Shown here one piece after another: positions 1 through 64,000 of a stretch of 64,000 bases of DNA. This stretch comes from Conchocele bisecta. Lineage: Eukaryota; Mollusca; Bivalvia; Lucinida; Thyasiridae. Below the pieces are notes generated by a model. The model was not told the origin of the DNA and did not search any database. It worked only from the letters and a program-made list of their open reading frames with translations. The translations under genes and the position numbers were made by a program. Every line of letters begins with the position of its first letter. Positions within the stretch are counted from its first letter, which is position 1. The stretch covers positions 4,048,323-4,112,322 of the forward strand of contig CM055279.1 of assembly GCA_029237695.1 (NCBI GenBank). Reading direction: 5' to 3'.

Positions 1-420
1 GCTTGTCAGATATGAAGCAGATTGATTGTCTGAGCCTGAGCTGTGCTACAGCTCAGGCTCATACTATCAAATTAAATTGCTTGATTGTGATTTTGCATTG
101 TCCGACGTTCCGAAACGGTGATATTATGGGAAAGATTAAAGCAGGCGGTTGTATAACGATTATTTGCATTTCATAACAATTTAATGAACATTTTGGGTCT
201 ACTGAGTGGACATGTAACTTTACACATTGTGCTTGTCCGATATGAAGCAGCTCCATTGCCTGAGCCTGAGTTGTGCTACAGCTCAGGCTCAGACAATCAA
301 ATTACTTGAGTGTGATTTTGCATTGCCCGATGTTCCGAAACGGAGATACTCTGGGAAAGATTAAAGCGGGCGGTTGTTTAACAGCCTGTTTACATATCAT
401 AACAATTTAATGAGCACTCG
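1..420. repeat. Family O foldback element, two tandem partial copies
   Basis: Two copies of a unit with the palindrome GAGCCTGAGCTGTAGCACAG-like core (CTCAGGCTC arms) and a flank reading GGCGGTTGT. The first copy starts at the window edge. Each copy contains the string TGAGTGGACATGTA or its equivalent; reverse complemented, this is close to the 19-bp unit of the array at 15300. A reverse-orientation copy is at 3965-4330. Confidence 0.75.
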
Positions 421-521
421 TGTCGCAATTCATTTTTTGTTAGAAATTAAAAGGGGAATTTTCCAATATTCATGATGTCATCAGTCAGATCATGGAACAG
501 TTACTACTAGCAGTTCAATTC

Positions 522-860
522 TACGGAGCCCTGCAGGGGACGTAGAATTATTTTTTTTGTTTAATTCGTTCACACGAAATAACAATTCGTTCCCTCAATT
601 TAACAATTCGTTCCCACGAAATAACAATTCGTTCCCACGTGGGAATGAATTGTTATAGCGTGGGAACGAATTGTTAAATGAGGGAACGAATTATTAATTC
701 GAGGGAACGAATTGTTAAATTGAGGGAACAATTTGTTAATTTGTGGGACAGAATTGTTAATTCGTGGGAACGAATTGTTAAATTGAGGGAACGAATTGTT
801 ATTTCGTGGGAACGAATTAATAAAAAAAAAAGAATTCCACGTCCACTGCGGGGCTCCGTA
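522..860. mobile_element. Family A foldback MITE, complete
   Basis: Ends are TACGGAGCC and GGCTCCGTA. The interior is two arms of about 25-bp subrepeats of the ATTCGTTCCCACGAA type, meeting near 645 as inverted repeats. It is flanked by CAATTC on both sides, a 6-bp target-site duplication. No coding capacity; the overlapping open frames are by-products of the repeat. Confidence 0.85.
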
Positions 861-1257
861 CAATTCAAACTTAGCAGTTCATGATTTCATAATAAGCTTT
901 ATTTGCTCTATCATTTATTCTTACAAAATGTTCGTGTTCTATAGAAAGATAGACGGTCTTACTTTATTGAATATTTAATTTAATATTTATTAAACTACTT
1001 CACTGGTTTCATAAGAAATGCTATTTATGAAATCAGTCAACGGGTTCAATATTAACATATTAAAGCATACGTATATGTTTTTTTGTATTTATTGCATACG
1101 TAAGACATCAATACATTGAAGCAGTACTAATTATTTAGTATGTTCTTGAAGCGGCACCATTTATGTATTTTTACACCAGTAAATGTATTATGTTATATAT
1201 GTTATTGGGCAGCAAAGCTTCAATCAGAATTTTATGTCAATTTTCGACGTCATTTAC
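861..1257. other. No gene seen
   Basis: AT-rich intergenic sequence without a recognisable exon, RNA gene or repeat family shared with the rest of the window. Confidence 0.5.
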
Positions 1258-1715
1258 TGAAACAACAGATAAGAACTCAATCTGATTTAAGAACTAATAA
1301 CTATTTAACTGATTTAAGAATCAATAACTATAACTGATTTAAGAACTCAATTAACTATACTGATTTAAGAATCAATAACTATAACTGATTTAAGAACTCA
1401 ATAACTATAACTGATTTAAGAACTCAATAACTATAACTGATTTAAGAACTCAATAACTATAACTGATTTAAGAACTCAATAACTCTATAACTATAATGAT
1501 TTAAGAACTCAATAACTATACTGATTTAAGAACTCAATAACTATAAACTGCATAAGACTCAATAACTATAACTGATTTAAGAACTCAACTAACTGATAAC
1601 TGATAAGAACTCAATAACTATAACTGATTTAAGAACTCAATAACTATAACTGATTTAAGAACTCAATAACTATAACTGATTTAAGAACTCAATAACTATA
1701 ACTGATTTAAGAACT
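1258..1715. repeat. 26-bp minisatellite
   Basis: About 17 copies of a unit close to CTGATTTAAGAACTCAATAA plus CTATAA, with small indels. It runs almost directly into the next minisatellite. Confidence 0.95.
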
Positions 1716-1753
1716 CAATATCGGCGAAAAATGTGTTTCCTACTACAGTCCGG

Positions 1754-2818
1754 TTTTATTACTTATAGTTACACTGCATGTTCTTATAGTTACACTGCAT
1801 GTTCTTATAGTTACACTGCATGTTATTAGTTACATTGCATGTTCTTAGTTACACTGCATGTTCTTATAGTTACACTGCATGTTATAGTTACTTGCATGTT
1901 CTTATAGTTACATTGCATGTTCTTATAGTTACATTGCATGTTCTTAGTTTACATTGCATGTTCTTATAGTTACATTGCATGTTCTTATAGTTACATTGCA
2001 TGTTCTTATAGTTACACTGCATGTTCTTATAGTTACATTGCATGTTCTTATAGTTACATTGCATGTTCTTATAGTTACATGCATGTTCTTATAGTTACAC
2101 TGATGTTCTTATAGTTACATTGCATGTTCTTATAGTTACATTGCATGTTCTTATAGTTACACTGCATGTTCTTATAGTTACACTGCATGTTCTTATAGTT
2201 ACATTGCATGTTCTTATAGTTACATTGCATGTTCTTATAGTTACACTGCATGTTCTTAGTTACATTGCATGTTCTTATAGTTACATTGCATGTTCTTATA
2301 GTTACATTGCATGTTCTTATAGTTACACTGCATGTTCTTATAGTTACATTGCATGTTCTTATAGTTACATTGCATGTTCTTATAGTTACACTGCATGTTC
2401 TTATAGTTACACTGCATGTTCTTATAGTTACATTGCATGTTCTTATAGTTACATTGCATGTTCTTATAGTTACACTGCATGTTCTTATAGTTACACTGCA
2501 TGTTCTTATAGTTACATTGCATGTTCTTATAGTTACATTGCATGTTATAGTTACACTCATGTTCTTATAGTTTACATTGCATGTCTTATAGTTACATTGC
2601 ATGTTCTTATAGTTACATGCATGTTCTTATAGTTACTTGCATGTTCTTAGTTACACTGCATGTTCTTATAGTTACACTGCATGTTCTTATAGTTAATTGC
2701 ATGTTATTATATTAAGTTACACTTGCATGTTCTTATAGTTACACTGCATGTTCTTATAGTTACACTGCATGTTCTTATAGTTACATTGCATGTTCTTATA
2801 GTTACATTGCATGTTCTG
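1754..2818. repeat. 21-bp minisatellite
   Basis: About 50 copies of TTCTTATAGTTACATTGCAT plus G, with a C/T dimorphism (TACATTGC or TACACTGC) and occasional 1-4 bp deletions. Because 21 is a multiple of 3, long open frames appear on both strands; they are artefacts. Confidence 0.97.
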
Positions 2819-3082
2819 ATACAGGAACCTCTCTAAACCGGACACAAAGAAAACACGTGTGATTTTATTTTTGATGAGTTTCTTTGTCATTTATCTCATG
2901 TCTGTTCGTTATCGCAGAGCACACAACTATGGCTCAGAATGATCGAACGTCTGATTTACAGTGAAACCTCTCTAAAGCGGACATCATGGGGACCTACCAG
3001 GGTGCCCAGGTAAGAGTGGTTTCACTGTATTTCAATGGGCTGCGATCACACATTGGTCCGGTTTAGAGAGGTTCCACTGTGG
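2819..3082. mobile_element. Family C foldback element
   Basis: Outer ends AACCTCTCTAAACCGGACAC and GTCCGGTTTAGAGAGGTTCC surround a middle segment and an inner inverted pair (CAGTGAAACCTCTCTAAAGC). The same motif recurs at about ten places in the window. Confidence 0.8.
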
Positions 3083-3389
3083 TTTAAAAAAATGCAAATA
3101 TGGCGTTAAAAATCCTATTGTTTTACGTCACGTTGTCACAATTCCTGGAACAACTACGTAGCCGGTCAACAGCGGGACGTTATTGACGTTATTGACGTTA
3201 TTGACAACGTCGTTGCATTTAATGACATCAAACAAACTTTAACCAATGAACAACGTCGCGCGACGTCACGTGGGGTTAATGTAATGCATTTGGTTGTCAA
3301 CGCAATACGTTGAATGGGCGTTTCCATTGTGAATATATGGATGGGGTAACAGTTACTACTAACTAATAATTCCATCACAAAAATATTTA

Positions 3390-3728
3390 TGCAATTCCCT
3401 AACATTTGATTGGCCCGTAGCAAGTCTCTGTCCAAAATTTATATCCCAGTAAACTCCCACGCCGCACTACTTTCCGTAACCGTGAGGCGCAGTTAAAATA
3501 ATTCTTAAGAAAACGGGAAATAAACACATTTTCTTGATGCATTTATTTCAAATGCTGGAATTATAAGGAATGAATGGCCTTTTTTGTGGAATTTATCGGG
3601 GATATAAACTTGGAAAAGTCGCGGGAATACTGGACGAGGCCGTCCGGCCTTCGTCCAGTATTCCCGCGACTTTTCCAAGTTTATACCACGATAAATTCCA
3701 CAAAAAGGACATTCATTCCTATATTTAA
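3390..3728. mobile_element. Family B foldback element
   Basis: Single-copy left part (AACATTTGATTGGCCCGTAG region), then a near-perfect hairpin whose arms read AAACTTGGAAAAGTCGCGGG and its complement, centred near 3648. Full relatives lie at 32689-33060 and, inverted, at 44079-44436. Confidence 0.85.
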
Positions 3729-3964
3729 CGCTGACCAAAGCGAACAGATATTATGACTCTATACTACACATTATACTGTGCAAACTTGTAAAATTCTGAA
3801 GACCAACAAATTTATCGTGTTCTACATAAACTTTCGATTCATCAAACACTCGTTGTTTGAATTTGAATAATTAAGCATGTTTACTCTGTAAACGCTAGCC
3901 CCATATTAAGCATAATGAAACAATAAACTAGTTATTGCCGAAATTATCGACTGAAATGGTCGCA

Positions 3965-4330
3965 GATGTTTTACACAACCGCCCGCTTTAATCTTTCCCA
4001 GAGTATCGTCGTTTCGGAATATCGGACAATGCAAAATCACAATCAAGCAGCTTGATTGTCTGAGCCTGAGCTGTAGCACAGCTCAGGCTCAGACAATGCA
4101 AAATCACAATCAAGCTGCTTCATATCGGACAAGCACAATGTGTAAAGGTACACATACCCACTCAGTAAGCACAAACTGTTCTCTATATGAATTAAATAAG
4201 TGTATAATTGTGTAACTATTCCACCAGTTCTGAAAATTACGAGTGCACGCTATACAGATATAATCATTTAGTAATATTTATTTTACTGATAGTGACGCGC
4301 GGTTGTATCAGGCTATTTTCATATGCAAAT
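3965..4330. repeat. Family O element, reverse orientation
   Basis: Hairpin around GAGCCTGAGCTGTAGCACAG (4063-4082), then TAAAGGTACACATACCCACT and a tail AAGCACAAACTGTTC to ATCAGGCTATTT. The tail is shared with 56525-56700. It contains the sequence closest to the seed of the 19-bp array. Confidence 0.75.
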
Positions 4331-4618
4331 GAGGCATGGTATTTTTCAATTATTTATACTAATTAAATGCGTCACCAGAAAAAATAATATTTTCGACAAT
4401 ATATACAGATACTAAATAGTAATATCCGTTAACATTTTAAAGAAACACGGTTATCGCCCCTGATATCAGTATGGAAAATTTACGTCTGATATAAAATGTA
4501 TAATAATGCCAATCAATACGTGCGGTAATGGTGAATGAATGTTTATTTTGCCAGAAAATGTCTCAGATGATGTCTCTGATAACATAACATGTTGTGCCTA
4601 CTGAGTAGGCATGTACCT

Positions 4619-4833
4619 TTAACCCTTCCTACGCTGTTGACGGAAATTGCCGTCTGCTGTTTTTCATTTTTGCTTTAATTTTTAACAAAAACCTGGTCTT
4701 GACAGCACATGAGAATCGTCTCCACTGGAGATGATTCTCATGTGCTGTCAAAACCAGGTTTTTGTCGAGAAATATTGAAAATAAAACATTTCCAGCAGAC
4801 GACAACATTTAAATTCAGCGTAGTAAGGGTTAA
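4619..4833. mobile_element. Family H foldback element
   Basis: Ends TTAACCCTTCCTACGCTG and CAGCGTAGTAAGGGTTAA; central perfect palindrome of the type GAATCGTCTCCACTGGAGA extended by TTTTGACAGCACATGA arms. Confidence 0.85.
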
Positions 4834-4867
4834 AGGCACTGTCCCTCAAAAGATGTCTCAGCTATTC

Positions 4868-5103
4868 CATATTTGAGACACGTCATGCGATTGTGTACCT
4901 TCGCACTTCGGCGTAATTTCATGAAATACTTTTATAAAATTTATATTTTCCGTAAATAGCGTCAAAAGTTGACAACATTTTCAGAGCACATGCGGAATTA
5001 TTGACTTTATTTATGAAAAATATTGTAAATTTTGTAAACGTATTTAATGAAATTACGCAGATGTCCGAAGGTACAAAATCACATGGCGTGTCTCATATAT
5101 AAT
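4868..5103. mobile_element. Family I element
   Basis: Ends TTGAGACACGTCATGCGATT and ACATGGCGTGTCTCATAT are inverted repeats. The inner part has AAAGTTGACAACATTTTCAG and a TTTGTAAACGTATTTAATGA arm. Relatives at 8945-9400 and 41866-42126. Confidence 0.75.
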
Positions 5104-5407
5104 GTGCACAGTGTTACTAATCATGCAACTGAATATTTCACGTGTTAATGGGATATGTCAAATACATGATAGCGAATGAAAGTTACTGTTATATATTCTA
5201 TAAAATGATAGCAATGCATAGATACTCTCTTCCGTTATTAAAGGTGTCATTCTGACTTGCTGAATTTTTTTTTTGTGTGTCTCATATGGTGCTTTATGGA
5301 CTGTAAATGATGTATATCTACTACAAAACGCACCATTTTATTTATTTGATTACATTTCAAGGCGTTTGTGTTTTGCTGTACTATAAACAGTCATATACTA
5401 TTGTCTA

Positions 5408-5556
5408 TCGTCAACACATTGTTTTCGTTTTTATAATTAGAAAAAAGAAGTTTCGTTGGTTTAAACGTGTCACGTTTAAACCAACGAAAACATCTCTTTC
5501 TAATTCTAATAAAAAAATAACGATGTCAAAACGATACGTTAAAAGAAACGATGGGC
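5408..5556. repeat. Family S hairpin
   Basis: Inverted arms CGTTGGTTTAAACGTG and CACGTTTAAACCAACG meet near 5470; a sister hairpin is at 40326-40462. Confidence 0.75.
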
Positions 5557-5945
5557 GTTTTAATAATTGAAAGCTGCGTATTTAACCGAACATATCTTTT
5601 TCAAGTACAAAACACAACCGCCCGCCCCGTGAGTTAAGGCCCGCCCCGATTATTTTTATTGTCAATACGTTGGTTGGGAGCATGCGATGGGTAATTACAT
5701 ATTTTCAGAGAGAAATAAGAACAACATTGATGAATTGTCATTTCCTATTAAGTTAGAGAGTATAGCCATTATTTTCATTCCCAGCATGCAAAGAGTTAAC
5801 ACAAACGATGGTCGGTATTTCCGATAACCTGAACATATCAAATAACAAATAAAATGTCACCCCCGCCCGCCCCCATTTTGAAAAAAAAAATGGATGAGAA
5901 TCTAGTATTTATTTATAATGGCCTAAGCGCAGTCTGAATACGACA
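5557..5945. other. No gene seen
   Basis: Non-repetitive or low-copy intergenic DNA with a G/C-rich CCGCCCGCCCC patch; no exon or RNA gene recognised. Confidence 0.5.
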
Positions 5946-6092
5946 GACACTTCTGTCTATTGTGTTTTGAACATGTTTTGTTACATGTAACGATGAATGT
6001 AATATGAAACTGCTAGCTGCTGATCAGCTAGCAGTTTCATATTGCATGTACATTCATCGTTACATGTAGACAAAACTGTTCAAAACACAATA
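5946..6092. repeat. Near-perfect hairpin
   Basis: Arms from TATTGTGTTTTGAACATG to its complement, centred on CTGCTGATCAGC near 6021. Part of one arm (AGTAATATGAAACTGCTAGC) recurs at about 6590-6615. Confidence 0.8.
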
Positions 6093-6216
6093 GAGAACAA
6101 CTCAGATGACGGAATAAGGCATACTTATACTTCCTCTCTATTGTGTTGTTCTAAGACCAAACAAAATAAACAATTTGTTTCCGCTACCACCTGGAAAACT
6201 TTTTGTACTGGATATG

Positions 6217-6431
6217 TTAACCCTTACTACGCTGAATTAAATGTCGTCGTCTGCTGGAAATGCTTTATTTTCAATATTTCTCGACAAAAACTTGGTTTTG
6301 ACAGCACATGAGAATCGTCTCCAGTGGAGACGATTCTCATGTGCTGTCAAAATCATTTTTTTGTTAAGAATTAAAGCAAAAATAAAAAACAGCAGACGGC
6401 AATTTCCGTCAACAGCGTAGGAAGGGTTAAC
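6217..6431. mobile_element. Family H foldback element, opposite orientation
   Basis: Ends TTAACCCTTACTACGCTGAA and CGTAGGAAGGGTTAA, with the same ATCGTCTCCAGTGGAGACGA palindrome as the copy at 4619. Confidence 0.85.
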
Positions 6432-6832
6432 CCACTATGGGTTAGTGAAAATATACTGTTTTTATCCAAAAAATTACCGATATGACGAAAAAAAGTGTAG
6501 GGTATGCGGGACAAAATAGGGTCGGTCGGGTTAGTGGAAACAAACAATTTTTTTTTTACGCCTAAACAGTGTTTGATGGACACAACGATGGAAGTAATAT
6601 GAAACTGCTAGCTGATGAGGAGGTACACTGGTTACAACTCAGATGACAGTTGTGTCATGCTTTCATGTCTCACATAAACAACTCAAACAACAAATACAAG
6701 TGTGTCAGCATGCTCCGGGCCACAAACAGAACGAATATCAAATGACAAGGAGAGAAAACAAGATGATATTTTTATTTCCGGCAATGCACTTGGTTATATG
6801 TTATTTTAAAGTCACTGTTTTTATTAAATTTT

Positions 6833-6963
6833 CAACCACATGGTATTTATCAAAACAGTTAGAAACTGTATTAGCAGTCCATGTGACGTCCATATTGTTT
6901 CAAAACGTCAAACAGGACTGCAAATACCGTTTCTAACTATTTTGCTAAAGACCATGTGGTTAA
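6833..6963. repeat. Hairpin
   Basis: Inverted arms ACCACATGGTATTTATCAAA and its relative ACCATGTGGT, with inner pairing of AGTTAGAAACTGTATT and CCGTTTCTAACT. Confidence 0.65.
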
Positions 6964-7168
6964 CATGTAATACAAAGAGTGGCTTTAAAATACATTGCAA
7001 CATGTATTAATTGTGCTTCCCTTCGGAGGTTATTAGAAATTACTATAACTTGATTGTATTTTGTTTGAATTTGCTTTCATATTCCCCGACGTAATTTTCA
7101 TACAAAAATGCCAAAATTTCAGCAACTAATGCTTCATTTCGCGTGGTGTGTTCAATTGTGAGAAACTG

Positions 7169-7384
7169 GGGGCCGTTTCTCTAAACTACGTACGACTAAA
7201 ATGTTCGTAAGTTGCAAATTTAAGATCGTCTGGAAATTTCAATTGATGGATTTACATGTATTGTAGCTCAAATGTAAATCAAATTCTTGTTTACAAGAAA
7301 ACATTGTTAATGTGAAATTTACAGACTATCATAGCTTTGAACGTACCAACATTTTAGTCGTACGAAGTTTATTGAAACGGCCAC
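7169..7384. mobile_element. Family G foldback element
   Basis: Ends GGCCGTTTCTCTAAACTACG and AAGTTTATTGAAACGGCC; arms include CGACTAAAATGTTCGTAAG. A diverged copy of the next element. Confidence 0.75.
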
Positions 7385-7509
7385 CTGGATAGTTTGCGAT
7401 GTGTCAAGCCGGAGATCAGAATGCACTCCAACAGAGTCTGATCAGGGCCTTCACTGTTCAATGCGTCTAAGAGAAATCATAAATGTATATGTGCCTGCTT
7501 GCCTAGCTG

Positions 7510-7752
7510 GGGCCCGTTTCACTAAACTTCAAACGGCTAAAATGTTCGAAAGTGCAACTTTAGAAACGTCGGTAGATTGAAATTGATGGATTTACTTTTA
7601 TTGAGCATAGGCTGCATATGCAGTCTATGCTCAATAAATGTAAATCCAATAATTGTTTACAAGAAAACATTGTTAATGTGCAATTTACAGACTATAATAA
7701 GTTTGCACTTACGGACATTTTTGTCGTACGAAGTTTAGTGAAACGGGCCCCA
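7510..7752. mobile_element. Family G foldback element, complete
   Basis: Termini GGGGCCCGTTTCACTAAACT and AGTTTAGTGAAACGGGCCCC are exact inverted repeats. The centre is the palindrome AGCATAGGCTGCATATGCAG near 7617, with TTTATTGAGC arms. Confidence 0.88.
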
Positions 7753-8149
7753 GATCGGGAGCTACACTTGTAAAGCAAAACTCTGTAAGCACGTTCTTTT
7801 GGGCCAATTAATAAAACTTCACTTACCTAATTAACATGTCGTTAACGTCATTAACGTCAGACTGCCGCAGGTGTATTCTACGTTTGTCATATTATTTACA
7901 CATAAACACATATCTTCACATCGTGTTTTAAAGGCAGTGTGTCTCAAATGATGTTTCAGATATTCAATGTTTGATGTTTTCGCATTATGATCAGCAAATG
8001 ACGTATATAAATATGATCACGCACTTTTATTTGATCAAATTCAAAGCGTTTGCGTTTTATTCCGTTATATGGACTGTGGTAGATCGTGACAAAAAGGGCT
8101 TGTTGAATAATGACCGTGCATATCGTAGGCATCTATCACATACAGTATG

Positions 8150-8465
8150 GATATATATAGAGAATAGTAGGTTAATGCCTTGAATGGGAACAAATATCTG
8201 GCAAGGTTTAGGAAACGGGATGGGCGAGGCTCTGCCGAGCACATCCCGTTTCCGTGCCGCGCCAGATATTTTTCCCATTCACGGCACTAACCTACTATTC
8301 TATTTATCCCGTCAACACCTACAAATAGCTTTACAATTACAAAAAAAAACAACCTCAGTCACCGCATATATTCATACGCGGTGATTAAGTCGTATTGACA
8401 GGATATCAAAAATGTTTTACCGCACCGCGTTTCACGGCACATACGCACTGTGTTGACGGGATAAA
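8150..8465. mobile_element. Family J foldback element
   Basis: Hairpin with CGGGATGGGCGAGGCTCTGC at its centre and arms TAGTAGGTTA / TAACCTACTA, then a tail ending TTTCACGGCACATACGCACT and GTGTTGACGGGATAAA. Relatives at 11400-11690 and 58410-58700, fragment at 40199-40258. Confidence 0.8.
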
Positions 8466-8683
8466 AACGTGCTCGCGACTGAAGAAATGGGGCTTATGGG
8501 AGTTCTGACCAGTGTAGCTCTTAATCAAATAGCACGCTCCTGTAGCCTGATGACGGTCTATCTTGCTTGTTAGAAGCATGACTGGTGTTTCATTGGTGGA
8601 ACGGCGGACAGTGCAGATCCTGATCAGACTGTGCGGATGCACAGGCTGATCTGGATCTACACTGGTCGCAAAACCCATTTCTC
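8463..8683. mobile_element. Family E foldback element
   Basis: Inverted ends containing ACCAGTGTAG and CTACACTGGTCGCAAAACCC; inner CAGATCCTGATCAGACTG and CAGGCTGATCTGGATCTACA. The commonest element type in the window (about eleven copies). Confidence 0.75.
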
Positions 8684-8944
8684 AAGTCGCATATGTGACC
8701 CAGCCCCTTCAAACGCGGACTGTATCAGATTTGACTAGCGTAGATGTTGATTATCCAGCAAACAAACGTAAACCAGTCTAACATGGATATGTTTTCAAGC
8801 AGTCTGAACTTGGGCTACCCTGGTCACAACACAATAGACCCATTTCTCTTATGCCGTGATGGCAGGACATATATTTTCATATAAATAATGAGGAATGTAT
8901 CACTGCGAAACTGGCGAACAATGTAGACCCCGTATATAACATTC

Positions 8945-9402
8945 AGTACAGTGACAAAAGGACATTTGACCCATATTTGTACTTGGCATTGTTTGTGTAG
9001 TTTCTAATACAAAAACGAGCCTGGATATTGTTTGCATAACATTCATAAATCCATCCATCAATATTTATACAGTCTTTGCTCGATTGTAAACGCAAGTCAA
9101 GGTGCCACCTACGAATACAATATAGGTCAGACAATTTAAAATACATGCATATGACGTGTGTGGAATAAAATGTTAAAATTTCTCCAGTCACAGCAACATA
9201 TTTTGTACCTTCGGACATCTGCTTAATTTCATTAAATACGTTTACAAAATTTGCAATATTTTTCATAAATAAAGTCAAAAGTTTCGGAGTACATGCGGAA
9301 TATTATTTTGACGCCATTTACTGAAAATATTGTAAATTTTGTAAGCGTATTTCCTGAAATTACGCAGAAGTTCGAAGGTACAAACTGGCATGGCATGTCT
9401 CA
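8945..9402. mobile_element. Family I element, longer or rearranged copy
   Basis: Contains GTACCTTCGGACATCTGC, two GTTTACAAAATTTGCAATAT-type arms in opposite orientation and TGGCATGTCTCA at the right side, as in the copy at 4868. Confidence 0.65.
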
Positions 9403-9431
9403 ATTATGATGATGGCAAACCCCGGGAATAG

Positions 9432-9603
9432 ATAAATGTATTTTGATATCAAGTTTATCAGACAAGGCTAATGAATGCATAGGAATTCAGAGGGTCGCCG
9501 AAGAATTCATCTGTTCGGTCAGGAATTCGTACAGTTTCCGTACCCAGCCTGATGCATTTAACATAAACAAAAATAGCCTGTCAATATATTCATCAGATAA
9601 CAT
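9432..9603. mobile_element. Family K element, diverged
   Basis: TTGATATCAAGTTTATCAGA with GCATAGGAATTCAGAGGGTC and an inverted partner GGAATTCGTACAGTTTCC. The best copy is at 40755-40917; short pieces at 10505-10535, 10828-10855, 14735-14805 and 38932-38980. Confidence 0.6.
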
Positions 9604-9607
9604 GTTA

Positions 9608-9925
9608 CAAGGTGTATGCTCACGTGGTTAAAACAACAAAAACACGTACTGAAACTTTCAGAAGCTCTCCGATTCAAAGTACGTATTCTTTTATTGTGTC
9701 CTTATTATGTAACGGATTTTGATGAAATATGGCGCATCAAACGCGTCTTGTTAAGCTGCATTTCATGGTCTCGGTACTTTGGTACAAAATTATGTCGTTT
9801 TTGCGAAGAATCGATTTCCATGTCTACTGACATGGACATCGAATCTTCGTAAAAACGACATAAGTATGTGCCAAACTCTGGGGACCACCAAATGCAGCTC
9901 ATGAAGACGCGTTTGCTGCTGCGTT
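9608..9925. mobile_element. Family D foldback MITE, right end truncated
   Basis: Begins CAAGGTGTATGCTCACGTGG and contains TAACGGATTTTGATGAAATA, the ATTATGTCGTTTTTGCGAAG arm and its inverse. It ends inside the right arm after AAGACGCGTTTGCTGC. Confidence 0.85.
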
Positions 9926-10198
9926 ATGAATATAGATAGCGGAAGTAGTCGTATTTTCACCGGAAGTTGTTTATTTCATCGATGAGAACATATGACTTTT
10001 ATTTACATCGTATAACTATGTATTTCATGGGTAGGTATATAATAAAAGTACTTTTTCATCATAAAAAAACAAAGTTAATGTGAGATTGTCATCATGCGCA
10101 ATCTGATCCAGGCCTATGCGGGCTCCATGTTGTCACGGAAACATTGTTTTTGTCACTGGATAACAGTTTTGGCCAGTATCTGGTTATATGAGTAGATA
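9926..10198. other. No gene seen
   Basis: AT-rich spacer between a family D and a family E element; nothing recognised. Confidence 0.45.
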
Positions 10199-10412
10199 TA
10201 TGGCTGTGACTGGAGAAATGGGGCTTGTGGGATTTGTAACCAGTGTAACTTCTGATAACACACTCCTGTAGCCTGACAACGATTTTATATTTGTTGTTAG
10301 AAGCATGACGAGTGTTTCATTGATGGAATAGCGAACACTGCAGATTCTGATCAAACTGTACGGATGCACAGGCTGATCTGGATCTACACTGGTCGCAAAG
10401 CCCATAATCTCG
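10199..10412. mobile_element. Family E foldback element
   Basis: Starts ATGGCTGTGACTGGAGAAAT and ends GGATCTACACTGGTCGCAAA GCCC-like; same plan as 8463-8683. Confidence 0.75.
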
Positions 10413-10534
10413 ATTTCTTCAGTGCCAGCCAAATATTATGAGCAGTATCTAGACTGGTCACACATTTCATAAGGAACAAATTCTAAATCGTCTCATTTAA
10501 ATTTGGCAAGCCTCGGAATTCCTACGCGTTTCCT

Positions 10535-10812
10535 GTAGCCTATTTCACCAACATTGCAAAGTATACTTCGAGGGAGAATTTAGGATAAATTTATTATTTT
10601 TATTATACTGAATTTATTACATTATCACAGCCATTTTTGGCTGTGATAATGTAATAAATTCAGTATAGTAATTCTGCATACTTTTAATCATCGAATATAT
10701 GCAGTCGTTAGTTCTATATGAAATAATGCATTTCGGGAAAAATAAATGATTATTCCCTCAAAGTATACTTTGCTAGAAAAGTATACTTTGCAATGTTGGT
10801 GAAATCGGCTAC
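10535..10812. mobile_element. Family F foldback element
   Basis: Termini GTAGCCTATTTCACCAACAT and ATGTTGGTGAAATCGGCTAC are inverted repeats, with CAAAGTATACTT motifs beside them and a second inner hairpin (ACATTATCACAGCC). Ends about 150 bp upstream of exon 1. Copies also at 12046 and 36515. Confidence 0.88.
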
Positions 10813-10965
10813 TGACGACCTTGATATCAAAAGACATTAACCTAAGTATTCTCTATGTTATGAAATTCAAATTACCTCGTAACCTGCTTAAAATAGTGAG
10901 AACACCCCTGAGATTTAACATTATATCTACACGTAATTACGTGTCGTTTCTATTCGTTTGTACAG

Positions 10966-11158
10966 GGCGAAGTTAACGGCGTATCTAACGGCGACGTCGT
11001 TCCGGTGGCCGGTATAAATGACGTCAGTGACGGCAATACAGAGGATGAGCGGGGTCAGTGGGGGTCAAGGTGGGAATTCCTGCTGTCGTGTATCGGCCTG
11101 TCCGTGGGACTGGGAAATGTATGGCGGTTCCCGTATCTGGCCTACCAACATGGCGGAG
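10966..11158 (+). CDS. SLC6 exon 1 of those seen: cytoplasmic N-tail and TM1
   Basis: Acceptor TTGTACAG after a pyrimidine-rich tract; donor GTATGT; leaves phase 1. Encodes 64 residues: an acidic, Asn/Gly-rich tail, then [10 protein letters not shown] at about residues 29-38. Its Arg and Trp match the family's cytoplasmic gate motif. TM1 (about 37-58) contains [17 protein letters not shown], the unwound segment that binds Na+ and substrate. The reading frame is open upstream of the acceptor but has no nearby ATG, so an earlier exon carrying the start must exist, outside the window or too short to recognise. The exon joins exon 2 as His-Gly-Gly-Ala-Ala-Phe, where most relatives have three Gly before Ala-Phe. 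Confidence 0.93.
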
Positions 11159-14100
11159 GTATGTACCAATATCTCAATGCTACAGTTCGCCCTACTTTCT
11201 AAGCCAATCGCTGGACAGCATTGCGCTTCACTTATTTTACACATTTCAACGGTTAATCACAATAAGTTACATATTGTAATGCCTAGGGCAAATAGATAAC
11301 GATAGTATTAAGCCTAAAGACAGACTTACCAGTACGGCAGTAGTGACATGTGTTTTCGTGGGTGAAACATTCCATTGGAATACTCCTGTTAACTCCATTT
11401 GGTAGGATGCATTTATCCCGTCAACACAATGCGTATTTGCCGTGAAACACGGTGCCGTGAAACATTTTGATATCCTGTCAATACGACCTAATGTGCGGTT
11501 GTCATACTAGTCGATTCTCAGATTTTGAGTTTTTTTTTGCATTTTAAAGTTTTTTGTAGTGTTGAATAATAAATATCTGGCGCGTCACGGGAACGGAATG
11601 GGCTCGGCAGAGCCTCGCCCATCCCGTTTCCTAAGCCTTGCCAGATATTTTTTCACATTCACGGCACTAACCTACTATTCTCTATACATTGGACGTGTTA
11701 TGCGATACAGCAATTAAAATTGCACCATCCAGAAAACCAAGCTGTATTCAATGGTTAGAATATTGTGAAGCTTACGTACACTCTAAACATGATCTGCACT
11801 GTTCGCCATTCCATCAATGAGACACACGCCATGCTGGTAACACGCAATATAGATCGTCAGGCTACATGCGTGTGCTATTTGATTAGGAGCGACACTGGTC
11901 ACAAATCCCATATGCCCCGTATCTCCAGTCACAACCAAATCTATTGATGGAATGGGGGTTTACGTCTCTCTAACAGCAAGATCATGCCACAGCTGATTCA
12001 GTGACATAAGGGTGAGCAGCGTAGACCCTGGCCAGTGGCTGATCTGTAGCCTATTTCATCAAAATTGCAAAGTATACTTTACTAGCAAAGTATACTTTGA
12101 GGGAGTAATCATTTATTTTTCCTGAAATGCATTATTTCATATAGAACTAACAAATGCATATATTTCATGATTAAAAGTATGCAGAATTATTATACTGAAT
12201 TGATTACATTATCACAGCCAAATTGGCTGTGATAATGTAATAAATTCAGTATAATAAAAATTAATAAATTTATCATAAAATTGAAAATTTCTCCCTCAAA
12301 GTATACTTTGCTACTAAAGTATACTTTGCAATGTTGATGAAATAGGCTACTGGGGCTGTACCGAATCAGTGTATCAGTCGTTATACTGGGTTTATATAAT
12401 TTTCTAACGGAATATTTCTCATTGTACTCGGTGACATAAGTAATAACCACATGCAGATATTTGCATATTACTTAACAAAACCCGAAGGAAGGTAACCAGT
12501 AAATAATTACTGCAGTTCAAACAATTTAATACGTCTCCAAAAATATAAAAGCTATAAATGTTAAGAAAGTGACAAAGCAAACAAAAATGTTTCAGACAAA
12601 ATGAGGCCTTAATGGGAATCAAGACCAGGCTGGATCATGCGATAAAACAAAAATATAAAAACTTAACATATTGTCAATGAGTTGCTGAGTAAATGTTGAA
12701 CTACGCAAACCCTTGTAAAATCAAAAGACCTTCACTGGTGTGTGATTTTCATCAGGGTCTACACTTATAAATTATATATCCCTTTCCCCGAGAATTATTT
12801 AGATAAATACTGCTGTATTTCGGATAATTACCATTCAAGTTTGGAACAGGAGTAAACATTGTAATTGCCAATTGTAAATCCGTGTATGGTACATGTATAC
12901 CAGCCTATCAAATGTAAACACAAACCCGTGTAAAATCACCTCGTATGTGAAGTACTCCGGTTTCCCCACCATAAATCTCACGGAGTAATGCAGTCTAGGC
13001 CGGAATTGGCCACCCGCGTTACTCTCGATTAACCCTTAGAAGGCGGGAACAGAAAATTGTCATCTGCTGTTGCTTAATATTTTGCCCTTTTTCTCAATAA
13101 AAACATGGTTTGACAGCACTTTAGAATCATATCCATTGGAAATGATTGTAAAGTGCTGTCAAAACATGTTTTTTATTAGAGAAATGGAAAATATAAAATA
13201 AACAGCAGACGACACAATTTAATTCAGCACTGTAAGGGTTAAACATCATTGACTGCGATCTGTATCATATACATATAAATCAAATTATAAAATTTCGGAC
13301 CATGACCGGCGGTATGGTACGTAACACTTTCCTTATCAAATCCACAAAACTAAATAACAACAGATAAACGCCGCGACTGAATTCGAATAATATCATTTCG
13401 TATATAACGACAAGCCGCGAAATAACCGTAGCGGGCCCCAAAACATATTATATCATATATTGCATAACCCAATCCCATATCGACCCTTCCCTGCTTGATC
13501 TATTTCGCCCTGACCAGCCATCACATATCATCATCATATAGCATAACACTGTTACGGCTGAGTCTCCGTATATCACATGCACTCACGCACAGCCATTTTC
13601 CCGGCCTAACATACCGGCATAGTGTTGTAGGAGAATGAACTAGCTAGGTTAAATTAACCGGCTCATCGCCTCCTTCATTTAATGCACATAGTTCGACTGT
13701 ATCGCATATATTAGTAAATTCGGAAACAAACGGACCAACGGCCATTGGCCTAACACTTTTTTTGGCTCAAATGTGCGGGTTTGAAAGGTCTTCGAGCCAA
13801 TTCCTACCCTTAAATATAAGCTAAATAAAAATAAAATCACCTCCAAACTTGACCATGTCCTTGCGGCTTGCTGAATGCACGTACTAATAATAACCTTAAA
13901 TACTCTTTAACAACCAATTACTATTGATAATTGTTTGAAAACTGAAAATATTTGTATGTGGTTTTATTTAATTTAGAAGTGCCTCTTAAAGTATTATACA
14001 TTTTTTACAAGACTGGTCCGGCGAATCTAGTGCGTCCACCCACCCAAAGTGTATGTTGTTACCACTCATTTGAACCGTCTCGCCGTGGTTCAGTAGGCCA

Positions 14101-17100
14101 ATAGCCGTAGGTAGTAGCTGCTGACCATCTGGGCGTTCAGTAGGCCAATAGCCGTAGGGGTTCAGTAGGCCAATAGCCGTAGGTAGTAGCTGCTGACCAT
14201 CTGTGAGTTCAGTAGGCAAATAGCCGTAGGTAGTAGCTGCTGACCATCTGTGGATTCAGTAGGTCAATAGCCGTAGGTAGTAGCTGCTGACCATCTGTGG
14301 ATTCAGTAGGTCAATAGCCGTAGGTAGTAGTTGATGACCACCTGTGGGTCCATGACGTCAGATAGCGTGACGTCAAAACGCAATTCATTGATTATAGCCC
14401 ACAAAATAGACTAAATATGCATGCATATCCGCCGTGGAAGTATAATAAATAGAATATTCCATCGTACATATTTGAATGTGGAAATAATACACGCGTGTCC
14501 GTCGGCGTCCGTGCAATCGGTAGCCGACGAACACTCGAGTATTATTTCCCGCTATTCAAAATATGGAATATCCTGTATTTCATCCCCAGCCGCCTTCGTG
14601 ATCGCCTACCTGATCCTGCAGATTCTGATCGGGAAGCCGATGTACATGATGGAGCTGATTCTGGGACAATACTCGGGAAAGGGCCCAACCGCCATATGGA
14701 ACATGAACCCCAGTGCTAAAGGTACGGACTATGGGGGTTAGGAAACGCGTAGGAATTCAGAGGCTTGCCGATGAATTCCTACAATTTCCGAACCGAACTA
14801 AAGGTATTACATTGACCATTGTAATCTATACTTTCTCCAACAACCACCATCTGGAACACGAACCCTGTAGACTACTAGTATGTTAAAATATAATACATAA
14901 CAAAACAGATATATTTGCAAGCATCGGTGTCTCTGTGTGCAAATACGTGAACATATTTCCCATTAATATAACATATGTTAACATGTACAGTGGAATCTCT
15001 CTAAACCAGACACACTGGAATGTCTCCAGGGTGTCCGGTTTGGAGATGTTCCACTCATGGTAAATCAGACATGTTAGTGTTTCATGGCACATTCTAGTGT
15101 TTTTGCAATCATGAAAAGTCCTTGTAATTATCAGAGATACATAACATTGAAACACATGTAAGCTAAACATCCATATGTTCCTGAGTGTCCGGGCTCCACT
15201 GTATATGCACATTGTAATACATGTACGTGTAATAACCAAGCCCACCATATATTTGCTAGCATGAGTATATTGAACAATTAATACAGACTCCATGCCCAGG
15301 TACATGCCCACTCAGTAGGTACATGCCCACTCACATGCCAGGTACATGCCCACTCAAATGCCAGGTACATGCCCACTCACATGCCAGGTACATGCCCACT
15401 CAGTAGGTACATGCCCACTCAGTAGGTACATGCACACTCAGTAGTAAATGCACACTCAGTAGGTACATGCCCACTCAGTAGGTACAAGCACACTCAGTAG
15501 GTACATGCCCACTCAGTAGTACATGCACACTCAGTAGTACATGCACACTCAGTAGGTACATGCCCACTCAGTAGATACGTGCACACTCAGTAGTACATGC
15601 ACACTCAGTAGTACATTCACACTCAGTAGGTACATGCACACTCAGTAGGTACATGTACACTCAGTAGTACATGCACACTCAGTAGTACATGCACACTCAG
15701 TAGGTACATGCACACTCAGTAGGTACATGCACACTCAGTAGGTATGCACACTCAGTAGGTACATGCACACTCAGTAGGTACATGCACACTCAGTAGGTAC
15801 ATGCCCACTCTACTAGGTACATGCCCACTCAGTAGGTACATGCACACTCAGTAGGTACATGCACACTCAGTAGATACATGCACACTCAGTAGGTACATGC
15901 ACACTCAGTAGGTACATGCCCACTCAGTAGGTACATGCACACTCAGTAGGTACATGCACACTCACAGTAGGTACATGCACACTCAGTAGGTACATGCACA
16001 CTCAGTAGGTACATGCACACTCAGTAGGTACATGCCCACTCAGTAGTACATGCACACACAGTAGTACATGCACACTCAGTAGGTACATGCACACTCAGTA
16101 GGTACATGCACACTCAGTAGGTACATGCACACTCAGTAGGTACATGCAAACTCAGAAGGTACATGCACACTCAGTAGGTACATGCACATTCAGTAGGTAC
16201 ATGCACACTCAGTAGGTACATGCCCACTCAGTAGGTACATGCACACTCAGAGTAGGTACATGCACACTCAGTAGGTACATGCACACTCAGTAGGTACATG
16301 CCCACTCAGTAGGTACATGCACACTCAGTAGGTACATGCACACTCAGTAGGTACATGCCCACTCAGTAGGTACATGCACACTCAGTAGGTACATGCACAC
16401 TCAGTAGGTACATGCACACTCAGTAGGTACATGCACACTCAGTAGGTACATGCACTCATGCACACTCAGTAGGTACATGCACACTCAGTATGTACATGCC
16501 CACTCAGTAGGTACATGCACACTCAGTAGGTACATGCACACTCAGTAGGTACATGCACACTCAGTAGGTACATGCACACTCAGTAGATACATGCACACTC
16601 AGTAGATACATGCACACTCAGTAGGTACATGCACACTCAGTAGGTACATGCACACTCAGTAGACTCAGTAGGTACATGCACACTCAGTAGGTACATGCAC
16701 ACTCAGTAGGTACATGCCCACTCAGTAGGTACATGCACACTCAGTAGATACATGCACACCAAGTAGATACATGCACACTCAGTAGGTACATGCACACACA
16801 GTCGGTACATGCACACTCAGTAGGTACATGCACACTCAGTAGGTACATGCCCACTCAGTAGGTACATGCACACTCAGTAGATACATGCACACTCAGTAGT
16901 ACATGCACACTCAGTAGGTACATGCACACTCAGTAGGTACATGCACACTCAGTAGATACATGCACACTCAGTAGGTACATGCACACTCAGTAGTACATGC
17001 ACACTCAGTAGTACATGCACACTCAGTAGGTACATGCACACTCAGTAGGTACATGCACACTCAGTAGGTACATGCACACTGAGTAGGTACATGTAAACTC

Positions 17101-20100
17101 AGTAGATACATGCACACTCAGTAGATACATGCACACTCAGTAGGTACATGCACACTCAGTAGGTACATGCACACTTAGTAGGTACATGCCCACTCAGTAG
17201 GTACATGCACACTCAGTAGGTACATGCCCACTCAGTAGGTACATGCACACTCAGTAGGTACATGCACACTCAGTAGGTACATGCACACACAGTCGGTACA
17301 TGCCTCAGTAGGTACATGCACACTCAGTAGGTACATGCCCACTCAGTAGGTACATGCACACTCAGTAGATACATGCACACTCAGTAGATACATGCACACT
17401 CAGTAGGTACATGCACACTCAGTAGGTACATGCACACTCAGTAGATACATGCACACTCAGTAGGTTACATGCACACTCAGTAGTACATGCACACTCAGTA
17501 GTACATGCACACTCAGTAGGTACATGCACACTCAGTAGGTACATGCACACTCAGTAGGTACATGCCCACTCAGTAGATACATGCCCACTCAGTAGGTACA
17601 TGCCCACTCAGTAGGTACATGCACACTCAGTAGATACATGCACACTCAGTAGGTACATGCACACTCAGTAGGTACATGCCCACTCAGTAGGTACATGCAC
17701 ACTCAGTAGGTACATGCACACTCAGTAGGTACATGCACACTCTGTTAGGTACATGCCCACATCCAGTAGGTACATGCACACACAGTAGTACATGCCCACT
17801 CAGTAGGTACATGCACACTCAGTAGGTACATGCACACTCAGTAGGTACATGCACACTCAGTAGGTACATGCCCACTAGGTAGGTACATGCCCACTCAGTA
17901 GGTACATGCACACTCAGTAGGTACATGCACACTCAGTAGGTACATGCCCACTCAGTAGGTACATGCACACTCAGTAGGTACATGCACACTCAGTAGGTAC
18001 ATGCACACTCAGTAGGTACATGCCCACTAGGTAGGTACATGCCCACTCAGTAGGTACATGCACACTCAGTAGGTACATGCACACTCAGTAGGTACATGCA
18101 CACTCAGTAGGTACATGCACTCATGCACACTCAGTAGGTACATGCACACTCAGTATGTACATGCCCACTCAGTAGGTACATGCACACTCAGTAGGTACAT
18201 GCACACTCAGTAGGTACATGCACACTCAGTAGGTACATGCACACTCAGTAGATACATGCACACTAGTAGGTACATGCACACTCAGTAGGTACATGCACAC
18301 TCAGTAGATACATGCACACTCAGTAGATACATGCACACTCAGTAGGTACATGCACACTCAGTAGGTACATGCACACTCAGTAGGTACATGCACACTCAGT
18401 AGGTACATGCACACTCAGTAGGTACATGCCCATCAGTAGGTACATGCACACTCAGTAGATACATGCACACCAAGTAGATACATGCACACTCAGTAGGTAC
18501 ATGCACACTCAGTAGGTACAGTAGGTACATGCCCACTCAGTAGGTACATGCACACTCAGTAGATACATGCACAATCAGTAGTACATGCACACTCAGTAGG
18601 TACATGCACACTCAGTAGGTACATGCACACTCAGTAGATACATGCACACTCAGTAGGTACATGCACACTCAGTAGTACATGCACACTCAGTAGTACATGC
18701 ACACTCAGTAGGTACATGCACACTCAGTAGGTACATGCACACTCAGTAGGTACATGCACACTGAGTAGGTACATGTAAACTCAGTAGATACATTGCACAC
18801 TCAGTAGATACATGCACTTATCTCTGTAGAGGTAGGTACATGCACACTCAGTAGGTACTATGCACACTAGTAGGTACATGCCCACTCAGTATAGGTACAT
18901 GCACTACTCAGTAGGTACAGCCCACTCAGTAGGTACATGCACACTCAGTAGGTACATGCACACTCAGTAGGTACATGCACACACAGTCGGTACATGCCTC
19001 AGTAGGTACATGCACACTCAGTAGGTACATGCCCACTCAGTAGGTACATGCACACTCAGTAGATACATGCACACTCAGTAGATACATGCACACTCAGTAG
19101 GTACATGCACACTCAGTAGGTACATGCACACTCAGTAGATACATGCACACTCAGTAGGTACATGCACACTCAGTAGTACATGCACACTCAGTAGTACATG
19201 CACACTCAGTAGGTACATGCACACTCAGTAGGTACATGCACACTCAGTAGGTACATGCCCACTCAGTAGATACATGCCCACATCAGTAGTACATGCCCAC
19301 TCAGTAGGTACATGCACACTCAGTAGATACATGCACACTCAGTAGGTACATGCACACTCAGTAGGTACATGCCCACTCAGTAGGTACATGCACACTCAGT
19401 AGGTACATGCACACTCAGTAGGTACATGCACACTCAGTAGGTACATGCCCACTCAGTAGGTACATGCACACACAGTAGTACATGCACACTCAGTAGGTAC
19501 ATGCACACTCAGTAGGTACATGCACACTCAGTAGGTACATGCACACTCAGTAGGTACATGCCCACTCAGTAGGTACATGCACACTCAGTAGGTACATGCA
19601 CACTCAGTAGGTACATGCACAATCAGTAGGTACATGCCCACTCAGTAGGTACATGCAATGCACACTCAGTAGGTACATGCACACTCAGTAGGTACATGCC
19701 CACTCAGTAGGTACATGCACACTCAGTAGGTGTACATGCACACTCAGTAGGTACATGCCCACTCAGTAGGTACATGCACACTCAGTAGGTACATGCACAC
19801 TCAGTAGGTACATGCACACTCAGTAGGTACATGCACACTCATCAGTAGGTACATGACCAATCAGTAGGTACATGTACACTCAGTAGGTACATGCACACTC
19901 GGTAGGTACATGCACACTCAGTAGGTACATGCATATTCAGTAGATACATGCACACTCAGTAGGCACATGCACACTCAGTAGGTACATGCCCACTCAGTAG
20001 GTACATGCCCACTCAGTAGGTACATGCACACTCAGTAGGTACATGCACACTCAGTAGGTACATGCACACACAGTAGGTACATGCACACTCAGTAGATACA

Positions 20101-23100
20101 TGCCGACTCAGTAGATACTATGGACACTCAGTAGGTTACATGCACACTCAGTAGGTACATGCACACTCAGTAGGTACATGCACACTCAGTAGGTACATGC
20201 CCACTCAGTAGGTACATGCACACTCAATAGGTACATGTACACTCAGTAGATACATGCACACTCGGTAGATACATGCACACTCAGTAGGTACATGCACACT
20301 CAGTAGGTACATGCACACTCAGTAGATACATGCCCACTCAGTAGGTACATGCACACTCAGTAGGTACATGCCACTCCAGTAGGTACATGCACACTCAGTA
20401 GGTATACATGCACACTCAGTAGGTACATGCACACTCATAGGTACATGCACATCTCAGTAAGTACATGCCCACTCAGTAGGTACATGCACACTCAGTAGAT
20501 ACATGCACACTCAGTAGGTACATGCACATTCAGTAGATACATGCACACTCAGTAGTACATGCACACTCAGTAGGTACATGCACACTCAGTAGGTACATGC
20601 ACACTCAGTAGGTACATGTACACTCAGTTGTACATGCACACTCAGTAGGTACATGCACACTCAGTAGATACATGCACACTCAGTAGGTACATGCACACTC
20701 AGTAGGTATATGCCCATTCAGTAGGTACATGCACACTCAGTAGGTACATGCACACTCAGTAGGTACATGCCCACTCAGTAGTACATGCACACTCAGTAGT
20801 ACATGCACACTCAGTAGGTACATGCACACCCAGTAGGTACATGCACACTCAGTAGGTACATGCACACTCAGTAGGTACATTCCCACTCAGTAGGTACACA
20901 CTCAGTAGGTACATGCACACTCAGTAGGTACATGCACACTCAGTAGGTACATGCACACTCAGTAGGTACATGCACATTCAGTAGGTACATGCCCACTCAG
21001 TAGGTACATGTACACTCAGTAGGTACATGCACACTCAGTAGGTACATGCACACGCACACTCAGTAGGTACATGCACACTCAGTAGGTACATGCACACTCA
21101 GTAGATACATGCACACTCAGTAGATGCATGCACACTCAGTAGATACATGCACACTCAGTAGGTACATGCACACTCAGTAGGTACATGCCCACTCAGTAGG
21201 TACAAGCACACTCAGTAGGTACATGCACACTCAGTAGGTACATGCACACTCAGTAGGTACATGCCCACTCAGTAGGTACATGCACACTCAGTAGATACAT
21301 GCACACCCAGTAGATACATGCACACTCATAGGTACATGCACACTCAGTAGGTACATGCACAATCAGTAGGTACATGCCCACTCAGTAGGTACATGCACAC
21401 TCAGTAGATACATGCACACTCAGTAGGTACATGCACACTCAGTAGGTACATGCACACTTAGTAGGTACATGCACACTCAGTAGGTACATGCACACTCAGT
21501 AGTACATGCCCACTCAGTAGGTACATGCACACTCAGTAGGTACATGCACACTCAGTAGGTACGTGCACACTCAGTAGGTACATGCACACTCAGTAGGTAC
21601 ATGCACACTCAGTAGATACATGCCCACTCAGTAGGTACATGCACACTCAGTAGGTACATGCACACTCAGTAGATACATGCACACTCAGTAGGTACATGCA
21701 CACTCAGTAGGTACATGCCCACTCAGTAGGTACATGCACACTCAGTAGATACATGCACACTCAGTAGATACATGCACACTCAGTAGTACATGCACACTCA
21801 GTAGGTACATGCCCACTCAGTAGGTACATGCACACTCAGTAGATACATGCACACTCAGTAGATACATGCCCACTCAGTAGGTACATGCACACTCAGTAGG
21901 TACATGCACACTCGTAGATAACATGCACACTCAGTAGGTACATGCACACTCAGTAGATACATGCACACTCAGTAGGTACATGCACACTCAGTAGATACAT
22001 GCACACTCAGTAGTTACATGCACACTCAGTAGATACATGCACACGCGGTAGATACATGCACACTCAGTAGATACATGCACACTCAGTAGGTACATGTACA
22101 CTCATTAGTTACATGCACACTCAGTAGATACATGCACACTCAGTAGGTACATGCACACTCAGTAGATACATGCACACTCAGTAGGTACATGCACACTCAG
22201 TAGGTACATGCACACTCAGTAGGTACATGCACACACAGTAGGTACATGCACACTCAGTAGGTACATGCACACTCAGTAGGTACATGTACACTTAGTAGGT
22301 ACATGCCCACTCCGTAGATACATGCACACTCAGTAGGTACATGAACACTCAGTAGATACATGCACACTCAGTAGGTACATGTACACTCATTAGTTACATG
22401 CACACTCAGTAGATACATGCACACTCAGTAGGTACATGCACACTCAGTAGATACATGCACACTCAGTAGTACATGCACACTCAGTAGGTACATGCACACT
22501 CAGTAGGTACATGCACACTCAGTAGTTACATGCACACTCAGTAGATACATGCACACTCAGTAGGTACATGCACACTCAGTAGATACATGCACACTCAGTA
22601 GGTACATGCCCATTCAGTAGGTACATGCACACTCAGTAGGTACATGCCCACTCAGTAGATCATCGCACACTCAGTAGGTACAGCCCACTCAGTGTACATG
22701 CACACTCAGTAGGTACATGCACACTCAGTAGGTACATGCACACTCAGTTGTACATGCACAGTCAGTAGGTACATGCACACTCAGTAGGTACATGCACACT
22801 CAGTAGATACATGCACACTCAGTAGGTACATGCACACTCAGTAGGTATATGCCCACTCAGTAGGTACATGCACACTCAGTAGGTACATGCACACTCAGTA
22901 GGTACATGCACACTCAGTAGTACATGCACACTCAGTAGGTACATGCACACCCAGTAGGTACATGCACACTCAGTAGGTACATGCACACTCAGTAGGTACA
23001 TTCCCACTCAGTAGGTACACACTCAGTAGGTACATGCACACTCAGTAGGTACATGCACCCTCAGTAGGTACATGCACACTCAGTAGGTACATGCACACTC

Positions 23101-26100
23101 AGTAGGTACATGCACACTCAGTAGGTACATGCCTACTCAGTAGGTACATGCACACTCAGTAGGTACATGCACATTCAGTAGGTACATGCCCAGTCAGTAG
23201 GTACATGCACACTCAGTAGGTACATGCACACTCAGTAGGTACATGTACACGCACACTCAGTAGGTACATGCACACTCAGTAGGTACATGCACACTCAGTA
23301 GATACATGCACACTCAGTAGATGCATGCACACTCAGTAGATACATGCACACTCAGTAGGTACATGCACACTCAGTAGGTACATGCACACTAAGTAGGTAC
23401 ATGCACACTCAGTAGATACATGCACACTCAGTAGATACATGCACACTCAGTAGGTACATGCACACTCAGTAGGTACATGCACACTCAGTAGGTACATGCC
23501 CACTCAGTAGGTACATGCACACTCAGTAGATACATGCACACCCAGTAGATACATGCACACTCATAGGTACATGCACACTCAGTAGGTACATGCACAATCA
23601 GTAGGTACATGCCCACTCAGTAGGTACATGCACACTCAGTAGATACATGCACACTCAGTAGGTACATGCACACTCAGTAGGTACATGCACACTCACTAGG
23701 TACATGCACACACAGTCGGTACATGCACACTCAGTAGGTACATGCACACTCAGTAGGTACATGCACACTCAGTAGGTACATGCACACTCAGTAGATACAT
23801 GCCCACTCAGTAGGTACATGCACACTCAGTAGGTACTGCACACTCAGTAGATACATGCACACTCAGTAGGTACATGCACACTCAGTAGGTACATGCACAC
23901 TCAGTAGATACATGCACACTCAGTAGGTACATGCACACTCAGTAGGTACATGCCCACTCAGTAGGTACATGCATACTCAGTAGATACATGCACATCAGTA
24001 GATACAGCACACTCAGTATACATGCACACTCAGTAGATACATGCCCACTCAGTAGGTACATGCACACTCAGTAGGTACATGCACACTCAGTAGATACATG
24101 CCCACTCAGTAGGTACATGCACACTCAGTAGATACATGCACACTCAGTAGGTACATGCACACTCAGTAGGTACATGCACACTCAGTAGGTACATGCACAC
24201 TCAGTAGATACATGCACACTCATTAGATACATGCCCACTCAGTAGGTACATGCACACTCAGTAGGTACATGCCCACTCAGTAGGTACATGCACACTCAGT
24301 AGATACATGCACACTCAGTAGATACATGCCCACTCAGTAGGTAGATGCACACTCAATAGGTACATGCACACTCAGTAGATACATGCACACTCAGTAGATA
24401 CATGCACACTCAGTAGGTACATTCACACTCAGTAGGTACATGCACACTCAGTAGATACGTGCACACTCAGTAGGTACATGCACACTCAGTAGTTACATGC
24501 ACACTCAGTAGATACTGACCCACTCAGTGATACATGCACACTCAGTAGGTACATGCACACTCAGTAGGTACATGCACACTCAGTAGATACATGCACACTC
24601 AGTAGATACATGCACACTCAGTAGATACATGCACACTCAGTAGGTACATGCACACTCAGTAGTTACATGCACACTCAGTAGATACATGCACACTCAGTAG
24701 GTACATGCACACTCAGTAGGTACATGCCCACTCAGTAGATACATGCACATCCAGTAGGTACATGCACACTCAGTAGGTACTGCCCACTCAGTAGATACAT
24801 CCACACTCAGTAGGTACATGCACACTCAGTAGGTACATGCCCACTCAGTAGGTACATGCACACTCAGTAGGTACATGCACGCTCAGTAGGTACATGCACA
24901 CTCAGTAGATACATGCACACTCAGTAGGTACATGTACACTCAGTAGATACATGCACACTCAGTAGATACATGCACACTCAGTAGGTACATGCACACTCAG
25001 TAGGTACATGCCCACTCAGTAGGTACATGCACACTCAGTAGATACATGCACACTCAGTAGGTACATGCACACTCAGTAGATACATGCACACTCAGTAGGT
25101 ACATGCACACTCAGTAGATACATGCACACTCAGTAGTTACATGCACACTCAGTAGATACATGCACACTCAGTAGATACATGCACACTCAGTAGGTACATG
25201 TACACTCATTAGTTACATGCACACTCAGTAGATACATGCACACTCAGTAGGTACATGCACACTCAGTAGATACATGCACACTCAGTAGGTACATGCACAC
25301 TCAGTAGATACATGCACACTCAGTAGGTACATGCACACTCAGTAGGTACATGCACACACAGTAGGTACATGCACACTCAGTAGGTACATGCACACTCAGT
25401 AGGTACATGCACACTTAGTAGGTACATGCCCACTCAGTAGATACATGCACACTCAGTAGGTACATGCACACTCAGTAGGTACATGCACACTCAGTAGGTA
25501 CATGCCCACTCAGTAGGTACATGCACACTCAGTAGGTACATGCCCACTCAGTAGATACATTCCCACTCAGTAGGTACATGCCCACTCAGTAGATACATGC
25601 CCACTCAGTAGGTACATGCCCACTCAGTAGATACATGCCCACTCAGTAGGTACATGCCCACTCAGTAGATACATGCCCACTCAGTAGATACATGCCCACT
25701 CAGTAGGTACATGCCCACTCAGTAGATACATGCCCACTCAGTAGATACATGCCCACTCAGTAGTACATGCCCACTCAGTAGATACATGCCCACTCAGTAG
25801 GTACATGCCATGTTATACTTTAGGGAGACAGATAGTTTTGTATATTCTGTATATATGACATTTTCATGGCAAAATAAACATATATTCACAATTAACCGTC
25901 AATGTAAACTATGTTAACATGTAATTCATATACAGTAGAACCCTCTATACCGGACACACATGCAGTATGTGTATCTTTAATTGTATGGGTTTCATTGGTT
26001 TATATTTATGATGATACTGGCTGTTCAAGTTCGCGAAGCACAGCCGCATACATTGGCATAGTCCATATGTCTGATTTACGGTGGAACATCTCTAAACCGG

Positions 26101-29100
26101 ACACCATGGGGACCTCCCAGGGTGTCCGGTTTAGAGAGGTCCCACTGTAATAACCAGACACATCATGTATTTGCAGGTATCGGTATCTCCATGTTGCTCA
26201 TCTCGATTGTGGTGGCCATCTACTACAACGTCATCATGGCGTACACACTCTACTACTTCTTCTCCTCCATGCAGAAGACGCTCCCATGGACCGTGTGCAA
26301 AGACGTAAGTTTATTTCCCAGCCATGTAATATATGTTGACATTGTGAGCGTGTATGTGTAAATGCAGTGAGTATATTTCCCATTACATGTGGCAATGTGT
26401 TGACATTGAGTGTGTACAAAGACGTGAGTATATTTCCCATGCATGTAGCAATATGTTGACATTGAGTGTGTACAAAGACGTGAGTATATTTCCCATACAT
26501 GTAGCAATATGTTGAAATTGGAGCGTTTGTACAAAGACGTGAGTATATTTCCCATCCATGTAGCAATATGTTGACATTGAGTGTGTACAAAGACGTGAAT
26601 TATATTTCCCATGCATGTAGCAATATGTTTGACATTGAGGCGGTGTACAAAGACGTGAGTATATTTCCCATGCATGTAGTAATATGTTGACATTGAGCGT
26701 GACAAAGAACCGTGTAGTATATTTCCCATACATGTAGCAATATGTTGACATTGAGCGTGTACAAAGACGTGAGTATATTTCCCATCCATGTAGCAATATG
26801 CTGACATTGGAGTGTGTACAAAAGACGTGAGTATATTTACCTTCCATTTAGCAATATGTTGACATTGAGCGTGTACAAAGAAGTGAGTATATTTACCTTC
26901 CATGTAGCAATATGTTGACATTGAGTGTGTACAAAAGAAGTGAGTGTATTTCCCATCCATGTAGCAATATGTTGACATTGAGCGTGTACACAGAAGTGAG
27001 TATATTTCCCATACATGTAGCAATATGTTGAAATTGAGCGTGTACACAGAAGTGAGTATATTTCCCATTACATGTAGCAAATATGTTGACATTGAGAGTG
27101 TACAAAGACGTGAGTATATTTCCCATCCATGTAGCAATATGTTGACATTGAGAGTGTACAACGACGTGAGTATATTTACCATCCATGTAGCAATATGTTG
27201 ACATTGAGTGTGTACAAAGAAGTGAGTATATTTCCCATCCATGTGGCAAAATGTTGACATTATAATTACCATCAATGTAATAAATGTTAATTTTGACCGT
27301 GTGTAATGGCGTGAGTTATTTTTCCCATCCATGTTGCAATAGGTTAATATTGACCGTGTGTAATGACGTGTGAACGAATTGTTATATCGTGGGAACGAAT
27401 TAATACAAATAAAAACCATGTCCCCTGCGGGGCTCCGTAGGATGATGAAATGCGTTGCAGCCAGGACACTAATTGACCGTACGGTGGAACCTCTCGTAAC
27501 CGGACAATTTTCGAAAAAAAAAAATATATTTTTCGAAAATTTTAATTTTTCACCCTGGTGAGGTTCACAGGGTGTCCGGCTTATAGAGGGTTCGCTGTAA
27601 ATCAGGCATTTGCGTGCTATGCGATCACGAACAGTCATTATCACCTGAAATAAATGACCAAGAAACTCATCAAAAGTAACATCACACGTGTGTTATTTGT
27701 GTTCGGTTTAGAGAGGTTTACACTATAGTACCAACAGCAAATAAACCACGTACCACTTTTCACCAAACGTATATATGGAAGCGTCCTGGTGTCAATGCTA
27801 GAATATATTTATCTCCAAATCAGGAGATACTGAGTCCTAATTAGCCGATAGTAACTACTAATTAGGAGTTACTATCCTAATTAGGACTTAGTATCTTCTA
27901 ATTAGGAGTTAGTATATTCTAATTAGGAGATCAAATTTATTTAGCATTGACACAAATAGTAAGTCCGAATTAGGAGATTGTAAGTCCTAATTAGGAGATA
28001 ATAAATCGTAATTAGGATATACTAACTCCTAATTAGGAGACACTATCTCCTAGGTAGGATAACAAACTATTATAGCATTGGCACCAGGTCGCTTTCATAC
28101 GGTTTATGATTTTTAGGAGTGGGCGTCACTGGGATGTGTGCAAGTCACGACGAAGGCCCTCCCGGTGGCCGTGTGCTGGCAACATCACAGAGAAATGCCT
28201 CTGCACGGGCAACTACACGTTCAATACTTACACAAACTGCACGAATACGACCAACAACCCCCCCCCCGTCGCTGAACTCTTCTTTGAGTAAGTTTACGTC
28301 AGACGCTCATATGCCCGCATTATTGAACGAACGAGTTGAACTTCTGTTATTTTTATTTCTACGTGAATTCTACTTACGGGTTTCATTGGCGTTGATTTAA
28401 TCTACTGTCTGTTTCATGAAGCTTGTCAAACTTTTACAGCTATATCAAGGTGTATGATCACGTGGTACTAACAACACAATAAGTAACCGATTTCAAAGTA
28501 CCTATTATTTTATAGTTGTCAAATTATTATACCCCCCCGCAACGATTGTGGGGGGGGGGGGGGTATTACCTGGAGTAGGTGTCGTTCCGTCCGTCCGGTC
28601 CCGCCGTCCGGATATACTTAACAAATCAGAGAAATATTTTTAAAAACTATTTCCTTCACTTAAAAGTTGATAATTCATGCATTTCCTGGTAGGCTCACTA
28701 CCTGGCTTGTGCCAAAATCCACACCGTCAACCCCCGCAGATCCGTGGCCAAGTCGTACTTAGTCACTTTACAAAACTTAACTTCAGAGAAATATTGTTAT
28801 AACTTCATATTTCCTTCATCTTAAAATGCTTAATATTTCACACATGCATTCCCTGTAAGGCTCTACTACATGCTGTGCCAAATCCACGCATCCAACCCCC
28901 GTCTGAATCCCCCACCGCATACTAGGTCAAGGTCAAATACTTAGTCTCTTTACAAAACTTAACATCAGAGAAATATTTTTATAACTTCTATTTCCTTCAT
29001 CTAAAATGCTTAATATTTCACACATGCATTCCTGTAAGGCTCTACTACCATGCTGTGCAAAATCCATGACCGTCCAACCCCCACTGAACCAAATGTCAAG

Positions 29101-29506
29101 GTCAAATACTCTTTACAAAACTTAACACAGAGAAATAAAGTTAATAACATTCTATTTCCTTCATTGAAAATTCTTATTATTTCACTTGTGCATTCCTCTA
29201 AGGTTGTACTATCATGCTGTCACAAATCTACGAGTGTCCACCCCGCTGATCCCAAGGTCAAGTCACATACTTAGTCTCTTTACAAAACTTAACATCAGAG
29301 AAATATGTTATAACTTCTATTTCTTTCATTGATTACTTAATTATCATATGCTGATGATCATCGTTTGCTGTGACAAATCCCCGCTGATCTCGAGGTCAAC
29401 GTCACATACATACCGTATAACCTCGGCTTAAGCCCCCCCCACCCCCCCCCTCCTAATCCCAAACGCCGCCCCAACCACCCCCCAAAATCCCCCAAACTCC
29501 AACCCC

Positions 29507-29539
<33 letters not shown>

Positions 29540-29832
29540 ATACAAACCCCCACCCCCTATTTTATCCAGTATAAAAAAAAATTGTATTATTTTTTATTTT
29601 TTTTTTTTTTTTAGTACCGTGTGACCAACCCAATTTCAAAACACAATAAGGATTTAAGGATTATTTTGTGTGATTGATTATTTTTTACTGGCTAATAAAC
29701 GCCCCCCCCCCCCCCCCCCCCCCAATTAAAAAAAAAAGAAAAACTTTTTTTTACCAATGACCGCCAATTTCATTTACACAAATAATCTTTTAATTATTTC
29801 CTTATTTGTGTTTGAAATTGGTGGTCCTGGGT

Positions 29833-29870
<38 letters not shown>

Positions 29871-32800
29871 CTGGCTAATAAACGCCCCCCCCCCCCCCTT
29901 TTTTGTTTTTTTAAAATGTAACGCCTCTGGGGGTGTTAATTCGAGGTTATACGGTAGTCTCTTTACAAAACTTAACATCAGAGAAATCGGTTATAACTTC
30001 TATTTCCTTGCTCGGATCTGCTTCACATTTCACACACTCATTGCTCCAATGGACCTCTACCACCCCTGTGACAAATTCACGTTCATGCCGCTCGCGCTAA
30101 TCCCAGAGTCAAGGTCACAAGCCCACACACTTGGAAATTTGTACATATTTTAGGGGTACCTGGGCCCACGCGGGGGGTATTCCGTAAGCCTCGCTTACTG
30201 ACCAATCTAGTTATGTAACGGAGTTTGATGAAATATGGCGCATCAAACGCGTCTTGTTAAGCTGCATTTGGTGGNNNNNNNNNNNNNNNNNNNNNNNNNN
30301 NNNNNNNNNNNNNNNNNNNNNNNNNNNNNNNNNNNNNNNNNNNNNNNNNNNNNNNNNNNNNNNNNNNNNNNNNNNNNNNNNNNNNNNNNNNNNNNNNNNN
30401 NNNNNNNNNNNNNNNNNNNNNNNNNNNNNNNNNNNNNNNNNNNNNNNNNNNNNNNNNNNNNNNNNNNNNNNNNNNNNNNNNNNNNNNNNNNNNNNNNNNN
30501 NNNNNNNNNNNNNNNNNNNNNNNNNNNNNNNNNNNNNNNNNNNNNNNNNNNNNNNNNNNNNNNNNNNNNNNNNNNNNNNNNNNNNNNNNNNNNNNNNNNN
30601 NNNNNNNNNNNNNNNNNNNNNNNNNNNNNNNNNNNNNNNNNNNNNNNNNNNNNNNNNNNNNNNNNNNNNNNNNNNNNNNNNNNNNNNNNNNNNNNNNNNN
30701 NNNNNNNNNNNNNNNNNNNNNNNNNNNNNNNNNNNNNNNNNNNNNNNNNNNNNNNNNNNNNNNNNNNNNNNNNNGCTGCATTTGGTGGTCTCTGTATTTT
30801 CGCCCAAACTTATGTCGTTTTTGCGAAGAATCGATTTCCGTGTTGCAGACACGGACATCGATTCTTCGCAAAAACGACATAAGTCTGTGCCAAACTCCAT
30901 AGACCACCAAATGCAGCTTATGAAGACGCGTTTGCTGCGCCATATTTCATCAAAATCCGTTGCATATTAAGGAAACTATCAACTAATACTTACTTTGGAG
31001 TGGGCGACGTTGTTGTTGTTGTAACCACGTGATCATGCACCTTGTATATGAACAATGCAAAAACTAATATTGTCCACACAGCGTGAAGATGTATATGGGG
31101 ATTTAATATAGGGATTTTTGTCTAGCTTTAGAAATAGTGGACCGATTTTCAAAATTTGACTTTTCTTTTCTTAATTAGATCATTTCCAAGCTGTCGAGTC
31201 GGGTTTCAGAATTTTTCATTTTTCGAATCCTCCTGCAGCTTCTCCAGCTGTTTTCTCCCAAGTTAAATTCCCACAGAGAATTCATTTGTTCGCACTAAAA
31301 TAAATATTTGACCGAATGTTACAAACTAAATTAAATGGTTCATTCTTAATATTATCGAAACAAATATTGTTTTTGCATTATTTATATGGCCGTTTAATTT
31401 GGGTAGGTTTCGTGAAACAGACAGTAGGTAAAGTGACGTCATAATAAACATGTCACTGTCACCAGTTATGAATCCAACGGTGCTCTGGAAGTTGTTCAAA
31501 GGAAGTTACTCATGATTTTCAAAGGTAGATAACCTATTTATCGGACTGGTAATATAATGAGAGATCGTAGCTAGTTATCTACCTTTGGATTTATTTATAG
31601 AAATCCGGTCCAAATTGTATATTGTATATTTTAGGGCCTTATTGTTCGTAAAAAGGGCGAATGTAGCTGAATTGTTATGAAAAGGGGTTATTATAGTGCT
31701 TTCCACTAGCGGTGAGCCATGCCATCCTGCATATCTGTGCAACTGATCATGATCAGGGACTGCATTATTTGACAGATTCATATTTTCACACGTATTAATG
31801 TTATTACAACCAGTGTAGACCCAGATCAGACTGCACATATGTGCAGTCTGATCTGGGTCTACTCTGTTCGCAAAACTCATTTTTTTTGTGTGCTATTCAA
31901 TAAGAAATAAACCCTGAAATACACCATAGAACCGGATATCAATAAATAGATTTGCAAAGGGAGATAACTAGCTACCCTCATTACAATAGCTCAAAATTCA
32001 ACTAGTCAGATTGCAGCCTTCTGTGTTACAGCTTGTAAGGTAACTGTTTTTTTTTAACTGTATCGTTACTATTTTTAGGTATCGCAATTTTATTTATCTA
32101 TTTTTAGAAGCATTAGCTATGGCTGTCGGTCGCCATTTTTGCGTATAAAGTTTATTTGCCGGAACTCGTATACTTATTATGTGGTAAAAAACGGAACTTT
32201 TATAAACGGTTATAATTCATATTTCAGAATACCTATTTTGATGGTCAATGTATCATATTAAAGGTATACATATCTCTATACTCCAATTTGGTATATAATA
32301 ATATGTATGTCTACGACGGGTGTAATTAATTGTTATAAAGGCTGCCAATGGGACATTATCAGTGTGGGGCATGCACACCTTCCTATTTTTTGTTTCTGGC
32401 GATACAGTTTCAGTTCTTTCAGTACTTTGATGATTGTGTAAGTAAATGTCTGCATAGGCCATGACCATTCAGCTTACAATTACATAGACAGAGGATTTAT
32501 TTTCACATGACGCATACATGTAACCAGCCACACGTATATCTAGTAAATTTGAATTATTTCCATCTAAATGTGCAATTGTTCACGGCATATACAATCGCCC
32601 TGTGGATATTTACAATTCAGTACTAATAACCATTCTTGTGTACTGTTGTGACCATACTTGTATAATTGCAGCACAAACATATTTACACAATTCCCTAACA
32701 TTTGATTAGTCCGTAGCAAGTCTCTGTCCAAAATGTATATCCCAGTAAACTCCCACGCCGAACTACTTTCTACAGGTGCGCTGTCAGTGCTGTCAATGTA

Positions 32801-35800
32801 AACAAATGGCTGCCGTCTGTCAAAATAACACACATTTTCTTGATGAATTTATTTCAAATGCTGGAATTATAAGGAATGAATGGCCTTTTTGTGGAATTTA
32901 TCGGGGATATAAACTTGGAAAAGTCGCGGGAATACTGGACGAAGGCCGGAAAAGTCGCGGGAATACTGGACGAGGCCTTCCGGCCTTCGTCCAGTATTCC
33001 CGCGACTTTTCCAAGTTTATACCCCGATAAATTCCACAAAAAGGTCATGCATTCCTATAATATTTACTTTTCATTTATGTAGTATCATCACTCATGTATT
33101 CATTTCTATATTATTTACATTATTATGAAATTAAACAATTGGCATACTGACATACTGTTTCTATTAGTAAACTCGTATACAATAGTATTACCCAACTCCC
33201 TATATAAATTGATATTACATATTTTTTACGAATTCCATGGATTTTGACGTGCCTGCATGGGCAATAGTTCCGCTTGGCTGGGCACTATTCAAAACTATTT
33301 CACCCCTGAAAATCATGACGTTTGTCGAAGATTACGTCATAATATTTAACGTAATTTAGATCGGTCTGTCGATGCGCCCCACGGCAAATTTACGTTCGTT
33401 GTGTCACTTACACTGTTTACAGGTTGAGTCATGATCATTCGGGGAACATTCAAAACAGATTTATTTTTGTCAGATCGGTATTAAAATAGTGCTGTGGAAA
33501 TAATCCAAATTCCCCCTCCGCTTTGCCGTTTTTCCCTGATTTTTATTAAAAAAAAAAATACATTAATTCCCATACATCACGTCGAAAGTTGACAAAAAGT
33601 GCAGCTGCACACTCATGCGGAATTCAATTCCCGATTTTCAAAACCAAACTCACTGAAATACGGCGATATGACAAGGGAGGTAATCCGCTTGTTCCATTTT
33701 TTATTGTAGACGGGAGGTTATTCAGAGATCCGCGGGCATGGAACCCGAGAACATGGGCGCCCCAATATGGCAGCTCTCGTTGTGTCTACTTATGTCCTGG
33801 GTGATAGTGGTCCTTTGTCTCATCAAGGGAGTTAAGTCATCCGGCAAGGTGAGTGGAAATCGTATGAGTTATCGGTCCTGCCGGAGAAAATAGGCGCCCC
33901 GATATGGCAACTATCCCTCTGTCTCCTGGGTTAGTGTGGTTGTTTGTCTCATCAAGGGAGTTAAGTCGTCCGGCCAGGTGAGTGGAGAGTTATCGGTCTT
34001 ACCGGAGTGTTCGGCCTTCCAGTGAGTTAAGTCGTCCGATAAGGTGAGTGGAGTTTGTAGTGCAGATCGATCTCGCTGTGTCTCCTTCTCTCCTCTGTCA
34101 CATCAAGGGAGGTCAGTCGTCTGGCAAGGTGAGTTGAGTGTGTATGGGTTATTGGTCTTGATTTAGTTATTGATACAGGCGTATAAAGGGAATTAAACCG
34201 TCCCGCAAGGTGAGTGGTGTTTGTATGGGATATTGGGCTTGGTTTAGTTATTGATACTGGAGTATCAAGAGAGTTAAGTTGTCCGCCACTGTGAGTAGCG
34301 TTCGGTATGGTTATTGGTCTTGACTTAGTTTGATATTTAGAGTTCGGTAAGTAAAGGATTGTTGGTTAGAACACACCAACGAGTTTTACAAGACATTTAA
34401 CCGAATCCCATCCAATAAGGCCAGTCTCTCCTGCTTTCACTATTCGTATGGATGCTGTGGGATCTACTTGTACATGACATGCCGCCAGTCTGTACTGGTT
34501 CTGCATGAACTAAACAATAGGTTCACTTACTCCTAAGAAATAAAAATCCAACCTTATCATATCCCCCAATATTGTTTGCACGTTTTGGCCACGGAAACTC
34601 ACTTGACCAACAGGTTCAGTGTTTTCTCTTAACTGCTACACATATGCTAAATACTGGTGTTAAACGCACCCCATAATGTTCTTCAAGTGAAACTGGGTAG
34701 TAATGGATCAAGATTTGCAAGCAAACTGTGTCTTTGACCTCAAAACACCCGCACTATAGTATTTTATACTTTTATACCGGACTACCATTTGGTATTCTCT
34801 AACCTATAATTGTACCAGTCTCACTACACACCTACAATATTCACTATTCAAAACTAGGTTCTATGCCTTGATACAGTGCCAACATTGGAGGAAATATCTC
34901 AAATGGTTGTCAAAACAGCAGCTTTGTAACTCCACCATGTGACAATCCACATTCTGCTGTGACGTTAAACCCATTCACTTTCACTCTTAAATTATGTGTG
35001 TATATTCATTCAGTTTCTTTTACTTAGACTATTAAACTCAAGTGCTAAACATATTTTTTTCTAATTTGTTTACCGATTTTGAAAACCATACTTTTGTTTT
35101 CCTAGTTACATCATTTCCAAGGTGTATGATCACGTGATATTAACAACAACACGTACTGAAATTTCCAGAATCCATCTGATTCAAAGTACGTATTCTTTAA
35201 TAGTGTCCTTATTACGTAACGAAAACGACATAAGTCTGTGCCAAGCTCACTGGACCACCAAATGTAGCTCATGAAAACGCGTTTGCTGCGCCATATATTT
35301 CATCAAAATCCGTTTCATATTAAGGAAAATATAAAATAATAGTTTCATGATTTCAACACTTTCAGCCACTGTTGTTGTTGTTATGACCACGTGATCATGC
35401 ACCTTGATTTCCAAACTATATAGCCAGGCCTTTGATGCATATCCATTATTTACGCAAATTAGTTGGAAATCGCGATTGGCTTCCGGTGACATATTATCCA
35501 ATCAGGCTACATTATTTCGGTACTATATTGTTCGTACAATGTAGGCGTATATTTAATTAAATTCTTGACGCCGTCAAATGCTAAACTCACTATTACCAGA
35601 GATGGACCAGTCGACGTTTATGCCCAGCATAGCACCATGTCACAGGTTGTAGTAACGGAGCAAGGTATATAAATGCATTACAGTGGAACCTCTCCAAACC
35701 GGACACCCTGGGAGGTGACATTTAATATGGGAGAAAACCAGTGTACCCGTTGAAACCCCACTTGTCCGGTCTGGCGACGTCCGATTAGCATGTGTATTCG

Positions 35801-38800
35801 AGAATTATGTATTTAACCAACTAGTTGTGATTGGGGAATTGTTTTTTATGGCATGAGTGACTAGCATAGACCAAGATCAGCTCGTGCATTCACGCTCTCT
35901 GATCAGAGTCTGCACAGTTAAATATTTATACTGTCCTTGAATTCATAATGGAAACGCCCATTCATCGTATTGCGTTTATATCCAAGTACATTACATTAGC
36001 ACCACGTGATGTCGCGCGACATTGTTGATTCGTTAAAGTTTGTTTGACGTCATTAAATTGCATGACGTACATCGTCGTTGTCAATAACGACCAGCAACGT
36101 CACTGTTCCATGAATTGAGACAAAACGACGTACAACAATAAGAGTCCTATTGCTTACGCCGTATATGAAACTATCCGAAAATGCAGTGTAAATATAAGTA
36201 ATAAAATCATAGGAAGTTGCGTTTACTGTATTATGAACAACATAGTGGGTGAAAGTGAAGTCTACGCTGATCGCGATGTCATAATTATATACAAACATTA
36301 CGTTTTGACAGAATGCAAAACTAATGTATTTACCGGACAAAATTTTCGTCCGTGGCTGGTGCATTTATTGGGTATTATAGTATTTGCTACCAGTGTAGAC
36401 CCAGATCAGCCTGCGCGTCCGCGCAGGCTGATCTGGGTCTACACAAGTCACAATCAATTCGTCAGTGAAACATCACTGTCTTCAACTAACAATAGTATGT
36501 CCATAATCACAGCGAGAATCACCAACATTGCAAAGTATACTTTAGTAGCAAAGTATACTTTGAGGGAGAAATTTTCAATTTTATGATAAATTTATTAATT
36601 TTTATTATACTGAATTTATTACATTATCACAGCCAATTTGGCTGTGATAATGTAATAAATTCAGTATAATAATTCTGCATACTTTTAATCATGAAATATA
36701 TGCATTTGTTAGTTCTATATGAAATAATGCATTTCAGGAAAAATAAATGATTACTCCCTCAAAGTATACTTTGCTAGTAAAGTATACTTTGCAATGTTGA
36801 TGAAATCGGCTACAGGACCTAGACTCGTCACAAATGCCATAATCCCCATTTTCCAGTGAGTGCAACACATATAACCTATAATAAATACAAATAAAGCAAA
36901 TTAAAGTTACAAGACACGCGCACTTTCCCGCTAATGTGTCTGTTTTATACGCTCCCAGGTAATTGTCATTTTCAATATATCTTACAATGCGCTTATATGA
37001 GACAAGCCATGTGATTTTGTACCTTATCTTGTATTAATGCGCTGTCAACCTCAATTGTGGCTCCCCGAACGGCCACCGAACGGCCACCTCTCTACAACAA
37101 CGCCCTCTCTATAAACAGCCGCTATTTTATATCCCAAATGGATGATTTCCTCTGTATCTAACCTGAGCTGAGCACGAAAATTGTCACCTGCTTTTGCTGT
37201 CTTTCTCAATAAAAAAATGTTTTGACAGCATTTTAGAATCATTTCCATTGGAATGATTATAAAATGTTGCCAAAGCATGTTTTTGATTAGAATTATCGAA
37301 GAAAATAAATAAACAGCGGACGACAACATTTAATTCAGCATTAACCTCCCTACAACAGCTACCTCTCTACAACAGCCAGTTTTGCGTGTTCCCATGGGTG
37401 GATGTTGTAGAGATTGTACTGCATATGTGGCATGGCATGCAAAAAAGCAACAACATGCACAACATGTTAAACTGGTTAATAGTTACCGAGTGATTGATTT
37501 GCGGGTTTCTATACAATCATTAACAAATACTTAATTATATGCTACATAGGAGTGAATCTGTTAACGCAAACGCTAGTCTACGATGTACGGAGCCCCGCAG
37601 GGGACATGGATTATATTTTATTAATTCGTTCCCACGAAATAACAATTCGTTCCCTCAATATTAATTCGTTCCCACGAAATAACAATTGGCTCCCTCGAAT
37701 TGACGATTCGTTCCCACGAAATAACTATTCGTTTCCTCGAATTAACAATTCGTTCCCACGAATTAACAATTCGTTCCCACGGGAACGAATTGTTAATTCG
37801 AGGGAAAGAATTGTTATATCGTGAGAACGAATTGCTATATAGTGGGAACGAATTGTTATTTCGTGGGAACGTATTGTTATTACGAATTGTTATTTCATGG
37901 GAACGAATTAATAAAAAAGAATTCTACGTCCCCTGTGGGGCTCCGTAAATATGTGTTTCATGCTGCGTTAGCTGGCTGACAACGTGCTACACTGACCACT
38001 ATCTACATAAGCCTTTTTGTTATCTATCACACTATGCCCATGTCTTGCCGTGGGTTGGTTTTGTAGACTCCACACCCAGTAGCGTTTTATCAGACCATTA
38101 TCCTGTTATAGTTTACTGTCCTTGCCATCTGCATACACTTTTGCTAGCCGCCAGATATATGTACAGTGGAAGCTGTCTAAACCGGACACCGTGGGAGGTC
38201 CCCTTATGTGGATATATGCATGAGTTTCGCAGCGTGCGAATAGTGAAATATTATATACGTACTTTCGTTTCCCATTGTAATACAATGGAACGCAATCCAC
38301 TCGTTTCAGGTTGTGTATTTCACGGCGACGTTCCCCTACGTGATCCTCCTCATTCTGCTGGTCAGAGGGGCCACTATGGACGGAGCCATCGACGGCGTGA
38401 AGTTCTTCATCGTTCCCAAGTGGGACAAACTCCTGGACCTCGAGGTCAGTAAAAGGTCATCATTTCTGTGAAGTAGAATATTGGCAAGCCCGGACACGGG
38501 GAAATATAAGGTTCGACAATGTCCAGCCGTACGGCCTTGGGGTTCAAACATGTCCCTCGTGCCACGGCAAACATTTACCCACGGCTGGACATGTTCGAAC
38601 GTTTTTGTTACGTTTCATTCGGAAATATCATGCAATTTGAGCTTTTATATGCAATAATTCCGGTACTTTGATAACCCGTTCCCTTCCAAAAGCTGATTTA
38701 CATATACATATTCCGGGGCCGCAGTACACGTCGCGTGATGCATCCGTTGTTAACTGGTCTGGTGACGTAATAGCGCGTTCTAGTAACGTCATGAGACACA

Positions 38801-41800
38801 TGCATTACATGTATAAGTGTTGGCTTAGCCCCGGAATGAGCATTGTCTAACCCTAACTCGCACACGCTGTACGTTTGAACACGGCTGTGAGGGTTGATGT
38901 GGTTCATTGGCATCCATCTCCGACGATAAATAGAGAATACCAGGCTAGTGTCTTTTGATATCAAATGTATCAGGCAAAGGTTCGTCCGCAGCAAAACGTG
39001 GAACAGAGACATATCTCTCCAATACCTACCACATATTGGTTTACGTATACACATTTTACCCGCCTTTTACATTGAAGTTCGCGGTATAGCTCAGTAGGAC
39101 TGCGGACTGCGGATCCCCGGGTTCGATCCCCACCTCGACCGAATGGACTACTCGGCGTGTCCTTGGGCAGGACAACTTCGTGCTAGCCTAGTCCTATCGG
39201 GTGGGGACTTAAATAGTTGGCCCCAACATGCAAGGTCATCGAGCCAGTGCCGTTGTTAAATCAAAGTATTTACATTTAGGTTCGCTTAAGCCGGGCTAGG
39301 TTTCTGTCATAAATCCGTGACATTATTTGCACACAAGTATAATAAAAAAATGCTCGTTCGCAATTGCTTATTTCACGTGTTTCACGATTAGCATTGGTAT
39401 CTTGAATTTGTCTCGTAATTAGTCTATATTTTTAATTTTATTTTTCTATTATTTTATTTCTCGCAGGTGTGGGTGGCTGCGGCCGGACAGATGTTTTTCT
39501 CACTGAGCGTTTCGTTTGGAGGTATCATAATGTTCGGCAGTTATAACAAATTCAGGAACAATGTATATAGGTGAGTATTGTCGAACACCCCCATCCCCAC
39601 CACCCCCACCTGTGGACGCCCGCACCCCACCCCTGTGGATCTCCCCGTTTGGTCGGTTCAAAACTTTACAGTGGAACTTCTTAAAACCGGACATCCTGGG
39701 AGGTCCCCAGGGTGTCCGGTTTAGAGATGTTCCACTGTAAATCAGACATATGACTATGCCAAGGTATGCGGCTGTACTTTGCGAACTTGAACAGGCATCA
39801 TCATCTTAAATATACACCATTTAAACCCATACAATTAAGGATGCACAGACTGCCTGCATGTCCGGTTTAGAGGGATTCTGCTATAGTATATATTTTATGC
39901 ATGGTAACGAGTCGTGAAGTTCAGGACCCAGAATTGGTATATCTAATAAAGCCAATAAACGAGGTTTGTGGAATGTGAAGCGGGAGGTCGAATTTCTTAT
40001 ATTTTCTTTCATTTTTTGTTTGTTTGAGATGTTCGTGTCTGATTTGTTTCAAGTTGAAAACATCAGAGACGAACATCTAAATAAAAATATGTTCCATACA
40101 GTTACTAGTCCACTTTTAGACGTGCAAATCACAAGATTTTCGTCCGACATGGTTGGACATGGTTGGATTTAACATATGTTTACATTGTCAATAATATCAA
40201 AAATGTTTCACGGCACCGTGTTTCACGGCACATACGCACTGTGTTGACGGGTTAATAAATAACCGGCTCCCCATTATTTAAACACCTGTCGTTTCTTTCA
40301 ACCTATGTCGTGTCATCATTTTCACGTTTTATTAATTAGAAAACGGTGTTTCCATTGGCTTAAACGTGTCACGTTTAAACCAACGGAAATATCGTTTTCT
40401 AATTAAAAACGTCGCGTTTATACCAACGAAAACTCGTTGTCTATTTGAAAATAACGAAAACGATGTGCAAACGATAGGCAATAGTTCGTTGTGGAACGAG
40501 GGACACATCCGGTCTGTATTTATGCATTTACAGGCACACAAGCTTTGTTTAATTGAATTTAATTTGAGCTTGCCTTCATTTTACCATTAGGAATATCTAA
40601 CTGGACTACCTATACAAACTACAGATAAAATAGCAGTAGTATATGTGTAATAATTACATTTGTCTAAGGATGGAATGAAGCGAAGAAAAATCTATATTTT
40701 TATAACTATTTATGTAACCCGAACTGTCTGGCTGTGACTCATGACGATTTATATATAGATAATACCAGTCTAGTGTCTTTTGATATTAAGTTTATCAGGC
40801 AAGGCTAGGAAATGCGTAGGAATTCCGAGGCTTGCCGAGGAATTGCTACCGTTTCCGAGCCGAGCCTGATAAACTTGATATCAAAAGACACTAGCCTGGT
40901 ATTCTATTTATCAGGTAACGTTTTGTGCTCGAACATGATCACATATGACGTCATTATCTATGGACAGAACGCGGACTTGTTTATTTTGTCTCATTACATT
41001 GACGTCCTTCGGTAACGTCACGTGACGTCATCCGACCCAATGGAACGTCAGTTTTCACTTCGATGTAACCCGGATGTGTGTACCAGGTCAATGCCTGATA
41101 CAACAATGTGTTATCAGTGAGTACGTATTCTGTCAATACAGGACAGGTTTCCTGATACATAAGTTACACCATGTGACGGCCATGAATTTCTGGATAATTC
41201 CGAACTTTCTGGCTGTCACACATAAGTCACACTGTGTGACTTGAATTTATTACTATTTATGCAACGATTTATGCAACGATTTATACAAAGATTTATGCAA
41301 CTATTTATGCAACTATTTATGCAATTATTTATGCAACTATCTACGCAACAATTATGCAACTATTTAGGCAACTAGCTATGTAACTATTTATGCAACTATT
41401 TATGCAACGCTTTAGGCAACTATTTATGCAAATATGTATTATTATTTGTGCAACGATTTGTGCAACGATTTACGCAACCATTTATGCAACTATTTATACA
41501 ACTATTTACGCAACGATTATGCAACTATTTATGCAAGTAGCTATGCAACTATTTATGCAACTATTTATACAACAATTAATGCAACTATTTATGCAACTAT
41601 TTATGCATTTACAGGGACGCCTTGATAATCTCCATAATGGATATAGTAACGAGCCTGATCGCGGGGTTCGTGATATTCACGACGTTCGGCGGCATGGCAA
41701 AGGAGATAGGGGTGGAAGTGAAGGACGTGGCGAAGGGCGGGTACGGTCTTGCTTTCATCGCTTATCCTGAGGCCCTGTCCAATCTCCCGCCCTCACAGCT

Positions 41801-44800
41801 GTGGTCCATTCTATTCTTCTTCATGCTGTTTACACTGGGTCTCGACAGCGAGGTAAATTATAATTGAGACACACCATGTGATGTTGTACCTTTGGACATC
41901 TGCGTAGTTTCATTAAATACGTTTACAAAATTTACAATATTATTCCAAAAATAAAGTCAAAAGTTGACAAAATTGTCAGAGTACATGCGGAATATAATTC
42001 CGCATGTACTCTGAAAATTTTGTCAACTTTTGACTACAATTACGGAAAATATTGTAAATTTTTTAAACGTATTTCATGAAATTACGCAGATGTCCGCAGG
42101 TACAAAATAAAATGGCGTGTCTCATATGTTGGTGTGACAGGAGAAATGAGGGCTTATGGGTTTTGCGACCAGTGTAGCTCCCGGTCAGATATCAGACTCA
42201 TGTAGCCTAATAACGATGTATATTGCAAGTTTGAAGCATAACGGGCGTTTCGTTGATGGATTTACGAACAGCGCAGATCCTGATCAGACTGCGCGGATGC
42301 ACAGGCTGACTGGATATACGGTGATCACAATACACATAAGCCCCATTTCTCCAGTCACAGCCACATATTTATTATTATTATCACTACTGTCTGTTCCACG
42401 TTTTGCTGCCAACGCAGGCATTAAATCTAAGAAATATTTGAATGTAAGCAATTATCTTTATTTGATGAAATTCCATCAAATATTGATTTTATTGCGAACA
42501 CAATTTAACAATGAGCAAATAGGAGATGGAGAGTGAGGAGGAGGATCGGAAAACGAAAACAAAAAAGGAAAATTGCTCCAAATTTTGAAAATCGCAATAA
42601 AATCTATATTTGATGTGCAGCACTACGCGCCGGTGTACACTGTTTCATGTTGAAGTCGGCGCCGGATTCCTGACGAATTCCCATTCAGCTACACGCAGAT
42701 GATACTGAATAAACACATGTTTGTCTAGTTACCGATGCAAAAAAATCGTGATTGCGTGATTACTTCCGATGTTATGAGACTTTGTATTTTGCTTTATTTC
42801 AATGGCAGCCATATTTCCTCAAGGTTGATTTTAGTAAACTCTTTTTTTCTTCACTAATATCAAAGACTTGAACACAGTTGAGAAACTAAATGTTGCAATT
42901 TTGTCCAACCTCAACCTTTTTTCAGTGGAACCCCTCTAAACCGGACACCAAGAAAACACCTGTGATGTTATTTTTGATGCGTTTCTTGGTCATTTATCTC
43001 GAGTGATAATGTCTGTTCATGATCGCATAGCACACAACAATTGTTCAGAATGATCAAATGCCTGATTTACAGTGAAATCTCTCTAAACCGGACACCCTGG
43101 GGACCTCCCAGGGTGTCCGGTTTAGAGAGGTTACACTGTACTTACTGAAATATTGCAATAGAAAGACAATCTATATATATAAGCTAATATAGTGAAACAA
43201 CGAAGTGACCAAACTGACACCCGTGGAGGCCAGTATCTCACAAACCCGCGAAAACTAATGATATGTCTGGGTCATCTGTTTTGACAGGTATTATGTCTCA
43301 GCAACTAGTTTCAGTATTTTTAGACAACATGGCTGTCATGCAATAACCTAGTAGAATTATATATTATCACATGAACACCTTGCTATGGCGTGTTGTAACC
43401 CATTTCATAAATGTGATATGACACACGTGTAATAACACCTGCTGTGAATTTGATTGGCTGGCCACATCACCATAATTACGTATTGTTACATGGTTTCCGT
43501 TGTTTGCACATATGTGCAAACATATAGAGCGTGCTGTTTGCACATGGCTTTAGGCAATGCTCAATCCGGGGCCGCGCGTAATGGAAGTGCCTTCATGACG
43601 TCACTACGCGGAAGTGCCTTCATGACGTCACTACTTCATGACGTTCATGACGTTCATGACGCGGCCCCGGAATATGAATACCGAAAATTATCTACGTGAA
43701 TGGGACAATTTATAAAAGTACTGAAAATACTGAATATAATGTTCAAATTACATCATTTTTTTGTTGGAAATGTAACAATGTTTGCTGTGGCCCTCGGGAA
43801 CTGTTTGAACCCGCGGCCTGCGGCCTTGGGTTCAAACAGTTCCCTCGGGCCACAGCAAATGTTTGCACACGGCTGGACATGATCAAACCTTATATTCGTA
43901 TTATGCGCCAACGTTTTGGAAAACGAACAAAACGAAGATGTTCCAAATGACGTCCCAAATGGCGCGAAAAAGCAACAATGTTTTGACGTTGGCGTCATCC
44001 TATTTTAAACGTCATTAGAAGCGTCTGAGACTCAGTAAAATCAATACAATTATTAAAATTCGCTCCAGTCAGGTAATATTATAGGAATGAATGGCCTTTT
44101 TGTGGAATTTATCGGGGTATAAACTTGGAAAAGTCGCGGGAATATTGGACGAAGGCCAGAAGGCCTCGTCCAGTATTCCCGCGACTTTTCCAAGTTTATA
44201 TCTCCGATAAATTCCACAAAAATGCCATTCATTCCTTATAATTCCAGCATTTGAAATAAATTCATCAAGAAAATGTGTTTATTTTCCGTTTTCTTAAAAA
44301 TTATTTTAACTGCGCCTCACGGTTACGGAAAGTAGTTCGGCGTGGGAGTTTACTGGGATATACATTTTGGAAAGAGACTTGCTACGGGCCAATCAAATGT
44401 TAGGGAATTGTGTAAATATTTTTGTGCTAGAATTATGAAGTGTTTGCAAAGAACGAGCAACTATAATATGGAATATTTATAATATATTTATTGCTAGTAT
44501 TAAAACTATTTTTCTTGGTAGAGCTTTTCAACTCATTGCGAAAATAGTCAATGGCGTCTTCTCACTGAAACGTATCAGATATCTTAAAATGTTCTGATAT
44601 TTGGAGTGTGAAGTCATGTGATAAACAAAATCTCAAACTCGTTTCCATTTGATAAGAGATTTATGAATCTCGTCAGAAATGTTATGCACCTTGTCACGTG
44701 GTTACAACAACAACAACGTCGCCCACTCCAAAGTAAGTATTCTTTGATATTTTCCTTAATATGCAACGGAATTTGATGAAATATGGCGCAGCAAACGCGT

Positions 44801-47800
44801 CTTCGTGAGCTGCATTTGGTGGTCTAGTGAGTTTGGCACAAACTTATGTCGTTTTTGCGAAGAATCGATTTCCGTGTCTCCATCAAGGAAATCAATTCTT
44901 CGCAAAAACGACAGAAGTTTGGGCGAAAATACAGAGACCACCAAATGCAGCTTAACAAGACGCGTTTGATGCGCCATATTTCATCAAAATCCGTTACGTA
45001 ATAAGGACACTATAAAAGAATACGTACTTTGAATCGGTACTTGTTGTTGTTGTTAGTACCAGGTGATCATACATCTTGCAGAGGCTCGGTGTATAAATTG
45101 TGCGTGACTCGTTTCATAAATCTCATATTAAATGGATAACCTAGTAGAATTATATAATTCAACCTGCCGATGACTCCTCCGTAACAGATGTAACAGATGT
45201 AACTGCTCTTTATCAGTACAGTGGAACCTCTCTAAACCGGACACCGTGAACGAATGTGTTTGTTTAACCCTTTCGCTGCCAAGCGTATTATTCAAATTTG
45301 CCAACTGTCGACATTACGTCAAAATTACGTCGCTTTTTACGATTTTTGTCGCGCCCGTTTGCGGACAGCGCGATATAGTCGGCACTTTGGCCGTGTGTCC
45401 GGTTAAAGTTTTTGGTTAAGTTGTTTGGTTAAGTTTTTTGGTTAAAGTTTTTGGTTAAGTTTTTTGGTTAAGTTTTTTGTTAAAGTTTTTCGTTATACTA
45501 TATCTCTGCAACTGCTATGCCCATTACCTTGAAACTTCACATGGGTGTTTATCATCATCTATATTTTCATTCTACCCCCCTCCCGTGCGGCCCCTGTTCC
45601 CAATGTCAAGGTCAAATTACTTTGAAGTTTTAGGTTAAGATTTTTGGTTAGGTTTTTGTCGCGCCCGCTTGCGGACAGCGCGATATAGTCGGCACTTTGG
45701 CGTACGTACGTACGTACGTACGTGTGTCCGGTTAAAGTTTTTCGTTAAGTTGTTTGGTTAAGTTTTTTGGGTAAAGTTTTTGGTTAAGTTCTTTGGTTAA
45801 AGTTTTTGGTTAAGTTTTTTGGTTAAAGTGTTTTGCTATGCTATATCTCTGCAACTGCTTTGCCCATTACCTTGAAACTTCACATGGGTATTATCATCAT
45901 CTATATTTTCATTCTACCCCCCTCACGTGCGGCCCCTGTGCCCAATGTCAAGGTCAAATTACTTTGAAGTTTTTGGTTAAGTTTTTTGGTTAAAGTTTTT
46001 GGTTAAGTTTTTTGGTTGAGTTTTTTGGTTAAAGTTTTTCGTTATACTATATCTCTGCAACTGCTTTGCCCATTACCTTGAAACTTCACATGGGTGTTTA
46101 TCATCATCTATATTTCCATTCTACCCCCTCCCGTGCGGCCCCTGTGCCCAATGTCAAGGTCAAATTACTTTGAAGTTTTTGGTTAAGTTCTTTGGTTAAA
46201 GTTTTTGGTTAAGTTTTTTGGTTAACTTTTTTGGTTAAACTTTTTGGTTAAGTTTTTTGGTTAAGTTTTTTGGTTAAGTTTTTTGGTTAAAGTTTTTCGT
46301 TATACTATATCTCTGCAACTGCTTTGCCCATTACCTTGAAACTTCACATGGGTGTTTATCATCATCTATATTTTCATTCTACCCCCCTCCCGTGCGGCCC
46401 CTGTGCCCAATGTCAAGGTCAAATTACTTTGAAGTTTTTGGTTAAGTTCTTTGGTTAAAGTTTTTGGTTAAGTTTTTTGGTTAACTTTTTTGGTTAAACT
46501 TTTTGGTTAAGTTTTTTGGTTAAGTTTTTTGGTTAAGTTTTTTGGTTAAAGTTTTTTCGTTATACTATATCTCTGCAACTGCTTTGCCCATTACCTTGAA
46601 ACTTCACATGGGTGTTTATCATCATCTATATTTTCATTCTACCCCCTCCCGTGCGGCCCCTGTGCCCAATGTCAAGGTCAAATTACTTTGAAGTTTTTGG
46701 TTAAGTTGTTTGGTTAAAGTTTTTGGTTAAGTTTTTTGGTTAAGTTTTTTGGTTAAAGTTTTTCGTTATACTATATCTCTGCAACTGCTTTGCCCATTAC
46801 CTTGAAACTTCACATGGGTGTTTTATCATCATCTATATTTTCATTCTACCCCCCTCCCGTGCGGCCCCTGTGCCCAATGTCAAGGTCAAATTACTTTGAA
46901 GTTTTTGGTTAAAGTTTTTGGTTAAGTTTTTTGGTTAAGTTTTTTGGTTAAACTTTTTGGTTAAGTTTTTTGGTTAAGTTTTTTGGTTAAAGTTTTTCGT
47001 TATACTATATCTCTGCAACTGCTTTGCACATTACCTTGAAACTTCACATGGGTGTTTATCATCATCTATATTTTAATTCTACCCACCTCCCGTGCGGCCC
47101 CTGTGCCCAATGTCAAGGTCAAATTACTTTGAAGTTTTTGGTTAAGTTTTTTGGTTAAAGTTTTTGGTTAAGTTTTTTGGTTAAGTTTTTTGGTTAAAAA
47201 CGTTATACTATATCTTTGCAACTGCTTTGCCCATTACCTTGAAACTTCACATGGGTGTTTATCATCATCTATATTTTCATTCTACCCCCTCCCGTGCGGC
47301 CCCTGTGCCCAATGTCAAGGTCAAATTACTTTGAAGTGTTTGGTTAAGTTTTTTGGTTAAAGTTTTTGTTTAAGTTTTTTGGTTAAGTTTTTTGGTTAAA
47401 CTTTTTGGTTAAGTTTTTTGGTTAAACTTTTTCGTTTTACTATATCTCTGCAACTGCTTTGCCCATTACCTTGAAACTTCACATGGGTGTTTATCATCAT
47501 CTATATTTTCATTCTACCCCCCTCCCGTGCGGCCCCTGTGCCCAATGTCAAGGTCAAATTACTTTGAAGTTTTTGGTTAAGTTTTTTGGTTAAAGTTTTT
47601 GGTTAAGTTTTTTGGTTAAGTTTTTTGGTTGAAAACGTTATACTATATCTCTGCAACTGCTTTGCCCATTACCTTGAAACTTCACATGGGTGTTTATCAT
47701 CATCTATATTTTCATTCTACCCCCTCCCGTGCGGCCCCTGTGCCCAATGTCAAGGTCAAATTACTTTGAAGTGTTTGGTTAAGTTTTTTGGTTAAAGTTT

Positions 47801-50800
47801 TTGTTTTTTTTAATTTTTTGGTTTAAGTTTTTTGGTTAAACTTTTTTGGTTAAGTTTTTTGGTTTAAACTTTTCGTTTTACAATAATCTGCAACTGCTTT
47901 GCCCATTACCTTGAAACTTCACATGGGTGTTTATCTTCATCTATATTTTCATTCTACCCCCCTCCCGTGCGGCCCCTGTGCCCAATGTCAAGGTCAAATT
48001 ACTTTGAATTTTTTGGTTAAACTTTTTTTCGCGCCCGCTTGCGGAAAGCGCGATATAGTCGGCACTTTGGCGTACGTACGTACGTACGTACGTGTGTCCG
48101 GTTAAAGTTTTTGGTTAAGTTTTTTGGTTAAAGTTTTTCGTTATACTATATCTTTTTTTTTAGTGTCCATGCCTCGCCACAAGGCGCGACATGCAGGCCG
48201 CGGTCATCTAGTTTTTACTAACGCCCCGTTTGCATGACGTCGTTCAAAACGTAACGACGCTAATTGAATCGTAAATGGTTTACAATCGGCAGTAATTGGC
48301 ATTTAGTCAACATAAGACACATGGATCGTATACCGAGCACTGAACTAGCAACTTTACACTGAGAAATAATGAATTCGAGTGTATTTGGGGACAACTTTCT
48401 CCATGGCCGATATTTTTCACACCAACTTGTAAATATGAGTAATTAATTATTCCAGTGTATTACACGTATCGTCAATATATTAATGCAATCTTATACCTGT
48501 ACTTCTCCGCATCTAAGAAAGATGAGATGAAGGAGTGTTCTTAGTCAGCGAGGGTCGATAAACCACAAATATCATACATTCATTCGTATTAGAAATACAA
48601 AACAACGTCGTAATGCGAAATTTACAGTTACCGTCGATGGTGTCTAGTATTGGCGTAATATGTCTTTTACTGGAATGTTGACAGTGAAGTAAAGTTCATG
48701 CTACTACATAGTGAGCAATGTCGCAACTGCATGTATATGTTCTAACTGTATTCTGTATACTCCCGTGTATAAGAATCATTGAAGCAGATAAATTGACACT
48801 AATACAAAACTGTGTGCTGTCTCAATTAATACGTCATGTATGCACATGTATACGTATCGCATTGTTTCTCATCGTAATGTAAATAAAAACAAGAACATTT
48901 GAGAGAACACAGGTAAGGTAAGGTAAGGTAAGGTAAGGTAAGGTAAGGTAAGGTAAGGTAAGGTACTTGTGTTCTCTCACATGTTCTTGTTGTTTTTATT
49001 TACACATGTACACTCGACCAGGTAACAGATGCATGGCGTTTACATTTTAGTACAGTGCATGTCGTACATGTGTGCGAATTCCATGGCGAACAGTGCAGAC
49101 CCCGATTAGACTGTGCGGAAGCACAGGCTGCTCTGGATCTATACTGGTCTCAAAACCCATAAGCCCCATTTCCTCCAATCAATGCAACATTATTGTATAT
49201 GAATACTGGGGCATTCAGATTACTTACAATGTAGGTTAAACCCAAGGTGTATGATCACGTGGTTACAACAACAACAACGTCGCCCACTCCAAAGTAAGTA
49301 TTATTTTATAGTTTCCTTAATATGCAACGGATTTTGATGAAATATGGCGCAGCAAACGCGTATTCATGTGATGCATTTGGTGGTCCAGGGAGTTTGGCAC
49401 AGACTTATGTCGTTTTTGCAAGGAATCGATTTCCGTGTCTCCGACACGGAAATCGATTCTTCGCAAAAACGACAGAAGTTTGGGCGAAAATACAGAGACC
49501 ACCAAATGCAGCTTAACAAGACGCGTTTGATGTGCCATATTTCATCAAAATCCGTTACGTAATAAGGACAATATAAAAGCATATGTACTTTTAATCGGAT
49601 AGATTCTGGAAGTTTCAGTACTTGTTGTTGTTGTTAGTACCACGTGATCATACACCTTGAAACCCATGGATGATCACATTGTGATTAACAGAGAAAATAG
49701 TGCATCAAATAAATCAAAGTACTGAAAGTACTGAAATATGTTATCTCCACAAAAAACTGATCGGTGTGTGTGGTAAGTTACCTTTGTAAAACACACTGGT
49801 GTAACCTGCAGGGTCAGTAATGAAATATATAGAAAATCGTCCACCCCATTTTACTTCTGGCTCTGACGGTCCCGTGAGACCTAGATATAATATAATAAGC
49901 TGCTGTATTCATACGCACGAAATGTCTTGATTAACAGTTTCCAGAATTTAAATGATAAACTGAGCACAAAACTGTGAAAACTTTAAAGAATAGTATATGT
50001 AGAGTTTTAGATACAATGCAAGACGGACCAAAACGCCATAGCATAAGTTGGTCCAGAGCACTATTTTCTTGGTCGTCCTCGCCGTTTAGGCGTAGCACGA
50101 TCAATGGCTGCCCCCTAGAAATTTGCGTGACACAATGTGCTATCTCAAGGGAGATAACATATAAAATCAAATCGATTGTATTGACATTAAACATACATAA
50201 TATGCTTGTTACGGAGCTCCGCAAGGGACATGGATTATTTTATAAATTCGTTCCCTCAATTTAACAATTCGTTCCATCGAATTAACAATTCGTTCCCACG
50301 ATATAACAATTCGTTCCCATGATATAACAATTCGTTCTCACGAATTAACAATTCGTTCCCGTGGGATTTCGTATTTCTTGGGAACGAATTAATAAAAAAA
50401 AGAATTATAATTCTTTTTTTTATTAATTCGTTCCCACGAAATACGAAACCACGGGAACGAATCTGCGGCGCTCCGTAGCTTGTAGCCTAGTCAATAGTTT
50501 AAACATGTACCCATGAAATGTACGGTTAAACGATAGACAGTCTAGGAAACGTGTTACATGAAGAGTCATATCCAAGGTGTATGATCACGTGGTCACAACA
50601 ACAACAACGTCGCCAACTCCAAAGTAAGTATTATTTGATAGTTTCCTTAATATGCAACCGATTTTTATGAAATATGGCGCAGCAAACGCGTCTTCATGAG
50701 CTGCATTTGGTGGCCTATGGAGATTCTCACAGACTTATGTCGATTTTGCGAAGAATCGATTTCCGTGTCGCAGACACGGAAATCGATTCTTCGCAAAAAC

Positions 50801-53800
50801 GACAGAAGTTTGGGCGAAAATATAGAGACCACCAAATGCAGCTTAACAAGACGCGTTTGATGAGCCATATTTCATCAAAATCCGTTACGTAATAAGAACA
50901 CTATAAAAGAATACGTACTTTGAATCAGATGGATTCTGGACATTTCAATACGTGTTGTTGTTGTTAGTACCACGTGATCATACACCTTGCTATCTTCCTT
51001 TCGTTAATCGTTTCATTAGTCCACGAGATAATCGAGCAAGCAGGCAAGACTTTGAATTGCCATTTTAGTCGTACGAGCTTTAGTGAAACGGGCCCCTTAA
51101 ACCGAACACGGTTATAACAAGGGAGATAATTGCTGATGGTGTCTTACCCAGGATAGTTACAGTGATACTAGTTCATGATATTGCAAAATGAAGCACACGT
51201 TGTGAAACAGGATGCCTTTTAGTTGTTAAATGCTCCATCTCTCTCAACCAGAAACCCTGGGAGGTCCCCGTGTACAGTGGAACCTCTCTAAACCGGACAC
51301 CCTGGGAGGTCCTCGTGTACAGTCGAACCTTTCAATCATGAACAGATACGACAATGACATACTTTACAGTGAAACCCATCTAACTTAAGCATAAACGATT
51401 CCATGGGTGGGGAAGGGGGGGGGGGACAGTTTACATAGGTTGAACTGTTTACTTCCTTTGTATTTTCTTCAGGCTACTATTTTTTATTTTACCTGCACAT
51501 TAACAGTATTAAGAGGGAAAAATGTTCTTGTCGCGATATCGAGTTATCTGCACTTTAGCAAACTACAATGAGATCCGAATGACGTACGTTCACGTGTATG
51601 TGTGAAACATTCAAGTTACGTACATTAATAGTTCATATATTGAACTTTTAGTAGCAGTTATAGTTCTAACGGCACTCGTGAAATATGGACATTTCACACC
51701 ACTCGATGAACATATATGTCATATTCGTTGCAAAAATATGAATATCATCTATGTATTTCAGTTCGGTATGTTGGAGACCGTTATGACGTGCATACAAGAC
51801 GAGTATCCGAAACTGCGCAAGTACAAGAGTTGGATGTGTGTGGGCCTGGGCGTTATCCTGTACCTCTGCGCCCTGCCCTGCGTCACTCCGGTAGGCCCGT
51901 GAATAGACCAGCCCTATAAAATAACAAAGTGTTTCTGACAAACGTAGTTACGAACAATAACTCTTGAAATCTACCCCCGTACCGCCCGTAGCCGACGGTA
52001 CGGGAGTAGACGATAGGAGTTACTGTTCGCAACTATGCCAAACGCACATTGTCTTTTTAATGTGCTAAACAATGTAGTTGCAAACAGTAACTCTTGCAAT
52101 CTACTCCCGTACCGCCCGTAGCTGACTTACGGTTCGTATGTCAAAGTCACCTTGTCATTTTATTGCGGTCGTCTATGCGAACGCACGTTGCCTTTTTAAA
52201 GCCAATGATATGATGTGTTTCTACTAAAACGCATGCCGTCTTAATGCGGTAAAATATATACACGCGCCTTGTCGTTTTAATGTGGTCGAGAAAAGTACTT
52301 TGCATTTTTAATACGCCCGTGTATCCAACCGCACTTTTAATGTGGGTGAGTATGCAAACACAAATTATGTTGTTAATGCAGTCAAGTATACAAACACACC
52401 TTGTAGTTTTAATGCGGTCAAGTATATAAATGTACCTTACCTTTTTAGCGCGGCCAAGTATTTAATCGTACCTTGCCTGTTTAATGCGGTCGCGTACACA
52501 AACGATTACCAGTGATTGCCTTTTTAATGCGGTTGAGTATATAGAAAACACAGTCGAACCTCCGTGAACGGCCACCTCTCTACAACATCACCCTCTCTGT
52601 AACAGCCGCTATTTTATATTCCAACATAGATGATTTCCTCTATAGCTAAGTCTTAGAATGCTGAGCACGAAAATTGTCGCCTGCTGTTGCCTTCGCCTTC
52701 TTTCTCAACAAAAACATGTTTTGACAGCATTTTAGAATCATTTCCATTGGAAATGATTTTAAAAAGTTACCAAAGTATGTTTTTGATGAGAATTATCGAA
52801 GAAAACAAATAAATAGCGGACGACACAATTTAATTCAGCATTAACCTCCCTACAACAGCCACCTCTCTACAACAGCCAGTTTTGCGTCTTCCCATGGGTG
52901 GCTGTTGTAGAGAGGTTACACTGTACCCGGCTTTTCATATCAACTCAAGGCAGAGATATGTGGATAGGAATGGGGATTCCGAGCCAATTGTAATCCATTT
53001 ATGAAAAGGGGGTGTTTTTCTTATACAAAGTGTGAAAATTACCGGCTCATCTGGGTCTACACTCTTTGCCAATACCTCTATACAGGCCTGTGGTGTTGAA
53101 AGCGTTAAACCAGATATTTCGAATGATATCCGCATATGATAATTCTCCAAGACTACTGTTGTCTTGGGAGATATTGCTTTCTCGGGGAGATAATCCACAC
53201 TATTCCTCTTAATCAACGTCAGTTTGTATGGCTGTGACTGGAGAAATGGGGCTTATAGGATTTGTGACCAATGTATCCATTGGTCAAATAGCACGGTCAT
53301 GTAGCCTGATAACGATCGACATTGCTTGTTACAAGCTTGACGGGTGCTTCATTGATGGAATAGCGAACAGTGCAGAACCTGATCAGACTGTGCGAATGCA
53401 CAGGCTGATCTGCATATACATTGGTCGCAATCATTTCTCCAGTCACAACCACATTTATTTGTGGTGCGATAAGTTTTTAAAAGTACTAGGCAAGGCCTGG
53501 CGATCCACAAAGCTCGCCTACAATACTAGTATTGCTATTTTTGTTACTGTGCTTTTTGTGACACCCTGTAGTTGACCATTTCTGATTATCTTTACACTAG
53601 ATTGTCTGGACTCTACGGAGCCCCGCAAAGGACGTAGAATTCATTTTTGTTATTAATTTGTTCCCACGAATTAACAATTCGTTCCCGTAGGTGACGATAT
53701 CGTGTCTTTATATTCTGTAGGCGGGTGAATATATCGTATCGTGTCTCTATACTCTGTAGGCGGGTGACTATATCGTGTCTCTATGTTCTGTAGGCGGGTG

Positions 53801-56800
53801 ACTGTATCGTGTCTCTATATTATGTAGGCGGGCGACCATATCGTGTCTCTATATTGTGTAGGCGGGCGACTATATCGTGTCTATATATTGTGCAGGCGGG
53901 CGACTATATCGTGTCTCTATATTATGTAGGCGGGTGACTATATCGTGTCTCTATATTGTGTAGGCGGGTGACTATATCGTGTCTCTTTATTATGTAGGTG
54001 GGCGACTATATCGTGTCTCTATATTGTGCAGGCGGGTGACTATATCGTGTCTCTATATTGTGTAGGCGAGTGACTATATCGTGTCTCTATATTGTGTAGG
54101 CGGTCGACTATATCGTGTCTCTATATTCTGTAGGCGGGCGACTATATCGTGTCTCTATATTCTGTAGGCGGGCGACTATATCGTGTCTCTATATTATGTA
54201 GGCGGGTGACTATATCGTGTCTCTATATTCTGTAGACGGGTGAATAAATCGTGTCTCTATATTCTGTAGGTGGGCGACTATATCGTGTCTCCATGTTCTG
54301 TAGGTGTGCGACAATATCGTGTCTCTACATTCTGTAGGCGGGCAACTATATCGTATCTCTACATTGTGTAGGCGGGCGACTATATCGTATCTGTAAAATA
54401 TTCTGTAGGCGGGCGACTATATCGTGTCTCTATATTATGTAGGCCGGCGACTATATCGTGTCTATATATTCTGTGTCTCTATATTTTGTAGGCGGGCGAC
54501 TATATTGTGTCTCTATATTCTGTAGGCGGGCGACTATATCGTGTCTCGATATAGTGTCGGCGGGCGGCTATATCGTGTCTCTATATTCTGTAGGTGGGCG
54601 ACTATATCGTGTCTCTATATTTTGTAGGCGGGCGACTATATTGTTTCTCTATATTCTGTAGGCGGCGACTATATCGTGTCTTTATATTGTGCAGGGGGGC
54701 GACTATATCGTGTCTCTATATTGTGTAGGCGGGTGACTATACCGTGTCTCTATATTGTGTAGGCGGGCGACTATATCGTGTCTCTATATTCTGTAGGCGG
54801 GCGACTATATCGTGTCTCTATATTGTGTAGGCGGGCGACTATATCGTGTCTCCATATTCTGCAGGCGGGTGAAGATATCGTGTCTCTATATTATGTAGGC
54901 GGGCGACTATATCGTGTCTCTATATGCTGTAGGAGGGTGACGATATCGTGTCTCTATTTTCTGCAGGCGGGTGACTATGTTGTGTCGCTGATGGACCATT
55001 ACGGGGCCGATTTTGCCGTGCTATTTGTTGCCACGTGCGAGTGTATAGCAGTAATGTGGGTTTATGGTAAGTACATTGGCTTCAAAACTTAGCGAAAAGT
55101 TTTTGTGGCTGTGACTGGATACATGACACGTATGCGTTTTGCGACCAGTGTAGATCCAGATCAGACTGTGCAATCGCACAGTCTGATCAGGATCCGCACT
55201 GTTCGCCATTCCACCAATGAAACACCCGTCATATCATGTTTCTAACAAGCGATATACATGTAGATCGTTTTTCGGCTACATCTGTGTGCTATTTCACCAG
55301 GAGCAACACTGGTCACAAATCCAATAAGCATCATGTCTTCAGTCACAACCAAGCCACAATTAATTAATGAAACTAACCATTGTACAGTATATCATTACAT
55401 ACATTTGTTTGGAAGAAACAACCACGGGGGTGGTATTGTAAAACGAGAAATTACAGGGTGTGCCACAGGGTATGGGATCACGTGGTCTATTGCTTACACT
55501 GGATTAATGGCATCGCCCATGAGGTCTCAGGTAAATCTTATATTTCATCAATACGACTGCGGTTTCTTCTTTTAATGCGGTCAGTGTCAGATGAGACTCA
55601 ATAATAATACACACACATTCGTCCTTGGTCAGGATAACTTGGAAATGATATAAGAAAATAAAAGTTACGTTTGGAAAATCGGTCCAATATTTCTGAAATT
55701 AGAAAAATTTCCCCATGTTAAATCCTCTCTGTGAATGTGGGGATTTAACATGTGGAAATTGATTTTTTCGCAATAAAATCAATATTGGACAAAATTTCAC
55801 GAAATAAAAAGTAAGCTCATTCTTAAAGTTTGCTATAATTTAATATTATCGAAATATATATTGTTTTTGCATTATTTATATAGTCGTAAAATTTAGGCAG
55901 GTTTCGTGAAACAGACCGTAAATGTGATGATCATGAAATATTTGAGAAAAAACATGTTCAATTTGTATCGTATTTCTGAACCAAATTGTACTATTAAGTC
56001 GCCTATATAAATATTGGATTGACAATAGTAACAGGGCGCCAGATAAGCAATTAGTAATTGAATATTGTCACTCCATCATTTATGAAGCAATTGGGTATTT
56101 CAAAAATTTAATTGGGTAAAATAAAATCACACTACTCTTTATACATCAACAGACAGCAATTATTGAATTGTTTGCTTCGAAATGAAAACATATATTGGCA
56201 TTTCATTATAATTATCTCCTTGGAGACAATTCTAATGAATAACCAAGATGTGTTTTCATGGAAAATAAGAAAACTCTATATTTGCTATATTTGTGGTCTG
56301 TTTATTGTTTTCTGCAGCATGATAAAGGTACCACACAATTCTTATTGCTTTTTGATACTCGCTACTTCTGATTGCGATTGGGTTTTTGGCATTTTTAATT
56401 GGGTATTTAAGCAAATACGCAGCTTAACTGGAGCGCTGATAGTAATATGTTCTTATTACTGTAAAATAACTAGCGTTTGGCACACTAGTTATTTTTAAAT
56501 AGTTTAACGTGTTATGTTATGTACTTTTAAAGGTACATGCCCACTCAGTATGCACAAACTGTTCTTTATAGGAATTACATAACTGTATAATTGTGTCACT
56601 ATTCAACCCGTTCTAAAATTAACGAGTGCCCGCTATACAGATATAATAATTTACTAATATTTATTTAACTGATATTGACTCGCGGTGGTATCAGGCTATT
56701 TGGATTGTTCTTTAATCTTCAGGTGTTCGACGATTTCTGAAGGATGCGACATATATGTTAGGACATAAGCCACGCCCCGTATACTTCTGGACTATATGCT

Positions 56801-59052
56801 GGGCTGTGATAAGTCCCGTTCTTATTGCTGTAAGTATATTCTCTAGTAGACGTTAAAATAGGACACGCCCCGTGTACGATATGCTGGTCTATGATTAGCC
56901 CCGTCCTTATGGGTGTAAGTACTTGCCCTAGTTGTTGATAATAATGACCACGCCCCGTGAACTACTAGCTGATCTGTTACTTCCTGATTGGTCCCGTCAT
57001 TATTGCTGTAAGTACATTCCTTAGCTGACACACCCCTGTAATTCTGGACGATATGCTGGTTCCTGATTGGTCCCGTCCTGTTTGGTTTAAGTATAATCGC
57101 TGGTTTACGTCAAAATAGGCCACACCCCGTATACTTCTGGACGATATGCTGGTTCCTGATTGGTCCCGTCCTTATTGTTGTAAATACGTTCCCTAGTTGA
57201 CGTTAACATAGGCCACGCTCCATGCACTGCTATGCCCGGTTGCTGTAAACATCTGTTAGCTTAACGGATTGTTAAATCATTAACATTGTTAAGAATTTAA
57301 CAGTCCGTTAAGGTAGCATACGTTTTGAGCAAACCGGTGCCAGTATTATGTTCGCTCTTCATTGGTCCCGTCCTGACTGGTGTAAGCATATTCTCATGTT
57401 GACGTTAATATAGGCTACGCCCCGTGTACCTCTGGACGATAAGCTGGTTACTGATTGGTCAAGTCCTTATTAGTGTAAGTACGTTCCCTAGTTGAAGTTA
57501 ACATAGGCCACGCCCCATGCACTGCTGGACCCGGTTGCTGTAATCATATGCTAAGTATATGATGTAAGTATGTTTTCATGTTGACGTTAGTATAGGCCAC
57601 GCCCGGTGTACATCTGGGTGATATATTAGTTTCTGATTGGTCCCGTCCATATTGCTATAAGTACATTCTCACTTTGACGCTATATAGGCCGCGCCCCGTG
57701 TATTTCCGATGATATATTAGTTTCTGATTGGTCCCATTTTACTGCTGTAAGTATATTCCCTGGTTGACGGTATTATAAGCCACGCCCCGTGTACTTCTGG
57801 ATGATATATTACTTTCTGATTGGTTCCGTGTTATTGCTGTAAATATATTCCCTGGTTGACGTCACATAGGCCACGCACCGTGTACTTCTGGATGATATAT
57901 TACTTTCTGATTGTCCCTGTCCATATTGGTGTGAGAGTATTCCCTGGTTGATAGGCCACGCCACATGCACTGTTGGGCCCGGTTGCTGTAAATGTCTGCT
58001 AGCTTAAAGGACTGTTAAATCCTTAACATTATTGTTAAGGATTTAACAGTCCGTTAAGCTAACAGAGGTTTTGAGCAACGGGACCTAGGATGATTTGTTA
58101 GCTGCTGATTGACCCCGTATGTATTGGTGTAGGTTTATTTGTTAGTAGACGTTCTTATAGGACATGCCCTGTCAACTCATGCATTACATGCTAGTTTCTG
58201 ATGATTGCCCGTATTGTTGGTGCATGCGTATTATCTAACTCACCACTTGTTCTCGTCGAAAAATGCACCCTGCCGAGTCATTCGGCCCTGCTTAGAGCTA
58301 TCGCATAGCTAACACATTATTCGTATAGTAACTTCGTACAGTATCTTCTGCATGTCGCTGAATGGGAATTGGTCAGGAATCCGGTGCCGATTTCAACGTG
58401 GAATATTTATCCCGTGAACACAGTGAGTATGTGCCGTGAAACATTTTTGATATCCTGTCAATACAACCTAATAATTGCGTATGAATATGTGCGGTGGCTG
58501 GGGTTATTTTTTATTTAATTTTAAAGCCATGTGTAGGTGTTGACGGGATAAATAGAATAGTAAGTTAGTGCCGTGAATGGGAAAAATATATGGCGCGGCA
58601 CGGTAACGCGATGGGCTCGGTAGAGCCTCGCCCATCCCGTTTCCTAAGCCTTGCCGGATATTTTTTCCATTCACGGCACAAACCTACTATTCTCTATGTT
58701 ACGCTGACGTGGAGTGCAGCACCAATGAAGAACACAACGTGTTTACAAATTTCAGCTGCTGTTTCTATACCGGATGATCGACTATAATCCCCCAGAGATC
58801 TCAAAGGGCGTGCCCTTCCCAGTGTTCGCGCAGATCATTGGCTGGTGCTTGTTTGCGGTGGTCACGTGTCCAATTCCGCTCACATTCCTCTACAAGCTTT
58901 ACGGCGCCAATGGCAGTCTGACCGAGCGGTTACGGTTTATCACGACTCCAACTCCAGAATGGGGACCAAATGACGGAAGTGACAGGTCAAAACTTCAGAA
59001 TGCATACGCGATGAGCGCAAAAGATGGTCTAGATAATCCGGCGTATAACTAA
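10966..59052 (+). CDS. SLC6-family sodium-dependent amino-acid/neurotransmitter transporter, 12 coding exons (5' end missing)
   Basis: Spliced gene: exons 10966-11158, 14590-14721, 26177-26304, 28117-28287, 33710-33848, 38310-38444, 39467-39570, 41615-41852, 51762-51890, 54967-55066, 56723-56829, 58756-59052. All introns are GT..AG and the phases agree across every junction apart from a one-base surplus in exon 4. Total 1873 nt, or 624 codons with the stop after removing one base. The product is a 12-helix plasma-membrane symporter that uses the Na+ gradient to import a small amino acid or related substrate. Visible family hallmarks: [10 protein letters not shown] in TM1, a W-x2-C / W-x3-C pair in loop 2, a glycosylated loop 2, SYNKF after TM6, YPEAL in loop 4 and LGLDS in TM8. 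TM1 has Gly where monoamine transporters have Asp, so an amino-acid substrate (glycine or neutral amino-acid type) is more likely than a monoamine; the exact substrate is not determinable. No initiator Met is visible. Confidence 0.93.
11400..11690. mobile_element. Family J foldback element, inverted
   Basis: Begins TTTATCCCGTCAACACAATG and ends near CACTAACCTACTATTCTCTA; centre CGGAATGGGCTCGGCAGAGC. Inverted relative to the copy at 8150. Confidence 0.8.
11790..11945. mobile_element. Family E fragment
   Basis: Contains GATCTGCACTGTTCGCCATT and CAATGAGACACACGCCATGC, the inner part of family E, and ends ATCTCCAGTCACAACCA. Confidence 0.65.
12046..12350. mobile_element. Family F foldback element
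   Basis: Termini GTAGCCTATTTCATCAAAAT and ATGTTGATGAAATAGGCTAC; same inner hairpin AATGTAATAAATTCAGTATA as the copy at 10535. Confidence 0.88.
13029..13243. mobile_element. Family H-like foldback element, diverged
   Basis: Ends TTAACCCTTAGAAGGCG and CAGCACTGTAAGGGTTAA; centre TTTAGAATCATATCCATTGG with its inverse, a subfamily also seen inside the elements at 37065 and 52551. Confidence 0.8.
14088..14345. repeat. 46-bp minisatellite
   Basis: Five to six copies of a unit containing TCAGTAGGCCAATAGCCGTA and GGTAGTAGCTGCTGACCATC, one of them shortened. Lies 245 bp upstream of exon 2 and does not contain exon sequence. Confidence 0.93.
14590..14721 (+). CDS. SLC6 exon 2: TM2
   Basis: Acceptor CATCCCCAG, donor GTACGG; enters in phase 1 and leaves in phase 1. 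Encodes [20 protein letters not shown], then [16 protein letters not shown]. This is TM2 and the conserved G-[KR]-P-x(4)-E-x(2)-L-G-Q region leading into the first intracellular loop. Conservation of the E and GQ residues argues that this is a functional exon. Confidence 0.93.
14986..15204. mobile_element. Family C foldback element
   Basis: CAGTGGAATCTCTCTAAACC and CAGGGTGTCCGGTTTGGAGA form the left hairpin; a TCCGGGCTCCACTGTA end lies at the right. Confidence 0.7.
15300..25807. repeat. 10.5-kb minisatellite of a 19-bp unit
   Basis: About 550 copies of GGTACATGCACACTCAGTA. Main variants: ATGCCC for ATGCAC, GATACA for GGTACA, and loss of one G (AGTACA). The variants mix throughout, but the last 300 bp (about 25505-25807) are nearly all of the CCC type. 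Longer blocks with the same rare variants recur, for example TGCACTCATGCACAC at 16451 and 18116, so the array has also grown by duplication of kilobase blocks. No coding potential. Confidence 0.98.
25931..26149. mobile_element. Family C foldback element
   Basis: Left end CAGTAGAACCCTCTATACCG; right hairpin GGTGGAACATCTCTAAACCG with GGTGTCCGGTTTAGAGAGGT. Ends just before the exon 3 acceptor region. Confidence 0.8.
26177..26304 (+). CDS. SLC6 exon 3: TM3 and start of extracellular loop 2
   Basis: Acceptor TATTTGCAG, donor GTAAGT directly after AAAGAC; leaves phase 0. Encodes TM3 with [19 protein letters not shown]; the Tyr-Tyr-Asn stretch is the family's substrate-facing part of TM3. It is followed by LPWTVCKD, which carries the first Cys of the conserved loop-2 disulfide. 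The exon's last 12 nt and its donor are the seed of the array at 26305-27370. Reading through the donor meets a stop at about 26359, so correct splicing at the first donor is required. A foldback repeat of the CCGGACACC type ends only about 28 bp upstream of the exon. Confidence 0.94.
26305..27370 (+). repeat. 56-bp tandem array seeded by the exon 3 donor junction
   Basis: About 19 copies of a unit starting GTGTACAAAGACGTGAGTAT, followed by TTCCCATCCATGTAGCAATA and TGTTGACATTGAGC. The exon ends GTGTGCAAAGAC before its GTAAGT donor, so each unit carries 12 nt of exon and a good 5' splice site (AAAGAC before GTGAGT), plus about 38 nt of intron. Copies have scattered indels and the last two are more diverged. 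Minus-strand open frames across it are artefacts. Confidence 0.95.
27371..27439. mobile_element. Family A fragment (right end)
   Basis: Two CGAATT subrepeats followed by CATGTCCCCTGCGGGGCTCC GTA. The left half is absent; it abuts the 56-bp array. Confidence 0.75.
27480..27727. mobile_element. Family C element
   Basis: ACGGTGGAACCTCTCGTAAC and GGTGTCCGGCTTATAGAGGG inner pair; outer right end TTCGGTTTAGAGAGGTTTAC. Confidence 0.7.
27805..28075. repeat. Short palindromic tandem repeats (CCTAATTAGGA)
   Basis: About a dozen copies of a self-complementary motif CTCCTAATTAGGAG interleaved with AGTATCT or AGTAACT, ending 40 bp before exon 4. The motif and its complement can pair along the whole stretch. 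Confidence 0.85.
28117..28287 (+). CDS. SLC6 exon 4: extracellular loop 2, with internal one-base frame conflict
   Basis: Acceptor TTTTTAG, donor GTAAGT after TTTGA. The first codons follow exon 3 in phase 0 and read EWASLGC, the expected second half of the loop-2 disulfide motif. The 3' part reads in the +1 frame: [18 protein letters not shown], then a Thr/Asn-rich stretch, three prolines and VAELFFE. It holds four N-glycosylation sequons ([12 protein letters not shown]), as loop 2 should. The exit phase needed by exon 5 is that of the second frame. The exon is 171 nt where 170 (or 173) would keep frame. The switch falls between about 28137 and 28165. A run of ten C near 28258 is a usual error site but lies downstream of the switch. 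Assembly error or a defective allele are both possible. Confidence 0.82.
28521..30210. mobile_element. Inserted element with roughly 165-bp tandem core
   Basis: Starts with a C7 run and a long G run separated by CAACGATTG, then CCGTCCGTCCGG. It holds about six copies of a unit with TTACAAAACTTAACATCAGA, TTTCCTTCAT and ATGTCAAGGTCA-like parts (near 28616, 28764, 28944, 29109, 29279 and 29955), and ends with CGGGGGGTATTCCG. It resembles tandem-core elements common in bivalves, by general style only. Confidence 0.65.
29411..29957. mobile_element. Foldback nested inside the tandem-core element, with homopolymers
   Basis: Ends TACCGTATAACCTCGGCTTA and TTCGAGGTTATACGGTA are inverted repeats and interrupt a core unit (the flanking CACATA and GTCTCTTTACAAAAC are otherwise contiguous). 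The interior has runs of about 30 C, 25 C and 37 T, with TACTGGCTAATAAACGCCCC twice. Sequence accuracy is doubtful here. Confidence 0.7.
30275..30774. other. Assembly gap (500 N)
   Basis: Exactly 500 N, a conventional placeholder length. Both edges read GCTGCATTTGGTGG, so the true gap may be absent. Confidence 0.99.
31100..31425. repeat. Family R repeat
   Basis: Shares AATATTATCGAAACAAATAT and TTGTTTTTGCATTATTTATA and the end GGTTTCGTGAAACAGAC with 55670-55922. Function unknown. Confidence 0.65.
31567..31975. mobile_element. Family Q element
   Basis: Termini GTAGCTAGTTATCTACCTTT and AAAGGGAGATAACTAGCTAC are inverted repeats. Contains a family E-like perfect hairpin (GACCCAGATCAGACTGCACA) and ATTCATATTTTCACAC. 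Second copy at 60914-61325. Confidence 0.8.
32689..33060. mobile_element. Family B foldback element
   Basis: Left part AACATTTGATTAGTCCGTAG, then the AAAAGTCGCGGGAATACTGG hairpin. One arm tip is duplicated (GGAAAAGTCGCGGGAATACT appears twice before the turn at about 32980). Confidence 0.85.
33710..33848 (+). CDS. SLC6 exon 5: end of loop 2 and TM4
   Basis: Acceptor TTATTGTAG, donor GTGAGT; enters phase 2 and leaves phase 0. Encodes [19 protein letters not shown], then TM4 ([20 protein letters not shown]) and the start of the intracellular link (KGVKSSGK). The split codon with exon 4 gives Glu. Degenerate copies of the 3' part of this exon with its donor follow at 33885-34320. Confidence 0.94.
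33849..34320 (+). repeat. Tandem degenerate copies of the exon 5 3' junction
   Basis: The first copy (33885-33977) aligns with exon 5 from GAGAACATGGGCGCC to the donor, with an 8-nt deletion and an in-frame stop. Four shorter copies each keep about 20 nt of exon (GAGTTAAGTCGTCCGGCAAG type) plus GTGAGT, with donors at 34044, 34129, 34210 and 34291. Intronic spacer text TATCGGTCT or TATTGGTCTTG is repeated too. Older and more diverged than the exon 3 array. Confidence 0.9.
35118..35405. mobile_element. Family D foldback MITE, internally deleted
   Basis: CAAGGTGTATGATCACGTGA to ACGTGATCATGCACCTTG. The left arm jumps from TATTACGTAACG directly to AAAACGACATAAGTCTGTGC, so the central hairpin is lost. 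Confidence 0.85.
35680..35790. mobile_element. Family C element, partial
   Basis: CAGTGGAACCTCTCCAAACC then CCCCACTTGTCCGGTCTGG. Confidence 0.65.
36386..36450. repeat. Family E core hairpin
   Basis: Perfect palindrome: GTGTAGACCCAGATCAGCCT, GCGC, and its complement. A second incomplete copy lies at 35865-35925. Confidence 0.8.
36515..36813. mobile_element. Family F foldback element
   Basis: CACCAACATTGCAAAGTATA to TATACTTTGCAATGTTGATG plus AAATCGGCTAC. The outermost left bases differ from the other two copies. Confidence 0.85.
37065..37420. mobile_element. Family P composite element
   Basis: Left arm CGGCCACCTCTCTACAACAA; right part CTCCCTACAACAGCTACC and GGTGGATGTTGTAGAGA; middle a family H-like hairpin (ATCATTTCCATTGGAATGAT). 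The copy at 52551-52925 has the same order. Confidence 0.75.
37586..37947. mobile_element. Family A foldback MITE
   Basis: Complete: TACGGAGCCCCGCAGGGGAC to GTCCCCTGTGGGGCTCCGTA, with many ATTCGTTCCCACGAA subrepeats. No clear 6-bp flank duplication at this copy. Confidence 0.85.
38162..38200. repeat. Family C fragment
   Basis: ACAGTGGAAGCTGTCTAAAC then CGGACACC; single arm, 110 bp upstream of exon 6. Confidence 0.6.
38310..38444 (+). CDS. SLC6 exon 6: TM5 and extracellular loop 3
   Basis: Acceptor TCGTTTCAG, donor GTCAGT (weaker than GTRAGT); 45 codons, phase 0 to phase 0. Encodes [20 protein letters not shown] (TM5 with the TATFPY motif), then [20 protein letters not shown] and LLDLE. The G-x(5)-G-[IV] helix and the P-x-W-x-K-L segment of loop 3 are typical of glycine and neutral amino-acid members of SLC6. 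Confidence 0.94.
38505..38605. repeat. Family L hairpin
   Basis: Arms GTTCGACAATGTCCAGCCGT and ACGGCTGGACATGTTCGAAC around GGTTCAAACATGTCCC. Related to 43720-43890. Confidence 0.7.
38690..38855. repeat. Family M repeat
   Basis: Ends ACATATTCCGGGGCCGCAGT and AGCCCCGGAATGAGCATTG; shares ATTCCGGGGCCGC and CCGGGGCCGCG with 43550-43690 in the opposite order. Confidence 0.55.
39081..39270 (+). mobile_element. tRNA-derived SINE
   Basis: Head GCGGTATAGCTCAGTAGGAC with an A-box-like TAGCTCAGTAGG, then a B box GGTTCGATCCC, the RNA polymerase III internal promoter. The spacing fits a tRNA-related head but the acceptor stem is not a functional tRNA. The tail has TCCTTGGGCAGGAC, a motif like the conserved central domains found in many metazoan SINEs. 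Single copy in this window. Confidence 0.75.
39467..39570 (+). CDS. SLC6 exon 7: TM6
   Basis: Acceptor TTCTCGCAG, donor GTGAGT; phase 0 in, phase 2 out. Encodes [19 protein letters not shown], then [17 protein letters not shown]6 supplies the second unwound substrate-binding segment ([10 protein letters not shown]) and ends in the near-invariant SYNKF-x-NN-x-YRD motif, completed by exon 8. Most relatives have W-x-D-A at the start of this segment; here it reads W-V-A-A. Confidence 0.94.
39668..39887. mobile_element. Family C foldback element
   Basis: CAGTGGAACTTCTTAAAACC with GGTGTCCGGTTTAGAGATGT as the left hairpin; right end TGTCCGGTTTAGAGGGATTC. Confidence 0.8.
40199..40258. repeat. Family J fragment
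   Basis: AAATGTTTCACGGCACCGTG and CATACGCACTGTGTTGACGG, the tail of family J. Confidence 0.7.
40326..40462. repeat. Family S hairpin
   Basis: Arms GGCTTAAACGTGTCACGTTT and AACCAACG, like 5408-5556. Confidence 0.7.
40755..40917. mobile_element. Family K foldback element, complete
   Basis: Termini GATAATACCAGTCTAGTGTC and GACACTAGCCTGGTATTC are inverted repeats; centre GGAATTCCGAGGCTTGCC. Confidence 0.8.
41235..41614 (+). repeat. 12-bp minisatellite running into the exon 8 acceptor
   Basis: About 30 copies of GCAACTATTTAT with variants (GCAACGATTTAT, ACAACTATTTAC). The last unit, TATTTATGCATTTACAG, is itself the exon 8 acceptor region, so the 3' splice site is built from array sequence. Confidence 0.93.
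41615..41852 (+). CDS. SLC6 exon 8: TM7, extracellular loop 4 and TM8
   Basis: Acceptor CATTTACAG, donor GTAAAT; phase 2 in, phase 0 out. Encodes [20 protein letters not shown] (TM7), an IFTTFGGMA exit, loop 4 with [17 protein letters not shown], and TM8 [18 protein letters not shown]. The Asp-Ser of LGLDS corresponds to the Na2 site. In TM7 an Asp stands where many chloride-dependent members have Asn next to the Na1/Cl site, while the later Ser of T-S is kept. This is the longest internal exon. Its acceptor sits at the end of a 12-bp minisatellite (41235-41614). Confidence 0.94.
41866..42126. mobile_element. Family I foldback element
   Basis: TTGAGACACACCATGTGATG to TGGCGTGTCTCATATG; centre GTACATGCGGAATATAATTC. 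The most symmetrical family I copy. Confidence 0.8.
42131..42372. mobile_element. Family E element
   Basis: GTGTGACAGGAGAAATGAGG to CCCCATTTCTCCAGTCACAG; inner CAGATCCTGATCAGACTGCG. Confidence 0.75.
42922..43141. mobile_element. Family C foldback element
   Basis: CAGTGGAACCCCTCTAAACC left end; inner pair CAGTGAAATCTCTCTAAACC and GGTGTCCGGTTTAGAGAGGT. Confidence 0.8.
43550..43895. mobile_element. Family M and L hairpins inserted in family N
   Basis: GGGGCCGCGCGTAATGGAAG with a tandem TTCATGACGTCACTAC segment and CGCGGCCCCGGAATATG, then a perfect hairpin around CGCGGCCTGCGGCCTTGGGT with CTGTTTGAACCC arms. Absent from the copy at 60204. Confidence 0.7.
44079..44436. mobile_element. Family B foldback element inserted in family N, inverted
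   Basis: Starts with TATAGGAATGAATGGCCTTT, hairpin AAAAGTCGCGGGAATATTGG, ends GCCAATCAAATGTTAGGGAA. Family N sequence on either side is contiguous at 60500. Confidence 0.85.
44692..45078. mobile_element. Family D foldback MITE inserted in family N
   Basis: Left end CCTTGTCACGTGG with GTTACAACAACAACAACGTC; right end AGGTGATCATACATCTTG; complete central hairpin TATGTCGTTTTTGCGAAGAA. Confidence 0.85.
45219..45246. repeat. Family C single arm
   Basis: ACAGTGGAACCTCTCTAAAC CGGACACC with no partner arm nearby. Confidence 0.6.
45340..48205. mobile_element. Element with 2.8-kb tandem core, pearl/Helitron-like
   Basis: About eleven copies of a 205-340 bp unit: CTCTGCAACTGCTTTGCCCA, AACTTCACATGGGTGTTTAT, CCCGTGCGGCCCCTGTGCCC, TGTCAAGGTCAAATTACTTT, then a variable number of TTTTTGGTTAAG subrepeats. 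A different module, GTCGCGCCCGCTTGCGGACA with GATATAGTCGGCACTTTGG and an ACGT microsatellite, occurs at 45347, 45657 and 48017. The right end has CGCCACAAGGCG and the string CATCTAGT. Non-autonomous elements with internal minisatellites (pearl type) are known in bivalves; the Helitron link is inference. Confidence 0.7.
48877..49012. repeat. Hairpin with a pentanucleotide microsatellite in its loop
   Basis: Arms GTAAATAAAAACAAGAACAT then TTGAGAGAACACAGGTA, and the inverse, enclose about 11 copies of AGGTA (48910-48964). Confidence 0.88.
49088..49180. mobile_element. Family E fragment
   Basis: GCGAACAGTGCAGACCCCGA and GGATCTATACTGGTCTCAAA, the right half of the family. Confidence 0.65.
49243..49659. 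mobile_element. Family D foldback MITE, complete
   Basis: Termini CAAGGTGTATGATCACGTGG and CCACGTGATCATACACCTTG are exact inverted repeats. The arms include AACAACAACAACGTCGCCCA, and the centre GTGTCTCCGACACGG lies near 49440. The open frames of about 72 codons on both strands recur in every copy because the element is palindromic. Confidence 0.92.
50210..50477. mobile_element. Family A foldback MITE
   Basis: TACGGAGCTCCGCAAGGGAC to GGCGCTCCGTA, flanked by GCTTGT on both sides (6-bp target-site duplication). Confidence 0.88.
50573..50989. mobile_element. Family D foldback MITE, complete
   Basis: Same termini as the copy at 49243; centre CGTGTCGCAGACACG near 50770. Very similar in length (417 bp), which suggests recent or single-source amplification. 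Confidence 0.92.
51272..51336. repeat. Family C partial tandem arms
   Basis: GTACAGTGGAACCTCTCTAA ACC, CCTGGGAGGTCC repeated; no closing arm. Confidence 0.6.
51762..51890 (+). CDS. SLC6 exon 9: intracellular loop and TM9
   Basis: Acceptor GTATTTCAG, donor GTAGGC (weak); 43 codons, phase 0 to 0. Encodes [20 protein letters not shown], then [20 protein letters not shown] and VTP. F-x-x-LE-T-[VL]-[MI]-T after TM8 is typical for the family. The helix is TM9 and the exon ends before the T-x-x-G-G/A-G turn supplied by exon 10. Confidence 0.93.
52030..52545. repeat. Diverged tandem repeat of about 45 bp
   Basis: Around ten copies sharing CTTTTTAATGCGGTC, GTATACAAAC and GCACCTTG with many substitutions. 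It starts soon after exon 9 but does not contain exon 9 sequence. Confidence 0.8.
52551..52925. mobile_element. Family P composite element, complete
   Basis: CAGTCGAACCTCCGTGAACG to TGTTGTAGAGAGGTTACACT G, with the inner TCATTTCCATTGGAAATGAT hairpin. Confidence 0.8.
53227..53453. mobile_element. Family E element
   Basis: ATGGCTGTGACTGGAGAAAT to ATTTCTCCAGTCACAACCA; inner CAGAACCTGATCAGACTG. Confidence 0.75.
53614..53689. mobile_element. Family A left half, cut by the exon 10 array
   Basis: TACGGAGCCCCGCAAAGGAC to AACAATTCGTTCCC, then directly the first unit of the 34-bp array. The right half is missing. Confidence 0.8.
53690..54966 (+). repeat. 34-bp tandem array seeded by the exon 10 acceptor junction
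   Basis: About 37 copies of TCTGTAGGCGGGCGACTATA followed by TCGTGTCTCTATAT. Exon 10 begins GCGGGTGACTATGTTGTGTC after CTGCAG, so each unit repeats the acceptor AG and about 22 nt of exon, with a short T-rich stretch between. Most units have TGTAG and several TGCAG before GCGGG. The array ends exactly at the real acceptor. The unit has few stops in any frame, so long open frames cross it. Confidence 0.95.
54967..55066 (+). CDS. SLC6 exon 10: extracellular loop 5 and TM10
   Basis: Acceptor TTTTCTGCAG, donor GTAAGT; phase 0 in, phase 1 out. Encodes [20 protein letters not shown], then [13 protein letters not shown]. The LMD-x-Y segment and the helix with an acidic residue before the A-V-x-W-V-Y-G exit are TM10 hallmarks. 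The first 22 or so nucleotides of the exon plus its acceptor are the seed of the 34-bp array directly upstream (53690-54966). An acceptor-like TGCAG at 54864 lies 102 bp upstream, in frame. Confidence 0.94.
55106..55348. mobile_element. Family E element
   Basis: GTGGCTGTGACTGGATACAT to GTCTTCAGTCACAACCA; inner perfect hairpin GATCAGACTGTGCAATCGCA. Confidence 0.75.
55670..55922. repeat. Family R repeat
   Basis: AATCGGTCCAATATTTCTGA with inverse AATCAATATTGGAC, and TTGTTTTTGCATTATTTATA, as at 31100-31425. Confidence 0.65.
56525..56700. repeat. Family O tail fragment
   Basis: AAAGGTACATGCCCACTCAG TATGCACAAACTGTTC to ATCAGGCTATTT, matching 4140-4320. It contains one exact unit of the CCC variant of the intron 2 minisatellite. 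Confidence 0.75.
56723..56829 (+). CDS. SLC6 exon 11: intracellular loop 5 and TM11 (first part)
   Basis: Acceptor TAATCTTCAG, donor GTAAGT; phase 1 in, phase 0 out. Encodes [18 protein letters not shown], then [17 protein letters not shown]. Matches the family pattern G-x-x-R-F-x-x-D-x-x-x-M-L-G and W-x-x-C-W-x-x-[IV]-S-P. About fourteen diverged copies of the 3' part of this exon and its donor follow (56830-58225). Confidence 0.94.
56830..58225 (+). repeat. Tandem array (about 100 bp) seeded by the exon 11 donor junction
   Basis: About fourteen diverged copies of the last 70 or so nt of exon 11 with its donor. Shared blocks: GGCCACGCCCCGTGTACTTC, TGGACGATATGCTGGTT, TGATTGGTCCCGTCC and TTATTGCTGTAAGTA, then an intronic GTTGACGTTA spacer. 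Exon 11 itself has GCCACGCCCCGTATACTTCT and CTTATTGCT before GTAAGT. Most copies keep the GTAAGT-like donor. Two copies contain the same inserted hairpin (57255-57330 and 57985-58065). Confidence 0.9.
58410..58700. mobile_element. Family J foldback element
   Basis: TTATCCCGTGAACACAGTGA to CACAAACCTACTATTCTCTA; centre CGCGATGGGCTCGGTAGAGC. Confidence 0.8.
58756..59052 (+). CDS. SLC6 exon 12: end of TM11, TM12 and C-terminal tail with stop
   Basis: Acceptor ACAAATTTCAG; starts phase 0 and ends with TAA at 59050-59052. Encodes [20 protein letters not shown], then TM12 ([20 protein letters not shown]), [13 protein letters not shown], and a cytoplasmic tail of about 50 residues containing TPTPEWGP and ending in DNPAYN. 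The W-x-x-x-x-G-W-C pattern is replaced by F-A-Q-I-I-G-W-C-L, still canonical around G-W. The C-terminal NPAY is a possible NPxY-type sorting motif (inference from the short pattern only). Confidence 0.94.
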   Translation: MLFLYRMIDYNPPEISKGVPFPVFAQIIGWCLFAVVTCPIPLTFLYKLYGANGSLTERLRFITTPTPEWGPNDGSDRSKLQNAYAMSAKDGLDNPAYN

Positions 59053-59340
59053 ATGATATTTTTCTGCATTTCTGTGATCTGTGTACATTATATTTTTGTA
59101 CGTCAAATGACGATTTGTGTACATTGTAAATTTGCACGACAAAGGTCCATATGTGTATATTGTATTGTTGCACGAGCATTTAACTTCGTACGACTACGAA
59201 GTTTGTAAGTGCAAACTTGAAATTAACAATAACATTTTCGCTGACAGCCAATGCTGAAAATACACTCATGGATATGGTCACAATTAGTTGTATGTATTAC
59301 GGTGCATATTTAGTGCGTAACACTTTGGGACATAGCCCAT
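59053..59340 (+). other. Likely 3' UTR / downstream flank
   Basis: AT-rich sequence after the stop codon with three diverged copies of a roughly 40-bp unit (GTGTACATT followed by a TTGCACGA- or TTGTACGT-like end) at about 59079-59175. A scrap of the TTCGTACGAC foldback family lies near 59187-59225. No AATAAA is seen before the next foldback; the first clear AATAAA on this strand is at 59802, beyond it. The transcript end is therefore not located. Confidence 0.4.
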
Positions 59341-59342
59341 CC

Positions 59343-59680
59343 TACGGAGCCCCGCAGGGGACATGGATTTTTTTTTACTTCGTTCTCTCGAATTAACAAT
59401 TCGTTCCCACGATATAACAGTTCGTTCCCTCGAATTAACAATTCGTTCCCTCAATTAAACAATTCTTTCCCTTGAGTTAACAATTCGTTCCCACTATATA
59501 ACAATTCATTACCACGAATATTTCGTGTGAACGAATTATTGAATTGAGGGAACGAATTGTTAATTCGTTGGAACGAATTATGAATTCGTGGGAACGATTG
59601 TTAAAATGAGGGAGCGAATTGTTATTTCATGGGAACGAGTTAATAACGAAAATAATTATACGTCCCTGCGGGGCTCCGTA
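59343..59680. mobile_element. Family A foldback MITE, complete
   Basis: TACGGAGCCCCGCAGGGGAC to CCTGCGGGGCTCCGTA, flanked by CCATCC on both sides (6-bp target-site duplication). Confidence 0.9.
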
Positions 59681-60203
59681 CCATCCAGACGTGAAACGAC
59701 ATTTTTTACATATTAGTTGAATCATCCTAAAACAGTTGAATGCCAGTTAAAAATAATTCGAATAATTCCTGTAATGGTGTCTCAGCAAACCTTAATACTG
59801 TAATAAATCAAAGACTGAACGTCCTGAAATTCTTCGCGGTATGTGTTTGTGAATGGCACATAGACTAATAATTAATCTAAGCCCACAATGATAAATAAAT
59901 TTCTATTCTGAGAATGGAAACCGCAAGATTGTATTCGTGCACCGAACCATGGAGTTACGAATCGCGAATAATCGAGTATGGCGGTTATTCGTCGCGCTCT
60001 TAGACTACGGAAACATTTGCAATAACATACATTTAGTACTGAAAAAAAAGAAAAAAAGACATGTATAACACGGCGTAAGATCGGCCATGGCACGGCGCCA
60101 TGCGAAATAGACTGGGTGGAAGAATATGTACATGAAGGTAGAAATGGTAGCATCACGTAAACTTACTAATGAGAAAAGAAAAATTCATGAACGTTTTCGT
60201 ACT
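59681..60203. other. No gene seen
   Basis: Downstream sequence with an AATAAA at 59802 and no recognised exon or repeat. Confidence 0.45.
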
Positions 60204-60835
60204 AACGTTTATCACATGAAAACCTTGTTATGACGTGCTGTAACCCATTTCATTAATGTGATATGACACACGTGTAATAACACCTGCAGCGAATTTGATT
60301 GGCTAGCCACATCACCCTCATTACGTATTCGTATTATGGGCTTACGTTATGCCACACAAACAAAATGGAGACGTTCCAAATGACAGAGAAATGATGTTTT
60401 GACGTTGATGTCATAATGTTGGAAACGTCATTAGAAGCGTCCGTGACTCGTTAAATTATTGAAATTGTTCGAATGTGCTCCTGCTTGGTAAAATGAAGTG
60501 TTTACAAAGAACAGGAACCTATTATATGGCATACTTATAATAATCATTTTCTTGCAGCGATTAAAACAAATTTTCTCTGTGGAGATTTTTAACTAGATGC
60601 AAAAATAGTCAGTGGCGTCTGCTCACTGAAACATATTGGAGATCTCCACGTTGGCCGCTCTTTGGAGAGTAAAGTCATGGGATAAACAGAATCTCAAACT
60701 CATTTCCGTTTGATAAGACATTTATGAAACTCGTCCGCAATTGTAAGTATGCACCTCGCCAGAGGCTCGGTGCATATTGTGCTTGACTCTTTCCTAAATA
60801 ATATATCAAATGGAAACTCGTTTGAGATCCTCTAT
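60204..60835. mobile_element. Family N element, uninterrupted copy
   Basis: TTATCACATGAAAACCTTGT to ATATCAAATGGAAACTCGTT, with a right-end hairpin (ATCTCAAACTCATTTCC and inverse). It serves as the pre-insertion version of the 43364-45134 element. Confidence 0.8.
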
Positions 60836-60913
60836 TTATCATCGTACGACGTTTAGTGAAATTCTCTCTGATGTGTACTTGTTTCAGTTTGTCTGTTTTC
60901 TTGGACAATGAGG

Positions 60914-61325
60914 GATCGTGACCAGTTATCTGCCGTTGAATTTATTTATAGAAATCCGGTCCAAATTGTGTAGTTTATGGCCTTATTGTTTGTAAATAGG
61001 GCGAATGTGGCATGATTTGTTTTGAAAAGGAGCAATTACTCGTATAGTGATTCGATTAGTGTTGATGCAGATCATCTTACATACATTATCTGCGCAATCT
61101 GATCCGGGACTGCATTATTTTCCAGATTCATATTTTCACACTTATTAATGTTATATTATAATCAGTGTATACTCAGATCAGATTACACTGGTGTGCAGTC
61201 GTCTGATCTGGGTCTACTCTGTTCGCAAAACTCAATGTGTGTGCTATTCAGTAAGAAATAAACGCTGAAATACAGCATAGGACCGGATCTCTATAAATAG
61301 ATTTGCAAAGGGAGATAACTAGCTA
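60914..61325. mobile_element. Family Q element
   Basis: GATCGTGACCAGTTATCTGC to AAAGGGAGATAACTAGCTAC; collinear with 31567-31975 including the family E-like hairpin. Confidence 0.8.
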
Positions 61326-61430
61326 CGTTCCTTCATTGGATGATATAAACTGTCACAACTCAAGCGAAGTACTCGCCACATGTTAAACGTGACTGTGACC
61401 GGAGAAATGGAGTTTATCTGGGGCCCGTTT

Positions 61431-61534
61431 CACTAAACTTCGTACGATTAAAATGTTCGTAAGTGCAAATTTAGGATCGTTTGGAAATTTCAATTGATGG
61501 ATTTCCATTTATTGAGCATAGGCTGCATATTCAG
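61431..61534. mobile_element. Family G left half, cut by element X
   Basis: GGGGCCCGTTTCACTAAACT to AGGCTGCATATTCA, broken at the palindrome centre where the X sequence begins. Confidence 0.75.
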
Positions 61535-62060
61535 AGCTATTAAATAAAGCATGGTCTGAAGTGGAGGAGTTTTCTTACCTGATTCAGTGCACCCCATCCA
61601 AATAGCAGGTGTCCGTGGAGTACTATGCCCACCGTGTATATGTGTAGTTGAAGGGATCAGTGGAAGAAGGGGGCTAACTCCTTGAGGGAGCTAGTCCCCT
61701 TATTTCACTGCCCCTTTCAATTAAATTGCCAGTTGTTAGATGTAGATGTTCATATCACTATGACGTATTAAACAGTAGAATCTTTGCTCCAGTTTTTGTT
61801 TGTTATTTTCCTGTAGAACTGGTGACCGGGCCGTCCTGGTACTAAACGTTAGCCCAGTCATCCCTTCCTTTGCGGTTTGAGTTTTTTGTTCGTCCTATTT
61901 CCTTCTGTTTTATATGCCCGTTTTACATTATGTTTTACCGTTGGGCGGGCAGGTGGTCGTCGGGTGGCGTTGGGTTTTCATACGTGAATGAAAGCAAAAA
62001 CTAATTAATAGTTTCATTGTTTGGCAGATGTTTTCATGAAAACGAGTTAATGCCATTATC
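61535..62060. mobile_element. Element X, copy 1
   Basis: Starts GAGCTATTAAATAAAGCATG; contains GGGGGCTAACTCCTTGAGGG (a small hairpin with CTAGTCCCC) and CTGGTGACCGGGCCGTCCTG; runs to at least GCCATTATCA. Nearly identical to copy 2, so young. No long open frame and no tRNA-like promoter box seen. Confidence 0.75.
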
Positions 62061-62186
62061 AAAACATCCACGTGCACATTTGTTTTATTATGTACAGTTC
62101 ATTAAATATCGTGCCTTCAACGCTGGGCTAATTACCGTATATACTACTATATATACTGTAACCATATTACATACCGTGTATATAAC

Positions 62187-62351
62187 CTGGGGGCTGTTTC
62201 ACTAAACTTCGTACAACTAAAATGTTCGTAAGTGCAAAATTATGATAGTCTGTAAATTTCACATTAACAATGTTTTCCTGTGAACAATTGTTGGATTTAC
62301 ATTTATTGAGCATAGGCTGCATATGCAGCCTATGCTCAATAAATGTAAATC
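62187..62351. mobile_element. Family G left arm and centre
   Basis: GGGGGCTGTTTCACTAAACT to the complete palindrome AGCATAGGCTGCATATGCAG and TAAATGTAAATCC, where a family A element takes over. Confidence 0.75.
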
Positions 62352-62594
62352 CCTCAATTTAACAATTCGTTCCCACGAAATAACAATTCGTTCCCACACG
62401 GGAAAGAATTGTTAATTCGTGGGAATGAATTGTTATATCGTGAGAACGAATTGTTATATCGTGGGAACGAATTGTTATTTCGTGGGAACAAATTGTTAAA
62501 CTGAGGGAACGAATTTTTCATTCGAGGGAACGAATTGTTACATCGTGGGAACGAAATAATACAAAAATATCCATGTCCCCTGTGTTGCTCCGTA
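62352..62594. mobile_element. Family A element, left end missing
   Basis: CTCAATTTAACAATTCGTTC to ATGTCCCCTGTGTTGCTCCG TA; joined to the family G piece without the usual TACGGAGCC end. Confidence 0.8.
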
Positions 62595-62928
62595 GAATCC
62601 TCTATTTCTTGTGACTATCTAAATTATATTTGAATAGTCTCGCATACTTGACATTGTCACGAACAAGTTAGGCCTAAACATAGTCGTGACGTGGGCAACA
62701 TTCGGAAATACCACACCACACCGCAGCACAATACCGTTTTCTCATATTTCAACATGATGTAATCTATCGAGGTTTCATATACATATCACAGTGCAGAAAG
62801 TCTCAATAAATATACAGATCGCCACTATTGCGAACATAATCATTGATCATATACCATATACATAGAGCCCTTCATTGCATATTACTCTTATGTATATACC
62901 AAAGTGTCAACCAAAGTCTCAACTCAAT
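62595..62928. other. No gene seen
   Basis: AT-rich spacer between two family A elements; nothing recognised. Confidence 0.45.
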
Positions 62929-63248
62929 TAGGAGCCCCGCAGGGGACATGGTTTTGTTTTATTAATTCGTTTCCACGAAATAACAATTAGTTCCCTCGAA
63001 TTGGCAATTTGTTCCCACGAATTAACAATTCGTTCCCACGATATCGTGGGAACGAATTGTTATTTCGAGGGAACGAATTATTATATCTTGAGAACTAATT
63101 GTTATTTCGTGGGAATAAATTGTTAAATTGAGGGAACGAATTGTTCGTGGGAACGAATTTTTAAATTGAGGGAACGAATTGTTAAATTGATGGAACGAAT
63201 TGTTATTTCGTGGGAACGAATTATTAAAAAAGAATTCTACTTCCCGTA
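62929..63248. mobile_element. Family A element, right end degraded
   Basis: TAGGAGCCCCGCAGGGGACA to GAATTCTACTTCCCGTA; the right terminal inverted repeat lacks its CTGCGGGGCTCC part. Confidence 0.8.
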
Positions 63249-63364
63249 CAAATGTGGAATTTTGATTGTTGTGTCTTATGTTTACAAATTTTGCTTGCGT
63301 AGAGCACGTCACGGGAACCTGCTATTTGGATGTGGTGCACTGTATTGGGTAAGCAAAAATCATC

Positions 63365-64000
63365 CAGTTCAGACCACACTTTAATTAATATCTCAGCAAC
63401 TACTGAAGCGATTTTGACGCGATAAAGCGCAGATACCCCGGGAAATTGAATAGCAACAGCTTCAGTAGTTGTGAGCTATTAAATAAAACATGGTCTGAAG
63501 TGGAGGAGTTTTCTTACCTGATTCAGTGCACCCCATCCAAATAGCAGGTGTCCGTGGCGTACTATGCCCACCGTGTATATGTGTAGTTGAAGGGATCAGT
63601 GGAAGAAGGGGGCTAACTCCTTGAGGGAGTTAGTCCCCTTATTTCACTGCCCCTTTCAATTAAATTGCCAGTTGTTAGATGTAGATGTTCATATCATTAT
63701 CGCGTATTAAACAGTAAAATCTTTGCTCCAGTTTTTGTTTGTTATTTTCCTGTAGAACTGGTGACCGGGCCGTCCTGGTACTAAACGTTAGCCCAGTCAT
63801 CCCTTCCTTTGCGGTTTGAGTTTTTTGTTCGTCCTATTTCCTTCTGTTTTATATGCCCGTTTTACATTATGTTTTACCGTTGGGCGGGCAGGTGGTCGTC
63901 GGGCGGCGTTGGGTTTTCATACGTGAATGAAAGCAAAAACTAATTAATAGTTTCATTGTTTGGCAGATGTTTTCATGAAAACGGGTGAATGCCATTATCA
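63365..64000. mobile_element. Element X, copy 2, with 5' hairpin, running off the window
   Basis: A 38-bp inverted repeat (CAGACCACACTTTAATTAAT with its partner ending AAACATGGTCTG) precedes and overlaps the start GAGCTATTAAATAAAACATG at about 63474. From there it matches 61535-62060 with only a few substitutions to the last base. Confidence 0.75.

Follow-up and report, generated by a model that had tools for sequence, protein, structure and literature searches.

Tandem duplications of exon-intron boundaries have been described in amphioxus under the name 'mirages', in Adh3 and in the globin genes BflGb6 and BflGb9 (PMC3087553). As far as the accessible part of that report goes, they affect both 5' and 3' boundaries, their units range from 10 to about 160 bp and their copy number varies; AG or GT is retained in many of the copies, and regular splicing was undisturbed as judged by RT-PCR. 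Related events, likewise taken from the accessible parts of the respective reports, are a potato gene in which an intron was gained via a tandem duplication across a boundary (PMC4974935), and human segmental-duplication genes in which the expansion of internal tandem repeats alters exon/intron structure, boundaries included (PMC2812944). A minisatellite inside an intron has been described in abalone (PMC6905558), and intronic minisatellites near alternative splicing in C. elegans (PMC4039745); boundary-spanning arrays are absent from the accessible text of both descriptions. No report of boundary-spanning arrays in molluscs was found in the openly accessible literature that we searched.

Here we describe such arrays in a gene of the bivalve Conchocele bisecta (genome size 1.89 Gb). 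The stretch of DNA analysed, 64,000 nucleotides long, is referred to as the window; positions are those of the window and features lie on its forward strand unless stated otherwise. The gene (10966..59052), for which we located 12 coding exons (the start of exon 4 is uncertain), belongs to the SLC6 family: its joined working protein matches the sodium:neurotransmitter symporter profile PF00209 over positions 1-521 of 524 (E 8.5e-179). The closest named proteins among the best 120 of 6853 matches are those of Mactra antiquata (75%), Mya arenaria (73%) and Dreissena polymorpha (71%). Exons 5 to 12 form a single joined frame as far as the stop codon. In exon 4 (28117-28287) the start, EWASLGCVQ, and the remaining part lie in different frames, so either the frame breaks or the assembly has an indel somewhere between about 28145 and 28172; a run of ~10 C comes next. 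The window also contains a gap of 500 N at 30275-30774.

The donors of exons 3, 5 and 11 and the acceptor of exon 10 each form the exon-side edge of a tandem array, the units of which are copies of the exon's own end, its splice site and some intron. Exon 3 (26177..26304) ends in GAC followed by the donor gtaagt. Its array extends from 26285 to 27261, and to about 27372 at lower identity, in 56-bp units made of the last ~12-20 exon bases, the donor and ~44 bp of intron; there are 15 extra donor copies downstream, each with its GT. Exon 5 (33710..33848; CAAG followed by gtgagt) carries an array at 33791-34336 with irregular units of 66-129 bp that contain the exon end and the donor, with five extra donors at +129, +195, +280, +361 and +442. 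At exon 10 (54967..55066; acceptor tttctgcag followed by GCGGGTGAC) the array occupies 53684-54989, and its 34-bp units join ~10-11 bp of intron, the acceptor and ~23-24 bp of the exon start, giving 35 extra acceptor copies. Finally, exon 11 (56723..56829; GCT followed by gtaagt) has an array at 56763-58130 with units of 79-93 bp (about 92), each consisting of the last ~67 exon bases, the donor and ~25 bp of intron, and 11 extra copies. Each of the four arrays is confined to one intron.

When 40-base probes were placed on the junctions of the gene, copies within 2.5 kb were found at these four of the 23 junctions only, with 11 matches for exon 3, 4 for exon 5, 10 for exon 11 and 34 for exon 10; looser matching gave the 15, 5, 11 and 35 extra sites mentioned above. 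The exon 4 probe sites were 1 and 3 bases off the likely junctions, which were still covered, and the candidate start at 28145 was left out. Local duplications spanned 4/23 junctions at four of five detection settings and 3/23 at the fifth. From the duplications seen in the introns of this gene, 0.28-0.48 spanned junctions would be expected (Poisson P 0.0002-0.005, for a gene chosen because it showed the effect). Thus, the preliminary description was right that exons 3, 5, 10 and 11 own separate arrays with unrelated units; its view that four such events exceed chance agrees with the counts, with P values that come from a gene picked for the effect. It had also listed the acceptor of exon 8 (41615..41852) as built from an array, which did not hold: the 12-bp array ACTATTTATGCA (41252..41607) adjoins this acceptor and ends 7 bases short of the exon, so that the junction is not included, and the 40-base probe found 0 acceptor copies within 2.5 kb.

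The window contains further arrays away from the junctions. Most of intron 2 is taken up by 10.5 kb of tandem 19-bp units (AGGTACATGCACACTCAGT; 15298-25808). Arrays of a 21-bp unit, AATTCGTTCCCACGAAATAAC and its reverse complement, recur at 563-823, 37623-37881, 50245-50360, 59379-59646, 62400-62555 and 62964-63226, often as head-to-head pairs, and a mobile element is perhaps their carrier.

Set against the accessible account of the amphioxus mirages, the four arrays share several traits. Their units hold exon and intron sequence across the boundary, both kinds of boundary are hit (donors at exons 3, 5 and 11, an acceptor at exon 10), the unit lengths (34, 56, 66-129 and 79-93 bp here, 26-89 bp in the sample described below) compare with the range of 10-160 bp, and many repeats retain AG or GT. 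On the sequence features examined, the bivalve arrays therefore fit the mirage kind, and the link between arrays and junctions, which had been put forward as new, is of a kind already named in amphioxus. They differ in the host, in the copy number (up to 36 including the real site) and in the involvement of four junctions of one gene. In addition, recurrence was measured here over 201 junctions. Regular splicing is suggested by the joined frame of exons 5 to 12. As far as the accessible reports of the other two systems go, the potato intron gain likewise involved a tandem duplication across an intron-exon boundary that copied splice signals, but there one duplication gave rise to a new intron, while the bivalve arrays are many copies inside a standing intron with no evident new intron. 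The human genes also show minisatellite expansion at exon-intron boundaries; unlike here, the outcome in those cases is a longer exon or intron, or possibly a new intron, in recent paralogues.

The exon ends that bear arrays show few substitutions across seven other mollusc proteins, and therefore the arrays derive from the exons and not the exons from the arrays. The units at exon 10 encode AGDYIVSL, as in Mactra, while exon 10 itself has AGDYVVSL, which hints that the array retains an older state of the exon. This reading is suggestive, since the seven relatives are split at this position: isoleucine is found in four (Mactra, Mya, Sinanodonta and Lottia) and valine in three (Dreissena, Solemya and Haliotis). 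The mean divergence of the units from their consensus is 7-20%. The exon 10 array (53684-54989) is star-like, with distant units as similar as neighbours. The identity of adjacent units was 0.889 compared to 0.885 for all pairs at exon 10 (34 units), and 0.803 compared to 0.808 at exon 3 (14 units). Homogenisation of nearest neighbours was thus looked for in these two arrays and not seen, which favours a burst of amplification, after which the units mutated independently, or thorough mixing, over slow growth from neighbour to neighbour.

We searched the genome with pieces of the four arrays; common repeats can be missed in such a search. The pieces from exon 10 (8 matches) and exon 11 (5 matches) were found in place only, and those from exon 5 in place and in one 45-base match elsewhere (2 matches). 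The exon 3 pieces gave 8 matches in place and 11 in a second array 0.54 Mb away on the opposite strand (C15:3534028-3535498). The flank of this second array (locus L142, C15:3535381-3535760) is nearly identical to the window through exon 3 and its donor (3 differences in about 280 bases), after which indels in the array begin. The span of the array matches is about 1.07 kb in the window and 1.47 kb at the second locus, with flanks that are about 99% identical. The second locus looks like a duplicate of just the exon 3 region of the gene; it is inverted, nearly identical in sequence and has an array that differs from the one in the window. Since exon 10 has a single match in the genome, apparently only a part of the gene was copied.

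The occurrence of such duplications outside this gene was assessed in 141 exon loci of the same genome (SLC6 33, myosin 32, ABC transporter 30, kinesin 46). Of the ABC loci, five from the small contigs C895 and C676 were removed as bacterial-like, leaving 136, and keeping one locus per paralogue group left 111 loci with 201 scorable junctions. C895 holds intronless ABC transporter frames of 558-708 aa (L039, L040, L042 and L043) and C676 one of 161 aa (L045); these contigs are perhaps bacterial contamination or a symbiont. Junctions were called with a home-made score that used consensus frequencies. For L108 and L128 at least, it picked a wrong site; by reading, their true acceptors also lie inside an array. 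With 30-base windows at 86% identity, 15/201 junctions were locally duplicated. At 85% identity, 13/201 were spanned after reading of the sequences had removed the calls at L124 and L130. Spanned junctions included both donors and acceptors, and at 80% identity 9/201 had at least three repeat pairs. Multi-copy arrays with units of 26-89 bp were present at 6/201 junctions: a myosin donor (L011, 68-bp units, about 11 copies), an ABC donor (L052, 79 bp, 5 copies), the acceptor of an SLC6 paralogue (L086, locus position 412, 89 bp, 4 copies) and three kinesin acceptors (L104, L108 and L128). A later batch of 17 loci with 30 junctions, taken once the method had been fixed, part of the 111 and counted before the paralogue filter, gave 1-4 matches depending on the setting, compared to 0.5-0.7 expected under an uncorrected null; these numbers are small, and the L130 calls were subsequently removed. 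Junction-spanning duplication is thus a property of the genome and not of one SLC6 gene. The general tendency that had been proposed from the window is borne out by unrelated genes (myosin, ABC and kinesin), and the suggested look at SLC6 paralogues also came out positive, at L086.

By eye, the L086 acceptor seems to be at the same intron position as that of exon 10 in the window; its exon starts with GGSHWLQLLDEYYGG, its units are different, and the site is possibly a recurrent one. Another SLC6 paralogue, L071, has two tandem copies of one exon ~239 bp apart, covering profile positions 235-287 and 241-309, which are possibly alternative exons.

We interpret the arrays as minisatellites of the mirage type, which arise by frequent local duplication, are tolerated at junctions and are then amplified, so that the border would mainly be the inner limit of DNA that tolerates arrays. 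We give this reading a probability of roughly two thirds. In a first step, segments of roughly 25-130 bp would often be duplicated in place, anywhere in the genome. Duplications inside exons would then be purged by selection, while after a border-spanning duplication the spliceosome may stay on the exon-side copy, leaving the additional ones to the intron, a nearly neutral change with which our data are compatible. Lastly, some duplications would be rapidly amplified into arrays. This last step is partly borne out because the exon 10 units look burst-like and the length of the exon 3 array differs between two loci with ~99% identical flanks. Among the points against mere tolerance is that both exon 10 and the homologous-looking acceptor of L086 carry arrays, which neutral scatter would predict by luck only.

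The alternative is that duplication is targeted to splice junctions by transcription-, R-loop- or spliceosome-associated breaks or template switching, and is followed by amplification, which we consider unlikely. It would account for the four hits among 23 junctions in one gene and for what is apparently the same acceptor arrayed, with different units, in two SLC6 paralogues. In L003, L106 and L111, moreover, several short copies lie by eye on the junction with unrelated flanks; yet the centred look of short copies follows from their having been chosen for spanning it. The raw repeat coverage, determined for the first 119 loci (paralogues included, low-complexity windows excluded; 13/221 junctions spanned at 75% identity), climbed from exon to intron and showed only a slight bump at junctions. 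Exon interiors at a depth of 70-150 bp had 0.1-3%, the bins adjoining the junctions 5-7% and introns, at 100-370 bp from the junction, 3-8% on the donor side and 7-14% on the acceptor side; the bump on the donor side was from 6% at the junction to 3% at 30-50 bp into the intron, with up to 8% farther in.

As intron coverage is inflated by the length of the arrays, events were counted in collapsed coordinates. The ratio of junction events to those expected was 1.84 at 80% identity (bootstrap 0.90-3.18), 2.14 at 85% (1.01-3.88), 2.77 at 90% (1.27-5.39, an interval that excludes 1), 2.03 at 93% (0.70-4.22) and 1.59 at 96%, that is in the youngest pairs (0.36-3.90; 5 events). For components with at least three repeat pairs it was 3.9 (1.28-9.68) at 80%, 2.9 at 85% and 2.6 at 90%, and the interval excluded 1 at 80% identity only. 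All corrected point estimates are above 1 (1.5-3.9 over the intron rate), which is what targeting would lead one to expect; the corrected ratios were 1.5-3.7, and 1.5-3.0 with the background taken from 1400-base flanks. An enrichment of 4-11 fold, obtained with the first event null, was discarded, as that null confined intron pairs to a 400-base flank and so under-counted intron events. By argument, older junction pairs should be detected up to about twofold more readily, because one copy of each is exon under selection and hardly decays. The drop to a non-significant 1.5-1.6 in the youngest pairs fits this survival bias, on small counts, and weighs against targeting; the bias may account for some or even the whole of the excess.

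Thus, the excess of duplication at junctions is modest at most, about twofold and with 1 at the edge of the bootstrap interval; a true excess of up to about 2-4 fold is possible, as is nucleation of arrays at splice sites. The proposed nucleation at exon-intron borders is at most a candidate reading of the twofold excess of events, and is weakened by the slightness of the coverage bump and the smaller ratio in the youngest pairs. On the 201 sampled junctions, the comparison that had been suggested for the whole genome gave an enrichment at 85% identity that faded at 96%. A tentative idea, to which we give minority weight, is that local copying prefers junctions over introns by a factor of about 2-4, perhaps in connection with transcription or splicing, and that some junctions are recurrent hot spots, such as the acceptor that exon 10 and L086 apparently share.

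Selection that keeps the arrays, either as spare splice sites or because clustered U1/U2AF binding aids exon recognition, is very improbable. In its favour, GT is kept in 14/14 aligned units of exon 3, and of the 34 aligned units of exon 10, 33 have the A of AG and all 34 the G. Still, among all unit dinucleotides at exons 3 and 10 these reach no more than the top 15-18%, although the alignment was anchored on them; in the 10 units of exon 11 the donor G is kept at 0.8 and the T at 1.0, and the dinucleotide is in the top 27% of the unit. Special conservation of the GT or AG of the extra copies was thus looked for in these arrays and none was singled out. By a simple score with consensus frequencies, 13/15 decoys at exon 3 score 6.6-8.2 (7.1 for the real donor), and four of five at exon 5 score 12.2, the same as the real one. 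Any extra donor of exons 3, 5 or 11, when read through, adds 1-33 in-frame stop codons, and the extra acceptors of exon 10 would add steps of about 34 bases. Because of these stop codons and the single frame of exons 5 to 12, we infer that splicing, provided that the gene is in use, relies on the exon-side copy. Both the conservation ranks and the stop codons go against the splice-site redundancy that had been offered as a cause.

An artefact of assembly or polishing, which had been named as the other way in which the arrays might be explained away, is the least probable account: arrays are difficult to assemble, and the window has its gap and the frame break in exon 4, but the units are diverged and locus-specific, many loci show arrays with different units, and the exon 3 array was assembled twice.

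Mirage-like arrays at several percent of the sampled mollusc junctions suggest that many introns of repeat-rich animal genomes are loaded with decoy splice sites. The decoy arrays would provide a natural test bed for the choice of the spliceosome among dozens of near-identical sites, and new introns or alternative splicing may arise from such material.
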